NCBI GenBank assembly: GCA_004794785.1
Contig: SJOL01005766.1
Span: 7,326-71,325, forward strand
DNA from: Opisthorchis felineus
Taxonomy: Eukaryota; Platyhelminthes; Trematoda; Opisthorchiida; Opisthorchiidae
Length of the DNA: 64,000 nucleotides
Direction: 5' to 3'
Shown here: positions 1 through 64,000 of the stretch, one piece after another
Layout: every line of letters starts with the position of its first letter
How positions within the stretch are numbered: position 1 is the stretch's first letter
The notes under the pieces: generated by a model
Told to the model about the DNA's origin: nothing
Database searches by the model: none
What the model saw: only the letters and a program-made list of their open reading frames with translations
Made by a program: the position numbers and the translations under genes

Positions 1-245
1 CTGCCAACCGATGTCAGTGGCGATCTTGTTGTCAGTTTCTATCCAGATTGCCTGAATGAGTGTCTGGAGGTGTAGGCACCTCGGAATGATTGTAGTAGAA
101 TGATTGCTAGTACTAAGTCCCTCCTCCATCCACCTTTATTCTTTTCTTTAAAATAAGGCTTTCAAGGAAACCATTGTTGTACGGCGGCGAAGCATCGGTG
201 TTGAACACTGATGTCATGCTGTCGATGATGGTGATGAGTAGAAAT
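1..245 (+). repeat. LINE 3' end, copy A (cut by window edge)
   Basis: The first 59 bases encode the last residues of a LINE RT protein (ANRCQWRSCCQFLSRLPE then stop). A 3' UTR follows, then the tail block with GAAGCATCGGTGTTGAACAC and a short GATGATGGTGATG run at about 225-240. The same C-terminus and tail recur at 36320-36530 (with an internal deletion) and in reverse orientation at 1340-2045. Trinucleotide tails are typical of RTE-type non-LTR retrotransposons; the family assignment is inferred from that tail and from the RT C-terminus. Confidence 0.8.
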
Positions 246-1339
246 GTCCGAGGCCGCCGGTCTCTCCCATAGGATCAGTGTCATTTTGTGAAACATTGTT
301 TTTGCTATCATAGCGCCGTCCCCACTCAAGTCAACACAAAAAAGATTTTTTCCTGGTGGTAGATGGTGCATCTTTGAAAATTCCAAACACAGCCAATTTT
401 TTATTTTGACATAAAGGAATCCGTCGTCCTATGGATCCATCCACAACACCGACGCCATCGACAGGGTCACGGGAACCGTACTATGCCGAACACAAAAGAG
501 ACAGGAAGTTGCCGCAAGCCGCGCTGCGTTCCGACTAGATGAACTTGGAAGGCAGTACACTGATGCTTATCTACAAATTCCCTCAACCTTTCCGGGGATT
601 TAGATCATAGTCTCAGGAGGACCGATTCCTAGCCACACAAATCACTAATCCCAATTCGCGGAGCCATAGGTGGCTGTAATGTATCTGTGCTCATATGTTT
701 GAATGCGTTCGCCAATCTTGGCGACCGAAGAACGCAAATTCCTTCTTGCATATTACATATCTGCAACTACTCTAGTTGACTGAGTGCGGACAAAACGTGA
801 AGTACAACTCATTTAAAAGTACTTGTGAAACAATTGCCGAGGACTAGAGTAGACGACTTATAAACCTACTGATGAAACGCGGGCTTCCCGAACGACTTTG
901 GAAGTGGTGGGCTGATGTTGACGTCATCAGAAGCGTGCAGGGCATACACGATAAACGAAGTAGGACCACCGCTAGCGCGGTGTTATAATCACAGCCTCAT
1001 CCTCGAAGTTACCAGAGTATAAGGATGTCATGGTTTGCGGAAGAGTTTGACGTATGTCGTCGCAGCTCTGGTTGCACAGAAACATTGCTGAATTACACTC
1101 AAAACGAAACGTTTGTCCTGGCCTGGTGCCTGATCACTTGCAGGGTGGCCATTTGTGCTACGATAGGCTTGAGCCAGTCATTCGCAAATGGGGAAAACAG
1201 ATATGTCAAAACCGGCTCTACCCAGAAGGCCTAATAAAAGCTCCTAGTATTTGCAATGGATGACATGATTGATGGCTCAATTAGCAATGCTAACTTACTA
1301 AACTAGACACGTTGTTTTCAAACGCTTCATGGTCATTCT
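246..1339. other. Intergenic, no supported gene
   Basis: No reading frame here exceeds about 70 codons, and none resembles a known domain. I saw no RNA gene or clear repeat. Confidence 0.5.
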
Positions 1340-2045
1340 CATAATCATCATCATCACAACCACCAAAATATCATCATCAGGGAAAACAACATCAATGGGG
1401 ACACAGATGCTTCACTGCTTTGACAACAACAGAGTTTATCTAATTGTATTTAGAGACTTAGAATTAAAAGAAGATATGAGAGAGGACCTAGTGCTGGTCT
1501 ATCGAAAGCCTTCTGAGGTGCCTTCATCTTCAAGCATGCATTCAAACAATCTGGAAAGAAACTGATAGAACGAACGCCATTGACGTCAGTCGGCCGCCAC
1601 TTCTCGCCTTGTCTGCAGCGAAGAGAAGAAGGGGTCAGGGCGTCCCCATACCCGAAGGCGTACTGCACCAAACCCGAAAGTCTTTTCAAGGTCTTGCACG
1701 CCCTTGTGCTAAGTCCAATGTTTTTGACCTAGTGGATTCGGCCCTAGTGAAGGAGGCGTGGAGAAGAAAACTCGTGTTGGTAGACAGTGTTTCGGCATGT
1801 GTAGCCCATGGCCGAGCCACCGTATTCGATATTGCTGGATTTCTTCCTCGATTGAAGCACTTGTTGACCAACCAAATACCCGTTTTCCAATCACATCGTT
1901 GATGCCCTCCAAAACCAGCAACACTTACGAGGCATTGGTGGTGAGAAATCTGAGGACGACTGACATATCTATCAGCAGAAACCATGTCTCGCGAACACAC
2001 AACAATAGGACCCTTTCTGTAGCCTGGTATACACGATCTTTGAGA
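1340..2045 (-). repeat. LINE 3' end, copy B, with decayed RT C-terminal region
   Basis: Read on the minus strand, the segment begins near 2045 and runs through pieces typical of the LINE RT C-terminal domain. These include a region resembling the 'ETW...RRLQVFDHRCLRS' stretch of flatworm LINEs, then KRVFG and RIRWLGHGLHMPKHCLP (about 1880-1800). It then enters the 3' UTR shared with copy A and ends in ATGATGATG-type repeats at about 1340-1380. Frameshifts split the coding part into at least two frames, so this is a dead 5'-truncated copy. Confidence 0.75.
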
Positions 2046-2174
2046 ACCAGTTATATGCCATCTTGACGCCACAATTGACGCAGATTAGCAAACTCGATTT
2101 GGGCCTTTGTTATTCATGTACTGACTTCACCATACACACATTCCGCCGGAACTAATGCAATTACCACGGCATTT

Positions 2175-2400
2175 TGATTTTGATCAGCGCTCGTTCGGGT
2201 CTATGCGTTGGCAATACCCCTGACTCCCAAATATCTTTTACACCTGACTTCCCTCCAACAGCGACACCAGTCGGTTTACTCGGTTTCAATATTGACCATA
2301 CTACTGAGACGAAAGTAGCCATTTGTCTCGTTTGCGAATTTCTCCCTCTCTTCACCTCCACTTACATTTTTCATGACGTTGGCCATTATCCCAACTGTCC
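2175..2400 (+). pseudogene. C2H2 zinc-finger gene remnant (first finger)
   Basis: Translation around 2317-2380 gives one finger with exact C-X2-C-X12-H-X3-H spacing (CLVC ... HDVGH). The HX3H ending matches finger 1 of the two intact paralogues in this window, whose other fingers end HX4H. At DNA level the finger also resembles finger 1 of the broken copy at 46.4-46.9 kb (both read TGTCTC, then TG[TC]GA, then a TCCAC-rich block). No good finger 2 follows; the frame stops at 2437. It could be chance, but spacing and DNA similarity together favour a decayed family member. Confidence 0.45.
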
Positions 2401-2465
2401 AAGGTCACTCACAGTCAGCAGCGGTTTTAAATTTTAGTTCAAGCCAACCAGTCTCATTACTGTCT

Positions 2466-3495
2466 GGGGTGCTCGAAATCTTTCGTTCCTTCGCAACGCT
2501 TGAAAAATAAGGTATTTGCAGCGGCGTTTATATGCATGCTGCCTGATGGGTGCACCTGGCCACTGATTTTTGATGAAGAATTCATGCGAGCGGTTCTTGG
2601 CTACACGTTCCTGTCGACCCCATCTCATTTGGGCAACTAGCCTCATACAGATGCCTGGCCAATGGTTTGCTACACTGGGACGATAAAGTTAGAGTTTGTT
2701 CATGGACAGCCGTTTCAAGAATAATGCCTTTCTAATGTGTAACCTCTTTCGATGCATCACCTACAAATCAATTTTCTAGCCCAGATTATCTTCCCAAGAG
2801 GCACTGAAGATGGATCGGTTTCTTGTAAAATGAGCCAATCTACGCTGAAAAGCCGAGAAGCACTGCACAACCGTTTAATCCTTTCTGGGGAAAAATTGGC
2901 AGTGCGCAGCTCACGAAATTCAGAGAGTCCTGAACCTGTGACACTGTCGGCAATGGTCGAAAAATTAAACTTTTGGCCACGAGCGTTTGAAAAGCAGCGT
3001 GATTTGCTTCCACTTGGGTTTTTTATCGGATGCGCAGAAAAGACATGAACGTCTCTTATCACTTTTAGGCAAATTCTGATTTGCACTGACGCGTCAGTAC
3101 CTCGCGAATATCCCTCCACATGCCTTACTAATGTCATCTCAAGCAATCGAATCGAATAGGTTCGCGGTATCTATTTGTAAATGATAAGTCTGCTACCTTT
3201 CCCGACTTGTGACTTAATGTGTTTGCTACGAAACCTTGTACATAAATAACGTGAACTACCGCTGAATGTAGTCCAAGTGGAGAGAGAGAGAATTGTTTCA
3301 ATTTGAGATGTGGTCTTGCATGAGAAACCTAAGCATTTCTTTTCATCGAAATAGGCGTTTCTATTTGGAAATCTGTGAAAAGCTGTTGAGCATCACCCAA
3401 TGCGTTGATTTACACATTTTTTCCGAGCACGAAATTTGTGAAAGAGAGACATGCCACACATGGGAACGGGGAAAGTATTACATATTGAATGGTTA
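2466..3495 (+). repeat. Unclassified dispersed repeat R2, copy 1
   Basis: Two blocks match a second copy at 11386-12655 in the same order and orientation. Block one (2466-2835) shares long near-identical runs such as GAATTCATGCGAGCGGTTCT and CTCATTTGGGCAACTAGCCT. Block two (3165-3495) is more decayed but shares the TATCTATTTRTAA start, GCAYGAGAAACC and TTTGTGAAAG. The DNA between the blocks is not alignable by eye. I recognise no coding domain and cannot name the class. A short GA microsatellite sits at about 3278-3291. Confidence 0.7.
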
Positions 3496-3499
3496 ACTT

Positions 3500-5090
3500 A
3501 AACACCGACCATACCGGATTTCCTTATGGCTGAATGGCGGCAAAGACGCCTTCGCCACATGTATGTTGGAATGGCAAACTTCCAATCAACTATGCAAGTC
3601 TGACAGGCCATGCATCCGTGATTTCGTTTCTAGCCACACAGAATTGGCTGTTTACAAGCGGAGCATGGTGTGTCGGGCCCCGTCCAGCTCACAGGCTCAG
3701 CTACTGCTTCCAGTCTGATTGCAGTTATCCTATTTCATCAGCGTCTGGGGAAAACTCTTACGGGTAATACAACCCACCTTTTTTCTCTACGGACCCGGCA
3801 AGCTGGACACTTCCGGGGAACTAGTGATCTTTGAATATTCCCGACCAATGAAGCAAAAGTTGTCATTCATCGGAGAGGAACACTATAGAAGTGTGCAACT
3901 CCTATTGCCCCGTTGAAGAATAGTCTACGATACTTGTCCCATTTGGGTAGGGAATTCGGCCAGACGCGATCATTTCTGAGAAACAGGTTCTTTAGAATTA
4001 AGAAATTGTAGCAGAAATCGTGCAAGCCCTGAGATTCGCTGGCCCTCATGTCCCACTCAAACCCAGACTGTACGCAATCCGCAAAAGAGAAACTCACCCC
4101 CACAAACTAATTTGGTTTTAACCAAAGAGTTTCAACTAAATCCCGTCTGAGCTTTGTTCATGCATGTGTTGTTCTATTGAGAACTCAACTGCGTGGTGCA
4201 CTTCTTACGGAGTGACATTTCTTCAAGTCGATTCGCTTACCTGGTTTTTCCATAGATGACGAAGGGAACTGAGGTCCCAGTAACCCAGGCAACGAACTTG
4301 GCCTTGCACCTTCTTGCGTCCTTATCATTCGTAGGAGAACAGTATATTTTAGATTTGGTTTGTGGTGTTCCAGAATGAACGAGTTTTAACCCAACTCTCG
4401 CGATAGCTTGCCATTTCAACTTAGAAATGGCCAATAAATTTTCATGTACGAGGAAAACATGGGGCGACCACTCTGTCTCAAACTTATTCATGTTTGCGTG
4501 GTTCTTAAGATATCATGCGATAAAACCGGAAGAACCCGAAGGACTGTTTTAGGTTTCGGAAAATATTTTCGGAGAAACTTGTCTAACATTTCAGTTATTA
4601 GAACCTGGGACAATAGAGGAAGAACATAGGAGTCTGCGTTTGTGTCTAATTACAATGCATGTGGACAAACATATGGACAGATTTCAATAACTGAAACCAA
4701 CACACTGAAGGCCCGTCATTGAGTGATTATTTTCAATGCAGACATCCCATATTTGTTGGTTGTGATGAGAACAACACAAGCAAAACCCTGCATAAAATGT
4801 TAATGTTGCTTGGATTTTTTCTCATGTTAGTGCGTTATGAAAACTGATTTTGGAATGTCTACAAAAATATAGCATCTCCAGAATGATAATCAGGTAGGTG
4901 AAAAGTAGTTTTGTTTCCCCAAAGGGTGGATTGTTGGGGTTGAACTTAAACCCCAGTAGTTAGCTGGGTCAATACCCTCTCTCTACATCAGGATGATATA
5001 CACACACAGAATAACGTGATTAGCTAATGATCAACTCGGATACCAAAGTTGGTCATTACGATCAGTATGCATGCGTATAACCACTACATC
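3500..5090. other. Intergenic; one weak exon-like open frame on the minus strand
   Basis: The only notable item is an open frame on the minus strand at 4506-4241. It ends at a consensus-like splice donor (CCAG then GTAAGC on the minus strand, at about 4243-4238) and is preceded by an AG after ATATCTTA. The peptide has no recognised domain. It could be an internal exon of an unseen gene or chance. Confidence 0.2.
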
Positions 5091-5105
5091 TCAGTTAAGG
5101 AAAGA

Positions 5106-5114
5106 ATATAAATA
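5106..5114 (+). promoter_or_regulatory. TATA-box-like element
   Basis: ATATAAATA lies about 50 bases upstream of the ATG at 5161. Initiation about 30 bases downstream would leave a leader of roughly 25 bases. It supports the candidate gene starting at 5161 but is not proof; such strings occur by chance in AT-rich DNA. Confidence 0.35.
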
Positions 5115-5160
5115 GAAACCTACCGTCTTCCAAGCTGATGTGAGGAAAGCTGTCTTCGAA

Positions 5161-5227
5161 ATGATACCGTTTGTTTTGATAATAACGTTGGGGATTTTGA
5201 AAAATACAACTGCGGTCGGAATTCATC
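5161..5227 (+). CDS. Candidate first exon of a small secreted protein
   Basis: ATG at 5161 opens 22 codons starting MIPFVLIITLGILKNTTAVG. That is a hydrophobic core of about 12 residues followed by a small, polar stretch, as in a signal peptide. The exon ends after the first base of codon 23, directly at a strong donor (GTGAGT, 5228-5233), giving a phase-1 intron. A TATA-like element lies just upstream. A pyrimidine-rich acceptor at 6253-6254 could join it to a short cysteine-containing exon. First exons that encode signal peptides are common in flatworm secreted-protein genes. I do not recognise the protein; gene identity is inferred only from this arrangement of signals. Confidence 0.35.
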
Positions 5228-6254
5228 GTGAGTTCTACCATCTACTGTTGTTAAATGTAATTAGACAGCCACTGACCCAACGATTTAAATGAAAGATTTA
5301 AAGATTTGTTAGTGGATATTTGTTGACAGCCCTGTGGTGGATAATCAACCTAAACCATCTGTAAGACGTTCAAAGTGGTATTACTTGATCTGGGATGAGT
5401 GAGGTGTATTGTTTGAGTTGTGAGTTTTAAGAAATCAAATTTCGGTCCACACTGGCTGTTAGCGTAGTTGAGATTGGTATACCACTGACGCAATGAGTTT
5501 GCCCTAAGTGCGTTCTTCATCCACATGGGAACATGTGATGGATCGCCAGCTGGGATAAAGTGCACCGATCGTTTGATTGTCGCAGTTTGAGGGATTTGTA
5601 GAATTTACATTCACGTCGATGTCTTTTGAACAGTGCTCCTTCTGCCCTTGAGGATCCATCTAGGTTGTCTCGGTCGATGCGTTTTCTTCGGAAATTCCGG
5701 GTTGTTGTGATAGAGGAAGAATTTTAGGTCTCAAGATTACAGTGGTCAGTACTACAAAACAGTGACATGCGTACGGTGTTCGTTCGTCCATTTCAGTTAC
5801 GAAGCTGAATGGTCTGTTTGGGGAATACGCGCCTCTGTGTAAGTCAGTACATTCGAATATAACCACAGTGTGGGTTATCTTTTAAAAAAACACGTCGTCC
5901 TTCCATTCCTGTAATTTCTCCATATTTTATTCACTGTTTAAGGAAGGGTTTTATGTCAGTGTCGGCCAACCGGAAACAAGGCAAATTGGACCTCGAGGAA
6001 ATAATTTCCCATCTCAATCCCACCGTTTGAGTACAAGTACACTTGAATGCGATGTTTTTGTCTGACACTGGGTGCTCCGTACTGCGTTTCCCAAAATTCA
6101 AGGAATCCAATTCGGGCACTGTCAATCGACTTTTGTATCCGAAGTGAATAGTTGTACATTCTAAAATTCCGTAATCAACGTAAATGCTCCATTTGGCCAA
6201 CCGTGAGTAACGGAGATGGTTGTATGGATATCGGTTCTATTATTTTACTTTCAG

Positions 6255-6344
6255 CACGATGCAGGGCTCCTGTGAATGCATTTGAATGTGTGGTGCGATG
6301 CCATGTAATTCGGAAAGGCTTAATTTCTCCAAGTAAATCGTGAC
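6255..6344 (+). CDS. Possible second exon of the 5.16-kb candidate gene
   Basis: The acceptor (TATTATTTTACTTTCAG, ending 6254) has a good pyrimidine tract. Continuing in phase 1 from 5227 gives about 29 codons (RCRAPVNAFECVVRCHVIRK, then nine more residues) before TGA at 6342-6344. The three cysteines fit a small secreted peptide. Other exons may lie between 5228 and 6240, and a donor-like CCAAGTAAAT at 6329-6338 could instead continue the gene. Only transcript data can decide. Confidence 0.25.
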
Positions 6345-9043
6345 GCGTGGTTGAAAGTGAGGTCGTTGAAATGGAAGATTCGGCAATTCACTTGATTGCT
6401 TTTGCGGGTGATATACGGAACGTTTTCAGTTTGAACAACATGGAAATTTTATCCGAAGCTTATTTGAGCTGGAGTAAGCGAAGGTTACCAGATGAAGACA
6501 CATCGAGCATCATCATACTTGGTGGACTCACTTGCTACGGACACTTTACCCGGCAGTTCATACTCAATACTAGATGTTGGACATTGTAGGGTGTAAAATC
6601 ATGAAGGAGAAATTGGTACCACATAGAATATATAGGTCGCAGAAGCTATATTTTAGCCCACTACATTGACGCCACAGAAAGGGATAGAGTCAGTGGCGCG
6701 GAATGCACTGTCCGCACCGTTTGAATTGCAGTGGGTTTTCTCCATGGGACACAGTCTGCAGGGTTTTCCGGACACTTAGTAGATTGTTGACAACGACGAG
6801 CACCAGCATGTTTGTCTTTCATAAAAATCCTAAGCGACCAGGTCGTGTTAAATCCCTTAGACATCACCCAACCATTTCGCCTCCATTAGGCTGACCGGGC
6901 TGGTCCAGTTTTTGAAGATGGTTTTGTTCGAACTAGTTATACGGAAATTGGAGACATTCTGTGCGATTATTGTAGTTTAGCGCATTTGTAACCCAACTCA
7001 CTTCATTACCCATGATAGGGTTACTTGGATTTAGAAGGACAAATGATCCGTTCGTCTTACAAGTGTCTTCAGTAGTCGGCTTTACCTCGTGGCGTAACCC
7101 ATGGGCCGCTAATTGACTTTCTGCAAAATTCCACCGACAAAGGCAGACGAGTTCTCAAACTGGTAAGTACGAACGACGAGAGAATTTCAGATGGGGGGAC
7201 AAGGTCTGTCTGAGAACGACAGGGCAGGAACATCCAGCATATAGGAAGAGCATGGAAACATGAACTCGGTGCTGAACTCTCTGACAGGAATTTTGGAGAA
7301 CAAATTGAAGAGACAAAAACGGGGAACACGAAATGAGTGCACATCCCAAGATTACTGAAAGAATTCTTTTTGAGTGATAAAACCTGTTTCTTCATACCTT
7401 GTATCAAATTCGAGTAACTTCATGGTCCATGCAAAAACAACTATATTTGTCGGACTTGTTAACATCGGACGGTACTGCAGGGACCAAGCAGTTCTACGCA
7501 TCCTGAACCACCAGATGAAAACAGCGATAAACCTGGTGAGCAATGAAACCGTTTCGACTACCCCAGGTAACGATAAAAGTCTGTCAGGCTAAACGAATCT
7601 GCCATGAACTGAAAATTAATCGAAGGAATTGCATTGCTCTCTAAAGGCTGAAGAACGGCAATTTTTTGGGAACAATTCGGATATTTTTAAGTTGCCTAAG
7701 AGACATTAAGCTGAGAAAAATCGAAGTGAACGTCTTTACTCCGGTGGACCTCGGTTTCTTTGAGACAGCCCTAGATGAACTGCTGGATGACGTTTCGTTT
7801 TTAAGGACATTCGTGAAAGCAAAGATGATCAAATATCCCGGGACGTCCGCTTGGAATGAACCGCAAGTAATACAAACGGCTGAAAAGCGATCTAGGGAGA
7901 ACCGCTGATGAAATTGTTGTCAGTGGAGAACCGAATATGGAGGAGTAAATTCAACCATCACGAAGAAGAGAATCCAGTGAGCAGGCATTAACCAATGTTT
8001 TTCAGGATATTTCGAAGTCCGGTGTTGGCAAAAAACTAAAATTCTTAGTTTAGTTTAGAAGACGGCGTAATTGGTAATAGAATATAAATTGGTTACAAAA
8101 TTCTTACCGAGAAGTGCTCACCCAGAAACATTGTTTAAGGGCTAAACAATTCCAATGGAAGACAATCTAACAGCTTTGCGTGTGCAAAATATATGTCTGA
8201 AATATTCGGACGGCCAGCAGAACAAAATGACATAAGGGAAATCAAAACCTGAAGGCACTCTGAAAATTTGAGAGATAGAGACCATAAACGAAATTAGGCG
8301 CAGGTTGTCACCAGAACTTTGACTGATAAATTCGGATATTGGAATTCCCACCGCTGTCATCCTTTGCCATGCGGAGACAAAAGGACTTAAACAAGACAAA
8401 TTCCAGCTTCATCCCTCTCACATCATGGACAGCTTAGTTCTGTTCGGTATCGGGGAGCCATCGGACTGAGCAAAGGTTTTCGTTCAAATCCGTCTTATCG
8501 AGATGTCGTGGAGAATGCCAGTATGTTGAGTGTACGAATATTCTGAAGTCTATGGTCACTAAACTGATTTGGTCTCTGTTCCGGAGCACATGCAAGGAAC
8601 ACAGCCGAATTGTCGTCTACATAAATGGCCTAGTTGAAAAACCGGTTAAAATATTTTGTCGTGAAATCTCTGAAATTGTGATTGACGGTAGTCAGGGGAT
8701 TGTTTGCAAGACTTTAACTCTCTCTAACTCTGTTAGTTTACAATTTCCGGTGAATGAGTTACTTGCTGACTAATGTTGTTCAGCTATCACACCACAGATC
8801 ACTGAATTTCATCTACAGGGACAGAAAGAGTGTTAAAAGTTGAGATTTTTCGCCACTAATCATGGACTCATCGGCCTTCTGCGATGGCCAACCACAGGAT
8901 TAGTCCATTTTGGAGCTCATCAAGTAGGGATGACCCTCGAATTCGCATCACACGTAGTTCATACTTAAACAACAATTTATGCGCTTGTTCCGGGAAGCAC
9001 TCCTTTGTGAGTAAGTTGGTGATGACGGGAGACTCGACTACAT
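6345..9043. other. Intergenic, no supported gene
   Basis: Several open frames of 70-112 codons occur on both strands (for example + 7666-7908 and + 8552-8773), but none has a recognisable domain or a convincing set of splice signals. Lengths are near chance expectation for this composition. Confidence 0.4.
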
Positions 9044-9092
9044 CCATGCTGAATACAGATTTCATGCTGTCGATGCTGATGATGATAATGTG
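9044..9092 (+). repeat. Short LINE/SINE tail fragment, copy C
   Basis: The run TTTCATGCTGTCGATGCTGA followed by TGATGATAATG matches the tail of the LINE copies (ATGTCATGCTGTCGATGATG). Only about 50 bases match. It lies upstream of the zinc-finger exon, probably within its intron. Confidence 0.55.
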
Positions 9093-9294
9093 TCCTTGTA
9101 GAAACTTCACACCACATGATGATCAGTTTGTGCGTATCAATAAAATGGTAAATCTTTAGTAAGTTGATCATCGTAAATTCGTGCCTAAATTCACACATTG
9201 CAGGTTGTATCAATACGATGTGTGGACTGTGCCAATGATTGATAGTTTTTCTGTGATATTGACTAGTATTTTCCCTGCATTCCCTCCTTAGCAG

Positions 9295-9902
9295 CTGGTG
9301 GTGCAGAACAGGCAACCAATAAAGATGAGGATTTCACCACAGCAGATTTTCCCGAGGCTACGATGGAACGAACCGGGAGCTTGACTACTTCATCAAACCG
9401 GACTGATCAGAAGAAACTTCACCGTTGTTTCGTATGTGATAAAACATTTTGCTTTTTATCATCATTGTTACAACACCAAAAGACTCACTCGACTGATCGT
9501 GACGCTCATTGCAATTTGTGTAGTCGATCGTTCAAGCTGTCGGATTCTCTTGTTAGGCACATGAGGAAAACACACTCGGATGTGGAGGAGTTGACTCCGA
9601 AGACGTCAAGTGAAAGAGTGCGCGAATCAGAGAAATTGGGAAACCCGTGTCCGGAATGTAGCAAGTGTTTCTCACAGTGGAGGTATATGCAGGCGCATAG
9701 AAAATTGGTCCACGGAGCAAAAGGGGAGCGTTTCGTATGCGATAAATGTGGAGTTTCCTTCAGACACAAATCAAGTATTTATCGACATTTCAAGGGCGCG
9801 CATGGGAAGCATGACCGTTGGAAATGTGCACAATGTGGGAAGACGTTTACCCGTAACTGTGGTCTCAGGAAACACATGGTGTGTTTTCATGAAAAACTGT
9901 AA
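9295..9902 (+). CDS. C2H2 zinc-finger protein, terminal exon (paralogue 1)
   Basis: Probable sequence-specific DNA-binding regulator acting in the nucleus. Five C2H2 fingers follow each other; numbering from the methionine codon at 9363 they lie at residues 22-42, 50-71, 96-117, 126-147 and 155-176. All have C-X2-C-X12-H, ending HX3H in finger 1 and HX4H in fingers 2-5. Fingers 2 and 3 are separated by a 24-residue linker containing TSSERVRESEKLGN, conserved in the paralogue at 31.7 kb. The frame is open upstream of 9363 to a pyrimidine-rich acceptor (CTCCTTAGCAG, AG at 9293-9294), so 9363 is probably internal and an upstream exon supplies the start through a phase-1 junction. Stop is TAA at 9900-9902. 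No effector domain is visible; the upstream exon was not found. Confidence 0.88.
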
Positions 9903-11189
9903 TGTAACACGAGGTTCCAGAGTGCTGAACGGGCCCATTGACAATTAATTTTTTGAGATGAACCTTTTGAATGAAGTCCAATTTCGTTTGCTGAGCTGAA
10001 AGTATTCTACTTCACGAATGATTGGCTGCGTTTCAAAGTAGCGGATGAGAGACTGAGGCTTTAATAGGCTTTCACTCAAACGGAGGCTACGTAAGGCTTG
10101 TCACACATCCCTGCGCCTTCACATATATGCTTGTCAAGAATGGATTTTGCTAACCTAAACTGGACTAGCCAATTGCTGGATTGCGATCATTTAGAAGGCA
10201 TAGCATGCTGTGCACAATCTTAATTCGACCAGGATTTTTTCGTCTGTAGGTTTGGTAGTCTCGCATATGTGTGGTAATCTGACAATTTACAAATTGCCGC
10301 ACGTACTATGGTTAACTTACTCGAAGGCCTTGTTAGGTTTCGATCACGCAGCGAGCAAATAATAATATGCGCAGATTGTAACCACATTCTATCCCAGCTA
10401 TGTTGCTTGATCCCGACTCCTAGTACGGCGAATAGTAAGAAGACGAAAACCTTGCACACAACTTTAATGATCCGAACAACACGCGATTAACAGGCGATTT
10501 CGGAAAAATGACAATAAACATATGTATCCATAGTTTGACCTTGAAAGTGCCGGAAGTTCGTTAGCACACACAAAGATACAGTTTTTAGGGATATTGATAT
10601 CCCCAACAGGCCTTCAGTTGAGAAAGTTTGGCTCACAATATATAGTTGATGGAGAAAACTAGTTAGAGACAACCTAACTTGTATGTGTTCCACATATTTG
10701 AGTCATCCCTAGTTCTCGCTTCTAACAGTGCATCACCCATGCAGTCATTGAATTTTTGGTAAGTTGGGTGACAAGACCAGGCCCAATAACCAGAGTGTTA
10801 GCGGATTTCAGATTCCTCAACAGATTTATCAAACACGTTCTATGCGTTCGGCTAACGACGCTAATCAGACGATTTGATGGATGATTTTAAGTAGGTTACC
10901 TGTCAGTGAGAAACAACAATGAAGCGAAAATTTGAAAAACAAACCCGCACCATATATCCGACCAAAGATACATAATTGAACATTGTTTGCCGGTGAAAAT
11001 CACGCCTAGCAGTCGAATTCTACCAGTGAAGACTAACCAAGCATTATAACCACGTGATCATTCATGGCGCGATCTTAAATGTCTTCATTTCCATTTTTCA
11101 ATTCATCTTCTTGGGTAATTTCATTGTCTCCGAATGTTTATGTTAAAAATAGCAAAAATTACCAGTATTTCTGCGCATTCCCTGTAGTA
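9903..11189. other. Downstream flank of zinc-finger paralogue 1; no gene seen
   Basis: No obvious polyadenylation signal stands out right after the stop, and no open frame beyond about 80 codons is present. I see no named repeat here. Confidence 0.4.
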
Positions 11190-11325
11190 ACGATGGTCAA
11201 AACGCATGTAGAAACGATTTCTCACGTAGCTATTGTCCACCTCAAGAAGCACATTTTGTCATTTGGTTTTGTAAAATTTGTGGCTTGAACCTTGGTTTCG
11301 ACAAGTCAAACCTCAATACTACTGC
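11190..11325 (+). pseudogene. C2H2 zinc-finger gene remnant (fingers 3-4)
   Basis: In one frame the DNA reads CRNDFSRSY and, further on, FCKICGLNLGFDKSNL. These align with finger 3 (CKKSFSRWD) and finger 4 (CETCGIVLYTKDNL) of the paralogue at 31.7 kb. Shared DNA landmarks are ATGTAG...TTTCTCAC, GTCCAC and TTTGTAAAATTTGTGG. About 15 bases are missing between the two finger halves, the finger 4 histidines are lost and a stop follows. This looks like a decayed duplicate of the same family. It lies just upstream of R2 copy 2, as the 2.2-kb remnant lies just upstream of R2 copy 1. Confidence 0.5.
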
Positions 11326-11385
11326 ACGCAAGTAGATGCAAATAGTCCGAGTTGCACAGAATCTTTCGTCTAGGGGTTGAGGTCT

Positions 11386-12655
11386 AGATGTACACAAAAT
11401 CTTTCGTTGGTTCCCAAATGTTGAGGAATAAGGTATTTGCAGTGGCGTTCGTAGGTATGCCGCTTGATGGGTTTATCTCGCTACTGATTTTCATGGAGAA
11501 TTCATGCGAGCGGTTCTCGGCTACGCGTTCCTGTCGACCTTATCTCATTTGGGCAACTAGCCTGATACAGATGCCTGGCCAATGGTTTTCTACACTGGGA
11601 CGATTAAGTTAGTGTTTGTTCATGGAAGGCGGTTGCAAGAAAGATGTCTTCTAATATGCAAAACTATCTGACAAATCAGTTACAAATCCCTCTTTCTAGC
11701 CTACATTATCTCCAGCATGCATTACAGGAGGCGCTGAATGTGGAGATCTTTCTTGCGAAATGTTACTGTGTGAGACTCTCTGGCTGCTGACCACCTCACT
11801 ACTATGCCAACATTATGGGCACCTACGGAACAAGTTGATACGATGGTGGCTAGAAGTGGGTGGGTCCGCTCACTGATGAAATAAACAATGCACTCGGGGT
11901 CGAAAACCTGTCGACCTACTTCTCCAGGTCTACGGGCACTTATCACCAGGATCCACGGATCCACCGCTTCAAGAGATGAGGCACGTTGTCGTTGTGTTAC
12001 CTACTTAAGCGTCGACAGGTCGGATGGTGGAGCTGGGGCGATACTGACCCATCTGGGAAGGAATTTCATTAGTGATATTTTGCCAGCAAAATTATTGTTT
12101 TGGTAAAGTCTGTCCATGTTGAAAATGGGTGAAGCAGTGTACTGCTCAGAGACTTTGAACCCGTGACCTTTCAACCAAAGTGTGAACGTTTAGCGTTTCG
12201 GTCGTGACCGCCTGATGAGCAATGTATCTGGGTTTCACTTGGCTCGCCTAGCAGATTGGCAAAAAGGTCACCCGCATAATCCATATTACAATTTCTAGGC
12301 GGGCCTAGATATCCACTAATTTTCACGTAATGGCCTCACAGCCAACCCTCCACCAGTCTGACTATCTTCATCACAAAATCACTTTAGTTGGATTATGAAT
12401 ATCTATTTATAAGTCATAAGTCTGGCATCTTTCACCTTCTTGTTATCTACTTTTCTTTGAATGAATATAATCCAAAGGCGGGTCATTATCATGCACGAGA
12501 AACCCAAGCTAATCGTTTTATCAAAACGAACCCTCCCAAATACAACTCCACGGAAAGTTGGTGACCAATAAATTTCTCCAGTTGCATATTTTGTGAAAGG
12601 GAGCCTTGTCAAACCTTGGAAAGTGAAAAGTGTTACACGTTGGTCAGTCAACCAA
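11386..12655 (+). repeat. Unclassified dispersed repeat R2, copy 2 (interrupted by a SINE-like insert)
   Basis: Homologous to 2466-3495. Block one is 11386-11767, block two about 12398-12655. The central gap is about 300 bases longer than in copy 1, and a minus-strand tRNA-headed element (12235 down to about 11770) occupies it. Both copies follow a zinc-finger remnant, so R2 may be part of an old segmental duplication or may have inserted twice next to family members. Confidence 0.7.
11770..12235 (-). repeat. tRNA-derived SINE-like element
   Basis: On the minus strand a tRNA-like head has an A-box-like GGTCACGACCGAAACGC near 12210-12194 and a good B box (GTCACGGGTTCAAAGTC, 12167-12151). The body continues toward about 11770. 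The spacing of A to B box fits RNA polymerase III internal promoters. It sits in the gap of R2 copy 2. No second copy of the body was found in the window. Confidence 0.5.
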
Positions 12656-12964
12656 TGAGAGTTCATACTCAATTTTTTAATGGCTTAGTAGCGAATCTAC
12701 CTTATAATTTGTATGCAGGAGTTGCAAAATTCCGACTGGCAATGGAAGTTGTCTGTCATAAGCCATGGAGTGGCCGATTCCTCAACCAGCTTCAACAATC
12801 TCGAGTTGCTTCGATTTTCACATGGCTATTCAGTATACTGCACAGATTGCAGTAAAACAGTGTAATGACAAGCTGAGTGGCACCTTTGTCCTATTGTTTC
12901 TTATGTTTCGAGCCAAATATTTCAAGGAAGGGTGCATTTCACCCGATTTGGTGTATCGGCCACA

Positions 12965-13260
12965 AAAATATCACTGCCATCATCATCATCAGTAACATCA
13001 GAGTTTACACAGGTTCTTCTACGTCGCACAGACTCAGGGTTTACTTAAATTGAGAACAAAAAAGAGTGAATGAAGGAGGGACATAAAGCTATGCTGTTGC
13101 AGGCATTCTCAGGTGCCCATGTGTCCAAGCGCTCATTCAGACAATCTGGAAGATAACTGGCAGCACGAACGCCACTAGGAGAGCTCAGCCGCCATTTCAT
13201 GCCATGTCCTTACCCAAACGGAGGAGGATGGGAAACGGGGACCATATCCTGGCAAATGGA
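12965..13260 (-). repeat. LINE 3' end, copy D
   Basis: On the plus strand it starts with an ATCATCATCATC run at about 12975, the reverse complement of the LINE tail. It continues through a decayed 3' UTR (GAATGAAGGAGGGAC ...) into the region for the RT C-terminus (CAATCTGGAAGATAACTGGC corresponds to CTATCCAGATTG in copy A). Divergence from copies A and F is high, so it is an old insertion. Confidence 0.7.
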
Positions 13261-13439
13261 CCGCACCGACAAATGCCGCACTCTCCTTTGGCTGTTGTGT
13301 GGCTTTCTGTCAAGTCATGCATTGTTCACCCCGCGGTTTCCGCGAGAATAACAACTAGAAAGAAAACGAGGTCCTGTAAACTTCAGTCAAAGGCAACTTG
13401 CTTTTTCTATAGAGGAAAATGTTGGTAGCTCAGGCAGCG

Positions 13440-13800
13440 TAGATGGTCGTTGGCCTGTTCACTGAGCTGGGCAATTTGCTTCCGAACGTTTCATCACCAA
13501 TCGAGGTGTCATTATCAGTGCGTTGTTAGGGAGCGTAGTGGTACGTAGCGATAAATTGGTGGTTGTGCCTTCTTTTCTTTGGAAATTAAGCCCCGAATTC
13601 CAAAGCCACAGGATATTAGTGTCACACAACCAACCTGTCCATCCTTCATCGAATTCGGTTTTCAGTATTTTTCCGCCCAGTGTCTGTGTGATAGAAACAT
13701 ATTTCTGGAAGCACCGGTCGTTCGCGCCCGCCATGTCTGATTTCTGTATTACTTTGGTGGTCAATAAAATTTAGGCGAACGATGACAATTTTCTGTACAA
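13440..13800 (-). repeat. Penelope-like element non-coding piece (probable)
   Basis: The reverse strand carries CACCTCGATTGGTGATGAAA followed by CGTTCGGAAGC and a segment ending in GTGAACAGGCCAACGAC. A matching segment of about 90 bases lies in opposite orientation at 43130-43235. The CACC...GGTG hairpin corresponds in position and sequence to the GTCACC...GGTGAC hairpin inside the PLE inverted repeats at 15.76 and 16.22 kb. An open frame of about 100 codons on the same strand has no recognised domain. PLE membership is inferred from the shared motif. Confidence 0.4.
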
Positions 13801-14265
13801 CTAGGTGGATGCTGCCAAAACTGAGGCATCGCACAATCCAACTAAGTTCCATTGACAACGATATGATGAGTGGTATGTATTCAAGCTTCAATTTAAGCGG
13901 CGTCCTTAATAACCCAGATTGAGAACAACAACGTGACCATCCTTAAACATCTAATGCTTCTATTGTGCACCAAAGTACGGTCTGTTGCTTGTCAATGAAT
14001 CCCCTCTTTACGTGGTTCTTTCATCATTGTCTGAACAGCTGTTCACTTTGCTGGCCGTTTTGTCTGAAAACTTGTAAGATAAAACTTGCAAACATTTTGC
14101 TCCCCTCTCCTGGCTTGGTTAGTCTCGAAAGGTTCGAAGGGTGTTGACAGGAAACTCCGTAGCATACTCTCGTGAGCACTTGCATCCATTTGGAATCACC
14201 TTTCTCAAAAATGTTACTGTGCGAATATCATTATACGGGTCAGTATGTATCGTTCGAGGGCTTTC

Positions 14266-14600
14266 CTAGCGTAATTCGCGCGTGTGATCGCACGGCCAAT
14301 GAGAGTCACGAGACTGTCGTCGGAAGGGACTACCGCAACCCACACTACTGAGCCAATATTCCGCTCACCGTTGTTTGGTGTGCGGACGTTTACACTGCAC
14401 TGTGCCGGTCACCGACAGACCTGTGCACTTGTTGACGCTACGAACGTGAACAATTGAGGTTTGTTGTACACATTTGCTTACCCTTGTGTAAATAGCACCG
14501 TAGAATTTCGAACCCAATTCTTCTTTTTGATATTCGGGACTGTTGAAACCACGCGTCACTCAAAGATCCGTATCGGGAACCTCAACAGTGGGTTGCATTT
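14266..14600 (+). repeat. Unclassified dispersed repeat R3, copy 1
   Basis: Closely matches the reverse complement of 32480-32790. Near-identical stretches include CCGCAACCCACACTACTGAG, CCGCTCACCGTTGTTTGGTG and TTTGCTTACCCTTGTGTAAA. I recognise no coding domain. The short peptide FAYPCVNSTVEFRTQF is conserved in the other copy (FAYPCVNSTAEFRTRF), which reflects DNA similarity and does not by itself show a gene. Confidence 0.75.
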
Positions 14601-15597
14601 TACCCGTGAGCAAGTTGCGATCATACTTGATAAGGCATCTTAAACAGCCAAGTCACTGGACATGACATTTGAGCCAATAAGTGCGGCTGCTGATTGCTAT
14701 CCTGGGTAAAGAATTTGAAGTTTGAGCGTGAAAATCAGTCGAACTAATTCTGTGATGCATTTTGAGGAATTCCAGTCAAGAAGGAACACGGAATATTTGG
14801 CTCTTTAAGCTCTGGCGCCCGTCTTCCAGTGTTTGTTTTGACTTTTTTTTTTCGGTTATGCTATCAATGCGAATAAATTCGTCGGAATACGGTGCCATTC
14901 GTACCTAGCTAAGCGTTGATAAGACCTTGTTACTCCCCAGTTACTTGCTTGCCAGAACTCACTTGCTTGATGAACCCAAGGACAACCACCAATCTGGGAA
15001 ATCTACTGAATATCATAGTAACTGAACGAAAATCTTGTGGATGCATGCTGGTAAAATCGTTTATTCCACATCACCACATAGACTGTCTCAAACCTCTAGA
15101 TTTAGTGAACCGACTGGGTTAAAAATGACAAGGCTGAACGAGGACTTGGAGCCCAAGAGGTTACCGAACTATTTTAAGACAACAACAGTGTGGTCTGGTT
15201 TTGGGAAGCTTAGCTGAAGTACTGATCATATCGTTATTAGGGAATCAGTTTGGGGGAGGAAACTGATGGAACACGTGACCACTTGGCTAACGTCTTCAAG
15301 GTTAGGTGAAGCACGACTGGAACATTTACTGAAATCTGACTGGAAGTCCCCCGAAATAATAAAATAATAGCATATTTTCTAATTAGTAACTACAAATCCT
15401 AGAATACATGGTCTATGTACTCACCGTCGGTTGCAATATTCCACGGGTTTCGAACATATACCTGGTGGTTTATTTTAGGTTCTTGAATGGATAAATGCAT
15501 TCTCTAACCTTCTCAGGCTGGGCAACATGCTGTCCCATGCCCCAACCGAATGCTCCAAAGCAGGTAATGTGATTTCCTGGCATACCGCTTAGCTGAA

Positions 15598-15822
15598 CAC
15601 AGATGGGTTGACGAACATGTTTTCGGCAAGGTCTTTTCAAGTCATACAGTTGCAAAGGTCAAGAGAGCAGTATTTAACATATTTGAATGAGTATGGTGTA
15701 CATGAATAGGAAATCGAGTGAGAGACGACATTGGCTACCTATCAAAGAACGACTAGTTCAGGTCACCAATAGGGTGACTTGAGTTTGTCAGTGCGGGTAG
15801 TGCTGTGGTTGTGTTCACATGT
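15598..15822 (+). repeat. Left arm of long inverted repeat around PLE endonuclease
   Basis: About 225 bases that are nearly perfectly inverted relative to 16179-16404, with only scattered mismatches and a one-base gap near the inner end. The outer end begins ACACAGATGGGTTGACGAAC. The arm is the reverse complement of the final endonuclease codons plus 3' flank, so it is an inverted partial copy of the element's own 3' end. Confidence 0.9.
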
Positions 15823-16247
15823 ACTCATTCTCTTGCTGCTGTGCAGCGGAATACATCGGACGCACAACGAGGCAACTCAGCCAAAGAATAAAGGTACACA
15901 TTCCACCCTTGCTAGCTTCTGGAACTCGGAGGACAATAACCAGCTCAGTAGTACAACACCTAGCAGACATGGCACACAACGTGATACCCAGCCAAAGCTT
16001 CCGAATCGTTTACAAGGCCCCAGCTAATCAACCCAGATCAGTACAGCAACGCACAATCGCAATGGCTGAAGCTATCGCCATACGACATCGCGACCCGATC
16101 CTTTGTCGGCAAAAACGCTTTGTCCGTGAGTTGTACTTGTCATGGACAAACTCATCTCCCCCCACACTTACACCCTGTGCTGAACACACAACCACAGCAC
16201 TACCCGCACTGACAAACTCATGTCACCCTATTGGTGACCTGAACTAG
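15819..16247 (+). pseudogene. PLE GIY-YIG endonuclease domain (5'-truncated)
   Basis: The open frame gives 142 residues. Near the start is the GIY-YIG core EYIGRTTRQLSQRIKVHIP (residues about 11-29), preceded by a cysteine cluster (SCCC) that fits the zinc-linked PLE endonuclease. Further on are the conserved glutamate region (AMAEAIAIRHRDPILCRQK, with a likely catalytic E) and the terminal ELYLSW. The endonuclease nicks target DNA for target-primed reverse transcription. The frame enters directly from the inverted left arm with no upstream RT, so it is a fragment. Its last about 20 codons and stop overlap the right arm. Confidence 0.85.
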
Positions 16248-16404
16248 TCGTTCTTTGATAGGTAGTCAATGTCGTCTCTCACTCGATTTCCTATTCATGT
16301 ACACCATACTCATTCAAATATGTTAAATACTCCTCTCTTAACCTTTGCAACTGTATGACTTGAAAAGACTTTGCCGAAAACATGTTCGTCAACCCATCTG
16401 TGTT
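16179..16404 (+). repeat. Right arm of long inverted repeat around PLE endonuclease
   Basis: Mirror of 15598-15822. It includes the endonuclease 3' end and the hairpin GTCACCCTATTGGTGAC (16222-16238), and ends near TCAACCCATCTGTGTTC. Confidence 0.9.
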
Positions 16405-17501
16405 CTTGTTATAAATGTGAATTTTCGGAATATCACGTATTCGCTTAGTTGAACGTTTTTTTGTGATGCCATATCATACAAAGCCGCCATACATTATGAG
16501 CTGAAGTGCACGCGTCTGCACTGCAGCGCTCAGAAACCAAATTATTATGCAGGAATTTGCAAGCGCTAAGCCCAGGTAACCAAACAAATTGAGCTACAGA
16601 GCGTTTTTGATTTGAACCGACAGAATTTGGTTGCTTTGATTAGACATCTGTCATTGTCATGGCTTCCTTTCCAAGGTCCTACAGTTCTAGGTTATCTTTC
16701 AAGACTGACATACGTATAACCACTAGCTTGCAGGATAGGCATTGATTCCTAATCAGCATAATTCAGCAGACGTTGGATCGCCTGCACAGAAGATGAAGTG
16801 CAGCATGCTGAACATGGAAATGCAATTGCCCGCGTTTCGCTAATTGTGATATGACCTTGGAAAGTAAAGTGCACTTAGGTGGCAAGACTCCAAGTCATCC
16901 GTTGACCTGCTTTGGGTAATATGACTGGCTTATTGTGACTTGTTTCGTGGCCAACATTATGAAATACATTTCGTCAAGTCTTAAACATGTACGAGCACGG
17001 GAATTCTCAGTTTTAGGGTTCGTTATGCATGCACACAACCAGAACTGCAGACGAACTAGGCTTTACAATCACTGGGCTAGTGTAGGTCCACATATCCACT
17101 GTAGCCGGACACTCAGTAATATCTGATGTGTAATATCCGTCTAATGTGCTAACGTAGATGGACGGACTCACCAAGACTGATTCCCGATTCGTTGGGAAAA
17201 ACTTAATACAGTGATCACGACTGCCGTTTTAACAAAATGTCATTACTTATCTCACAGGACGTGTTGACGGAAATAATTGCCATTGTGATGATACTTCTTA
17301 CTGTTGACACAAAAACGTATCGTTTTTCTCACTTGGTGGAAAGCAATCACACAGGCACAATCGAAACACGTGATTAATGAAATTCTCAGTTTCGGGAGCG
17401 TATTGCGAATGCAGTGAGAGGATAGTTTGCATCCAGTTCACCAATGTATTCGGCTGTTGTTGTGCGCAACCTCCGAGGGCGATTTCATATACATTTGCGA
17501 G
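16405..17501. other. Intergenic between PLE and kinesin gene; no gene seen
   Basis: No open frame above about 70 codons. This is the 3' flank of the minus-strand kinesin gene. I saw no AATAAA on that strand in the first 200 bases. Confidence 0.4.
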
Positions 17502-20411
17502 TTATCCCAGAGAACAGGTTCTTTGTAAGCCAACTATTGAATTGCTCATGTTTTGTGTAATCGTACTCGAATTTGTTCTTTTTCGCCAACCTAAAAGAGA
17601 ATTTGTTTTGTGGATATTCCCGGATAACTTGTTGACCGTGGGTATGTGACTAGGATGAACAGATTGGTTCTGACCAACTGTACCAATTCTCCATGTGCAG
17701 CCTGCCTGTCCACACTCAGTGCTGTCCGGAATATCTTGTTCACTAGTGCTTCGACATGTCCGACAGTAAGATGCTGCTCTGTCTCGATCCAAATGCATGG
17801 CCCACAAACCAAGCCGAAGGCACTGCATGGTAATGTAAGCCTGCGAAGTATCACATAGTAGATGGAGTAAAACGGAACATGCCGTGGTGCTGTTAGTTTG
17901 TGGTCTCGGTTTGTCCCATGACAATAGACATGGTTTTATGAGCCGTAATAAACGAGTGCGTTCAAAGTTATGAGGTTTCGGCTTGAGGCGCATAGCCTGT
18001 ATCAAGGCAGCCACATCCCTCCACGCTTGCATCGATATACTTGGCTTGGTTTCACAACTAGGCACAGTGTGGCTTTTCAGCTCGTTCTGTAAACCAACTG
18101 TATCAATGAGTAACAACAGTCCACCAGTGTTGAAAATGCGCTCGGCAACAGGTATGTTCGAACGCGTTTGTACTTTTACCAGAACTATTTTGTGGGCCAT
18201 ATCAACGGGTGCCGCATTCCTTCGTCCACGAGCAAGACGGCCATGGCGAATACGGCGTTGTATTAGTTCACATACTTGTATCACATCCACTAGACTGGCA
18301 ATTTCTTGGTGTTCTAACTCTAACAAGAACAAAGTTGGATCCGCGTTGTTTTCGGCTAGCAGACTTGATTGAGTGAAATTCACAGGCTGGTTGGCCAGCA
18401 GATCGAACTCAGGTTGTTCCGAATCCAGCGGTACCAACATCATCGCCAAGCTTATTTTGTATTCCCGATAGACCGACTCCTCGCAGACAGTAGCTGTGTC
18501 AATGATGGTCTTTATATTGATATCTTGTAACAGGTGTAATAAAGAAAGTCCAAGAAATCCGTATAGTGATGCAAACTCGTTGGACCGGAATAACTCCGTG
18601 AAGCTAGCATTCGTCGTAGAGGTAAACATTTGGTGAAATCGGGATTGACGTTGTCGAAACGAGGACGCGCCTTTGATGCGAGAAGATGAATTATTTTGCC
18701 TCACGCAACTTACGGGTTCTCCAAATAGGGTCACACTCTTTCCTGAGTTTTTAGGTCCAACTGTTGTAAAACAAGCATTCAGTCCGTCCACCACGCCATC
18801 TATGGTGGTACTCACCTCATTATATAGTTCCAGTGGAGAACAACTTCCGGGTGGCATAACGTGGGACAGTTTACAAAGTACGGGAATTTCATCAAATCTC
18901 CGGATTTTCGATGTTTGCTGCTTCTCTTTCGCTGGTGGATTGAATAATATCTTGGAAGATGATAAAAACTGAATACACGACTCATAAACAGTGGGTTTTA
19001 ATGAAGCGAAAACCCGCACGCGCCCTAGTGCATTTTGTAGGTTATACATCATTTTACGTATTTGTGACTTGTCATCTTTGAAAAATTCCATTGCTTGACA
19101 CTTTTCTTGTACCTCTTTAAGCTGTTGAGCTGTGATATTGGATTCTAGTAAAGCTTCTTGACACTGTCTTTCACAGTGAGATTTGATACTTTGTAGCCTT
19201 TCGAAATCTTGCATAATTTCACGTTTCTCCGTCTCCTTGGCCTCAAGTACCATCCTCCTTCGGGCCAGTTCTGCCGTCAGTTGCCGTGATTCTGCCTTCA
19301 GATATTTGTGCTTCATAGATTCAGCAATAAAACGACCGTTGGTTGCTTCGAGCTTCAAACCATTGGATCTTGCGGCGGCCAACTTTGACTCTAATTCGTG
19401 GTTTTGTTGTGAACAATATTGCAACTCAAGCTGTATCCGCATCTGACGCTGCTTGTGTCTACTCAAGTCTGATTTCAAATTCTCAATAAATAAGTTTAAC
19501 GGCTGGATTTCTTCTCGGTTAAGGTGTTCTTTACAGCGCCTGTTTTCCAAGTTCCTAATCAATACAGGAGGAGGAGTGTGTGATAGAAGGTGATCCGCGT
19601 GATCAGCCTGATCTGCCGTTGTTACAGAGGAATTCTCATTCGTCTTCACACTGTTATCTACCTGATCACCATGTTCATTGGTCAGAAATTGGATAGGGGA
19701 TCTGCAATCGTCCTTTCTTCTTGATCGCAAGATTGATTGGAGAAAATTTGGGTGGTTAGCCCTGGAGCCCGTTTGTATTTTCATATTGTTGGGTGAGAAG
19801 CAGGCATCTGAACCCGTGTTGTCCGAAGCTCTGTCATCAACGTGGTTAGAATGTCTCTCTGCTCTAGTTTGCTTTTCTTGACCTGCATTATCATCACCTT
19901 TGCAATCAGCTTGTGCAATTTCTGATGTTGAGGGACTTAGGCGTGCGTGAGAGATAGACAGAAGTGGCCTCGTTTTCCGGTGCGAAGACAAATGACTGTT
20001 GTCAATTGTTGTAGGTTTGAATGGCTTTGAGATTCCGCGGGATGGTCTGTGTCTGCTGAAGTTGTCTTGTGAATGACTGAAATTAATGCTCGGCGTGCTG
20101 ACATACCTCCTGGAGGAGGCTTTATTTAAGTGTTGCAAAGAGTCTGAGACCCTGACTTCCAGCCTCGGAAAATCGGGTTCCTGAACAACTTTTAAGCCAG
20201 GACGTGATGGGTAATTTTGTTCTTCGTAGTTTGGATCTCGATCTGGGTTGTGTGATTCAGTGAATGATGTACACTTGTTTCGGTAAATTACAGGACGTGT
20301 TTCGTGTTTTTGATCAGAAGTTTCCGTCAGATTTACCGTTTGACATTTGTTTTGTTCTTCGCCTGTCTTCCAGTACGAATGTGTCTGACTAGTGGTGGCC
20401 TTGTTGCCCAT
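17502..20411 (-). CDS. Divergent kinesin-14-like protein with C-terminal motor domain
   Basis: Single uninterrupted frame of 969 codons, ATG at 20411-20409, TAA at 17504-17502. Order: polar, low-complexity N-terminus (1-290), coiled coil (about 300-445, KLAAARS, ELARRRMVLEAKETEKREIM), kinesin-14-type neck into strand 1 (IRKMMYNLQNALGRVRVFAS, 451-470), P-loop GPKNSGKS (552-559) after VVDGLNACF, then degenerate switch I (around 731-740, no SSRSH), switch II DTVG (770-773, in place of DLAG), and helices corresponding to alpha-4 to alpha-6 (793-875), then a short tail. Kinesin-14s are usually minus-end-directed microtubule motors in spindle and cilium biology. The Walker lysine and switch II Asp and Gly remain, but canonical GQTGSGKT and SSRSH are changed, so motility is doubtful. 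KIF25-like or KIFC-like are the closest guesses. An intronless form could indicate a retrogene, though the length of the open frame argues for selection. Confidence 0.9.
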   Translation of the reverse strand: MGNKATTSQTHSYWKTGEEQNKCQTVNLTETSDQKHETRPVIYRNKCTSFTESHNPDRDPNYEEQNYPSRPGLKVVQEPDFPRLEVRVSDSLQHLNKASSRRYVSTPSINFSHSQDNFSRHRPSRGISKPFKPTTIDNSHLSSHRKTRPLLSISHARLSPSTSEIAQADCKGDDNAGQEKQTRAERHSNHVDDRASDNTGSDACFSPNNMKIQTGSRANHPNFLQSILRSRRKDDCRSPIQFLTNEHGDQVDNSVKTNENSSVTTADQADHADHLLSHTPPPVLIRNLENRRCKEHLNREEIQPLNLFIENLKSDLSRHKQRQMRIQLELQYCSQQNHELESKLAAARSNGLKLEATNGRFIAESMKHKYLKAESRQLTAELARRRMVLEAKETEKREIMQDFERLQSIKSHCERQCQEALLESNITAQQLKEVQEKCQAMEFFKDDKSQIRKMMYNLQNALGRVRVFASLKPTVYESCIQFLSSSKILFNPPAKEKQQTSKIRRFDEIPVLCKLSHVMPPGSCSPLELYNEVSTTIDGVVDGLNACFTTVGPKNSGKSVTLFGEPVSCVRQNNSSSRIKGASSFRQRQSRFHQMFTSTTNASFTELFRSNEFASLYGFLGLSLLHLLQDINIKTIIDTATVCEESVYREYKISLAMMLVPLDSEQPEFDLLANQPVNFTQSSLLAENNADPTLFLLELEHQEIASLVDVIQVCELIQRRIRHGRLARGRRNAAPVDMAHKIVLVKVQTRSNIPVAERIFNTGGLLLLIDTVGLQNELKSHTVPSCETKPSISMQAWRDVAALIQAMRLKPKPHNFERTRLLRLIKPCLLSWDKPRPQTNSTTACSVLLHLLCDTSQAYITMQCLRLGLWAMHLDRDRAASYCRTCRSTSEQDIPDSTECGQAGCTWRIGTVGQNQSVHPSHIPTVNKLSGNIHKTNSLLGWRKRTNSSTITQNMSNSIVGLQRTCSLG

Positions 20412-20434
20412 TTGTCGGGAGGTGGTGCTCTTTT

Positions 20435-20452
20435 CTACTCTGTCAATGCCAT
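20435..20452 (-). promoter_or_regulatory. Short upstream ORF before the kinesin start
   Basis: On the minus strand an ATG at 20452 opens five codons (MALTE) and stops at 20435, 23 bases before the kinesin ATG and out of frame with it. If the transcript starts upstream of this point, the uORF could lower translation. Confidence 0.3.
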
Positions 20453-20491
20453 GACAGTATGTGATGGATGGCTACAGTCAGCTGCTCGTTG

Positions 20492-20553
20492 CAATATATA
20501 TTGATTTTCTTTTAAACGCATGTCTCATGCGTTTTCGGTCACGTGCCACGTCA
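20492..20553 (-). promoter_or_regulatory. Candidate promoter of the kinesin gene
   Basis: Going upstream from the start codon: a palindromic AT element CAATATATATTG (20492-20503), an interrupted palindrome with 9-base arms AAACGCATG/CATGCGTTT (20514-20534), an E-box CACGTG (20540-20545) and, on the minus strand, TGACGTG (20553-20547). The last two resemble bHLH and bZIP sites. The function is inferred; no transcript start is known. Confidence 0.3.
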
Positions 20554-20984
20554 TATGACTCGCTCTAGTGCCGTTGTTTGGTCGACTACTGTCCTTTACC
20601 GATTTCAAAATTAGGAGAAGAGAGCCAAATTAGGTTGCCGAAGAACTCTTGTGGCGTGTATTTGAACTCCCAAATATTTGTTATCTTTGCAGTGTTATAT
20701 CGTAAGCAAGACCGTTAAACGGTGAACTCCAGTTCTCCATGAGGAGTCAAGACAATTGCAGTAGGTGGGAAGTGGTTTCACAACTGGCCACACAACCCTG
20801 ACTGGTATGAGTAGCACAGTCCTTTTGAATTCCCTGCTTCACGATGCGAAATCTTAAGCGACGAATACAGTAATATTAATAATCGTCTACTTCCGGTGCA
20901 CAGCTGTCACAAACACCAAAAAGAACCATAAAGGCTGAAGTGCTGTCAGGTTACACATTGCCAAATCAACCAGTCGAGAAACCG

Positions 20985-21040
20985 TTGTTGAGTTCTAATC
21001 ATGGGACTCAGGATCAGTAGCACTGCGCCTTAACCACCAT
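20985..21040 (-). repeat. tRNA-like (SINE or tRNA pseudogene) fragment
   Basis: Minus strand carries GGTGGTTAAGGCGCAGTG (A-box region of a Ser/Leu-type tRNA, 21038-21021) and, about 25 bases on, GATTAGAACTCAAC (20999-20987), a degraded B box. No full cloverleaf can be drawn. Confidence 0.35.
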
Positions 21041-24000
21041 ACACAGAGTTCACTCACAGATACGCTAATTCGATTGCGGTTTTTGATCTAGCACATATCA
21101 CAAAGAACAGATTCCAGGCCATTTCATCCGTTTTATCCGTATTCCTCACTAGGGAGCTGCCTCTTATCACCTTTTGTGAGTCGTTCACGCTCTTCGTGTG
21201 GGCTTTTAATATTAGGCCTACTTCCCATTTACTGCTGAGTGATTTCCAAGTGAAAACACACTGATTGCACGTTCAATTTTGATGTATCCTAGCTGCTATC
21301 ATTTGTAGAACTGCCCCCTGAGATTACGCTTCAAACACCGTGGATCCATAGGCCTCGTTCTACCGACCGAAAAACATAACGCCTAGAGAATTAGCGAAAC
21401 CACGTTGAATTCACGAGAGTCACAAAAGTTGGGCAAGACCATTAGCTGATCGCTAGGTCTGAATTAGCTGACTTTCGTGAATTTTCATATGCGGCAACGT
21501 CAGAAACATTTGTTCTTCTGTTTTCCGAGGACGACAGTCCATTATTTTCGGGCGCCTATAGTTTGTGGTTCGAGAGCTGTAACATTTTTCGTGGATAAGG
21601 AAAGGATACAGCTATCGATACGCTGCGGTAGTCATGGTGACAAATAGAACGGTTACCTGCCTGATGTTGTTGACCACAGGCTGAGCGCTCGGTGATTCCT
21701 TTCGTGGCGCAGTGGAGTCCCGCTCGTTATGGAACCTGCAATTTTCGATTTGTTCTGGTGCTCACTTTTGTTCATCATGGCGGTGGATGAGATTGATGAG
21801 GTTGTTTTCAATAAATTAATTGAGCTATCAGTTCCCAGGTGCAACATGGAATGTTCTTTTCATCTACAACGATTAAGTCGTGCATGCAGGTCAGGCTAGA
21901 ATCGAGTTTGGTGGAGCATATGTGGTCATCTGTGCCCAAAAAACGGAAGTCATTTCGATCCGTGGGAGCAGAAAATATCGGAAAACCGAGATTTCAATCT
22001 AACAATTTTTGTGTATCCTCCCTTCCTTCTCTTTTACAAACTTCTCTCCACACAGCTGATATAAATGTCCTTGTAAAGCCCACCGTTAGGACTGAAAATC
22101 CAATTTGTCTTGCTTCTTTCTTGGTCTCGGCGACTTTGCGTAGAAGACGCCCGCAGCTGACCACCTCCATCATCTTAAAGTCAATCTTTAAGTATCCAAC
22201 CCAATTTCTAGGGATGCTTTTACTGTTTATGTTCTGAAGCGGACACAAGAACGTACGGTTCAATCACAATCGTTAAGCTGTCTCATCAGTGTCCTCTTGC
22301 TTCCGGCTGCTCATCTCGGGCGATCCAAATGCCGCTGCAACAGGCTACGCAGCAATCGCCATAGTCCCAGTTCCCCGGGAAGAAGGGTGCTTGCTTGCTT
22401 GGACATGGAAAGAATACCCTGCGCTTTTTGTCCTGCAGTTTTGTCTGAAGTAATACCGCTCAAAAACGCTCACCCTCCCGGCCAAATTACGTTGCGAATT
22501 TGTCTAGCTCTATAAAAAGGCCCCACTCTCGCTCAACCGACTGCTGCCATGTACTGCAAGAATATAATCACGAATTCATTCCTATGAAGATTTTTGTTCA
22601 TCTGGGACCTCTTCGGTGCAGTTTTTCAAGGTTAAAAAAAACCGAAAATAGCCTTGTGGGGATAACTGTCTCACACCTCAAAGCTGGCTGTAATAAGCTG
22701 GAAAAACGTTTTCAGAAAACAACATTGTTTTGTTGAACTTCTGAACGATCTGCATATTGTTTGCCGATTCAAATTTGAGAACTGTTGCAAAGAAACAGTT
22801 TAAAAATGAGGTTACAGTCAATGTAGCACCAAACTTCTGGCCGAAATGCCCGAACGGGTAGCTCATAAAACAAATACACAATCTTACAGATACGCAGGGT
22901 TTTCTTTCGCAGGTAGAAGTGTTTACATTGTAGGCAAGATTAATGGTCGGAGTGAGTTGGAATCCGTGTAAGAGTGGGGGGAAGGAAATTGTTAGAAGCT
23001 CTGATGATAAAGTTTGGTTTCGAGCCATATTAGTAGAAGTTCCTCGCCAATTTCAACCAGAACCGGTCCAACAATAAAGTTCCCCGAATGTGAATAATTT
23101 CAGAGCGATGAAAGGGCTTCGGCGCGTGGACCATTAGATGTTCCCCCAAAGGATAAGACTTCAAAACAAGTCATGACGCAAAAACGAGACCTTCCGCTGA
23201 TAATGTACATGATTTTCGCAGACACTAGAGAATTTAGGGATGATGATGATAATGCCTTTGACAACAACCAGCTAGCCGGAAAGCAATCCACAAGGATACT
23301 GCAGATATTGCAACTCCATGGTTCTACTTCAGAGACCCAGTAGACATGTGAGACCATTCCTTACACTTACTCAGCGTATGAAGGCCTCAGTTAAGATGCA
23401 CAAAGAGCACCTTCATATATAATCCATTGTGCGGATGAACGATTCTGTTCATCACAAACTTACCCACTGGCTTTTGGACATTCTAGACGTTGTTCGCAAA
23501 CCTTCATCTGCACACTGCTTAAACGACTACTTCGAGCCTACTTATATTCTAAGAAGTAGTTTTCTAGGCCCTAAGAATAGTCTGCAGCGCGGCAAACGTG
23601 AACATAATCAAAAGTATTCGGGTTGCCGCGGTCCTGGTTACCTGACATTGGCACGAAACTGTCTCTGTCTGTATGTTTAACTTTGGTACCAAACCATTCT
23701 TCTGTGTAATCACAAACTTTAGGTTTTGCGGCTCACTAGGGCATTTAGGTGTTAACATGTCTCGAAATAAGTTTCCTGTCAGCATGGATGCGATAATTCA
23801 ACACGACGAATCATCGATCGTCAAGCGCAAATCGGTGTACAATTGTGAGGTCTGGTGGATGAGAAAAGCTAGGAAAGTGGAAAAAGCGAATAGTGCCTGC
23901 AGAGCCCAAAATTATTTCACTTTGTCCACTCAGCCAATCACTGAATACTGTCCGCGAATCAAACCATCAGGCAAGAAACTGGAATGACCACCTTTAATAA

Positions 24001-25379
24001 AGAAAAATACTGCTAGGTTGAGCAATTTGCCGAACAGCTCGTATGATCACCTGCCGCTCAGTCCACTCCTCACCCGATTCACGGAGAGTCAGCTGGGGCC
24101 CCCAGCCAGCTCGGAGGTCTACCGTGGCACAAATATTCTGACCAAACGATTTTCCGGACCGCCACTCATCTGCTTTGTTCGCGGTTATAAGAGGCCTGTA
24201 GTCGGTGTTTCTTCAGTCCATTTGCTTCGATTCTGTAAGAGGAGGGTCTCCAATAAAACTGTGAAGAATCAGTGATAGTGCCCGTTTCACACGGAGACCC
24301 ATAGGGAATGTGGCAGTCATAGAGGCATCAGTGCGACTCCGTTTTGTGATGAGACTCTCTGCTTCATTTTTTCTTCATCGCCTGATAATGCCACGGAAAA
24401 TATTGGATCAAGAGCCGCAAGTGAGACTTCGGCCTGAAAGGTGAGTTTGACGCGCCTTTACACCCTTTCAGGTGACAGAAAGATGCAATACATATAAGTG
24501 ACCAAAACGAGGGTATTTTGGTATTTTTAAGGCGCACTCAACTCCGCTGACCTCTCTGTTCTCCTGAACGCGCTTATCCAGCAAGGGATATCCCGGATGT
24601 TTGCCAGTATAATGAATCATTCGCATTCTCGAACCGCGGGCATGAGAGTACATGGGGCACTCTCCAAAAGCTTGTGTACAATAACTGATATCCGCTCATC
24701 CCATTCATTTTGAGTTTTTGGGGATAACTTGACGAAACTCTAGAAGGTCTTTAAAACTCTGTTGCTCAAATAGCTGCTGAAGGAAACCTCATCGATCTGG
24801 AATATGCAGACAGAATCGTCCTGGTCTTCGAAGAGAAGGAAGGCGCAGGTGTTTTTGGATGAACTGACCAAAGTCATCCCGTCCTTTGGCATGCCTTTTC
24901 CACCCGCAAAGCGTAAGGTCATTCTACCAGACATGCAGTAACTGAGCACATCACTTATAGCCCAACGACGGACGTTAGGGTTTGCGGAGCGCTTCACGTA
25001 TACTGGGAGTTTTATACGTTCTGACTTTAGTGCTACATTTGAAATCAATCTACGAATCTCTGGTGCTTGGGTCGTGTTTGGTTATGTCAACCACACATGG
25101 CAGCGGTCGATATTTCCATTAATCCGAAGGACGTGTGTATCAGGCCAAATTACGGACTGCTTTGCTGAGAGGTGGTCTCTTACCGGCGGCAGTGAGACGT
25201 CTACAGATGTTCCATAACCATTTTTTTCGGAAGCAAGCACCATATAGTTTGATGCCGACTAATCCAAAAAGGAGTAATTTAGAAACAAGTATTCGGTTAA
25301 GCAGAAGGGAAGTCAATCGGAGGTTGTACCCATTGCCAAAACCTGCGGCTGTTTGGCTTACTACACCTGCAAGATGATT
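21041..25379. other. Intergenic; possible TATA promoter at 22511, no supported gene
   Basis: The longest open frames are 116-132 codons (+ 21839-22237; - 22678-23028), both without recognisable domains and near chance length. A strong TATA consensus, CTATAAAAAGG, lies at 22510-22520. Downstream ATGs at 22549 and 22584 open only 12 and 50 codons, so no gene follows convincingly. A short GATGATGATGATAATG run lies at about 23238. Confidence 0.35.
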
Positions 25380-25770
25380 AGTTGGCTAGAAGAACGCAGT
25401 TTCTTGCGCTCAAATCAAAGCAACACGAGCAGAGCGGTGATCAATCTTCGGCCTTACAGAGGGTACGAAAGCGATTGCAGTTTGGGTACTCGCCTCCCCG
25501 GATGGCATCCGCGTTCATCACCGGGCTTGGCTGGATATACTGTAAGATATGGCTACCAATCAATGTCATTGACTTTCATTTTGTCAGTTTACATCTGGGT
25601 TATCTGAAGAACTGGAGGTGTAGGTGTTTAGGAATGATTGTGGTAGGCTAGCACTGGGTCACCCCCACAACCAGTGTCATTTCGCCCACTACAATTAAGC
25701 ATTTAAATAAGTTGTATTAGTATGACAACAATGCTTCGTTGCTGGGCACTGATTTCGCCCAGTCGGTAGT
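25380..25770 (+). repeat. LINE 3' end, copy E
   Basis: With frameshifts the sequence follows the RT C-terminus seen elsewhere: LPGWHPRSS matches LPGWGPRD of flatworm LINEs, and GATATGGCTACCAATCAATG corresponds to GCTGCCAACCGATG of copy A. The 3' UTR follows (GGAGGTGTAGGTGTTTAGGAATGATTGTGG matches copy A 65-95 closely), with the GAAGCATCGG-type tail degraded to AATGCTTCGTTGCTGGGCAC at about 25728-25748. Confidence 0.75.
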
Positions 25771-26069
25771 GATATTTTGGCGATGAAGTCATCAGCTCCC
25801 GGTGGTGACGTCACCTATTTGAGTATCCCCTATAGTTCAATGAAAATGACCAGCTGACAGCAGCCTCTGAAAATGCTCAATAAGTTGGCGCTACACAGCT
25901 TATGCCACGTTAACCCATCAAAATCGCAAAGGTCTGCCAAGGCTGACACCACCCGTGCTTCGACATAGCATGCCATAACATGCCAAAATTTTGGATAACT
26001 GTACTACACAACCTAATTCTGGCTGGCTACCCATACCGAAGGACATCCTAGACAGCTATGTGTGCGACA

Positions 26070-26615
26070 CTAGGCGCGCTGAAGGTCTTTACATGCAAAC
26101 TCTGCCAGTGTGCATGAAAAAATGCTGTCTAGCAAGCGCCGAGTACTAATTAACAAAGTTAGTGATATCGAATATGCACGAGTTTTCGGGATCTCAGCGT
26201 TCCGACCCGGGTCCAAGGTTGGAAGGAATTGTGACCAGTTGGAGTGATAGATTGCCGTGGTTTGCGAAAGTTCATCGCTGTAGCTCTTCGGGTATTTACA
26301 CATTATTTCAGCTCCATCACAACGCGTTAAGGGCAACGGTCGGAGAAGCCTTTTGTGCTCATAGTGATCAGATGGTTTTCTTCTGTAAAATCCTTGGTCA
26401 TTCGGAGCGTTGGGTGCATATCCTGTGGTCCCGTTGGATACCGCATAATGATTTTCACCTGAGCCACACTGTCTTCGCGGTGTTAAAAGCCCAGTAGCTA
26501 TCCGAGGGCGTCGATTGACTCTGACATACGTGAGCATAACCTCAGACAAGCAACAAATGACTGTATATGTGGGGCGAGAAGGAGGACAAGTGTGGTGCTG
26601 ATGAGCCACGCGCAC
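26070..26615 (-). CDS. Unrecognised open frame, 181 codons
   Basis: ATG at 26615, stop at 26070. It is the longest open frame outside the recognised genes and somewhat longer than expected by chance here. The product is basic and rich in Arg, Thr and Ser, with no signal peptide, membrane segment or motif I recognise. The opposite strand is open for 111 codons over 26162-26497. It lies just beyond LINE copy E and could belong to an unknown repeat or to chance. I assign no function. Confidence 0.2.
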   Translation of the reverse strand: MRVAHQHHTCPPSRPTYTVICCLSEVMLTYVRVNRRPRIATGLLTPRRQCGSGENHYAVSNGTTGYAPNAPNDQGFYRRKPSDHYEHKRLLRPLPLTRCDGAEIMCKYPKSYSDELSQTTAIYHSNWSQFLPTLDPGRNAEIPKTRAYSISLTLLISTRRLLDSIFSCTLAEFACKDLQRA

Positions 26616-26619
26616 TAAT

Positions 26620-29600
26620 GATCGGGATGCCAGTGTTTGGTTCGAGAACTGCTGTTCACTTCATATCAAAGTATCTGCCTACCTTTGCTGATAAGACTTG
26701 TTATTGAATCGATTACGGATGGTGGTTGATGCCCGCCCGCCATCGTAAACTCTCTATTTAGTTTCGACGCTTTTATTTGAGGTACCGGGCGCTGACTGTT
26801 CATTTTATGTGAGTATCTTTCACACTTGTATGGCGAGCAGTTTGCCCGGTCTGACTGAGCTAACTCGCTCTGCACCCTGAATAGAACCAAGTCCTGCTTT
26901 CCGTTGATTTAGTTGCTGGCCCTAAGTGTGGATTCACGCATCAAACAAGACCAAATTTCGGAAGTGTGACGAAGTGGCCGACTGCACTTTTATATCTCTA
27001 TTCAAACGAGAAACGATGCTGGAGGTACTGGTAAATATGTCACGATTTCCATGATGTGATGAAGTTCGGTGATTCGGAGGTCGATCAGCACGCGGGCCGA
27101 GTGTTCGCTCCTGTGTCACATTATTGACAATAGATTGCCTGTCTTAAAACCACGATGAGAAGGTGCACTACAACTTGATGGCTAACACGCTGAACACGTT
27201 TCCCGCCTCTTCTATTTTGACAGCAAAGCTGACAATTGTGCTGTATCACCTCGTTTGTCGTTCTTATTTGAAATGGGGTCGAAGGAAGAACAATATTTTC
27301 CGATAATGTGGATGACCAGGCAGAAATATTCACATGTTCACCATGCACAAGTATGTCATAAATGGGCAAAGTACTTACTCCTCTTGAAACTGGATATTGC
27401 GCGATTGGTCTTTCGGTCACGCGATTCTCACAAAGTTTTTATAATATGAATAGCTTCTAGGGCCCCTACTTCGTAAGCCTCAAGATGGGCGACACTGTCC
27501 TTGATCTGTCAAAGTTTTCAGCAACTGTATGAGTAGTGTGTTGCGTTGCCGTTTCATTGATTAGTTTTTTGCTCTCCCCTGATGAAATGAAGCAAAGATA
27601 GTTGATGTTCCAAGATGAATGCTTCTTAGTCATTTGTTTATCAAATGACAAGTGCTTACGTCAGCACAGGATGCCTATCATAAAGTGCTGGTAAATCGAA
27701 TCTAGCATAAGGAAACCCTTGTGGAGCTAACATTTTAAAAAATTATCGAACATGAGTACACTGCACTTCATTCCGCTTGGATGCAGGTTTTTGCGGGACT
27801 TGCGGAATTCTAGTTAACATAAATCCCGTTTGAGCAGTCATTCTCCCATCGAAGTGTAATTTTTCTGGTGAGTCTTCAACAAGAAAAGGCAAGCGCTGGA
27901 CGTGAGTTTCGCTCCCATTAGAGAATATACTTGGCCGTGCGAGGGTTCGATCTCCGGATATCTGACACGCGAGGCGAGCTTGTTACCATTATTTCACTAG
28001 CGCACTCTAGACCCATCCGAAATGTCACGTCTGAACTGGCGAACGTATTCAAGATTGAGTGACGTGATTGGTTTCCCCGGCTCCTCGAACGGCGACCCAG
28101 TAAATGTCCTGGTTGTGTCTGTCGCGTGTCCTGCCCCTGAGAAACTCCCAGTCGGTCTGCGCCGTGGAACTTGATACTTGCGGACGCCGAGAGCTTTCCT
28201 CCAGCCGTGATATTTGGCACCTGAAGAAAGATTCAATGATTGAAAATTCCGTAGCATCACACAATCTTATATGGTTTGTGGGACCACTCCAGTTTATTGC
28301 CGTCTTGCAAAGCAAAATGAGTTGTAACTTGCTTGAAAATGATTGGACTAAATCCAACTTTACAATTCAGCGCGAGTCAACTACGTGCGAGTGGATCTAA
28401 AGTTCGTAATTTTGTTATGCTGTTAAAGGGTAACACACTTATCAAAGGAATTCAGGTCTCTACAAAAAACTGATCTGGCCGCTAGGTGTGATTCACGATC
28501 TCGGTGGACTAAACGTCTACTCGAAACTAACCTCAGAGTATGACCTCAATGAAGTCGTCGCATACAAAGTGGTAGATACTTGGGGATAAATCTAAGACTG
28601 ATTCAAGTATTCCTCCAACGGTATCTGATATGCAAGCAATTTGAGTTTATAGAAAACGTGCAACAGACTTTTGTTCCAAAAGTCAGACCTTTTTTGAGCG
28701 TTTGTGTGATGCGTGTCATCAGAACACCAGACTTTGAAACCACGGCGGTTAGCACTCAGTCCGGATCAGGTCCTCTCTAATAATGAGGGAATATATCGAC
28801 TGATTTACACGACGTTCAGTGTATGAATGTCGAACTGACCTGTGCAAGTTTTATGCGAATCAGATGTTCAAGAAATGGCTTGTACTGCAGACAGGAGCGA
28901 AAAAATCGACAGTACCAATCCCGCGGATAGTGACACTAAATTATCATTTTTTCATCACAATGAAATGCGGCGCGAAGGCTAAATAAGTTTTTACTTGGAT
29001 GCAGGATGGGACCATCTTTGCTGTCCTGTGTGGTCAAATTCAAGCCTAGATAAAACTCCCAACTACCATAGGACTAGTCTATATTCTCCTGGAGCACGCG
29101 AAGTATGATGCGGCGCGAAAATACCATCGGTGATGTCTAGACGCTACTCATAAGGTTGCTGGAAACTCTTGGATACTGTCAGTAGGCTATAATTAGATGG
29201 GTGTACAACGCACGCACCTGCTGGTACCCGTCAATGCCCCCTTCTCGTGTATTGCAACCAGTCCACTCCTTCAGTTAGTAAAACTTCCTCTCGTTTGGCC
29301 TTGTCAGCATGAGAGAAGCCGTTATTCAATCGCCTGAGGACAGATGAAACAAGGTCGTCAGTGAAATTTTCTTGCACGGATTGGGAACGAAATAAAGTCG
29401 GTTCAATCAGTTAGCCGCTAAAATGAGTGACTCGCAAGCAAGTATGAAAAATCTAAAGCGTCAGACAACCATTTTGATAAAGTGAGTAGAAATCAACCCC
29501 GAACAATGTCTTGGAATCCAATCCGACCTATAGATTTCGGCACCTAGAGTTGACGTCATTGAACGGTGACATTGATTCCAAGGATCTGACCTCGACGGAC

Positions 29601-31714
29601 AAAAAGCCAAGCCCGCAACTGACACTTTAGAGCGGCCCATGTCAAAATTCAATAGTCCAACCAATATCACAGCATAAGAAACTCAAGGACACGAAAGCAA
29701 ACCATCCCAAACCATCACTTTGTGTTTCTTGAGGATTTGGGAAATCATTGCGAATTGCGAAGTGTCTGTCTTGTCAGCAAACGACGACATGTTGTTTGTT
29801 GTCATGGTCATTCACAGAAGCTGGTTATCACGGGGTACGGAGCGATTATGTTCATACCGGAGCAGCTCAAAAGGACGACGTTTTGCAGAAAAGAACTACG
29901 TTGGCTTTCGCAAGTTTCCTGGGTCTTCTTTCATCTCGGTTTAAAATGTTCCATAAGCAACGTAATGCTTTGAATTGGATGAAACAGCTTCGTTTCTCCT
30001 CGAATGAAGCTTGTTCACAAACTGCACGAATTATTCACCTGAAGAGCACTACCCAGGTGAGAAAGGGCCATTAACATAATGAGAGTCTGTTATGGATCCA
30101 GTTTCGACAAGGTGGTTGGACCCAATGGTTGGTCAGCAACAAACAACTAGCCTTTTGTAAGGTGTAGTAACGAGACGCACTATAAACGTTTTTGTGGATA
30201 ATAGCCAATTAGTTCAGGTGAGATCACTGAAAAACCGAGCACACACCTGAAACTAAGAGAGAGAGAGAGAGTACCTATAAAATGGCAGCGTAAAGTGTCT
30301 GGTTTTTCTGCAAAGTACCGGGATGATGATTTTCAGTTTGGTGACACTGCTCTGGGCCACCGCATCATTTACCATAGCCCATAATCGTCGTATGTTCTAC
30401 CGTTTGCTGTAATCAACGCTTTAGACTGCGGCTTTATTGTGAAGCACTGATTAACTGCACTGATTAACTTATAACTGGTCATAGTTTTTGTTACATGGTA
30501 GAACCATTACCACCACGTTTATCTGTAGCAGTGGGATTAACTTTTGAGTTAATTTATAGAATAGTGTTTTTAGGTTCATTCCTACTCAGAACGTTTTATT
30601 TCCACACCCACTTTTGTGATGTATTATGCCAAGTTGTTCACTATCTACGTTGTTACTGATTTCGTAAGACAGAGGTAATTATTCATTTTTTTCTGCGATT
30701 ACAGTTCCGCTGCTAGATGGCCTATTAGTGGAATACGCTCCGAGATGTAAGTCAAGTGTGCTTGCGGACATTCATTCCGGTTATCGAAGCGAATTGTTTT
30801 AATTAATTGTGCTTTTAGTTGGTTTCACAGCGCCATTTTCGAATGAGACAAGTCAGCTGAGAGTGCCCCAGAAATCTGGCAGAAGCTAAAAGTCGAGAGG
30901 ATTGTTATGACATCTAAGGTCCCTGTTTTGTCACAATTTACAATAAGCCTACTGTTTTGTCAGCACTGCTCGAGATTATTCATGGTTTGGTTCCAGAATT
31001 TCATACCACCGCATATGTCTAATCTGGCGTTAGCCGAAACAGTGGTCTATTGCGGCAAGCTGTTGCGGGAAACGTTCTCCCGTTTCGCTTGATCTGGTGG
31101 GGCTGAGATCAGTAACACTTGTGCATGTAGTTAGCATTCGGTTTTCGGTCATCCGAAAATAGATGGCTGGCAATGTGTCTTAATGTTGGTAGCTCCATTG
31201 GATTGGTTGGCTGATGGTCAGTTGTCAGCTGACCTGTTTGCCGAGCTTGACAACTGGCTTGCAAAGTTCCGTCTCCTTGCAGGAACCCTCCTCTACGCGC
31301 TTGCGTCGAATCCACTGTATTTCTACTGCTACCCACGCGGAGTGAGGCTGTCTATTCCACATAAAGTTCATCCACATATTCGGTTAACTTCATTTGGACC
31401 TGGCAACAAAGTAATGGTTACTGTGATACGGCTCCTCATGTAGTGCTTGACCTGAAGATTTTGTGAGTGACTGAACACGAACATTAAAATGGCTAGATTT
31501 GGATCCAGTTTCAGGATAAAGGCTTATTGATCGAGTTAAGAACGATGGGTACGCATAAAACTGGCTATACAGGTTAGTAAAATCACTAGTGGCTAGGTCT
31601 GTTCAGAAAGATTCCAAAAAGATCCTCACTTTATGTCTCAATTTCTCTGGTAATCTACCAAGTACACTTGAAGTTTAATGACTCACACTCTGGCTTTTTA
31701 TTCGCTCACAACAG
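26620..31714. other. Intergenic or intronic; no supported gene
   Basis: Contains small dispersed pieces only: a segment at 27515-27545 with a relative at 43840-43870 and an inverted relative at 29145-29170, and a GA microsatellite at about 30257-30270. A B-box-like GGGTTCGATCTCC sits at about 27949-27961 without a convincing A box. The upstream exon of zinc-finger paralogue 2 should lie in or before this region but was not identified. Confidence 0.35.
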
Positions 31715-32346
31715 CTGTGCTCGACACCGGATCGGCATCTGAGACAGCGGTGGGTTATCCTTGCGTCAACTCCCCTGAGGAAACGACTCGGCCCGACAAA
31801 ACTCCGGGTGACACACCAGCGAGGGCGATCCACCTAAACAAACACCACTGTCCAGTGTGCAATAAAAAATTTCGTTTCCTCTCTAAAGTCTTATCCCATA
31901 TGGCGGTTCACTCAAGTTTTCGTGAACTTCATTGTACTCAGTGCACAAAAACGTTCAAATACGGGCACCGCCTTCGTGATCACATGAAGCACGCACATGG
32001 ATATAAAGCTGACGTACCTCCAAGAACATCAAGCGAAGAAGTTCGCAAATCTGCTGAGTTGGGTAATCTGTGCCATGAATGCAAGAAGTCCTTCTCACGG
32101 TGGGACACCCTGCAGAGACACCGGAACTCTGCACACCAAAAGAAAAAATGTTATGTATGCGAGACATGTGGAATTGTTCTCTACACAAAAGATAATCTTT
32201 TTGATCATATCAAAAGCATGCACAGGACGGATGATCACCCTAAATGTGGGGTGTGTCAGAAGACCTTCCAAAAACCTTATAACCTAAAGAGACATGTTGC
32301 ATGCGCACATATCACAGAACAGCAAAATGTGACCAAAGCGTGTTGA
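31715..32346 (+). CDS. C2H2 zinc-finger protein, terminal exon (paralogue 2)
   Basis: Probable nuclear DNA-binding regulator, paralogue of 9295-9902. Numbering from a methionine codon at 31678, five C2H2 fingers lie at residues 58-78, 86-107, 132-153, 161-182 and 190-211. All have CX2CX12H, with HX3H in finger 1 and HX4H in the rest, exactly as in paralogue 1. The linker between fingers 2 and 3 is again 24 residues with TSSEEVRKSAELGN. The ATG at 31678 is probably intronic: a good acceptor (TTTTTATTCGCTCACAACAG, AG at 31713-31714) sits inside the open frame at the same phase-1 position as in paralogue 1. The exon would then begin at 31715 and needs an upstream coding exon. Stop TGA at 32344-32346. 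Confidence 0.88.
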
Positions 32347-32479
32347 ATGTTTTCTTGACATGTCATTTAAATGAAATATATCTTGGACTAATTTGCAGTA
32401 TATTTATTTCGTTGAGTTACAACGGAGGGTTTGGGATTCCCTCGTACAGCACAGTGCTCAGCTGGTGTGGGAGAAACTT

Positions 32480-32790
32480 GATTAGTGTGTGCCCAACCGT
32501 GCGTCAGGACTAGAGAACGGCACTGTTGAGTGGCGCGTAGGTTCGACAATCCTGAACATCAAAAGGTAGAATCGGGTTCGAAATTCTGCGGTACTATTTA
32601 CACAAGGGTAAGCAAATGGATACAAGTGCACAAGTCTGTCACTGACCGGCATTGTGCAGTGTAAACATCCGCACACCAAACAACGGTGAGCGGAATGTTG
32701 GCTCAGTAGTGTGGGTTGCGGTCGTCCCTTCCAACGACACTCCCGTGATTCTCATTGGCGGTGCGACCGCAGGGAACTCGTGAGTAAACA
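32480..32790 (-). repeat. Unclassified dispersed repeat R3, copy 2
   Basis: Inverted relative to 14266-14600 and highly similar over about 300 bases, including CTCAGTAGTGTGGGTTGCGG and CACCAAACAACGGTGAGCGG. It starts about 135 bases after the stop of zinc-finger paralogue 2. Copy 1 is not next to a zinc-finger exon, so R3 moves independently. Confidence 0.75.
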
Positions 32791-32799
32791 AGTCGAGGC

Positions 32800-35700
32800 A
32801 GGCTCGGCAAACGGGACATGAACGCGCGTGGGCAAGTAGTCAGCTGTGCACGTTCACACAGACATGCTAATACACAAGTGTCGGACGGGATGGCCTTTGC
32901 GGCAAGGTGAGTGACGGTACAAATGAGCAAAACAAGTGAAGTCAAACTTACATAGGCGAAGTAAGCAAATGAATGGGGGAATTATCATGAGGTTAAGTTA
33001 GATTCAGTGAGTACTGTTTTTACGGATTTTTCTAACCAAAATCGGTGGCATGTAATGAAGATGTCGTGTTGTAAACCAGGCCAATCCAAGCTGATTAGTC
33101 GGAAAAAACTGGAGGCTAAAAGCTGGAGGTCGCGGCTTCATCACTCTCCGAATTTTATTCAGACGCCCACTGCTGATGATTCCCAAAAACAGTGAAGTAG
33201 CCGTAGAGTGCTTTACGGCTTTTCCGCACAGACTGGCCTCAAATACAGGACGAAGTGTCCATTAAAATTCCCAATCTCCTCGGGCTAACAACAAATTCTG
33301 GTCGGAGGGCGCTATGGCATCGAAAAAAGTATACATACTCTACAAATGAGGCAGTTTTCGGAGACTACCTTGGCCAAATGCAAGGCAGCTTACCCAAACA
33401 AAATCACCTACTTGACGACCGGTATTACAGGAAATAACCGATGACCCTGTTTTTGACTGGAGTTTGGAATAACTCGGTCATGACGGTGCGAAGATACTGA
33501 CTGGAAAAACCTTCATAGAAGTTAACCATATGTGCTTACATCCACGTGCATATCATACACGGACCGCCGGATCGTCACAGCTTGACAGGTGGCAAATTAA
33601 ACTAATTTGTCCTCCGCTACCTCAGGATTTATTTTCGGGACCGAGTCCAAAATTGATTTACTGAAAGGGATCAGAAAGTCGCCGGTTGCAACAAATATGT
33701 GATGGATTTCGTTGGGAGTTATTGACTTTGGACGCTCCACTGGAAAGCATTTGTTCGATTCACTGGTGCCTTCGACTTACAGTAGAACTGTACTTTGCAA
33801 CTAATTCATTCCGAAAAGTGAAATAACCATCTGATTTAATTAACTAAGATTATATCTGATGCATCCCACGGTTGAGTTGCACATTGCGAACGGGCTCAGA
33901 ACGAAAAAACAGCCCACAAAAGCTTAGACGAATTAAGAAGCGGGAAATATGTTATTTTGCACTAGAAGAAGAAATTCGTTGGAAGAAAGACGGAGCGTGA
34001 TCAGAATGAATTTTTTCGCTATATGACGAATAGCACATGCAGTTTTATTTGACGAATGGTAAACACAGTGGTAGAAAAGCCGTTTTGTGGAACTCTGTTC
34101 CCAACGTTATGTTTCTTTCGCAGATTATCGTTCCAAGCCCAAGTACAGCCACAATCGAGGCTTGATCTTAACCCCGTAATAATGCGCACTTAAGCCATAC
34201 TGAAGATTATTCCAGATGCTTGATGAAGTTGACGAACCGAAAAGCTCACTGGCTTGATCACTTTTGAAAAGAGAAGACAGGCCTCAACTCTTTCGTGCGA
34301 GACATATTACTCTAGAATTTTGTCTAGGTATCCACTGGTTTTAAACGAATTCATGAGGTGTTTAAATTTTCAGTCGGGATATTTTCTAAGCATATCTTTC
34401 TAACTCGGTCGTGGAAGTATTTTAGCAAGTTTTGCTTAACACTGAACCAGTCAGTACTGTGAGATCAAAAAAATGTGTCATATAAAAAACAGTGCTCATA
34501 TTCGACTACGGTGCCAAAATCATGGTCCACTCGATGCGTCATGCACCTAATTGGATCGGGGTTCGCTGGAACGACGTTACCGTCAACACGTACTGCACAC
34601 TCCTGCTAAAGGAATCTTGCTTGTCCCTCTCTCGACTTTTCCGCGGGAGTCCTCGGACTCTTTAGGCGTTCTGCTGCTTTTAGTCTGAATCGGAAGGTTC
34701 TGTAACTCACAGACAGGCTGAGTGGTGTAAACAAGTAGACCATCGAAGCTACTGCCACTCAGCGTGAAATCAGAACAGAACTGACCGCCAAACTTAGGGA
34801 TACAAACACATGAGAAGTTTGCGTTCAGTATAAAATCTGCATTTAAACTTGAAATGCAACTTGTGCATCATAAAAGTGGAATTTCGCTATCATTCTAGCT
34901 GTTACAGCGTTTTCAAGTCTATATTTCCGAACCTGATGATATCCTGAGAACTCTTGTCAACTATCTGCATTGTACTAGGATAAGGGATTCAACTTGATGG
35001 GTTAAATCACTTAAAAAGAGCCTGAGTTGGGATGTAAGATGTCTCACTCGTGGGCATCCCGATCGCAGTTATTCCTGCGATGCTACCTTCAGTTAGTCAT
35101 GTCACGTGACCAAGTCGATCTAATTGGTTAAAATAGCCGAAGTAACACAGTCAACAATACTGAAAATTCGATCAAAATTTGGTTCGCAGTGGTCGATAAA
35201 AAAAACTGAACTTAAAGTGTGTTAGGTAAGACGAGCCAAAAGGCTTAATGCTGTTAAGTCGCTTGACTGAATCAGAATAAATACTCTGATTGTAAAGCCA
35301 AATAGAAACTAGTCATTCACTAGTTTTGGGCGCATCAGCTGGTGTTAAGACAGTGAAACGCCGCAGCTTCTGCAACAAAAATTTTATACTTTTGTACTAT
35401 GACACTTAAAGGTATTTAAAAGCAATCGCCTGTTTAATAACATGGCCGGTGTGTAAATTTGCCTGGTTAGGGCTGAATTCGGACATTGACTTTTCCGACG
35501 TGATGCCCTTTGATTCTGGTCTGATTCTGACTGGTTGCATATGGTCATGCTGCCTTGTTTTCAATGTGACCGCTTTTTCACAGCCAAACTTCAGGGCTGA
35601 AGGGTCAAATGATCACGACTACGCCCATCGTAGACGCACACGCGACTGGAATTTCGTATTTTCCTCATTAAAACAAATAGTTAAAAATATGTTCAGTTTA

Positions 35701-36315
35701 AATACTTGCATTGTCTAGCTCCAGGCACGCGTCTGGTTCAAAGGGGTCTGTTGTTTCGGCCTCCAAGTTTTGAAAACAGGATACGATGTGCTGCTAGACG
35801 AGGTGCCGTTTTTATAATCCAAACTCCTCATGGCTAAAAACGACCGGACAATGCTAACATAACCACATTTTTATCAGAATTTAAGGCATAAAGCTGATGA
35901 GGACCTTGTGATTCCGTTGCATCTGTGGGCAGCAGTGAATGATTTTTTCGGCCACTGCCCGAGTTGTGACATATTTTTGCTTGAATGTTTTGTAGGATCA
36001 GGAGCCGCTGACCAGCTTTTTGATTATCCCGCAAAAGAGGATCACCGATCATTTATTCATGAGATTCATATCACGCGTTCACGTGCATACTGGCTTCCCG
36101 AGAGACGACTATTAAAACGGAGGATACAATTTTCGTGTGAATTAATCTTCCTGTTTTGAGCAAAAAACGATAAACGAGGTTGCAGTTTCACCTGGACAGA
36201 AGCGGCTTGTGATGGCATACGTATTACTTCTCCCGTCCATGCGAACGTGTGCAGCACGAAGTGACCAGCCGAGCAGAATACTTGAGTACAGTCATTATAC
36301 GTTTAGATGAAACTT
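32800..36315. other. Intergenic, no supported gene
   Basis: Open frames stay below 90 codons and show no domain. I saw no repeat that recurs in the window. Confidence 0.4.
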
Positions 36316-36319
36316 TTCA

Positions 36320-36530
36320 AAACACTGTATAATTGCGTACCGTCTGATGCAAGATATGGCTGCCAACCGATGTCAGTGGCGATCTTGTTGTCAGTTTCTA
36401 TCCCCGTCCACCTTTATTCCTTCCTTCACAATAAGGCTTTCAAATAAATCATGGTTGTACGGCAGTGAAGCATCGGTGTTGAACACTGATGTCATGCTGT
36501 CGATGATGATGATGATGATGATGCGAGCAT
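36320..36530 (+). repeat. LINE 3' end, copy F, with (GAT)n tail
   Basis: Encodes the RT C-terminus MQDMAANRCQWRSCCQFLS (36347-36403), then jumps to the 3' UTR with about 90 bases missing compared with copy A. It ends in the shared tail GGCAGTGAAGCATCGGTGTT through TGTCATGCTGTCGATGATG and a run of GAT/ATG repeats at about 36500-36525. It is the best preserved tail in the window. Confidence 0.85.
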
Positions 36531-36534
36531 AACG

Positions 36535-39500
36535 CCTGAGCAAACTGTCTCAAAAGGACATTTCACGGTGGAAACCTGCAGGTGAACTTGTAGAGGAAGA
36601 ATAAATGACGAAGCTCCATGTAGTTGCGTCTAGTTTTTACAATAGCGCCTGGTATTTCATTGTTCTCCACCCTAACAGGACGTCTCCCACAGCCCAAATA
36701 GGGGGATAAAGTCATTTATATTACATTAGTTGCGTTGTGCAAGCGGTCGACTTTAATCCATTTCTGAACCTAGAAAAAAACTTCACTTTGAGGTTTGAGT
36801 AACTGTGTAGGTTTTCATCTCCTTGCGGAGTCCCGAAAGAAACCAAACTTTTATTTCAAGCTCACTCGTATGGTAACTCCAGTTTAACCTTGATCGCGAC
36901 TAACCAGTACCAAGAGGTGGCCCTCAAAGCATAAGGCTAGCTAGTCCGTAATTCGTTGGCTAAGTAGTTACGTAGTGCCTACGCAATTTTTGGATCATTT
37001 ATGGTGAATCAAGCAGAACAGCGAATTGCAAAGTCCTCTGATTGATCAACATACCCGCTTCTCCTCAACAATTTAGTAATAGGAAGCGAAAACATATATT
37101 TGGAACCTGGCAGAACTCCGGTTCTCTCATAACTTCATGTTTTTATCACAACCCTTTTTCACGTGTGGATCTAACTAGGCAATGGTCTATGTCGCTGTTT
37201 CCTGATTTTGTTGTATTATATAGTTTGAAGAAGAAAACTTTAGCAGCTTCGAGTAGATGCTCTACTTAATAGTACGCTATTAGTTGGTGACAACAAAAGG
37301 CTCCGTGGTTTGCCAATTTAAGGAGTTTCACGGCATAGTACGAGAAAAACGAAAAGTTATTTCATTCCCAGAGGGGTACAACAGACTGCGAAACCCGCAA
37401 CAGTGACCACTGAAAGATGGTGACTTGAAGTACAGTGAAGTTGTTTTAAAATGTTAGAATGAAGATAGGTTTCAGCTAGGCCAAAATGGTACACTAGAAA
37501 GCAACGGGGAACATTACAAAGTCCAGAAGATATGCAATCCTATTTCTATGGACTTTCAGTCAATGCCATCGTGGAGTACATTTTTGTAGAGTGCGCAAAC
37601 CCGAATTTGAACTGGTACAGGAAAGTTCTACGTCTTCATTTATTCGTAATATATGGTAGAACAGTTTGACGTGTAGTGTGGTTGCTGATCTGAATGACTT
37701 TCAGTAGGCTAACTTCTGAAAGCGGTTGGAAATATCAGGAAATCAATGGTGAATCCTCAAGGAACACTGGTGTTGTTGACATTACAAGCATTCTCCATTT
37801 TTCGAAATCTGCCCACCACCCTCTCCACATGGTGTGTTATTGTGACTAGCTTTGATGGTTCAGGTACTAAACTACAGCATTTTCTACCTGAATTGCCCTG
37901 TTGTTCATCAGAGCTTACTAGAGCTCTCTGGAATGGACTAAATGTTAATTAACCACTTTAGTCAACACAGTCTCAACATTTCCCCATGTTGGCGCATTGC
38001 TCGGAGTCCCGTTCACCCTAATGACTCCCGTCTATCTACTGCTTCTATCTATATCCCGGGGTGAAGGTCCAATAGGCTCGTAGTTCTGAGATTTCTAGCT
38101 CAATCTCATGGTTGTGCTGGCCTTCCGCTTTCGCTTTTACCCCATCGGTAAGTTATCATGATTGTCTTATTGATATTCCTTGACAGAGTCATTACCAACC
38201 GCGAAGTGACATCTTAAGTCAAGTTTTGTTGATGTTTCGGATGGGAATCATCTGTGGACATGTTGTAAGCAATGAACAGCCTCCGCTATTAGTTTAGAAT
38301 TTCTGCATGCGTGATTCCAGTTGTAGGATAAAGCCGACGCACAAGTATTCACCTGTTTCGGGCAGAGGCAGAATGCGAGAATTCAGAGTTGCGATAGAGA
38401 CGGAGATAGAGGTGGTACGATTGACATTGTCCAGTTATATGTAGCTCGTGTTGGATTACGGATTCTGTGAACGTAGTTTGGAGATTTTTGTGATCAATAA
38501 GCCGAGTTTTATTGTTTCATGATATTAACTTTAGAATTTAAGCTCCATTTAACTCACCTGTTCGACAAGTCTCGTTTAAACGATTACAAACAGTAGACAC
38601 TTCTTAGTGAGGTGGTCTGTTGAGCCGAGCCAACTATCAATATTGTATTCCGATCTGACAGATGAAACAAACGCACACGCCTTCACAAGATGCATCCTCC
38701 CAGTATGTTATTCACGTGAACGTGGCACAATGAAAAAACTTTGTGGTTAGCCCCTGGAAAACTCTTCTTGATTACTGGTGAGCTTAACCCAGTTCGTTCA
38801 CTCCGACGGTTACTGCGGAGGAACTGTTGACCGCCAAGCCAAAGAGCCAAAAATTGTTTCATTTTATAGAGTGCCACATGAGAGAATAATTTTGAATTGG
38901 ATATGATCAGTTTTTCAATTTAACGCATGTTCTCAAGCAAGATTGGTATGATATCCCACTACTACCGAGGACGTCACAATACAGCCTAGAAATAAAGTCA
39001 TCGTCTGTAAATAAAACCTAGGCACCGTAAGCTTTCTCCTCCGTTTTGTCAAGCAATCGATTCTGGACAGTTATGCTGTGCACATCAATAGTGATCAAAG
39101 TATGCAGTCACTCAAATTCACACCTCTTTCCGTCCTGCATGATTTGCCTTGGAGATGGCGGACAACTCTTGGGAAAGTTCATACAGCATGAATTATTATA
39201 TATGTTGACCTTCACTTGAATCGTTCGATTTTGGGGCAAGGCGTGGATTCTCGAAATAATCCTATGCATCCCCAAAGATTTTGGAGTGGACGACTATCGA
39301 ACTGAATATCGATTAACTATCGTGATGGATAGTCGGTCCTGGCCTATGAAGTGTTTTAGTCCATGTTCATCGAAAGCAAAACTTGGAAAACGTTTACAAA
39401 CGCCACTGAGCAGTCCAGCAGCTGACCACCACCAGATGCCGCTGCCTTGAAATTTGGACTTGAAAAACCAAGAAAACTTGCGTGTAGAATGAAAAAACAC

Positions 39501-42500
39501 ATTCAGCAGTTGGGAGAGCGCTTACCAACCCGATGAACTACCATAAATCTCTCTAGTTAAAGAAAAATCGGACATTTAAGTGGGTCATCAGAAAGCTTGC
39601 GTTTCATTCCAATCCCTGAAAGCCTGAAGGCATTTTCATAATTTCTGACTGAGCCCCATAAAATCACGGTCTTTTCACCAACGGTCGTTTAAATTTCGAC
39701 CGAACTAATGATATCACGAAGGTTTTGCATTATTTTGAATTGAGTGAATGCGTCTTTCCTACAGACACCCAGAGGTTTTGCAAGTTCATTCGGTACCGGA
39801 GCACTACTGCACACAACGACATGAATGAACGCCCAGAATTTCACCATCATTCTATTCCACGTCTTTAGCGCTTTGCGTCGCTTCTGCTCTGAGGACAACA
39901 GAAATGTGTTCAAAAAAGGATGAATTCCGCCATGAGGAGCAATCTTTGAGGCGGGTGATCGCAGTGCCCCCATAGAATCCGCCTACTTGCAAACTCAATA
40001 GCACATGAAACCTAAAGTGAATATCCGGTCATTCGACAATGAGAGACCGGGTATCGGAGTAACGAAGGAGGCTGATTCAAGAATACTGAAATTCTGGTAG
40101 AAGCAGCTGGCAAATAAGTGTCCACGAACAACTGTGCATGGACTCTGCTGACGTGATTCGGTTTCTATCAGTTTGTACGCATAGGAGCTAATCCTACATC
40201 CACATATCATGCCTCGCGGCTGTACATTCAGCGCGGTAATATACGCTGCCCAAGTGGCGTATAAATTAACCATAGGAAGACAGTGTCCCGAGGAATATAA
40301 CAGTAGTCAGTAAACTCGTCAAGTAAACTCTCTCCGGCCTTGCTTGAAACGTTCATGTTTGTTCAGGATGTAGAAGAGTGCAGTTTCCCGAATTTTTGTA
40401 CATACCGTCCTAGCTCGAAGTCGGTATTGTGTGGCACATCGCAACACAATTTGGGAGCAGCTTGATTCGGGGGAGGACGCGCAGTTGCGTCGCATGTTCA
40501 CAATTTTGTGAGTCAGATACATTGAATGGTCAAGAAAACAACAATTTGAAGCGGCCTGCAGGGGTGGTTGTCGCGTACGACATGGTCGGTGATGCCACTG
40601 GAACAACCAGTGGCAGTCCTATCCGCTTGTGGGTTCCGACTCGGATATAGGTTTGCTGTAACAGGAGTGGATGGATTTTGTTCCGTTGTCGTTCGTGGAG
40701 AATGACAATCGAAGAAGTGCTATGTTAGCATTTTCTTCAGTCGGAAGGCCCGCATAATTCATACCTAGATAATTTGCTTCATTTTGATTGGTTTCTTTCT
40801 CATAGTGTTATTTTTTGATTACCGACCGCAGTTCTTCCAAGGGAATATACAGTTACCAAGAACTCTGGCGATTTTCAACATTACTAGCCTGAGATTACCC
40901 TAACATGATTAGGAAATAAGATAGCACTTAGGCCACCTCATGGCAGTTATCTAGGAGGGGTTTTTAAGGCATCATATACGAACCATCCGACCTAAGGAGA
41001 ATAATAACTTACCACAAAATCTTCATCTACCCCTTTCAATGAAATAGAACACATCAGCCATTGATGACTCAGACAGCTTAAACGCGCTGATTACGAGTCA
41101 CTTGTAATTGGTGGTGAAACAGACCAATGTTTCAGGTTGACTGACGAGCAAACCCAACGGATGTGAACTTCTTTGGGGACAGGTTCATAGTGGGTTGGTA
41201 GCTTTTGGCATCGATATTTGTCTAATTACACAGAGACTTTTCAAACAGGGAAAAGGTGACACGTGATCATCAGAAGTTTCAAATCAATGGATGTGACTTA
41301 AGAATTGTACGACTGTGTTCAAAAGGCGTCAGTGAGGGCTGCGCGAGGTAGTAATACGCGTTATATAAGTCGCGCTTGCCTGTTGGAATGTACGAGAGAT
41401 CAAAGGGTGTTCATCCAGTTTAGTTGCACGTTCCAACAGAGACAGCCGCGGCACGATGCTTGCGGATGCGCTGTTGATTAAACTGGCAGTTTCGAGGGGA
41501 TATTCTTGATTATTTCAGCGTCCTCCTGCTGTGAACAATCGGATGGCACGTTATGTTATTTCCGTTTTATGGGCGTACTCCCTGATTTTCATTTTGGACA
41601 TAATAGTTAACCATCACTTAACTGTTAGCTAAACTCGGCGCTCAGTTCAGTGTCCGTGTATGAGTTTTATCATGTCGTGGACTTGGTTTAAAAACCGGCA
41701 CGAATATTGTCTCTTGTATGCTTTATCCGTCCACCCTTCGACTGAAGTTCAACGTTTATGACCGATGCGTCCAAATCCACCATTTGAGATTCGCACCAGT
41801 TTTCTCCATTCACGCTGTCTTTTCTGAAATTCTAAATCTGTGAGTAAACCAGCATATGAATGATCCGACTGCTGGAGTTCTGCGCGTAAGTCAACGTGGT
41901 CTACGTGAATGCGACGGAAATGGAAAAGTTTGAGATTACAAGACGAAAGTTAGTCTGTTAAATGTAAGTCTTGCTGGGTTAGTGTCGTTGGAAAGCGAAA
42001 ATGCCATCTGATCTCATAACGCAGGTTATTAAAATGCCACAGATATCCTTAGCTCCGTAGCTGGCTGGCCAAAAGCTGTATGACAATCGTTCCTGAACGT
42101 ATTGCTGTTAGCCGGTGGTGATGCTGATTATTCACTGAAGGAGTTGAGGAGTGCGGTTAATTTTGAACTGGCCATCAGATAGATGAACTACCAGTCACGT
42201 TTCAACTGTTCAACAAACCTCTCAAGCACGCTGTAGAACATTTACCTCAGTATAGGCAACAAACGACGGAAGACACAGAGGTCGGGATCAGCACCCAAAG
42301 GCTGACACCTTGTATTGTCCTTTGTGGACTTTTTCTACGTGACCTCTTATCGTTACGAATTCACTGCTGACACTGGAAGAGTCAGCAGAAGAGTCATTCA
42401 ATGGAACGTTTGTTACTATCCTGAAGGAACTTGGACTTGTCAAACATTCCGCAGTTGTGCTTCCCCTGTCTAGAATTTTGCCATAGAACCTTTGAGTACC

Positions 42501-43125
42501 CGAAAACCTAAGTTTTATGGTGAAAAAATGCACCACAGCATAGTTGCTGAATTCCTGAAGTGAAAGTATTTGGCCCTTACAATTTTTTGCGGCACATGGC
42601 ATGCGTAGAAACAATGTGCATAAGGCAGCGATGTACCAACCGTTTATTTTGGTTCCCAGTAGCGTTCAGTTGCAACAGACTGGTTTGTCCAGATGCGAAA
42701 CTACGGTGCTTGCGGTGTGGGCATGAAATGCCGAAGCAACTGTTTGAAACACAGCAGACATTGTGGAACTCACTTAGACTCTGTTATTCATTGGTAGTTG
42801 TCCAGGTGGTCTTCGGTCTGTTACCCGAGCTTGGCAACCAGGTTGCAGATGCGGCTGGGTAGGCGATGGATTGCTTTAGTTTATATACTTTATAAAGACA
42901 GGCTGATATATACTGCTGTGATTCTCTAACAGAAACATGGTCATCTCATAATCCTATTGGCCCGTTCTGAAGTATGTTGCTTTGTGTGCTATATCCCTTC
43001 CATTCGACTGATGCGTTCAGTAGCTTTCGCCCGGGGACTTTTTTTCCTATCCCGTTTGTTCTTTTTTGACGATTTCTGTTGTGTCGTGGTCTACCACCTT
43101 TTCGTCAGATAGTCGCTAAAAACCA
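36535..43125. other. Intergenic; no supported gene, one promoter-like hairpin region
   Basis: Open frames stay below about 110 codons without recognisable domains. A TATA-like TTATATAAG (41362-41370) is followed by an inverted repeat CTGTTGGAA (about 41379) / TTCCAACAG (about 41431). The meaning is unknown. Confidence 0.35.
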
Positions 43126-43129
43126 CCTA

Positions 43130-43235
43130 AAACCAAGGAGGAGCCGCACTTTGCTGATGGCACCTCGATTGGTGATGAAACCTTTAGAAGCTAATAGTCA
43201 AGCTGGGTGAACAGGTCAACGATCGCCTGGTCAGC
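43130..43235 (+). repeat. PLE-like non-coding fragment, inverted relative to 13.44-13.53 kb
   Basis: Shares CACCTCGATTGGTGATGAAA and, downstream, GTGAACAGGTCAACGAT with the reverse complement of 13440-13530. Upstream of the hairpin is CTGATGG. Assigned to PLEs by the hairpin it shares with the inverted arms at 15.76 and 16.22 kb; it has no coding content. Confidence 0.45.
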
Positions 43236-43514
43236 CACCAATGAACATGCCAATAATCAGGGACAATGTTTTTTTTCACCAGAATCGGCATGCAGGACAG
43301 ATAGGGAATCCAACCGCCAGGTGGTAAAGCAAAAAATGAGGGCTCATTATGTACCGACCCTCTTTCGGCATGTTCTCTTCTTAAACAACTGTCGTAAAGC
43401 AAATTCATCTGTTGTTTTCTAGATCCACGTTTTTATCCACTCTTTTGGAGTGGAGTGATCACGTCTAATTTGGTATGCAATTAGTTAATTGGTTCTAAAA
43501 ATACAAAGCATGCA

Positions 43515-43850
43515 AAACCTGCTTTTTAAAACTGATTCTGCAGGAAGTAACATCGGAGTTGGCCGGTGCGTCAAGCGCTCACGAGAAAACTATCTCGTGA
43601 AAGACTCGATTTCGTCTTTTAAATCCCATATTTCACTTCGAAAATCAGGGACTTGCTTAGCAGACCGGATCTACCCGAGTAATCTGACTCAGGAAAAGTG
43701 CTCCATCATTACGTGTTGGTGGTTGAGGGATTTTGTAGAATACATACTCACATGACTACCGCTTTATGGTTAACCAACTGAATCAAATTCTGCTTTTACT
43801 TGGGTTCTAAAACCTGCTTTTTAAAACTGAAGACCGCTGAAAACTCTTCA
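43515..43850 (+). repeat. Short direct repeat pair about 290 bases apart
   Basis: CCTGCTTTTTAAAACTGA occurs at about 43518-43535 and again at 43812-43829, each shortly after GGTTCTAAAA. It could mark a local duplication or the ends of a small insertion. The sequence between has no recognised feature. Confidence 0.5.
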
Positions 43851-45474
43851 GCAACCTTATGAGTAGTGTATTATGTCTATACATGTGTCACGATATGTCG
43901 AATATCGTGCCAACTTAAACATGAGGCGGCCTGGTGCAGCACACTCAGTTGCTTAAAAACATCATAAACGAGAGATTCAGCTGAGTTCCAGGTGGGTCTC
44001 CTGTCAAAACCAAATTGGTATGCAAATGAGTGTATTTCCCTTACTTATGCATGTTACAGACTATCAACAGTTCATTTCCCAACGTTAACTCGAAACGTTA
44101 TCTTCTGTGCCTCTTACATATTTTTGATTTCGCGAGCATTTGGATGCCTGATGGTCAGTGGTCAAAAAGTTGTTCCGAATGGTAAAGTATGAAGGGTAAA
44201 AATGTTTCATATTTTTCACGCTTCACTGAGCTCACTGGATTTTAATTCCAAATGTTTGCAAACCATATGGCTAGGGTCTAACCAGCATATCAACAGGTAG
44301 TATCCCATTATTCTAGTGGTCTCCTTAGCCCATAATGAAATAATACTTCCACCCAAAGTAACTTGGCATAGTTCTCAAACAATCCAGTCTAATTAAGTCG
44401 TTTAAAAATTTACAGTATTCAGACGACCTCATTGGACAAATATGGTGATCGCTTGAAATCAACAGATGCATTTTTTTTAAAGATGAAATTTTCTTTCCTG
44501 AAGAATTATGCCTTCACCAAGCATAAAAAACCTATTCCCCAAATTCTGTCTTTCTTATGAAAGTTTTCAATCCGTGTGCTGTCTCAGCCTATTTGGTTTA
44601 AACAGTCCGTCGCTCCCAAAGAATTATGTAGCAGTCAGTAGTATAGTATGTCTTAAAATCTGCCTTGCTAATTCACACCAGTTCAGGCCATGGTAGCTTT
44701 TTAATCGCTACTGTGTCCCATGAGTCAAGACTAATGAAATACTAATGTTGGTTACGGACCCATGAATGCGCCCTGTATAAAATTCCTATTGGGGTAATCT
44801 TACAAGATAGTACAGTAAAACACAGGAGAAATAGCTCTTCCATAAATTCGTTCACAATTATGCATTGTTTGCAGATCACTTATGAGTTTCAAGAAATATC
44901 GGGCGGTCTAAAAGCTTTGGTGTTATTAGGTTTCTGAGAGTGCAGCACAAATTTTAATGATGACTTCGAAATAATTCATCTACATTTGTTAGCGCAATTG
45001 TGATGAGGGCGGCAACAATCATCCATGTGGTTCTTCCATGGATTTGTTTGGAAATTTTAGTCACTTTGACCTATTTTAAATAAGATTTGGGCAACTTAAT
45101 TCAACGATTAATTGTGCCCGCTCCTTTTGCGATGTCATATACTTGGGTAATTATTAATCTGCAGCAGAATATGCGCACGTCTCAGCAATCGCTTTTCAGC
45201 CATATATCTCAACCTCACGTGGTCCAACATATAGTTCAAATGACGGGCAGGTAGACTGAAGTAAAGAGAATGTGACAAATCCCCAAGTTGGCAGACGAAG
45301 TGTTTCTGTAAACGTTAAGGTCGAATCAACTGCTAGAATTTGTATGCATGAAGAAACCGTGGAAGGCATTAGGATAGTCTCTGCCATCCAAGAAAGTCTA
45401 TTTCGCATACCTTGACCCTCTTGACCAAGTGCGCGGATGGTTTGGTCACACACACATTCTGATTAGAAGATTTT

Positions 45475-45610
45475 AATCGTCTGTCTCTTTTCTCGCAGGC
45501 CTGAAAATATCACAGTTTTATGATTGAAAGGTACCGTCACGAAGAGACTGGACCTTACTGTGGTGTGGCGGTTTGTGTATCTCGGCGATCCACTGAGCTA
45601 TACTGGGAGG
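45475..45610 (-). repeat. tRNA-like A-box region (minus strand)
   Basis: The minus strand contains CAGTATAGCTCAGTGGATCG (45597-45578), an excellent tRNA-type A box, with a weak B-box-like GGTCCAGTC about 45 bases on. No complete cloverleaf forms, so it is probably a SINE head or tRNA pseudogene abutting the plus-strand SINE. Confidence 0.35.
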
Positions 45611-45639
45611 TGTCCGACACTCACAGAGTCTCTCATACC

Positions 45640-45960
45640 AGGTTAGTCAATGGGTAGAGGTCTGAGGCACACAGTTTCCTGGCCCTCCAGGTTGAGGGTT
45701 GGAACATGTGTGGCGACGTGTTCCATAGAATTAATAACGTACTTGCATATCCAGCCCAACACCGCTGCCTTGCGGTTAGGCTTTTGAGCCAAAGGCTTTG
45801 GTTGAGGGTCCTACTCGTCCTCCTGTCTAGTGTGGGCGCCCTGGCAGTATCCCAGCCCTTGTGTAACCATGACATTTACAGCTATACGGCAGTGAAGCAT
45901 CAGTGTCAACACTGATGTTGCTGTCTTTGATGATGTTGATGATGATGGTGATGATGACTG
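45640..45960 (+). repeat. tRNA-headed SINE sharing the LINE tail
   Basis: A tRNA-like head at about 45643-45715 has A-box-like TTAGTCAATGGGTAGAGG and B-box-like GAGGGTTGGAACATG. A unique body of about 150 bases follows, then the last 60-70 bases (CGGCAGTGAAGCATCAGTGT through a GATGATGTTGATGATGATGG run). Those bases match the 3' tail of LINE copies A and F. SINEs that borrow the tail of a LINE are usually mobilised by that LINE's RT. The body has no counterpart in the LINE copies. Confidence 0.65.
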
Positions 45961-46369
45961 AAAGGTGTTTGGCGAGCTAACCCAAAAGTCCAGGTGTTTT
46001 ATTTACATCACCACGAGTTTAGTGCAGAATGGTGGAAGAATTTGTAAGTAGTATACTTCTTGGGGATAAGAACACCGCGATATTTACCTGTTGGGAAAAT
46101 GGAGACCTGCATTTATACGAAATCACACTTGATCGAACAAGCTACTTGTAAGAAACAAGTAGTAGACAGCCCACGCAAAGACTCGCCGATTTCGTGCAGA
46201 CCGGAAAATGAGTTGAACGTGCATTTGGAAAAGAGTATAAATGAAAGATTTACTTTGTTCAATTACAAACACACACTATAGCTTCCACTGGCGTATAACA
46301 GATATAAATTCCAGTTTAAGAACAAAACAAAAAAGCCGCATCTTGCAGTTGCCTTGAGTTTGTGTGTGT

Positions 46370-46905
46370 TATGTGCGCATTTCACGGGTTCTTTCAGCCA
46401 GTAAAAACGAGTAAACGTTCTCCGATGATGTTTGCAGTCATGGCGATCTTCCGATCTGCGCATGCCTCTTATGGGCCGAGACAGAACACACTGGAGGCTG
46501 GAAAAAAACACCGCATTCTTCTCGTTTGGGTACAGATATCTCATGGCGCTGTTAAAGGTGAAAAGAATTTCCCTTAATAAGGACATAGTTGACCGAACCT
46601 ATCCAATTCAGCAACTCCCTCACTTGATGTTTTTGGTTGCACGTCAATGTTATATCGTGCAGGTTTTTTATGTGACAATGTAGACCTCACTGACGCCTAA
46701 ATATGAATGTGGAGTTGTAGCGAAAGTTTCCATCACATATGAGACAGGAGTGAATCTTGCCTCGATCTGTTGCTGGGATGTTCAGGGGGTGTTTTCGGAT
46801 TAGTACCACATCCAGTATTTTGGACACTGGCTCCGTCCTCCGCCGTTTCACTTGCCCTGGATTCCTCACCAGTTTTTGAAAAGGAATAGCTGACAAACGA
46901 CTGGT
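46370..46905 (-). pseudogene. C2H2 zinc-finger pseudogene, third family member
   Basis: Read on the minus strand: an N-terminal stretch with ASETAEDG (cf. ASETAVGY in the 31.7-kb paralogue) and finger 1 CLICDGNFRYNSTFIF followed by a stop. Then come the family linker PKTSSEGVAELDRFGQLCP, a broken finger 3, and a finger 4/5 region where SRPIRGMRRSEDRHDC aligns to FDHIKSMHRTDDHPKC. Last is finger 5 CKHHRRTFTRFYWLKEPVK with several zinc ligands lost. Most of finger 2 is deleted, and reading requires at least three frame changes and passes stop codons. The linker match makes the family assignment secure. Confidence 0.8.
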
Positions 46906-47239
46906 TGCACCGGTTTTGTGTTAGACGAGGATTTTGGATTTTTTGGAGTGGCAAGCATAACCCTTCTGATCATGCTGCAATTGATTTCTTTGCGTCCCGC
47001 AACAGATCTTAAAATTTGTTTGTCCTTCTTGAAGGAATTGCCAACAGGAGGGGCGTATTTTACGTCTCTCGGTTGGGCTACATGAACATTTCTTCAGACT
47101 TTTTGTCACCTGCAAGCAAACTTTGATAGACAAGGAACAAGTCAATAACCGATAAGGGGTTGCTGCATCAAAATACTGAAGAGAAGTGAACTGTGAAAAC
47201 ACAATTCCAATTCACATAACTCTACCTCGTCCTGCCCTG

Positions 47240-47400
47240 ATGCTATTGTTCCGGTGAGTATACATGAGGTTTATCCAATCGGAGCTCATCGGCAGCGCGT
47301 GTCCTTGGCTGTGCCGGCATTTGAACCCCCGACAACCTACATGCGACGCTTCTTGCCCAAGTGAACTATCACGTCTTAGCGGGAACACATATGTCACAGG
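47240..47400 (-). repeat. tRNA-derived SINE-like element
   Basis: On the minus strand TAGTTCACTTGGGC (47368-47355) is an A box and GGGGGTTCAAATGCCGGC (47330-47313) a near-perfect B box, about 25 bases apart as in tRNA genes. No intact acceptor stem is visible. The B-box flank resembles that of the element at about 59.1-59.2 kb. Confidence 0.5.
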
Positions 47401-50400
47401 GTTTTGAGAGCCGAACAGAGAAATTTCCAGCAGCACGTGAATAACAAAGTTGAGGAGGAATGTTGAGAGAGGGCAGTCTTATGTTACAATGTTAGACTCG
47501 GTTCTCTCAGGCATGGCTTGCTGTATAGCCGCAGGCGTCCACAGCAATTCGCTTATAGTGTCCTCATCAAGGAAATAAATCTGGAAGGTACACGTGTGGC
47601 CGCCACATGCAGCCAAAGTTTCTGGCAAACAACACACTCTAAACCAGCTTTGTGACCAGGAACATCATCCAACGCAAGACGTTTGAAAGAACCATGCTGT
47701 TTAGCCATGCTACTGACGGTAAAGACACGCTCGACGCATCCTGGGCCAGGACGAACCGCGGTTTGATTCGCACGATTTTGACCCACTGGATAATGTAGTA
47801 ACCAGCACAAAATAATAACTGGGGACACTGCGTATTCCAGAGCCACCAGACTGATGCTACGATAGTTTTTGTTTGACATTTTTACGCACTTTTTTAAGAT
47901 TGGGATCTCAGTTTAGGAGTACCATCCCAACGGTATTCTGCTTTAAATTCAAATATTCCTTGAGGACGTCCAATGTGGCTTCACCATCTTACTTAAAAAA
48001 ACACGGTGCTTTGTTTTCTTGCAAGAATGATGTTTCATGCCAGATTTCTTTTGTTGACTCCGAGTTGTTCATGTTTCATTCAGGCTTGTTGTTGTTCTTC
48101 TAAGTTTGTGTTCAGGGGGCACACTGAATCGCTCTTTAAAACGTTCGGGCTATTACTAAAAACGTCGATTTTTTGCGCAAACTGCCGTTTCACATTTACT
48201 GTACATTGTTTTGCTTGGATCACCTTCTGGGATTTTTTTTACAAATGTACGCACACTTGCTCCTTTGTTCAGCTCAGGATATCTAATTGACCACTGTCTA
48301 GTGAACATTTGGCAAACTCGTGGGAATACCAAGCCAAAGCGCATCTTTCGTTAGGAGTAGTGAACAGTTTAGCGTGCTTTTGCAGTTTTTTTTCCACAGG
48401 TGGATTTATGCGAATAAAGACAGCGAACAAAGCTTGTTTCGTGTGGTTTCTCATTTTGTCAATACACAACAAGTTGTGCTCAAAAGAATGATTCCATACA
48501 CTCATGGGGACAACTACAGAAGGAGACAGATGAACATGACTGCGTTCTACTCTCAGGACTTAGTTTGGCCGTAACCTTATTCATGTGACTCCAATATCCA
48601 CTGACCTGGGTACCCTTTCCCACGTTTTCCACATTTTTGTACGCTTGACTGTATCTAAGCATGTAGGTGAGTTATACTTGTGACCTGCGAGTCAATAACA
48701 TAATACCAGCTTTGGTCTACAACTTCCGTGTTACCATGTCATCCAAGTGATTCTTCAGTCTCACCTAGTGGAGTGGCTACCAGCCACGTTGCAAAAGTTT
48801 TTTTTACGGAAAAAAACGTTTGGCTCAATCGTAAGTGACCAGCAGAAGCATGATACACTTCAATAAAAGTTTTTATCTCAAAAAGCTCAAAACAATGTAC
48901 TAACGGAAGGGAATCTTTTGACCGTTTTTTGCTGTTTTACTGTAATCGTTTCTTCTGCTTTTCTAATCTAATCGGGAGCTTGTCCCTCATAAAGGCACAA
49001 AATCGGTTTGATAGGAAACACGAGTTCAGAGGTTTATGTTCTGGTTTCGGTACCAATTGCGTATGTTTTATCAGTTTAGCCTTCAGTCACGTGAGTGGGT
49101 ATGATGGTATCACGTGCTTTATATTTCTTCGTTGCATGTGATAATGTAAAATCAATTTTTATCTGAGCTGAGCAGTTTTGGGCACACGAATGTCGTCACC
49201 AATCAGGAAGATATCAGGATTGCAAAAACTTCATTAGGATTACCGCATCAAAATACACTGCTTGTTTGTGGTTGTCACATGAGATTCAATAAACTTCCTG
49301 TATTTATCAAATTCACCTAAAATCAAACTGAATCTTATGATACTTTGTGAGTCAGAAACTAGTTTTCCGTCACGTGTTTTGGAGTCATGTTGTTCCTATT
49401 TCAACAGAAGTTCCTTTTACTGGAAGTCACCACTTTCTTCACGTCATCTGCGCAAAAAAGAATACGATTGCTAGAAATCATACATGAGTTTCCTGGACTT
49501 TCTACTGCCAAGTATACAGTACGTCCGTCTGCCTAAAGAGTTAGCCTCAGCTGTAGCCCTCGGCCACAATCACTCGTTATGAAGCTGAATTTTTGAAGAC
49601 GACAGGCATTTTATGGGTTGGCCATTAACCTCTTCGAATGAACATGGCTGCATAATGTCACGCGTGACGCATATTTGATAAAGACCATCGGACAAGCCGT
49701 GGAATTCACCGTAACTAGGTGCTAATCCCCTCCTCACTAATGGAAACATGAAAACATCATTTCCAAACGGATCCTGTGAGGGGATTCTAATCTGGGTTGT
49801 CAAAATGGGATTCCATAGTCCACCGCGCTTCCTGGACACAAGGTCTGTCGTCATTTGTACTGAAGTTAGGGTTAATTTCATCTTGGACGTTTCTGTCCGA
49901 TACGAAATCGCATTTGCTAAAATTAATTTTGTCTGGGAGACTGCCAGGCACCATGCAATTATCATCTCACATCCTGACCATGTTTGTTTTGACAAAAATC
50001 AAATACCGTTCTCACGATATGCGTAGCAAGTCCCGGTAAATTTACGCCGACATAGCCCATCATAGATAAACAGTAACGTAGTCAAACTTCTAACTAGACA
50101 GGTTCGGATACAGCTGTCATCCAATATACCAATTAAACATCCACAGGAAGTCCCGGATATCTTCAGAATATGTAACCTAGAATGCTTCGAGTCGAAAGAT
50201 TTCCTGTATGGGCGAATCTGATCGCCAGTTTGCATCTCTTGGTCACCATGTGTTTCCTGGTCAGAACTCCCAGAGCGTCTCTCCATAGCATTAGAGTCAC
50301 TCCCTCGAAAAACGTTACTTTCAGCAACGCATTCCATTTAGCTGCTTGTGTATATGCGGGATACGAAGAAGGACATTGGCAGAACTACTCAGAGAGTCTA

Positions 50401-53400
50401 TTTTGGGGGTTGGAAATACGGTCATTTAAATGCGTAATATTTATGTATCATATATTTAAAGTTTAACTATTTGGACACACCATCACTGAAAGAATATTTC
50501 GTCGAAGCGCAACTTGGCAACTTACTAAGCGTTCCAGCACCCAGTGCACGAGCTTTGATTCTTGATATGTAGTGTGAGTTGTCTTGCATCAAGTGGATAT
50601 ACTGGTGTAACGGCGGATACTACTGATGAGGCATGCGAGTAATATGTGGTTTTCCCATAACTCTGCCTCGCGTCTAATGGAAGGTACAGTTTATTACGGG
50701 ACTGGAGGAAGTGCTTCGCAGCGTTCGTTTACACTTGAGTGATAGTCAATGAATATTCACGAAAGTTCAAGAAGGCGCGTGAGGATGTTCGGCTTTTGAA
50801 AACAAGGAGCATATGAGACGTTTACTTTCCTGTCCAATAGTTTGTAACTGTTTAGTTGGTGCTTGCGAACAAATAACTACGCGGCGAAGGGCTTTCCTCA
50901 CACTGGTACGGTGTTAATCTCACAGGTCATCAGTGTTAGTTGTCACCCAGGGAATCGTAATTAAGTGGTCCTAACTGCGCGGTGACTTTTGTTGTGCGGA
51001 ATCTAATGCGTGCACGATCAGGAGATCACAACTAAAATACCGATATGACTCTAGAGCAAAACCGTAGCGGTGGTACGGTCTCAAGTTGAAAAATTCCGAA
51101 ACTGCCACATTAGGTGCTTAAAACTGTATGTGGATTACTCAGCTGCAGTTTTGCACAAGAAGACCAGATGAATTTTGCGGCCAGAGTTTCAAACCGATTT
51201 TTCACAGAAGGTTAGTTTTTGTCTTCTAATGTCATTTCATCCGGATGAACCGAAGCTGGTGCTTCATTTGCCTCAATGGATCACTCCGACCAGGAATGAT
51301 GCTGTACAGTTACGCTATTACTAACGAATGCAAGCGTGCGAGATTTATACCGTACCCTCGGGAAGTTCGTCGACCATCTACGTCAGACTACTAATTGGCG
51401 GAACGGTTGCCAAATTTAGTCTAACTGTTTGGCATTGTGGTACGCAATTTGACAATATTAGATAGTGTGGGCTGTTCTGTTCTGATAGGTAAAGCTCTTT
51501 GGCGTGGCAACAAACTCCACACATTCATGGGTTGGAATGATGGAAAGTAACTAAAAGGCAGATTTCGAGGGTGTCCGAACCAAAGTCCTTCAGAATGTAC
51601 GTTGTCTGTGCTGATAAGTTTGCAGCTTCCCTAAGAAGAACAGATTCAGTCAAGCTTCTGACAGGGTATCAGTCCAAATAACGAAATCACAACCTGCGTG
51701 TGAATATGAGCATTGGCTGCTTTGGAAGCCATCTATAACGGCTGATGTATTCTCTAGCTGGCTGACCGTTCACCGAACTAATACCTACCGTGCCCACCGA
51801 CAAACTGCCTTTAAGGCTCTCTGGTTCCTTTGGCATTTTCCAATCCTGCGGACTACTTAAATGTTTGCTGGTAGTATATACATACCAGATTTTAACACTG
51901 TTGTGTTCAGAGTGACAACGGCACCGGCTGAATTCCTTGTCTGGTACGGCTTAACACAATTCGGCTAAGAGGACTTACGTAGGAGCAAGCATTTAGGCAT
52001 CGACCTGTCTTTTATTTCACCAGAGGAGGTGATTCGGTATGACATGCCAGATCGACGGTCTTTTCTGGAATACAGCGAACGCCGGATGTGGTAATGTGTC
52101 GAACAATTGTCTCCACACATCTTATTCTCCGAGACTTGCCTTGTCGGTTATTACGGCGTAGAATAACTCTTTCAACCATTGCTTTTTAGCTTTACCACGA
52201 TTTCATATTTCCCAAAATGAGCAGCGAGTCCTGTACACCTGTTAGTTTGCAGCTCTAAACTGGTAGTTTAATTCCAAGCCAAAGGAACTAGATGAGCCTA
52301 CCGATGAATCCGATCCCTTGTATCTCTAAAACTCGTAGTCAGACTCTGAAGAACGTCTACAAGTTCTATATTTGGTAAAATCTCCCAGCTTAGTGATTTC
52401 CAGAAAAATCGAAGTGCGTGGTTTTATTCACTTACTAACTCTCTTCTAGTTTAACGCAAGCCAAAAATATAAGCGGGTTTTGGTCATTGCTTGATTTTTG
52501 CAGATTTCCATCACTGTAACCCTCAACTTACCGAAGTCTTCCTTTCTTTATTTGTTCTCAAGCACCCAGGGTGGGTTAATGCAAACTGACATTCGTTAAT
52601 TTTGTTCAGATCCATTCCGTTGGGCGCTAAAAACTCCAGTAAAGAGCTGCGTATGTGGACATCGCGGACAATATGCAGTACCAACCAATTACCTACAGCA
52701 GTTGTTTTACTGGGAATACTCCAAAAGACTGACTATTTGCTACGCGCATTTGTTGTGTCCCGCGGGGAACCTGGTTTTCTCGGTAGTCACTTTACGGGTG
52801 AATAATCTGACGTGAGACGAGGGAGCCACTTGCATAGTCCGCTTCCCATTTTAATGCACCTCATACTTGTTTGAAGCAATGAAATTTGGTATTACGAAAA
52901 TTTGGCAAAGCAACCATTGTTTCGAGGCATATTACAGGAAAACAATTAAAATTACTGTTGATTTACATTCGATGAGTCACATACACACCTAGAACAATGC
53001 AGGGGATTTGGTTTCGCGCTTGCTTGCGACATTTGCACATTAAAAGACGGAAATCTATTTGAGACAGTGCGAGAGAGCTACTGGATGTCCTAAAACCTCC
53101 ATTAGGTTGCATCAGCAGACTCATCTAGCACTGGTTACTCCAAGTTAGTTTTGTCCACTTTAGTTTAATTTAAGAAAGGACGAGCGGGAAACAAGAAAAT
53201 TGTCAACCAAAGGGAAAAAGGGAACATGTTGCCATTGTTTTATTTTGTACCTGAGCGGGTGCCCCATCTAAACCAAAGTGGACTGCGTTGTGTGTTGGTT
53301 ATGGCTGTTATTCACGGGCTGCTGGACTAGCAACTGGGAAAATTAAATTGTGATAGGAAAGACCTAGCTTTTTGGTGTCACGAAACCATCCAAATTTCAG

Positions 53401-55010
53401 GAGTTCCGCTCCTCTGCCCAGATTTTAGGCAGCAAGAGCTTTGGTATAACACGTTCTTGTTATTTGAGGGTGTTAATTTTGAACGTCCATACTGCGTGGT
53501 GGCAGTTGAAAATTCCCATTCAAGCACTGATGGCGACGTGGTTGTGTGTTAGGTATTACACAGGTTTTTGGGTGGGTTGGGCAGTGAAAGAAATCTGGTG
53601 CATGACTGTCGACAATTGCTTATCCAGACGATGCGCCCTCTCCTGTTCGTTCGCAACAAGACTTTGAAACCACCGATGAAACAGCCTGGTTTTTGTTTGC
53701 TTACTGAAGCCTTATGTCATTCAAGATTACTGAAATAATTACCATGTTGAGTTCGAAGTATAGGTGAACTCAAACTTACACAAATTTATCAGCATCGAAG
53801 AAGCACCCCGGAAGTATGAACTGTCAACTAAACCGCCCTGAGCGGATGGCGGATTAACAAATAAAACGCTCTTGATGGAACTTACTATACATTAGGATTC
53901 TGGAAACTATGCGACAGACCACAATCGGGTTTGCCCTTTTCCAGACTCGTCAGGTAGGCACGGTGGTGAATGTTCTATCAACCTTGTGCTCTATTTGAAC
54001 AAAAAATTGTTCACAATTGGAAAGAAGTGGAATTCAGTCGAATCTTCTGTTAACAGAAACGTGATTTGTAAATTATTGTATCTGTTTATTCAAATGGCAA
54101 TGTCTTTGTTGACTGGACTGTGCTGTGCTGTACTGTGCTGTGCTTTGTTCTCCGGGCTCAAAGTCCGGCTGGATCCACAACATACACTCTCGTTATTCAT
54201 TCATTAGAAGAAAGGTTATTGAGAATCTGTTTGGCACATGCGAGAACTAACAGACGTCAGTGGTGCATAAGAGTGCCAAGGGTCAGATGACTGCCTGCAA
54301 CGATTCGACAGTAAATGTGAAAACAAGGAATCAGCCGAATATAGCGATGAATCGACAACTAATTGACAGGTATGAGAACAGAAACTCGGTAAATACCCAA
54401 GACGTGGATGTGAATTTGCGGGACTATATATTGGTAGGCCGGATAAACAAGCATGTTGTTAGGAAGCGTGCTCAAGATGTGTGGTTTTCCAGGGAAAATG
54501 CGATGCTCTACGCAATTCCTACACATAAGACCCTACACAAAATGGCGACAAACGGTAGGATGGCCTGAAAAGGGTTCTGGGATGGAGGTAAACAGACGAC
54601 TCGCACAACCAGTTACTGACATAATTCTCGCCAGCTTCGTTTCCATAGTAGAATAGCGGATGCTGAGTTCAAATGAGCTCAATGATTTGTAACCGAAAGA
54701 TGTCTACGATGTCTGCGAGATTTTGGTCGCTATTTGATTTGGTATCTTGAATGTTACGTACCGTTTTGTTTGATTACTGGGAGACCTATCGATTCTATCA
54801 ATATAAATTGCTCCGCCGCTACAAGCTAATCGATAAACACGGTGGATTTGGTCCCAGTCAGTCTATTCGCCTTAAGTGATAAAACGGACCTTTCAGCGTT
54901 GTGCGTCTACTAAAGAGCTTAGGATAAGCTTAGGATAAGGGTTGCACTATTCTTTTTGAAGGCAGGTCTTATAAAGGCTTCATTTTTTGGGACACCGTTA
55001 AATGATGGGA
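47401..55010. other. Intergenic; no supported gene
   Basis: The longest open frame is 141 codons on the minus strand (49995-49570), with no recognised domain and close to chance length. A small tandem array of TGCTG-type pentamers lies at 54117-54147 and a 12-base tandem duplication GCTTAGGATAA at about 54918-54940. An open frame of 102 codons at 54260-54568 (+) is also unrecognised. Confidence 0.35.
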
Positions 55011-55019
55011 CTTTTTATC

Positions 55020-55340
55020 CTATGTGCACCGTTTCGTAAACTGAATCAGTATGTTTATGATGAGTTCTAGCTCAGCTGAAACGTTACGCTCTACCTTCAC
55101 GGGGTTAAAACTCGAGAACTGCATATATTGGCCCGACCATTTAGGTCTCCTGGAAACATTGAACTTAACGGACCCATCAAGCTCACGTCTGATGAGCGCG
55201 TCCATGAATGAGGGGCTGCTGTCAGAATCCTCTTCGTAGGGTGAACGGCAATGAGAAATCAACAAATGCCTCTTCGGTAGCAGCGACCAGTGCATCCTTA
55301 ATAAGGTGTTTCTATCAGGTGAGTTTGGAGGTAAGATCAA
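55020..55340 (-). pseudogene. PLE reverse transcriptase remnant
   Basis: The minus-strand frame reads PYEEDSDSSPSFMDALIRRE and then DGSVKFNVSRRPKWSGQYMQ followed by FSSFNPVKVERN. This matches the C-terminal part of the PLE RT domain, which in this family has the pattern 'EE.D..LPFLD.L..R..DG.....VYRKPT.TG.Y..F.S..P...KR'. The finger/palm part with the catalytic YxDD box is not visible in the adjacent DNA, and the frame closes soon after, so this is a fragment. Confidence 0.6.
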
Positions 55341-56039
55341 TCAACTGTATTTCGCTCCTGACTATAAAGACGCATCTGTTCTCTGTAAGGCACTGTGTGC
55401 GTCCACAAGTCTGGCCATCCTCTGCAGCTTCGCGGGTCAGAATACTGAATCATCTTCTCCGGTCATGGTCCGCTAGGGAAACCCTACACTCGCTCCTCGA
55501 GGTCAGACTTTGACTCAGGTACTAGATAGAGGGTTCTGGAATGCTTGTGGGTCGGACTTTTGAGGGGAGGGCTCGAAATTAGGCACCTCAACGAAGCCCT
55601 CGTTTTTGACCTTGGAAATCGGGAAATATTATTTGCCCGCACGGTCGTGTGTTCACCTGTACCCGTCTCCACTTCCTTCCCATCCCATAAACAAAAGGCG
55701 CTGAATCACTTTACAGTCAGTTTTCTGATCAGTGTGCCAAACAAAACCGCTACTCACTAAGAATAAACAAAATAACTTTTTGTTAAGCCCATGGTGTCCC
55801 TTCTAAATAGGAGCTTTAGCGTCCTTACTCTGTACCATGATGGCAAAAGGGCAATGCTTGCGAAGACCTTATGTTTCCTTAATTGAGGCGTGCTGTGTTT
55901 CTGAAACAAACGTACAAGACTCAAGTGTGATCTAATATGTTAAGTTAATCAAGACAAACTCACACTTTTCAAATTGCACTCTCAGTGTTTTTGGTGATCC
56001 ATAAGGAACAACTGGTGAACTATATGTCATCGGAGTTGC

Positions 56040-57980
56040 ACTCGACTCCAGAGGTGAATGCGCTTCGTTTGGCTGAATTCTAATGAACGGTCACTTATGC
56101 ACCGTTTGGTCATCCATCAGCGTAGACACTACTCGAAATAAAAATCATCGCTTGTTTGTAGTCTCGGCTTATGCCCGAATGAACCACATTCTTCACTCTA
56201 AGGATGGTACTTCTTATTCCGATTTATTCGGACTCATCCGTCAGGCAAGAAACACTGACAATTTCATCTGTGCGGATGATATAAATGCCCAAGTCGGTTG
56301 ACTGAACTCCAAGGAATTACATTTTGTCGGCCGATTAGGAGTCCATGCTGACCGAACAGATAATGAAGAGCGACTCCTTCAGTTGTGCTCTGATCATCAT
56401 CTGCTTCTGATCAACACGATTTTTCAACATAAGCGCTCGCATCGCGTAACCTGGAGGCCATTAAGTGCAAAGCCCTTGTGGACCGGACTAGACCGCGTAG
56501 CTATCAGCCTTGAGGTTCACGTAAGTTGGCAACAAGCACGTCAGTCTACGATCTTCACAGCACTGCCGTAGCTCTGCAGTATCTGTCTGAGCTGAACTAC
56601 TCTGTGAATTAAAACAACACGGGACTGATAACGGGCAAGTGGACAAATCATGTCAGCTTGTAAGGCGAGCTATCTGGTGGCGTTTAAAGCTGCCCGTCCG
56701 ATTTCAGCGATAGGATCAAATAACCAATCATTGAAATCGCTGGTCTTAAGTGGTGTCTAGAACCCCATACCAGCAGGCAGTGGGTGCGACTGCACACGCA
56801 GATGTCTTGAAAGCCAAATAATGGAGAGTCTGAAGAAAGCCCGAGAACCTTGTCTGGCAATGAAAGCTCCGGAGATTGAGCTCCGGAACCAGCCTTGTCC
56901 TGTGCTACTTAGTACAGTTGAGTGGCCAAAGGAGAGCAACCGTCAGTGAAACAATGAATAAAACAGACGGTTCAGTGATAAATTCCAAAAACGCTGATTG
57001 GAAAAATGGGTTGAGCTGCTCGAAGGACAAATTAGATGACCTTCTGTGACAACCCCTGGATACAGTGCATACAGTGTGAACAGAAAATGCCTGCATAATG
57101 GGGCACATCAGAAATCTTTCTTATCATTAGAAAGACTGCGCGAGCACTGTAGCGAAACGTTTGCAGCTTTAACCGGGTAGCTGTAACACGAGAGAGCGTT
57201 TCAGTATTGTCCTGAACAAAGAGAGAGGCAGATGCGTAGAAATCAAATCGGGTTGCGTCCTCCAGGAGAACGCACTGATCGAGCATTAAGTCAAACAGAT
57301 TCTGGAACGGCGACAATGGTCCCGGAATTCAACGGCGGACTTCTTTCCTGATCTGAAATCTGCCTTTGACTCTAGCGATCTTCGGGCAATACAGCAACGT
57401 TTGTGGATCAGAGATGTCGCTTGTAAATTCTTCGCAGTCCTCGAAACCTTGCGGACCAAATTCTGTTAACGCGTAATAAGCCGCTACCTAGGTTCACCTC
57501 ATCCTGCGGTTTCAGGTAAGGCTGTCCTTTATTACCTTTACTCTTCATCTTTGCCACTGATGTGATCACAAAAAACCGACCGCCAACCTCTGGATTTTGT
57601 GCGGTCGGAATTATCCCAAGGTTTTCAAAATAGCTCTTTTTGCATTGCATACTGCAATGGGATACAATCTAACTACTTTTACCTTATGGTTTTGGATGCG
57701 CCCACGTGTCGAGTGCTGCTACAAGTGGAACAGGTAGAACCAAATGCAAACTCTTCGATTGCCGGTAAGGCGACTAGGATAGTAGACAAACTCGTCTAGC
57801 TGGCTAGCTATATCAACCTGGTTGGCCAAGTTAAAGACGGCGTTTCAATCCGAAAACAAGAAGGCCAGGGCGGCCACTGTCAATCTGCATCATCATTAGT
57901 TTGGCTAGACTGGATGGTACCTAGCTCCGACCCCTTAATCTGAAGATAGAATCATGGTATGACTGTTCCAAAGAGCGCAG
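56040..57980 (+). pseudogene. Decayed LINE endonuclease-reverse transcriptase body
   Basis: The apurinic-type endonuclease domain is readable from 56083: FVVSAYARM, FICADDINAQVG, then after a stop VGRLGVHADRTDNEERLLQL and ending near the TWRPLSAKP stretch at 56452. The RT domain follows from about 57230: QIGLRPPGERTDRALSQTDS corresponds to 'QAGFRPGRGC.D', then LPRFTSSCGFR, a stop, and GCPLLPLLFIFATDVITKN, corresponding to 'SGVRQGCPLSP.LF'. Many stops and frame changes. The catalytic YADD region is not preserved. Flatworm proteins annotated 'craniofacial development protein 2-like' are usually this LINE. It is likely the same family as the 3' ends elsewhere in the window. Confidence 0.8.
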
Positions 57981-58392
57981 CACTTTTTTAAAAAAATAGT
58001 AGAGATAACCGCGGATACTGGAAGGAGGCCACTAACCACAGACTATAAGTGATTGGGCGTTTCGAGAACCTGTATGAAAACAGGAATTCGCAGCCTCAGT
58101 GCGCTGTGCTGAATTGCTTCAAATAGTGAAACCAGTCAGTTTTGGTACGTCGCTTCGCAGCATTCTGAGAAATCCACACAGATGATGTCCATCTGTTTGC
58201 CAACAACTGAGCAGCTAGATTTTCGAGCATGAACGAGCGGTCTTACGCTTCATTCTAAACAATCCACGAAGAAGTCTGATCTGTAGATCAGGAATTTCTT
58301 GTTTTAGAAACTTCCAGGAATGGCAATTCTTCGGTAACCTGAATAGTGCAGTAATAGACGGAAATGTGGATTCACGTATGTTGTCTTTGCTC

Positions 58393-58542
58393 GTATGCAA
58401 CTGTGGGACAAGTTACCTAGGCCGAAACGAACTAGCACGTATCCTTCTCGGTCCAAAATCAAATCTCGTCACATTTGCCCGAGTCTCAGCCACCACATTT
58501 ACTCGTTGGAATACATCTTCCGGTCGCAGTTCACTGAGTTAA
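58393..58542 (+). pseudogene. Second PLE endonuclease remnant
   Basis: The frame reads VCNCGTSYLGRNELARILLG and ends in TAA at 58540-58542. CNCGTSYLGR matches the PLE GIY-YIG start 'C.CGA.YIGRT'. The downstream catalytic Arg/Glu region and C-terminal 'LCRQK.FV' are missing. Same orientation as the LINE body just upstream. Confidence 0.5.
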
Positions 58543-58832
58543 TTTGACCTTAACATTGGCTACTCTAATTACTCAAGAAAACCCATAAATTCTAAAGTTT
58601 ACGGAGATCTTCTTTGTGCGGTAACTGGGAATTCGATGTTACGATCTCAGGATCCTGGACTTATCATGAATTGTATAACTATTTTATCATTGACTATTCA
58701 GGCAACGTCCTGTTTTAGCGATGCTATATAACCATTTGTATTATGTATTCGGTGCTGGCTGGCCAATACACACCGCACACTTTTAGCAGTCTCATTCTTT
58801 TCACAGTGTAACTCCTGTACAGCCCCACTCAC

Positions 58833-58899
58833 AGTAAACCAGTCGACTTGGTTTGCTCTAGCGCACCTCCTTCCAAGTCTTTATTGTGACTGGTTTACT
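58833..58899. repeat. Perfect 12-base inverted repeat
   Basis: AGTAAACCAGTC (58833-58844) and GACTGGTTTACT (58888-58899) are exact reverse complements around 43 bases. It might form a hairpin or be the ends of a small insertion. No flanking duplication was recognised. Confidence 0.5.
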
Positions 58900-59099
58900 C
58901 CCATGTTATCTTTTTTAAATGTGTATGCCGTCTTCCTGAATTGACCGATCATTCTGTAAGTACATGCTAACCCCAGTTTTTATCACTAAACTGGTACTGA
59001 CAGGAAAATACAAAATGTGTGCACTTACAGGTTTCTTTCTTCTTGCTTCAATGACGTTCTCGCTGATCGGCACACTTTTCCGAAAGAGAGGTGGAGGTG

Positions 59100-59200
59100 A
59101 AAAACTTCAGAAGCCTGGTGTTCGAGTACGTGAATAACCAACTGCGGGCAGTCTTTGGAATGCCGACATCTGAACCCGTTAGATAGGAAATGCAAATAGG
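59100..59200 (-). repeat. tRNA-derived SINE-like fragment
   Basis: Minus strand has the B box TAACGGGTTCAGATGTCGGC (59181-59162). The bases after it (CATTCCAAAGAC) align with the same position in the 47.3-kb element (ACAGCCAAGGAC). The A box is poor. Probably an old copy of the same SINE family. Confidence 0.4.
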
Positions 59201-59209
59201 TTACAGTGA

Positions 59210-62200
59210 GTGGTCGCCAAAAAAACACTCGGTCAAAGAAGTATGCGTGCGTTACGTAACTCCGAATTTTGCCAAGACCACAGTCACATACCAGCTCAAG
59301 TATGTTCTTATGTGCTGATCACTTGCCGGGCCTTGAATAACACAGTCGTGAAGCAAGGGTGGTTCAAAGCTTATATCTGTTTGGAATGTAAACAACATGT
59401 GATGAGTAATATAACATAGATTGTAGACAATTGAAAGACCCAAACATGGAGCTGTACTACCCTTGGAATTAGTCATCGCCTCGGTCGTTTTAGCACCGGA
59501 AATCCTAACCGAATAGATTCTCCTATGTGGTCAATCAAAGAGCCTTGGCAAACAGCATATTCAGAAAAGTGATGAGGAGAATTGCACCTACCTGAAAAAA
59601 CTGCTGCCAGTCTTAAAAATACGTTCCGCCACCTTTTTAATCCCGGTTATTGAATGGATAGTGTCAGTGTCAACCGGGTTCTTTCACGTAATTTACAGGT
59701 TGGAGCGCGTCCGGCGCAAAACTGTTCCATCTAATTTGCATGAGTTCCGACTAGGTTCAGGGTTCTGTCACCTATCACATTAAGTCAAAATCCTTCAGGC
59801 AAGCTTGCGGTGGTACATCACGGACATTTTCAGTTCATTATCTATTCAGAATAAAAACAAACTACAGAAAAGTTTGGTAAAGAGCTTTTCGTTTGAGTTT
59901 TGTATCTAGTCGGGAGAAACTCACCGAAGTACTGGATTGTTGGCAATTTGTCTGAGTTTAATCAAGCAAAACTGTAAATCGCCATGTATTGTTTTCATTA
60001 CTGGAAGCTTGTATCAAACAATGGCATATGGAGCAAATATTGTCTATTTCTGTTTGAGAACTGTGAAACTTTTCCCACAATATAGGCTACTTAATTTCGG
60101 TGTTGGTTTGCACACAGGAGAACCAGTGGGGCGGTGTGCTCAGTTTGTAAGCCACGAAGAGTGATATATGTTACAGACGGTCAGTCATGGAACAATCGCC
60201 AGATTTTTGGTCGGTGTTACTTACGATTTGAATCACCGGTCACATAAAACCGAGCATAATCTCAGAGGAAGGCATCTACGGACCACCCCGAATGAACAGC
60301 GATTTCTCAAACATCCTGAAAACAGCCAAAAAGCAGCGGCAATTTCATGAAACCACCGTCATAAACTTCCTGGTTGCCATTGCTAGCCGCGGATACTGAT
60401 GCCATCTTACATCCATCTCAACGTATTTTGACAAGTTTCTGAAATGAGAAGACATCGAGCCTGATCTCCACCAAAAAGTATTCGTCTAGACAATCTGGAA
60501 AGAGACTGATGACTCAGTTGCACTTTGCGTCTGTGAGCGTCAACATTTTTCAAGATCTCCAGTCAGGCACAACGAACAGCAAGTGAATGACATGCGCTTG
60601 ACCATTTCTGAAACAACTTCAGGTAATTTTTACGGGATGATGATTTTCTATCCCACGTCAGGGTATCTATAAATCAGTTCCCGAAAACTCACATCAGTCT
60701 CTGATAGAATCGAGTGCACAGATTCCGATAGCTTTCAGGAGGGACATTTCTGTGACACGCCACATGGGAGAAACCCAATGAAAAGCAAGTCGTGGAACTT
60801 CCTGTTCCAAAACGAGATGTAACTACGATAATGACGCATCTCAACTTTGCGCACAAACTATTCGCAGCCAGCCAATCAAATGACGCCTAAAGCTGTCACT
60901 TGTAGAGCTCGATGGGCAACACATACATAGGCATCGATTAAAACAAACGACAGTTGGTAAAAAAAATTTCATCAAACAATTTCTCCAGTCTCCATAACGA
61001 ACAGTGTTCAAATCTCATCCAGAGATTGTGGTTTGAAGGCTTGCCAGCAAGGTAAGCACCGATGACAAGAACAGCTATGTATGAGTTTTGGTTTGTGGTT
61101 CCACCTGAAAAAACACCACGAACGCCGTTGCTATCAGTTATCCCACAAACCTTAGAATGACAAAGAATTCATTTTTGACAAAATACTCAGAATTTGTGCG
61201 GAAATGAAATTCACAAATGCATTCACATAACTGGCTAAGTTGATGAGCAATTAAGCTAGTGCAACTCACGGCGAAAAGCAATGTACACCGCGTTGGTGTT
61301 GAGTGATGACTGCAAGTATTGTCCGAACGTTCAGGAAAAGATCCCGAAACTCTATTCGTGCTGCAGGAACTTGAACAACTGCCTGGTTAGCCGGGGTGCA
61401 AATGTCAACATACCTTAGTGAACAATCACTGTTACAACATGGTTAGTGAACTGCAGTCCACAAAGCTACAGAGGTCAAACTAAGTGACATCGTCGAAGAA
61501 GCAATTCAACGCCAGGTCAAAATGGACAAAGCTGGTCTCTTAAGCATAACTTCAAATTTAGCCAGCCGTGGCTGGATGGAACAGTGTTCATCTTTAATCG
61601 TGAAGACTGTTTGTGCGAACCCGTAAAACACACTGGTAATTTTTTTACAGAGAAAGTAACATTTCTGGTGATCAGTTTCTGCTGTCTCACATGTACCACA
61701 TGTACATGTGTAATGTGAGATTTTTGTGGTATGTATACAATTCGCCCAGTGTTTACAACAGTAAGCACACATACGCAACAGCGATGATGTAACCAGGGTC
61801 ACACTGGTGAACATCCTGGATACATATCGATCCGACTAGATTGTAATCTTTAGCATTCAGATTGTTTTTGCAGGAAACAAGTTGTGTTCGGCTAATCACG
61901 AGAAGCAGCATCAACAATTATACCGTCTATTCTGGGTCGTTGTTGCTATTTTAAGCAATTCGGAACACTGGAATTGTGGGAGATACTGGATATATTAGGA
62001 GTGAAGGCATACTACAACAAGTCCTAGTATCCGAGAAAAGAGGTTAACTGTCTAGTTTAGCTACTTAAGCCTCCCAGGACATCGGAGAATAATACAGCTT
62101 AGCTACGTACTGCAACAAAATGCCGGATTGACCCAACGTAATTGCCAGACTCACGCTACGCAGCCATAGCAGATGACCATAGATCAGTTTTAGCAAAGCA

Positions 62201-62820
62201 GTTCGGATAATAGGTGATAGCAGGCTCGTCACTTGGATTCTCTAAGCACCCTACCGTGTAGAGCTTTCAAACGAGCAATGAGAAACACGTATACCCCAAC
62301 TAGGCACGCACAGAGATCCTACAGCACTCAAGTTCACCGTAGCAACCTTCGTTTCATGTTGTCACTTCATGGCCCGCCCTGCCTGAATTTTCGCCAGCAC
62401 AGCGGCGGTCAGACGTGCGTGCTACGTGCCGCGAAGACCTTGCCCTGACAAATATTGTCCGCTGCTTGAACAAAGCCGACTCATTGCCGATTTCTGGTAT
62501 TAAGGCACAAAATAGATCATCCACTTTTCAAGGTGAGAAAGGAACCCAGACACTCTATGTTGAAAAGCCGAAAAGCGTTCTACAGCTCTTTCATTCTTGT
62601 TGAGAATCATCAGCAGGGCTCATCTCACGAAAATTTGGGAGTGTCGAATCTGCGACCCGCCACCAGCGGCTGATCAGCCGTGTGATTAATTCGCACCTAA
62701 ACAGGATATAGCACCGCCCATTCTTCAGTCATGGGATTCATATCAGATGGTCACAAGTGTTGACCGGCTACTTGAACAACGAACTTACGGGTGGAAGTTG
62801 CACTTGGTTTAATTGCTCGC
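59210..62820. other. Intergenic; no supported gene
   Basis: Open frames are at most about 100 codons (for example - 61506-61814, cysteine-rich but without zinc-finger spacing). ACAATCTGGAAAGAGACTGA at 60490-60509 resembles the minus-strand LINE copy B (ACAATCTGGAAAGAAACTGA) and may be a scrap of another LINE copy. Confidence 0.35.
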
Positions 62821-62825
62821 CAGCC

Positions 62826-62895
62826 CCTCGTGGCCGAACGGTAAATTGCTCAAACCACTAGCCGCGGGTGTGATGCCCTGTGGAGTTTTTTGAGG
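62826..62895 (+). repeat. tRNA-Ser-like sequence (SINE head or tRNA pseudogene)
   Basis: CTCGTGGCCGAACGGTAAAT resembles the 5' part and A box of a eukaryotic tRNA-Ser (GTGGCCGAGTGGTTAA). About 35 bases on, GGTGTGATGCCC is a degraded B box. The acceptor stem and anticodon arm do not pair properly, so it is not a working tRNA gene. Confidence 0.45.
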
Positions 62896-64000
62896 TGCGC
62901 ACTGCTAACAACCAACAAACTTAAAAAATGCGTTTAACACACGTTCACGTTAAAGCTAATTCACGTTCATTTCTGTTTGTTCCAGTTCGATCCCAAACCT
63001 ACACAAATTACCTGCATTCTTACTTTATGACCTCCAGAAAACCGACGATAACGCAGCGACGAATGTAGCAATTATCTTATTCGGTTAAGGATAGTCTTCA
63101 CGTAAATCGATCACATATCCAAGACTGTCATCACTAAAGGGCTGAAAGCTTCTTAGAAGTTTACTCTTGGATTGATTTTCACGTTTCACATTTCACCTCG
63201 CCAAAGCAAAAATGGACCTCTGTTCCTATTCTGTGCTTCTACGTTCTGACTTCCTTCTACGCTGGGACAAGAATTCGTTCCGAATCGTCTTATTCCATTT
63301 CTAAGGTGACATGCACTTTAGAAACTTCGAAAAACCTCTACGTAAGAGCCACGCTGAGTAATTCGGTGCAAAATTAACGTGAGCCGATCAATGCTACAGT
63401 TGAAGATGGTGCATTTTTTTTAATCCCCATTGAAAAGAACTATCTGTTGACTTTTAAGTGAACCGGAAGATGGATGCGACTCTCGAAACCTGCGTATACT
63501 GGAAAAGGACGCACACGGGCTACACGCTGAACTACAACTTCAGCCAGCCAACATACCACAAAATTTACTGCATTGAAACTATATTTTAGTGAGCGAATGT
63601 ATCACATCAGCATAGAAATAAAAAAGGTGAAAAAATATCTATTCAAAGTAGTTTAGTACAATGAATACGCAAAGAACTTTCTTCAACAGGAGCTTAAAGA
63701 TTAGCATACTTCGAGAACAGCAGCGACAAAGAAAGGGAGGGTCAAACGTGCTTCCACCCAGTAATACCTGTCAACTCGGAGCGGGGTTTGTTACGCCAAA
63801 GATGTATCCTGTTGGCCCATAAACCAGGTGATACCTTAAGGAAACTCATCTGAAGACGGACGGAAAAACCCGATCGACAAAGCTGACGCAAAAAATGGTA
63901 CACCAGTCTAACTGCAATAGCTGTGGTAAACTATGGTTTCGACAGACTGAAAGGAAACTATGTAAGCAAATGCAAGAACACAATGTGGCCATCAAAGAGA
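62896..64000. other. Intergenic; nothing recognised
   Basis: No open frame, repeat or RNA gene that I can support. Confidence 0.4.

What the first reader, a model, noticed from the sequence alone, without database searches (positions are those of the whole stretch)
2175..46905. A local C2H2 zinc-finger family: two intact terminal exons and three remnants
The sequence shows intact five-finger exons at 9295-9902 and 31715-32346 and related broken pieces at 2175-2400, 11190-11325 (+) and 46370-46905 (-). Finger 1 has HX3H and fingers 2-5 HX4H in both intact copies. That points to birth-and-death evolution of a lineage-specific regulator family, which is not the usual large KRAB-type expansion because flatworms lack KRAB.
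Basis: partly seen in the sequence, partly recalled or inferred. Interest (0 to 1): 0.75.

Follow-up and report, generated by a model that had tools for sequence, protein, structure and literature searches.

The report
Liver-fluke zinc-finger genes with signal peptides
The two zinc-finger pieces in this stretch of liver-fluke DNA look like the last exons of two old members of a large gene family whose first exon resembles a secretion signal, so these DNA-binding-type proteins may be released by the parasite instead of working in its own nuclei.

Summary
Partly confirmed; the more interesting part lies outside the reported exons. The genome is an Opisthorchis felineus assembly. Both five-finger exons are real (9292-9902, 31715-32346). 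One remnant (about 46338-46881, minus) is real; 2175-2400 and 11190-11325 have no support. The family is genome-wide: 150 listed matching stretches on 45 contigs, 132 of them clustered, 58 with stops.

Upstream, 20 of 22 loci read carry a 42-nt symmetric exon and, before it, a 67-nt exon (73 nt in one) that encodes a signal-peptide-like start; both join in phase 1. Four of 16 annotated opisthorchiid members begin with such a leader; 12 do not. Zinc ligands are frozen (omega 0.03), DNA-contact positions evolve only slightly faster than the other finger surface, and 0 of 72 short linkers are TGEKP-like. Best reading: a family of predicted secreted C2H2 proteins, not KRAB-like nuclear regulators. 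Splicing, secretion and host action are inferred; no transcripts or proteomics were searched. A 2021 paper predicted single secreted, nucleus-targeted zinc-finger proteins in sister flukes; my literature searches showed no description of this family.

The parts
5161..5227 (+). Gene A exon 1 (67 nt): ATG, 22 codons of signal-peptide type (MIPFVLIITLGILKNTTAVGIH) plus one base, then GTGAGT donor (phase 1)
   Evidence: Structural scan, coordinates, hydrophobicity. Not found by a DNA profile built without the window (E = 1.4, partial), so it rests on length, phase, position and hydrophobicity.
5797..5838 (+). Gene A exon 2: 42-nt symmetric (phase 1-1) exon, (L)TKLNGLFGEYAPL, AG before and GTAAGT after
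   Evidence: DNA profile without the window's own copies E = 4.6e-15.
9292..9902 (+). Gene A terminal exon (611 nt) with five C2H2 fingers and stop; acceptor NAG-NAG (9292 or 9295)
   Evidence: AlphaFold2 model with five beta-beta-alpha fingers, mean pLDDT 74.
30323..30389 (+). Gene B exon 1 (67 nt): MMIFSLVTLLWATASFTIAHNR plus one base, GTATGT donor (phase 1)
   Evidence: DNA profile without the window: top hit but E = 0.19.
30705..30746 (+). Gene B exon 2: 42-nt symmetric exon, (L)PLLDGLLVEYAPR
   Evidence: DNA profile without the window E = 2.4e-6; a near-identical peptide (PLLDALLVEYAPR) is joined to the orthologous finger exon in Clonorchis CSKR_113887 (P0005).
31715..32346 (+). Gene B terminal exon (632 nt) with five C2H2 fingers and stop; no ATG codon before finger 1
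46338..46881 (-). Decayed member of the family (finger-exon remnant with frame changes and in-frame stops); no exon 1 or 2 profile match nearby
   Evidence: nhmmer 46360-46699, 6.7e-15.

Best explanation
Genes A and B are two old members of a large opisthorchiid multigene family. Each gene has three predicted coding exons: a 67-nt exon with the start codon and a cleavable signal peptide, a 42-nt symmetric exon that can be kept or skipped without changing frame, and one long terminal exon with a short variable head and five zinc-binding C2H2 fingers (fingers 2 and 3 separated by a conserved 24-25 aa spacer). The product would enter the secretory pathway, lose its leader near V-T-S/A|Q, and be released as a small basic finger protein. 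Tandem duplication and decay keep the family large, and the finger surface diversifies while the zinc core is held fixed, as expected for proteins that meet a changing partner outside the worm cell (host or environment). Shown by sequence: exons, phases, family size, selection pattern. Inferred: splicing, secretion, and any host-facing role.
For: 20 of 22 loci read have exon 2 (42 nt in 20 of 20, AG/GT bounded, phase 1-1) and an exon 1 (67 nt in 19, 73 nt in one; ATG in 19, GTG in L048). Of 23 finger exons, 22 begin with C so that the codon joined to exon 2 is serine. Control with the same criterion (set): one 67-nt hydrophobic ATG-to-donor ORF in 506,044 b, and that one overlaps exon 2 of L046; 16 of 20 exon 1 copies meet it. 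25 forward versus 3 reverse-strand hits in the same stretches with the looser filter. Profiles built without the locus or clade tested recover exon 1 in nine of nine loci outside the window (8.6e-11 to 6e-5) and exon 2 (5e-18 to 1.1e-6). Annotated proteins: P0025, P0027, P0030, P0032 begin with a leader of this type joined to the finger exon; P0003, P0005, P0019 join exon 2 to it. Nine of 23 finger exons have no Met before finger 1, so an upstream start is needed there. Zinc-core omega 0.03.
Against: No transcript or protein evidence was searched. 12 of 16 annotated opisthorchiid members lack the leader in their models, and in P0027 it follows a polar stretch (38 aa before the joint). Exon 1 of A and B is not significant by DNA profile. 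Exon 1 omega is 0.67 on few sites, and its identity exceeds that of the next intron in only 5 of 6 well-aligned pairs, often narrowly. L048 has lost the ATG, and clade II copies hold a second, decayed exon 1. Two of 22 loci show neither exon. The fold matches DNA-bound structures, and zinc fingers are unusual outside cells (recalled).
Confidence: 0.7

Rival explanations
1. Nuclear transcription factors of a lineage-specific expansion that silence transposons (KRAB-ZFP-like), with the N-terminal exons being something other than a signal peptide or used only in some isoforms.
For: C2H2 fold matches DNA-bound CTCF, ZFP568, PRDM9; clustered, decaying family resembles KRAB-ZFP dynamics; fast finger surface, contact positions slightly faster (ratio 1.23, 1.02-1.42); 12 of 16 annotated models lack the leader.
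Against: No KRAB, BTB, SCAN or ZAD domain in A, B or five annotated members. No TGEKP-type linker in 72 short linkers versus 148 of 371 in 116 other C2H2 hits. Contact omega 0.90 is close to the rest of the finger (0.81) and to linkers (1.02). Signal-peptide-like exon in 20 of 22 loci.
Confidence: 0.15
2. Dual-location family: one transcript form with exon 1 is secreted, another (spliced-leader trans-spliced, started at an internal Met) stays in the cell.
For: Spliced-leader trans-splicing affects about half of O. felineus genes (47-61%, PMC6530080, passages); 14 of 23 finger exons have a Met before finger 1; annotated models differ in their 5' ends.
Against: 9 of 23 finger exons, B among them, have no such Met (B's listed M is a GTG read as a start). 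A start codon ending the spliced leader would enter exon 2 and 3 in the wrong phase (inference; that flatworm leaders end in AUG is recalled).
Confidence: 0.12
3. Member of the schistosome-type micro-exon gene (MEG) class.
For: Signal-peptide-like first exon and a small symmetric, skippable exon; fast-evolving mature part.
Against: MEGs have most of the coding region in very small symmetrical exons (PMC4350168, passages); here about 85% of the coding length of A and B sits in one exon of 611 and 632 nt.
Confidence: 0.03

Closest known systems
KRAB zinc-finger protein clusters of tetrapods
   Same: Clustered, rapidly duplicating and decaying C2H2 genes with the fingers in one terminal exon (general knowledge of the family is recalled).
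   Different: No KRAB; signal-peptide-like exon instead; no TGEKP linkers in the 72 seen; little contact-site focus of selection; five fingers with a fixed spacer.
Schistosome micro-exon genes (MEG)
   Same: Platyhelminth, signal-peptide start, symmetric small exon, fast evolution of the mature part.
   Different: One small exon only; the bulk of the protein is a zinc-finger exon.
Magnaporthe MoHTR1/MoHTR2
   Same: C2H2 zinc-finger effectors of a parasite, reported to reach the host nucleus and repress host genes (PMC10669146, passages).
   Different: Fungal, two proteins; homology not tested; host entry untested here.
Clonorchis 'zinc finger protein 629' (H2KPV8) of Machicado et al. 2021
   Same: Opisthorchiid zinc-finger protein of 30.06 kDa marked present in one of three secreted-product data sets (PMC8318992, passages).

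Membership tests
C2H2 zinc-finger proteins (Pfam PF00096) | CxxC-x12-HxxxH beta-beta-alpha fingers above Pfam cut-off | tested here: met
   74.2 and 69.7 bits versus cut-off 25.2; model with five fingers.
KRAB zinc-finger proteins | KRAB box | tested here: not met
   No KRAB in A or B terminal exons, nor in five annotated members including P0025, which is named 'KRAB domain-containing'.
KRAB zinc-finger proteins | Selection focused on DNA-contact positions -1,2,3,6 | tested here: inconclusive
   dN ratio contact/other finger 1.23 (1.02-1.42) over 10 disjoint pairs; omega 0.90 versus 0.81.
Krueppel-type (TGEKP-linked) C2H2 proteins | TGEKP-like linkers | tested here: not met
   0 of 72 short linkers; 148 of 371 in other C2H2 hits.
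Micro-exon genes (MEG) | Signal peptide at the N terminus | tested here: inconclusive
   Predicted by exon structure and hydrophobicity and present in 4 of 16 annotated proteins; no SignalP and no transcript here.
Micro-exon genes (MEG) | Most of the coding region in very small symmetric exons | tested here: not met
   One 42-nt symmetric exon; the rest is one exon of 611-692 nt in 23 members.
ZAD zinc-finger proteins of insects | ZAD domain (PF07776) | tested here: not met
   Not among Pfam hits of A, B or five annotated members.
Secreted C2H2 nuclear effectors (MoHTR-like in action) | Enters host nucleus and changes host transcription | not testable with these tools
   Needs expression and localisation work.

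The most novel reading that the evidence does not exclude
A carcinogenic-fluke lineage has turned C2H2 zinc fingers into a large, diversified set of secreted nucleic-acid-binding proteins that enter host bile-duct cells and act in their nuclei.
Probability: 0.15. Interest if true: 0.95.

Novelty: new variant of a known kind. Interest (0 to 1): 0.74.

Why it matters
Expanded C2H2 families are normally read as nuclear regulators, often in an arms race with transposons. A family of this size with a secretion leader would be a different use of the fold in an animal. Opisthorchis viverrini and Clonorchis are bile-duct carcinogens (PMC8318992 abstract), and a sister-species zinc-finger protein has been listed in secreted products, so the family gives a concrete and testable candidate set for how flukes act on host cells. 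It also shows that current gene models disagree about the 5' ends of these genes and give some members names (KRAB, ZBTB, ZSCAN) whose domains they lack.

Tried and rejected
Rejected: remnants at 2175-2400 and 11190-11325. Rejected: A and B as a recent local pair; the tree places B with a Clonorchis orthologue across a 100/100 split from A and the rest (midpoint root). Rejected: strong contact-site selection. Rejected: the annotated first exon of O. felineus P0003 as the general one; it lies 3.2 kb upstream of exon 2 in that locus, where the 67-nt exon is present too; I did not search the other loci for it.

Led nowhere: NCBIfam (0 hits for three proteins); tRNA scan; literature searches returned no paper, two unrelated listings; the O. 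felineus genome paper's main text has no 'zinc finger', 'C2H2' or 'micro-exon' (term search); a term search of PMC10547256 for flatworm words gave none. A genome-wide count of exon 2 was asked six times and never answered. An early idea that exon 2 joined to clade I finger exons gives a stop was an acceptor misreading of mine, corrected.

Rows dropped and weak spots: one search tallied the 150 listed of 153 matches, and only 150 of 392 first-look candidates were scored; the weakest may be other C2H2 genes, and some matches may be pieces of one copy. One search used 10 disjoint pairs (20 of 26 exons); L023 in one pair has a stop, and stop codons were skipped. One search used 31 rows: 23 exons and 8 of the 16 annotated members; the L032/L035 exon 1 pair misaligned in the identity table (38%), which pulls exon 1 below the intron in the pooled figure (0.783 versus 0.840); it was compared ungapped for omega. 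The first profile test of exons 1 and 2 included the window's own exons and is replaced. The 67-nt length and the hydrophobicity limit of the control were set. Three contig lengths tie the genome to the CRM22 proteins; two other CRM22 proteins with identical sequence (P0003 in L017, P0022 in L028) are listed on contigs of 186,832 and 778,928 b against 171,761 and 769,937 b here, and the genome is 630 Mb against 684 Mb published, so it may be another version of the assembly.
Full report
What was checked. Copy A is an open frame at 9267-9902 with a splice acceptor at 9290-9294; copy B is an open frame at 31672-32346 with an acceptor at 31713-31714. Each has five C2H2 fingers (Pfam; strict pattern), finger 1 HX3H and fingers 2-5 HX4H. 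The remnant on the minus strand at about 46338-46881 is a true, decayed relative (in the reversed-sequence controls the best E was 0.2 and 2.4). The other two remnants are not supported by protein or DNA comparison.

Where it is. The window is G000:C825:7326-71325. Annotated O. felineus proteins of the family sit on contigs of 359,366, 92,351 and 201,914 bases, exactly the lengths of C814, C778 and C382, and the last 110 residues of five CRM22 proteins are found unchanged in the fetched loci (P0003, P0019, P0020, P0022, P0026; a sixth, P0031, was not in the locus tried). Two of those five are listed on contigs of a slightly different length, and the genome is 630 Mb against 684 Mb published, so this is O. 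felineus but perhaps another version of the draft.

Family size. The protein of exon A finds 153 matches in the genome at E <= 0.001, with only 150 of 392 candidates scored; B finds 150. Of the 150 listed matches for A, 58 have stops, 92 are 450 nt or longer and 66 of these have none; they lie on 45 contigs; 132 of 150 lie in clusters of two or more with neighbours within 100 kb; 101 neighbour pairs lie within 100 kb against a mean of 3.4 in 200 random placements. Frame shifts are not counted there, and the weakest matches may be other C2H2 genes. This supports birth and death, but not a local family: in a 31-row tree, B pairs with a Clonorchis protein (100/100) and is separated from A and the rest by a fully supported branch.

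The missing 5' exons. Twenty upstream regions were fetched and compared with the two in the window. The cluster of upstream reading frames shared by the most loci on the coding strand was a short exon (20 of 22 loci); other shared stretches were on both strands or limited to fewer loci, as repeats would be. It is 42 nt long in 20 of 20, bounded by AG and GT(A/G)AG, enters and leaves in phase 1, and encodes (L)xELNGLFxEYVPL in most. The finger exon also starts in phase 1; in 22 of 23 members its first base is C, so that the codon joined to exon 2 is serine. An ATG exon had shown up in 11 loci. A scan for ATG, hydrophobic stretch and phase-1 donor in the 3 kb upstream of exon 2 then found a candidate in 17 of 20 loci, in 16 of them with a candidate of exactly 67 nt. 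The three missed were filled by homology: L040 and L045 fall under the hydrophobicity cut-off (1.54 and 1.44 against 1.7) and L048 has GTG for ATG. Two loci of 22 (L037, whose contig ends, and L047) show no significant match to either exon (the best for exon 1 in L047 is E = 0.038).

Is exon 1 more than chance? With a criterion set after that scan (67 nt, ATG, donor, hydrophobicity 1.6 or more; met by 16 of 20 exon 1 copies) there is one other case in 506,044 b, about 0.003 per 1.5 kb, and that one overlaps exon 2 of L046. Profiles built without the locus (L042, L044, L045, L046) or without its clade (L031, L032, L034, L040, L043) recover exon 1 at 8.6e-11 to 6e-5 in nine of nine, but not significantly in the window: B is the top hit at E = 0.19, A is not found (1.4, partial). 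For A and B exon 1 therefore rests on position, length, phase and hydrophobicity. All 20 peptides contain a pattern near the end that passes a loose -3/-1 test, 11 of 20 as V-T-S or V-T-A before Q. I had no SignalP.

Outside support. Of 155 hits of an alignment of 24 members, 120 were listed, and 16 of these are named as opisthorchiid: 7 O. felineus, 8 C. sinensis, 1 O. viverrini. Four of 16 (P0025, P0027, P0030, P0032; two species) begin with a leader of this type, 22, 38, 25 and 25 residues long, and join it directly to the finger exon with a proline codon, as predicted if exon 2 is skipped; in P0027 the hydrophobic part follows a polar stretch. Three (P0003, P0005, P0019) join exon 2 to the finger exon behind other first exons. 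The other nine start inside the finger exon, are partial, or have unrelated 5' ends. Whether any model rests on RNA is not known to me. Names such as KRAB, ZBTB49 and ZSCAN12 are not borne out: Pfam finds no such domains in the three so named.

Selection. In 10 disjoint close pairs the zinc ligands and core have omega 0.03; contact positions 0.90; other finger positions 0.81; helix positions 1 and 5 0.51; short linkers 1.02; spacer 0.55. The contact/other dN ratio is 1.23 (bootstrap 1.02-1.42). So the fingers must fold, but the fast change is spread over the surface. In seven pairs exon 2 has omega 0.31 and no indel; exon 1 has 0.67, and is more alike than the following intron in 5 of the 6 pairs that aligned well, narrowly in some. 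None of 72 short linkers is TGEKP-like, against 148 of 371 in 116 other C2H2 proteins of the search. The AlphaFold2 model (mean pLDDT 74, pTM 0.31) shows five fingers and a helix in the spacer; its best structural matches are mostly DNA-bound arrays, which is what any C2H2 array would give.

Mechanism, with steps marked. Shown by sequence: three-exon layout, phases, family, constraint. Inferred: splicing; entry into the secretory pathway and leader cleavage; release as a basic finger protein (net charge -1 to +18, 22 of 24 at +8 or more, finger exon only except P0003); contact with a host or environmental partner. Least certain: binding of host nucleic acid or action in host nuclei.

Known or not. 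C2H2 expansions in animals are well known (PMC10547256: listing, abstract start and a term search). C2H2 effectors that reach host nuclei are known in a rice-blast fungus (PMC10669146, passages). Machicado et al. 2021 (PMC8318992; abstract and passages) predicted single secreted, nucleus-targeted proteins of O. viverrini and C. sinensis, among them zinc-finger proteins, one of which (H2KPV8, 30.06 kDa) is marked present in one of three secreted-product data sets; for it the prediction was the non-classical route. I could not obtain that sequence, so I do not claim it for the family. An O. viverrini expression paper lists one 'Zinc finger, C2H2 type' gene (T265_03732) in a table (PMC12742771, one passage), membership unknown. 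Searches, seen as listings except for the papers named here, showed no title or abstract start that describes a signal-peptide C2H2 family in flukes. MEGs (PMC4350168, passages) share leader and symmetric small exon but differ in the bulk of the gene.

Noticed in passing
window 17502-20471 (-): Intronless 989-aa open frame with a divergent kinesin motor (Microtub_bd 2.6e-6; Kinesin 1.2e-4, under its Pfam cut-off); unusual P-loop-like GPKNSGKS (motif recalled).
   Followed up: no
window 15801-16247 (+): Open frame with EYIGRTTRQLSQRIKVH, which recalls the GIY-YIG endonuclease of Penelope-like elements (recalled motif; Pfam gave no hit).
   Followed up: no
L043 and L048, about 0.5 kb 5' of exon 2: A second, decayed copy of the signal-peptide-like exon beside the 67-nt one about 1.1 kb upstream (in L043).
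   Followed up: partly
window 9290-9294: NAGNAG tandem acceptor of gene A: splicing could add or drop one alanine.
   Followed up: no
Clonorchis proteins P0023, P0025, P0030: Database names (ZSCAN12, KRAB domain-containing, ZBTB49) are not matched by SCAN, KRAB or BTB domains in Pfam.
   Followed up: yes
P0024 (O. viverrini T265_14052): Gene model fuses a family finger exon to a tail that looks like the end of a reverse transcriptase (recalled resemblance).
   Followed up: no
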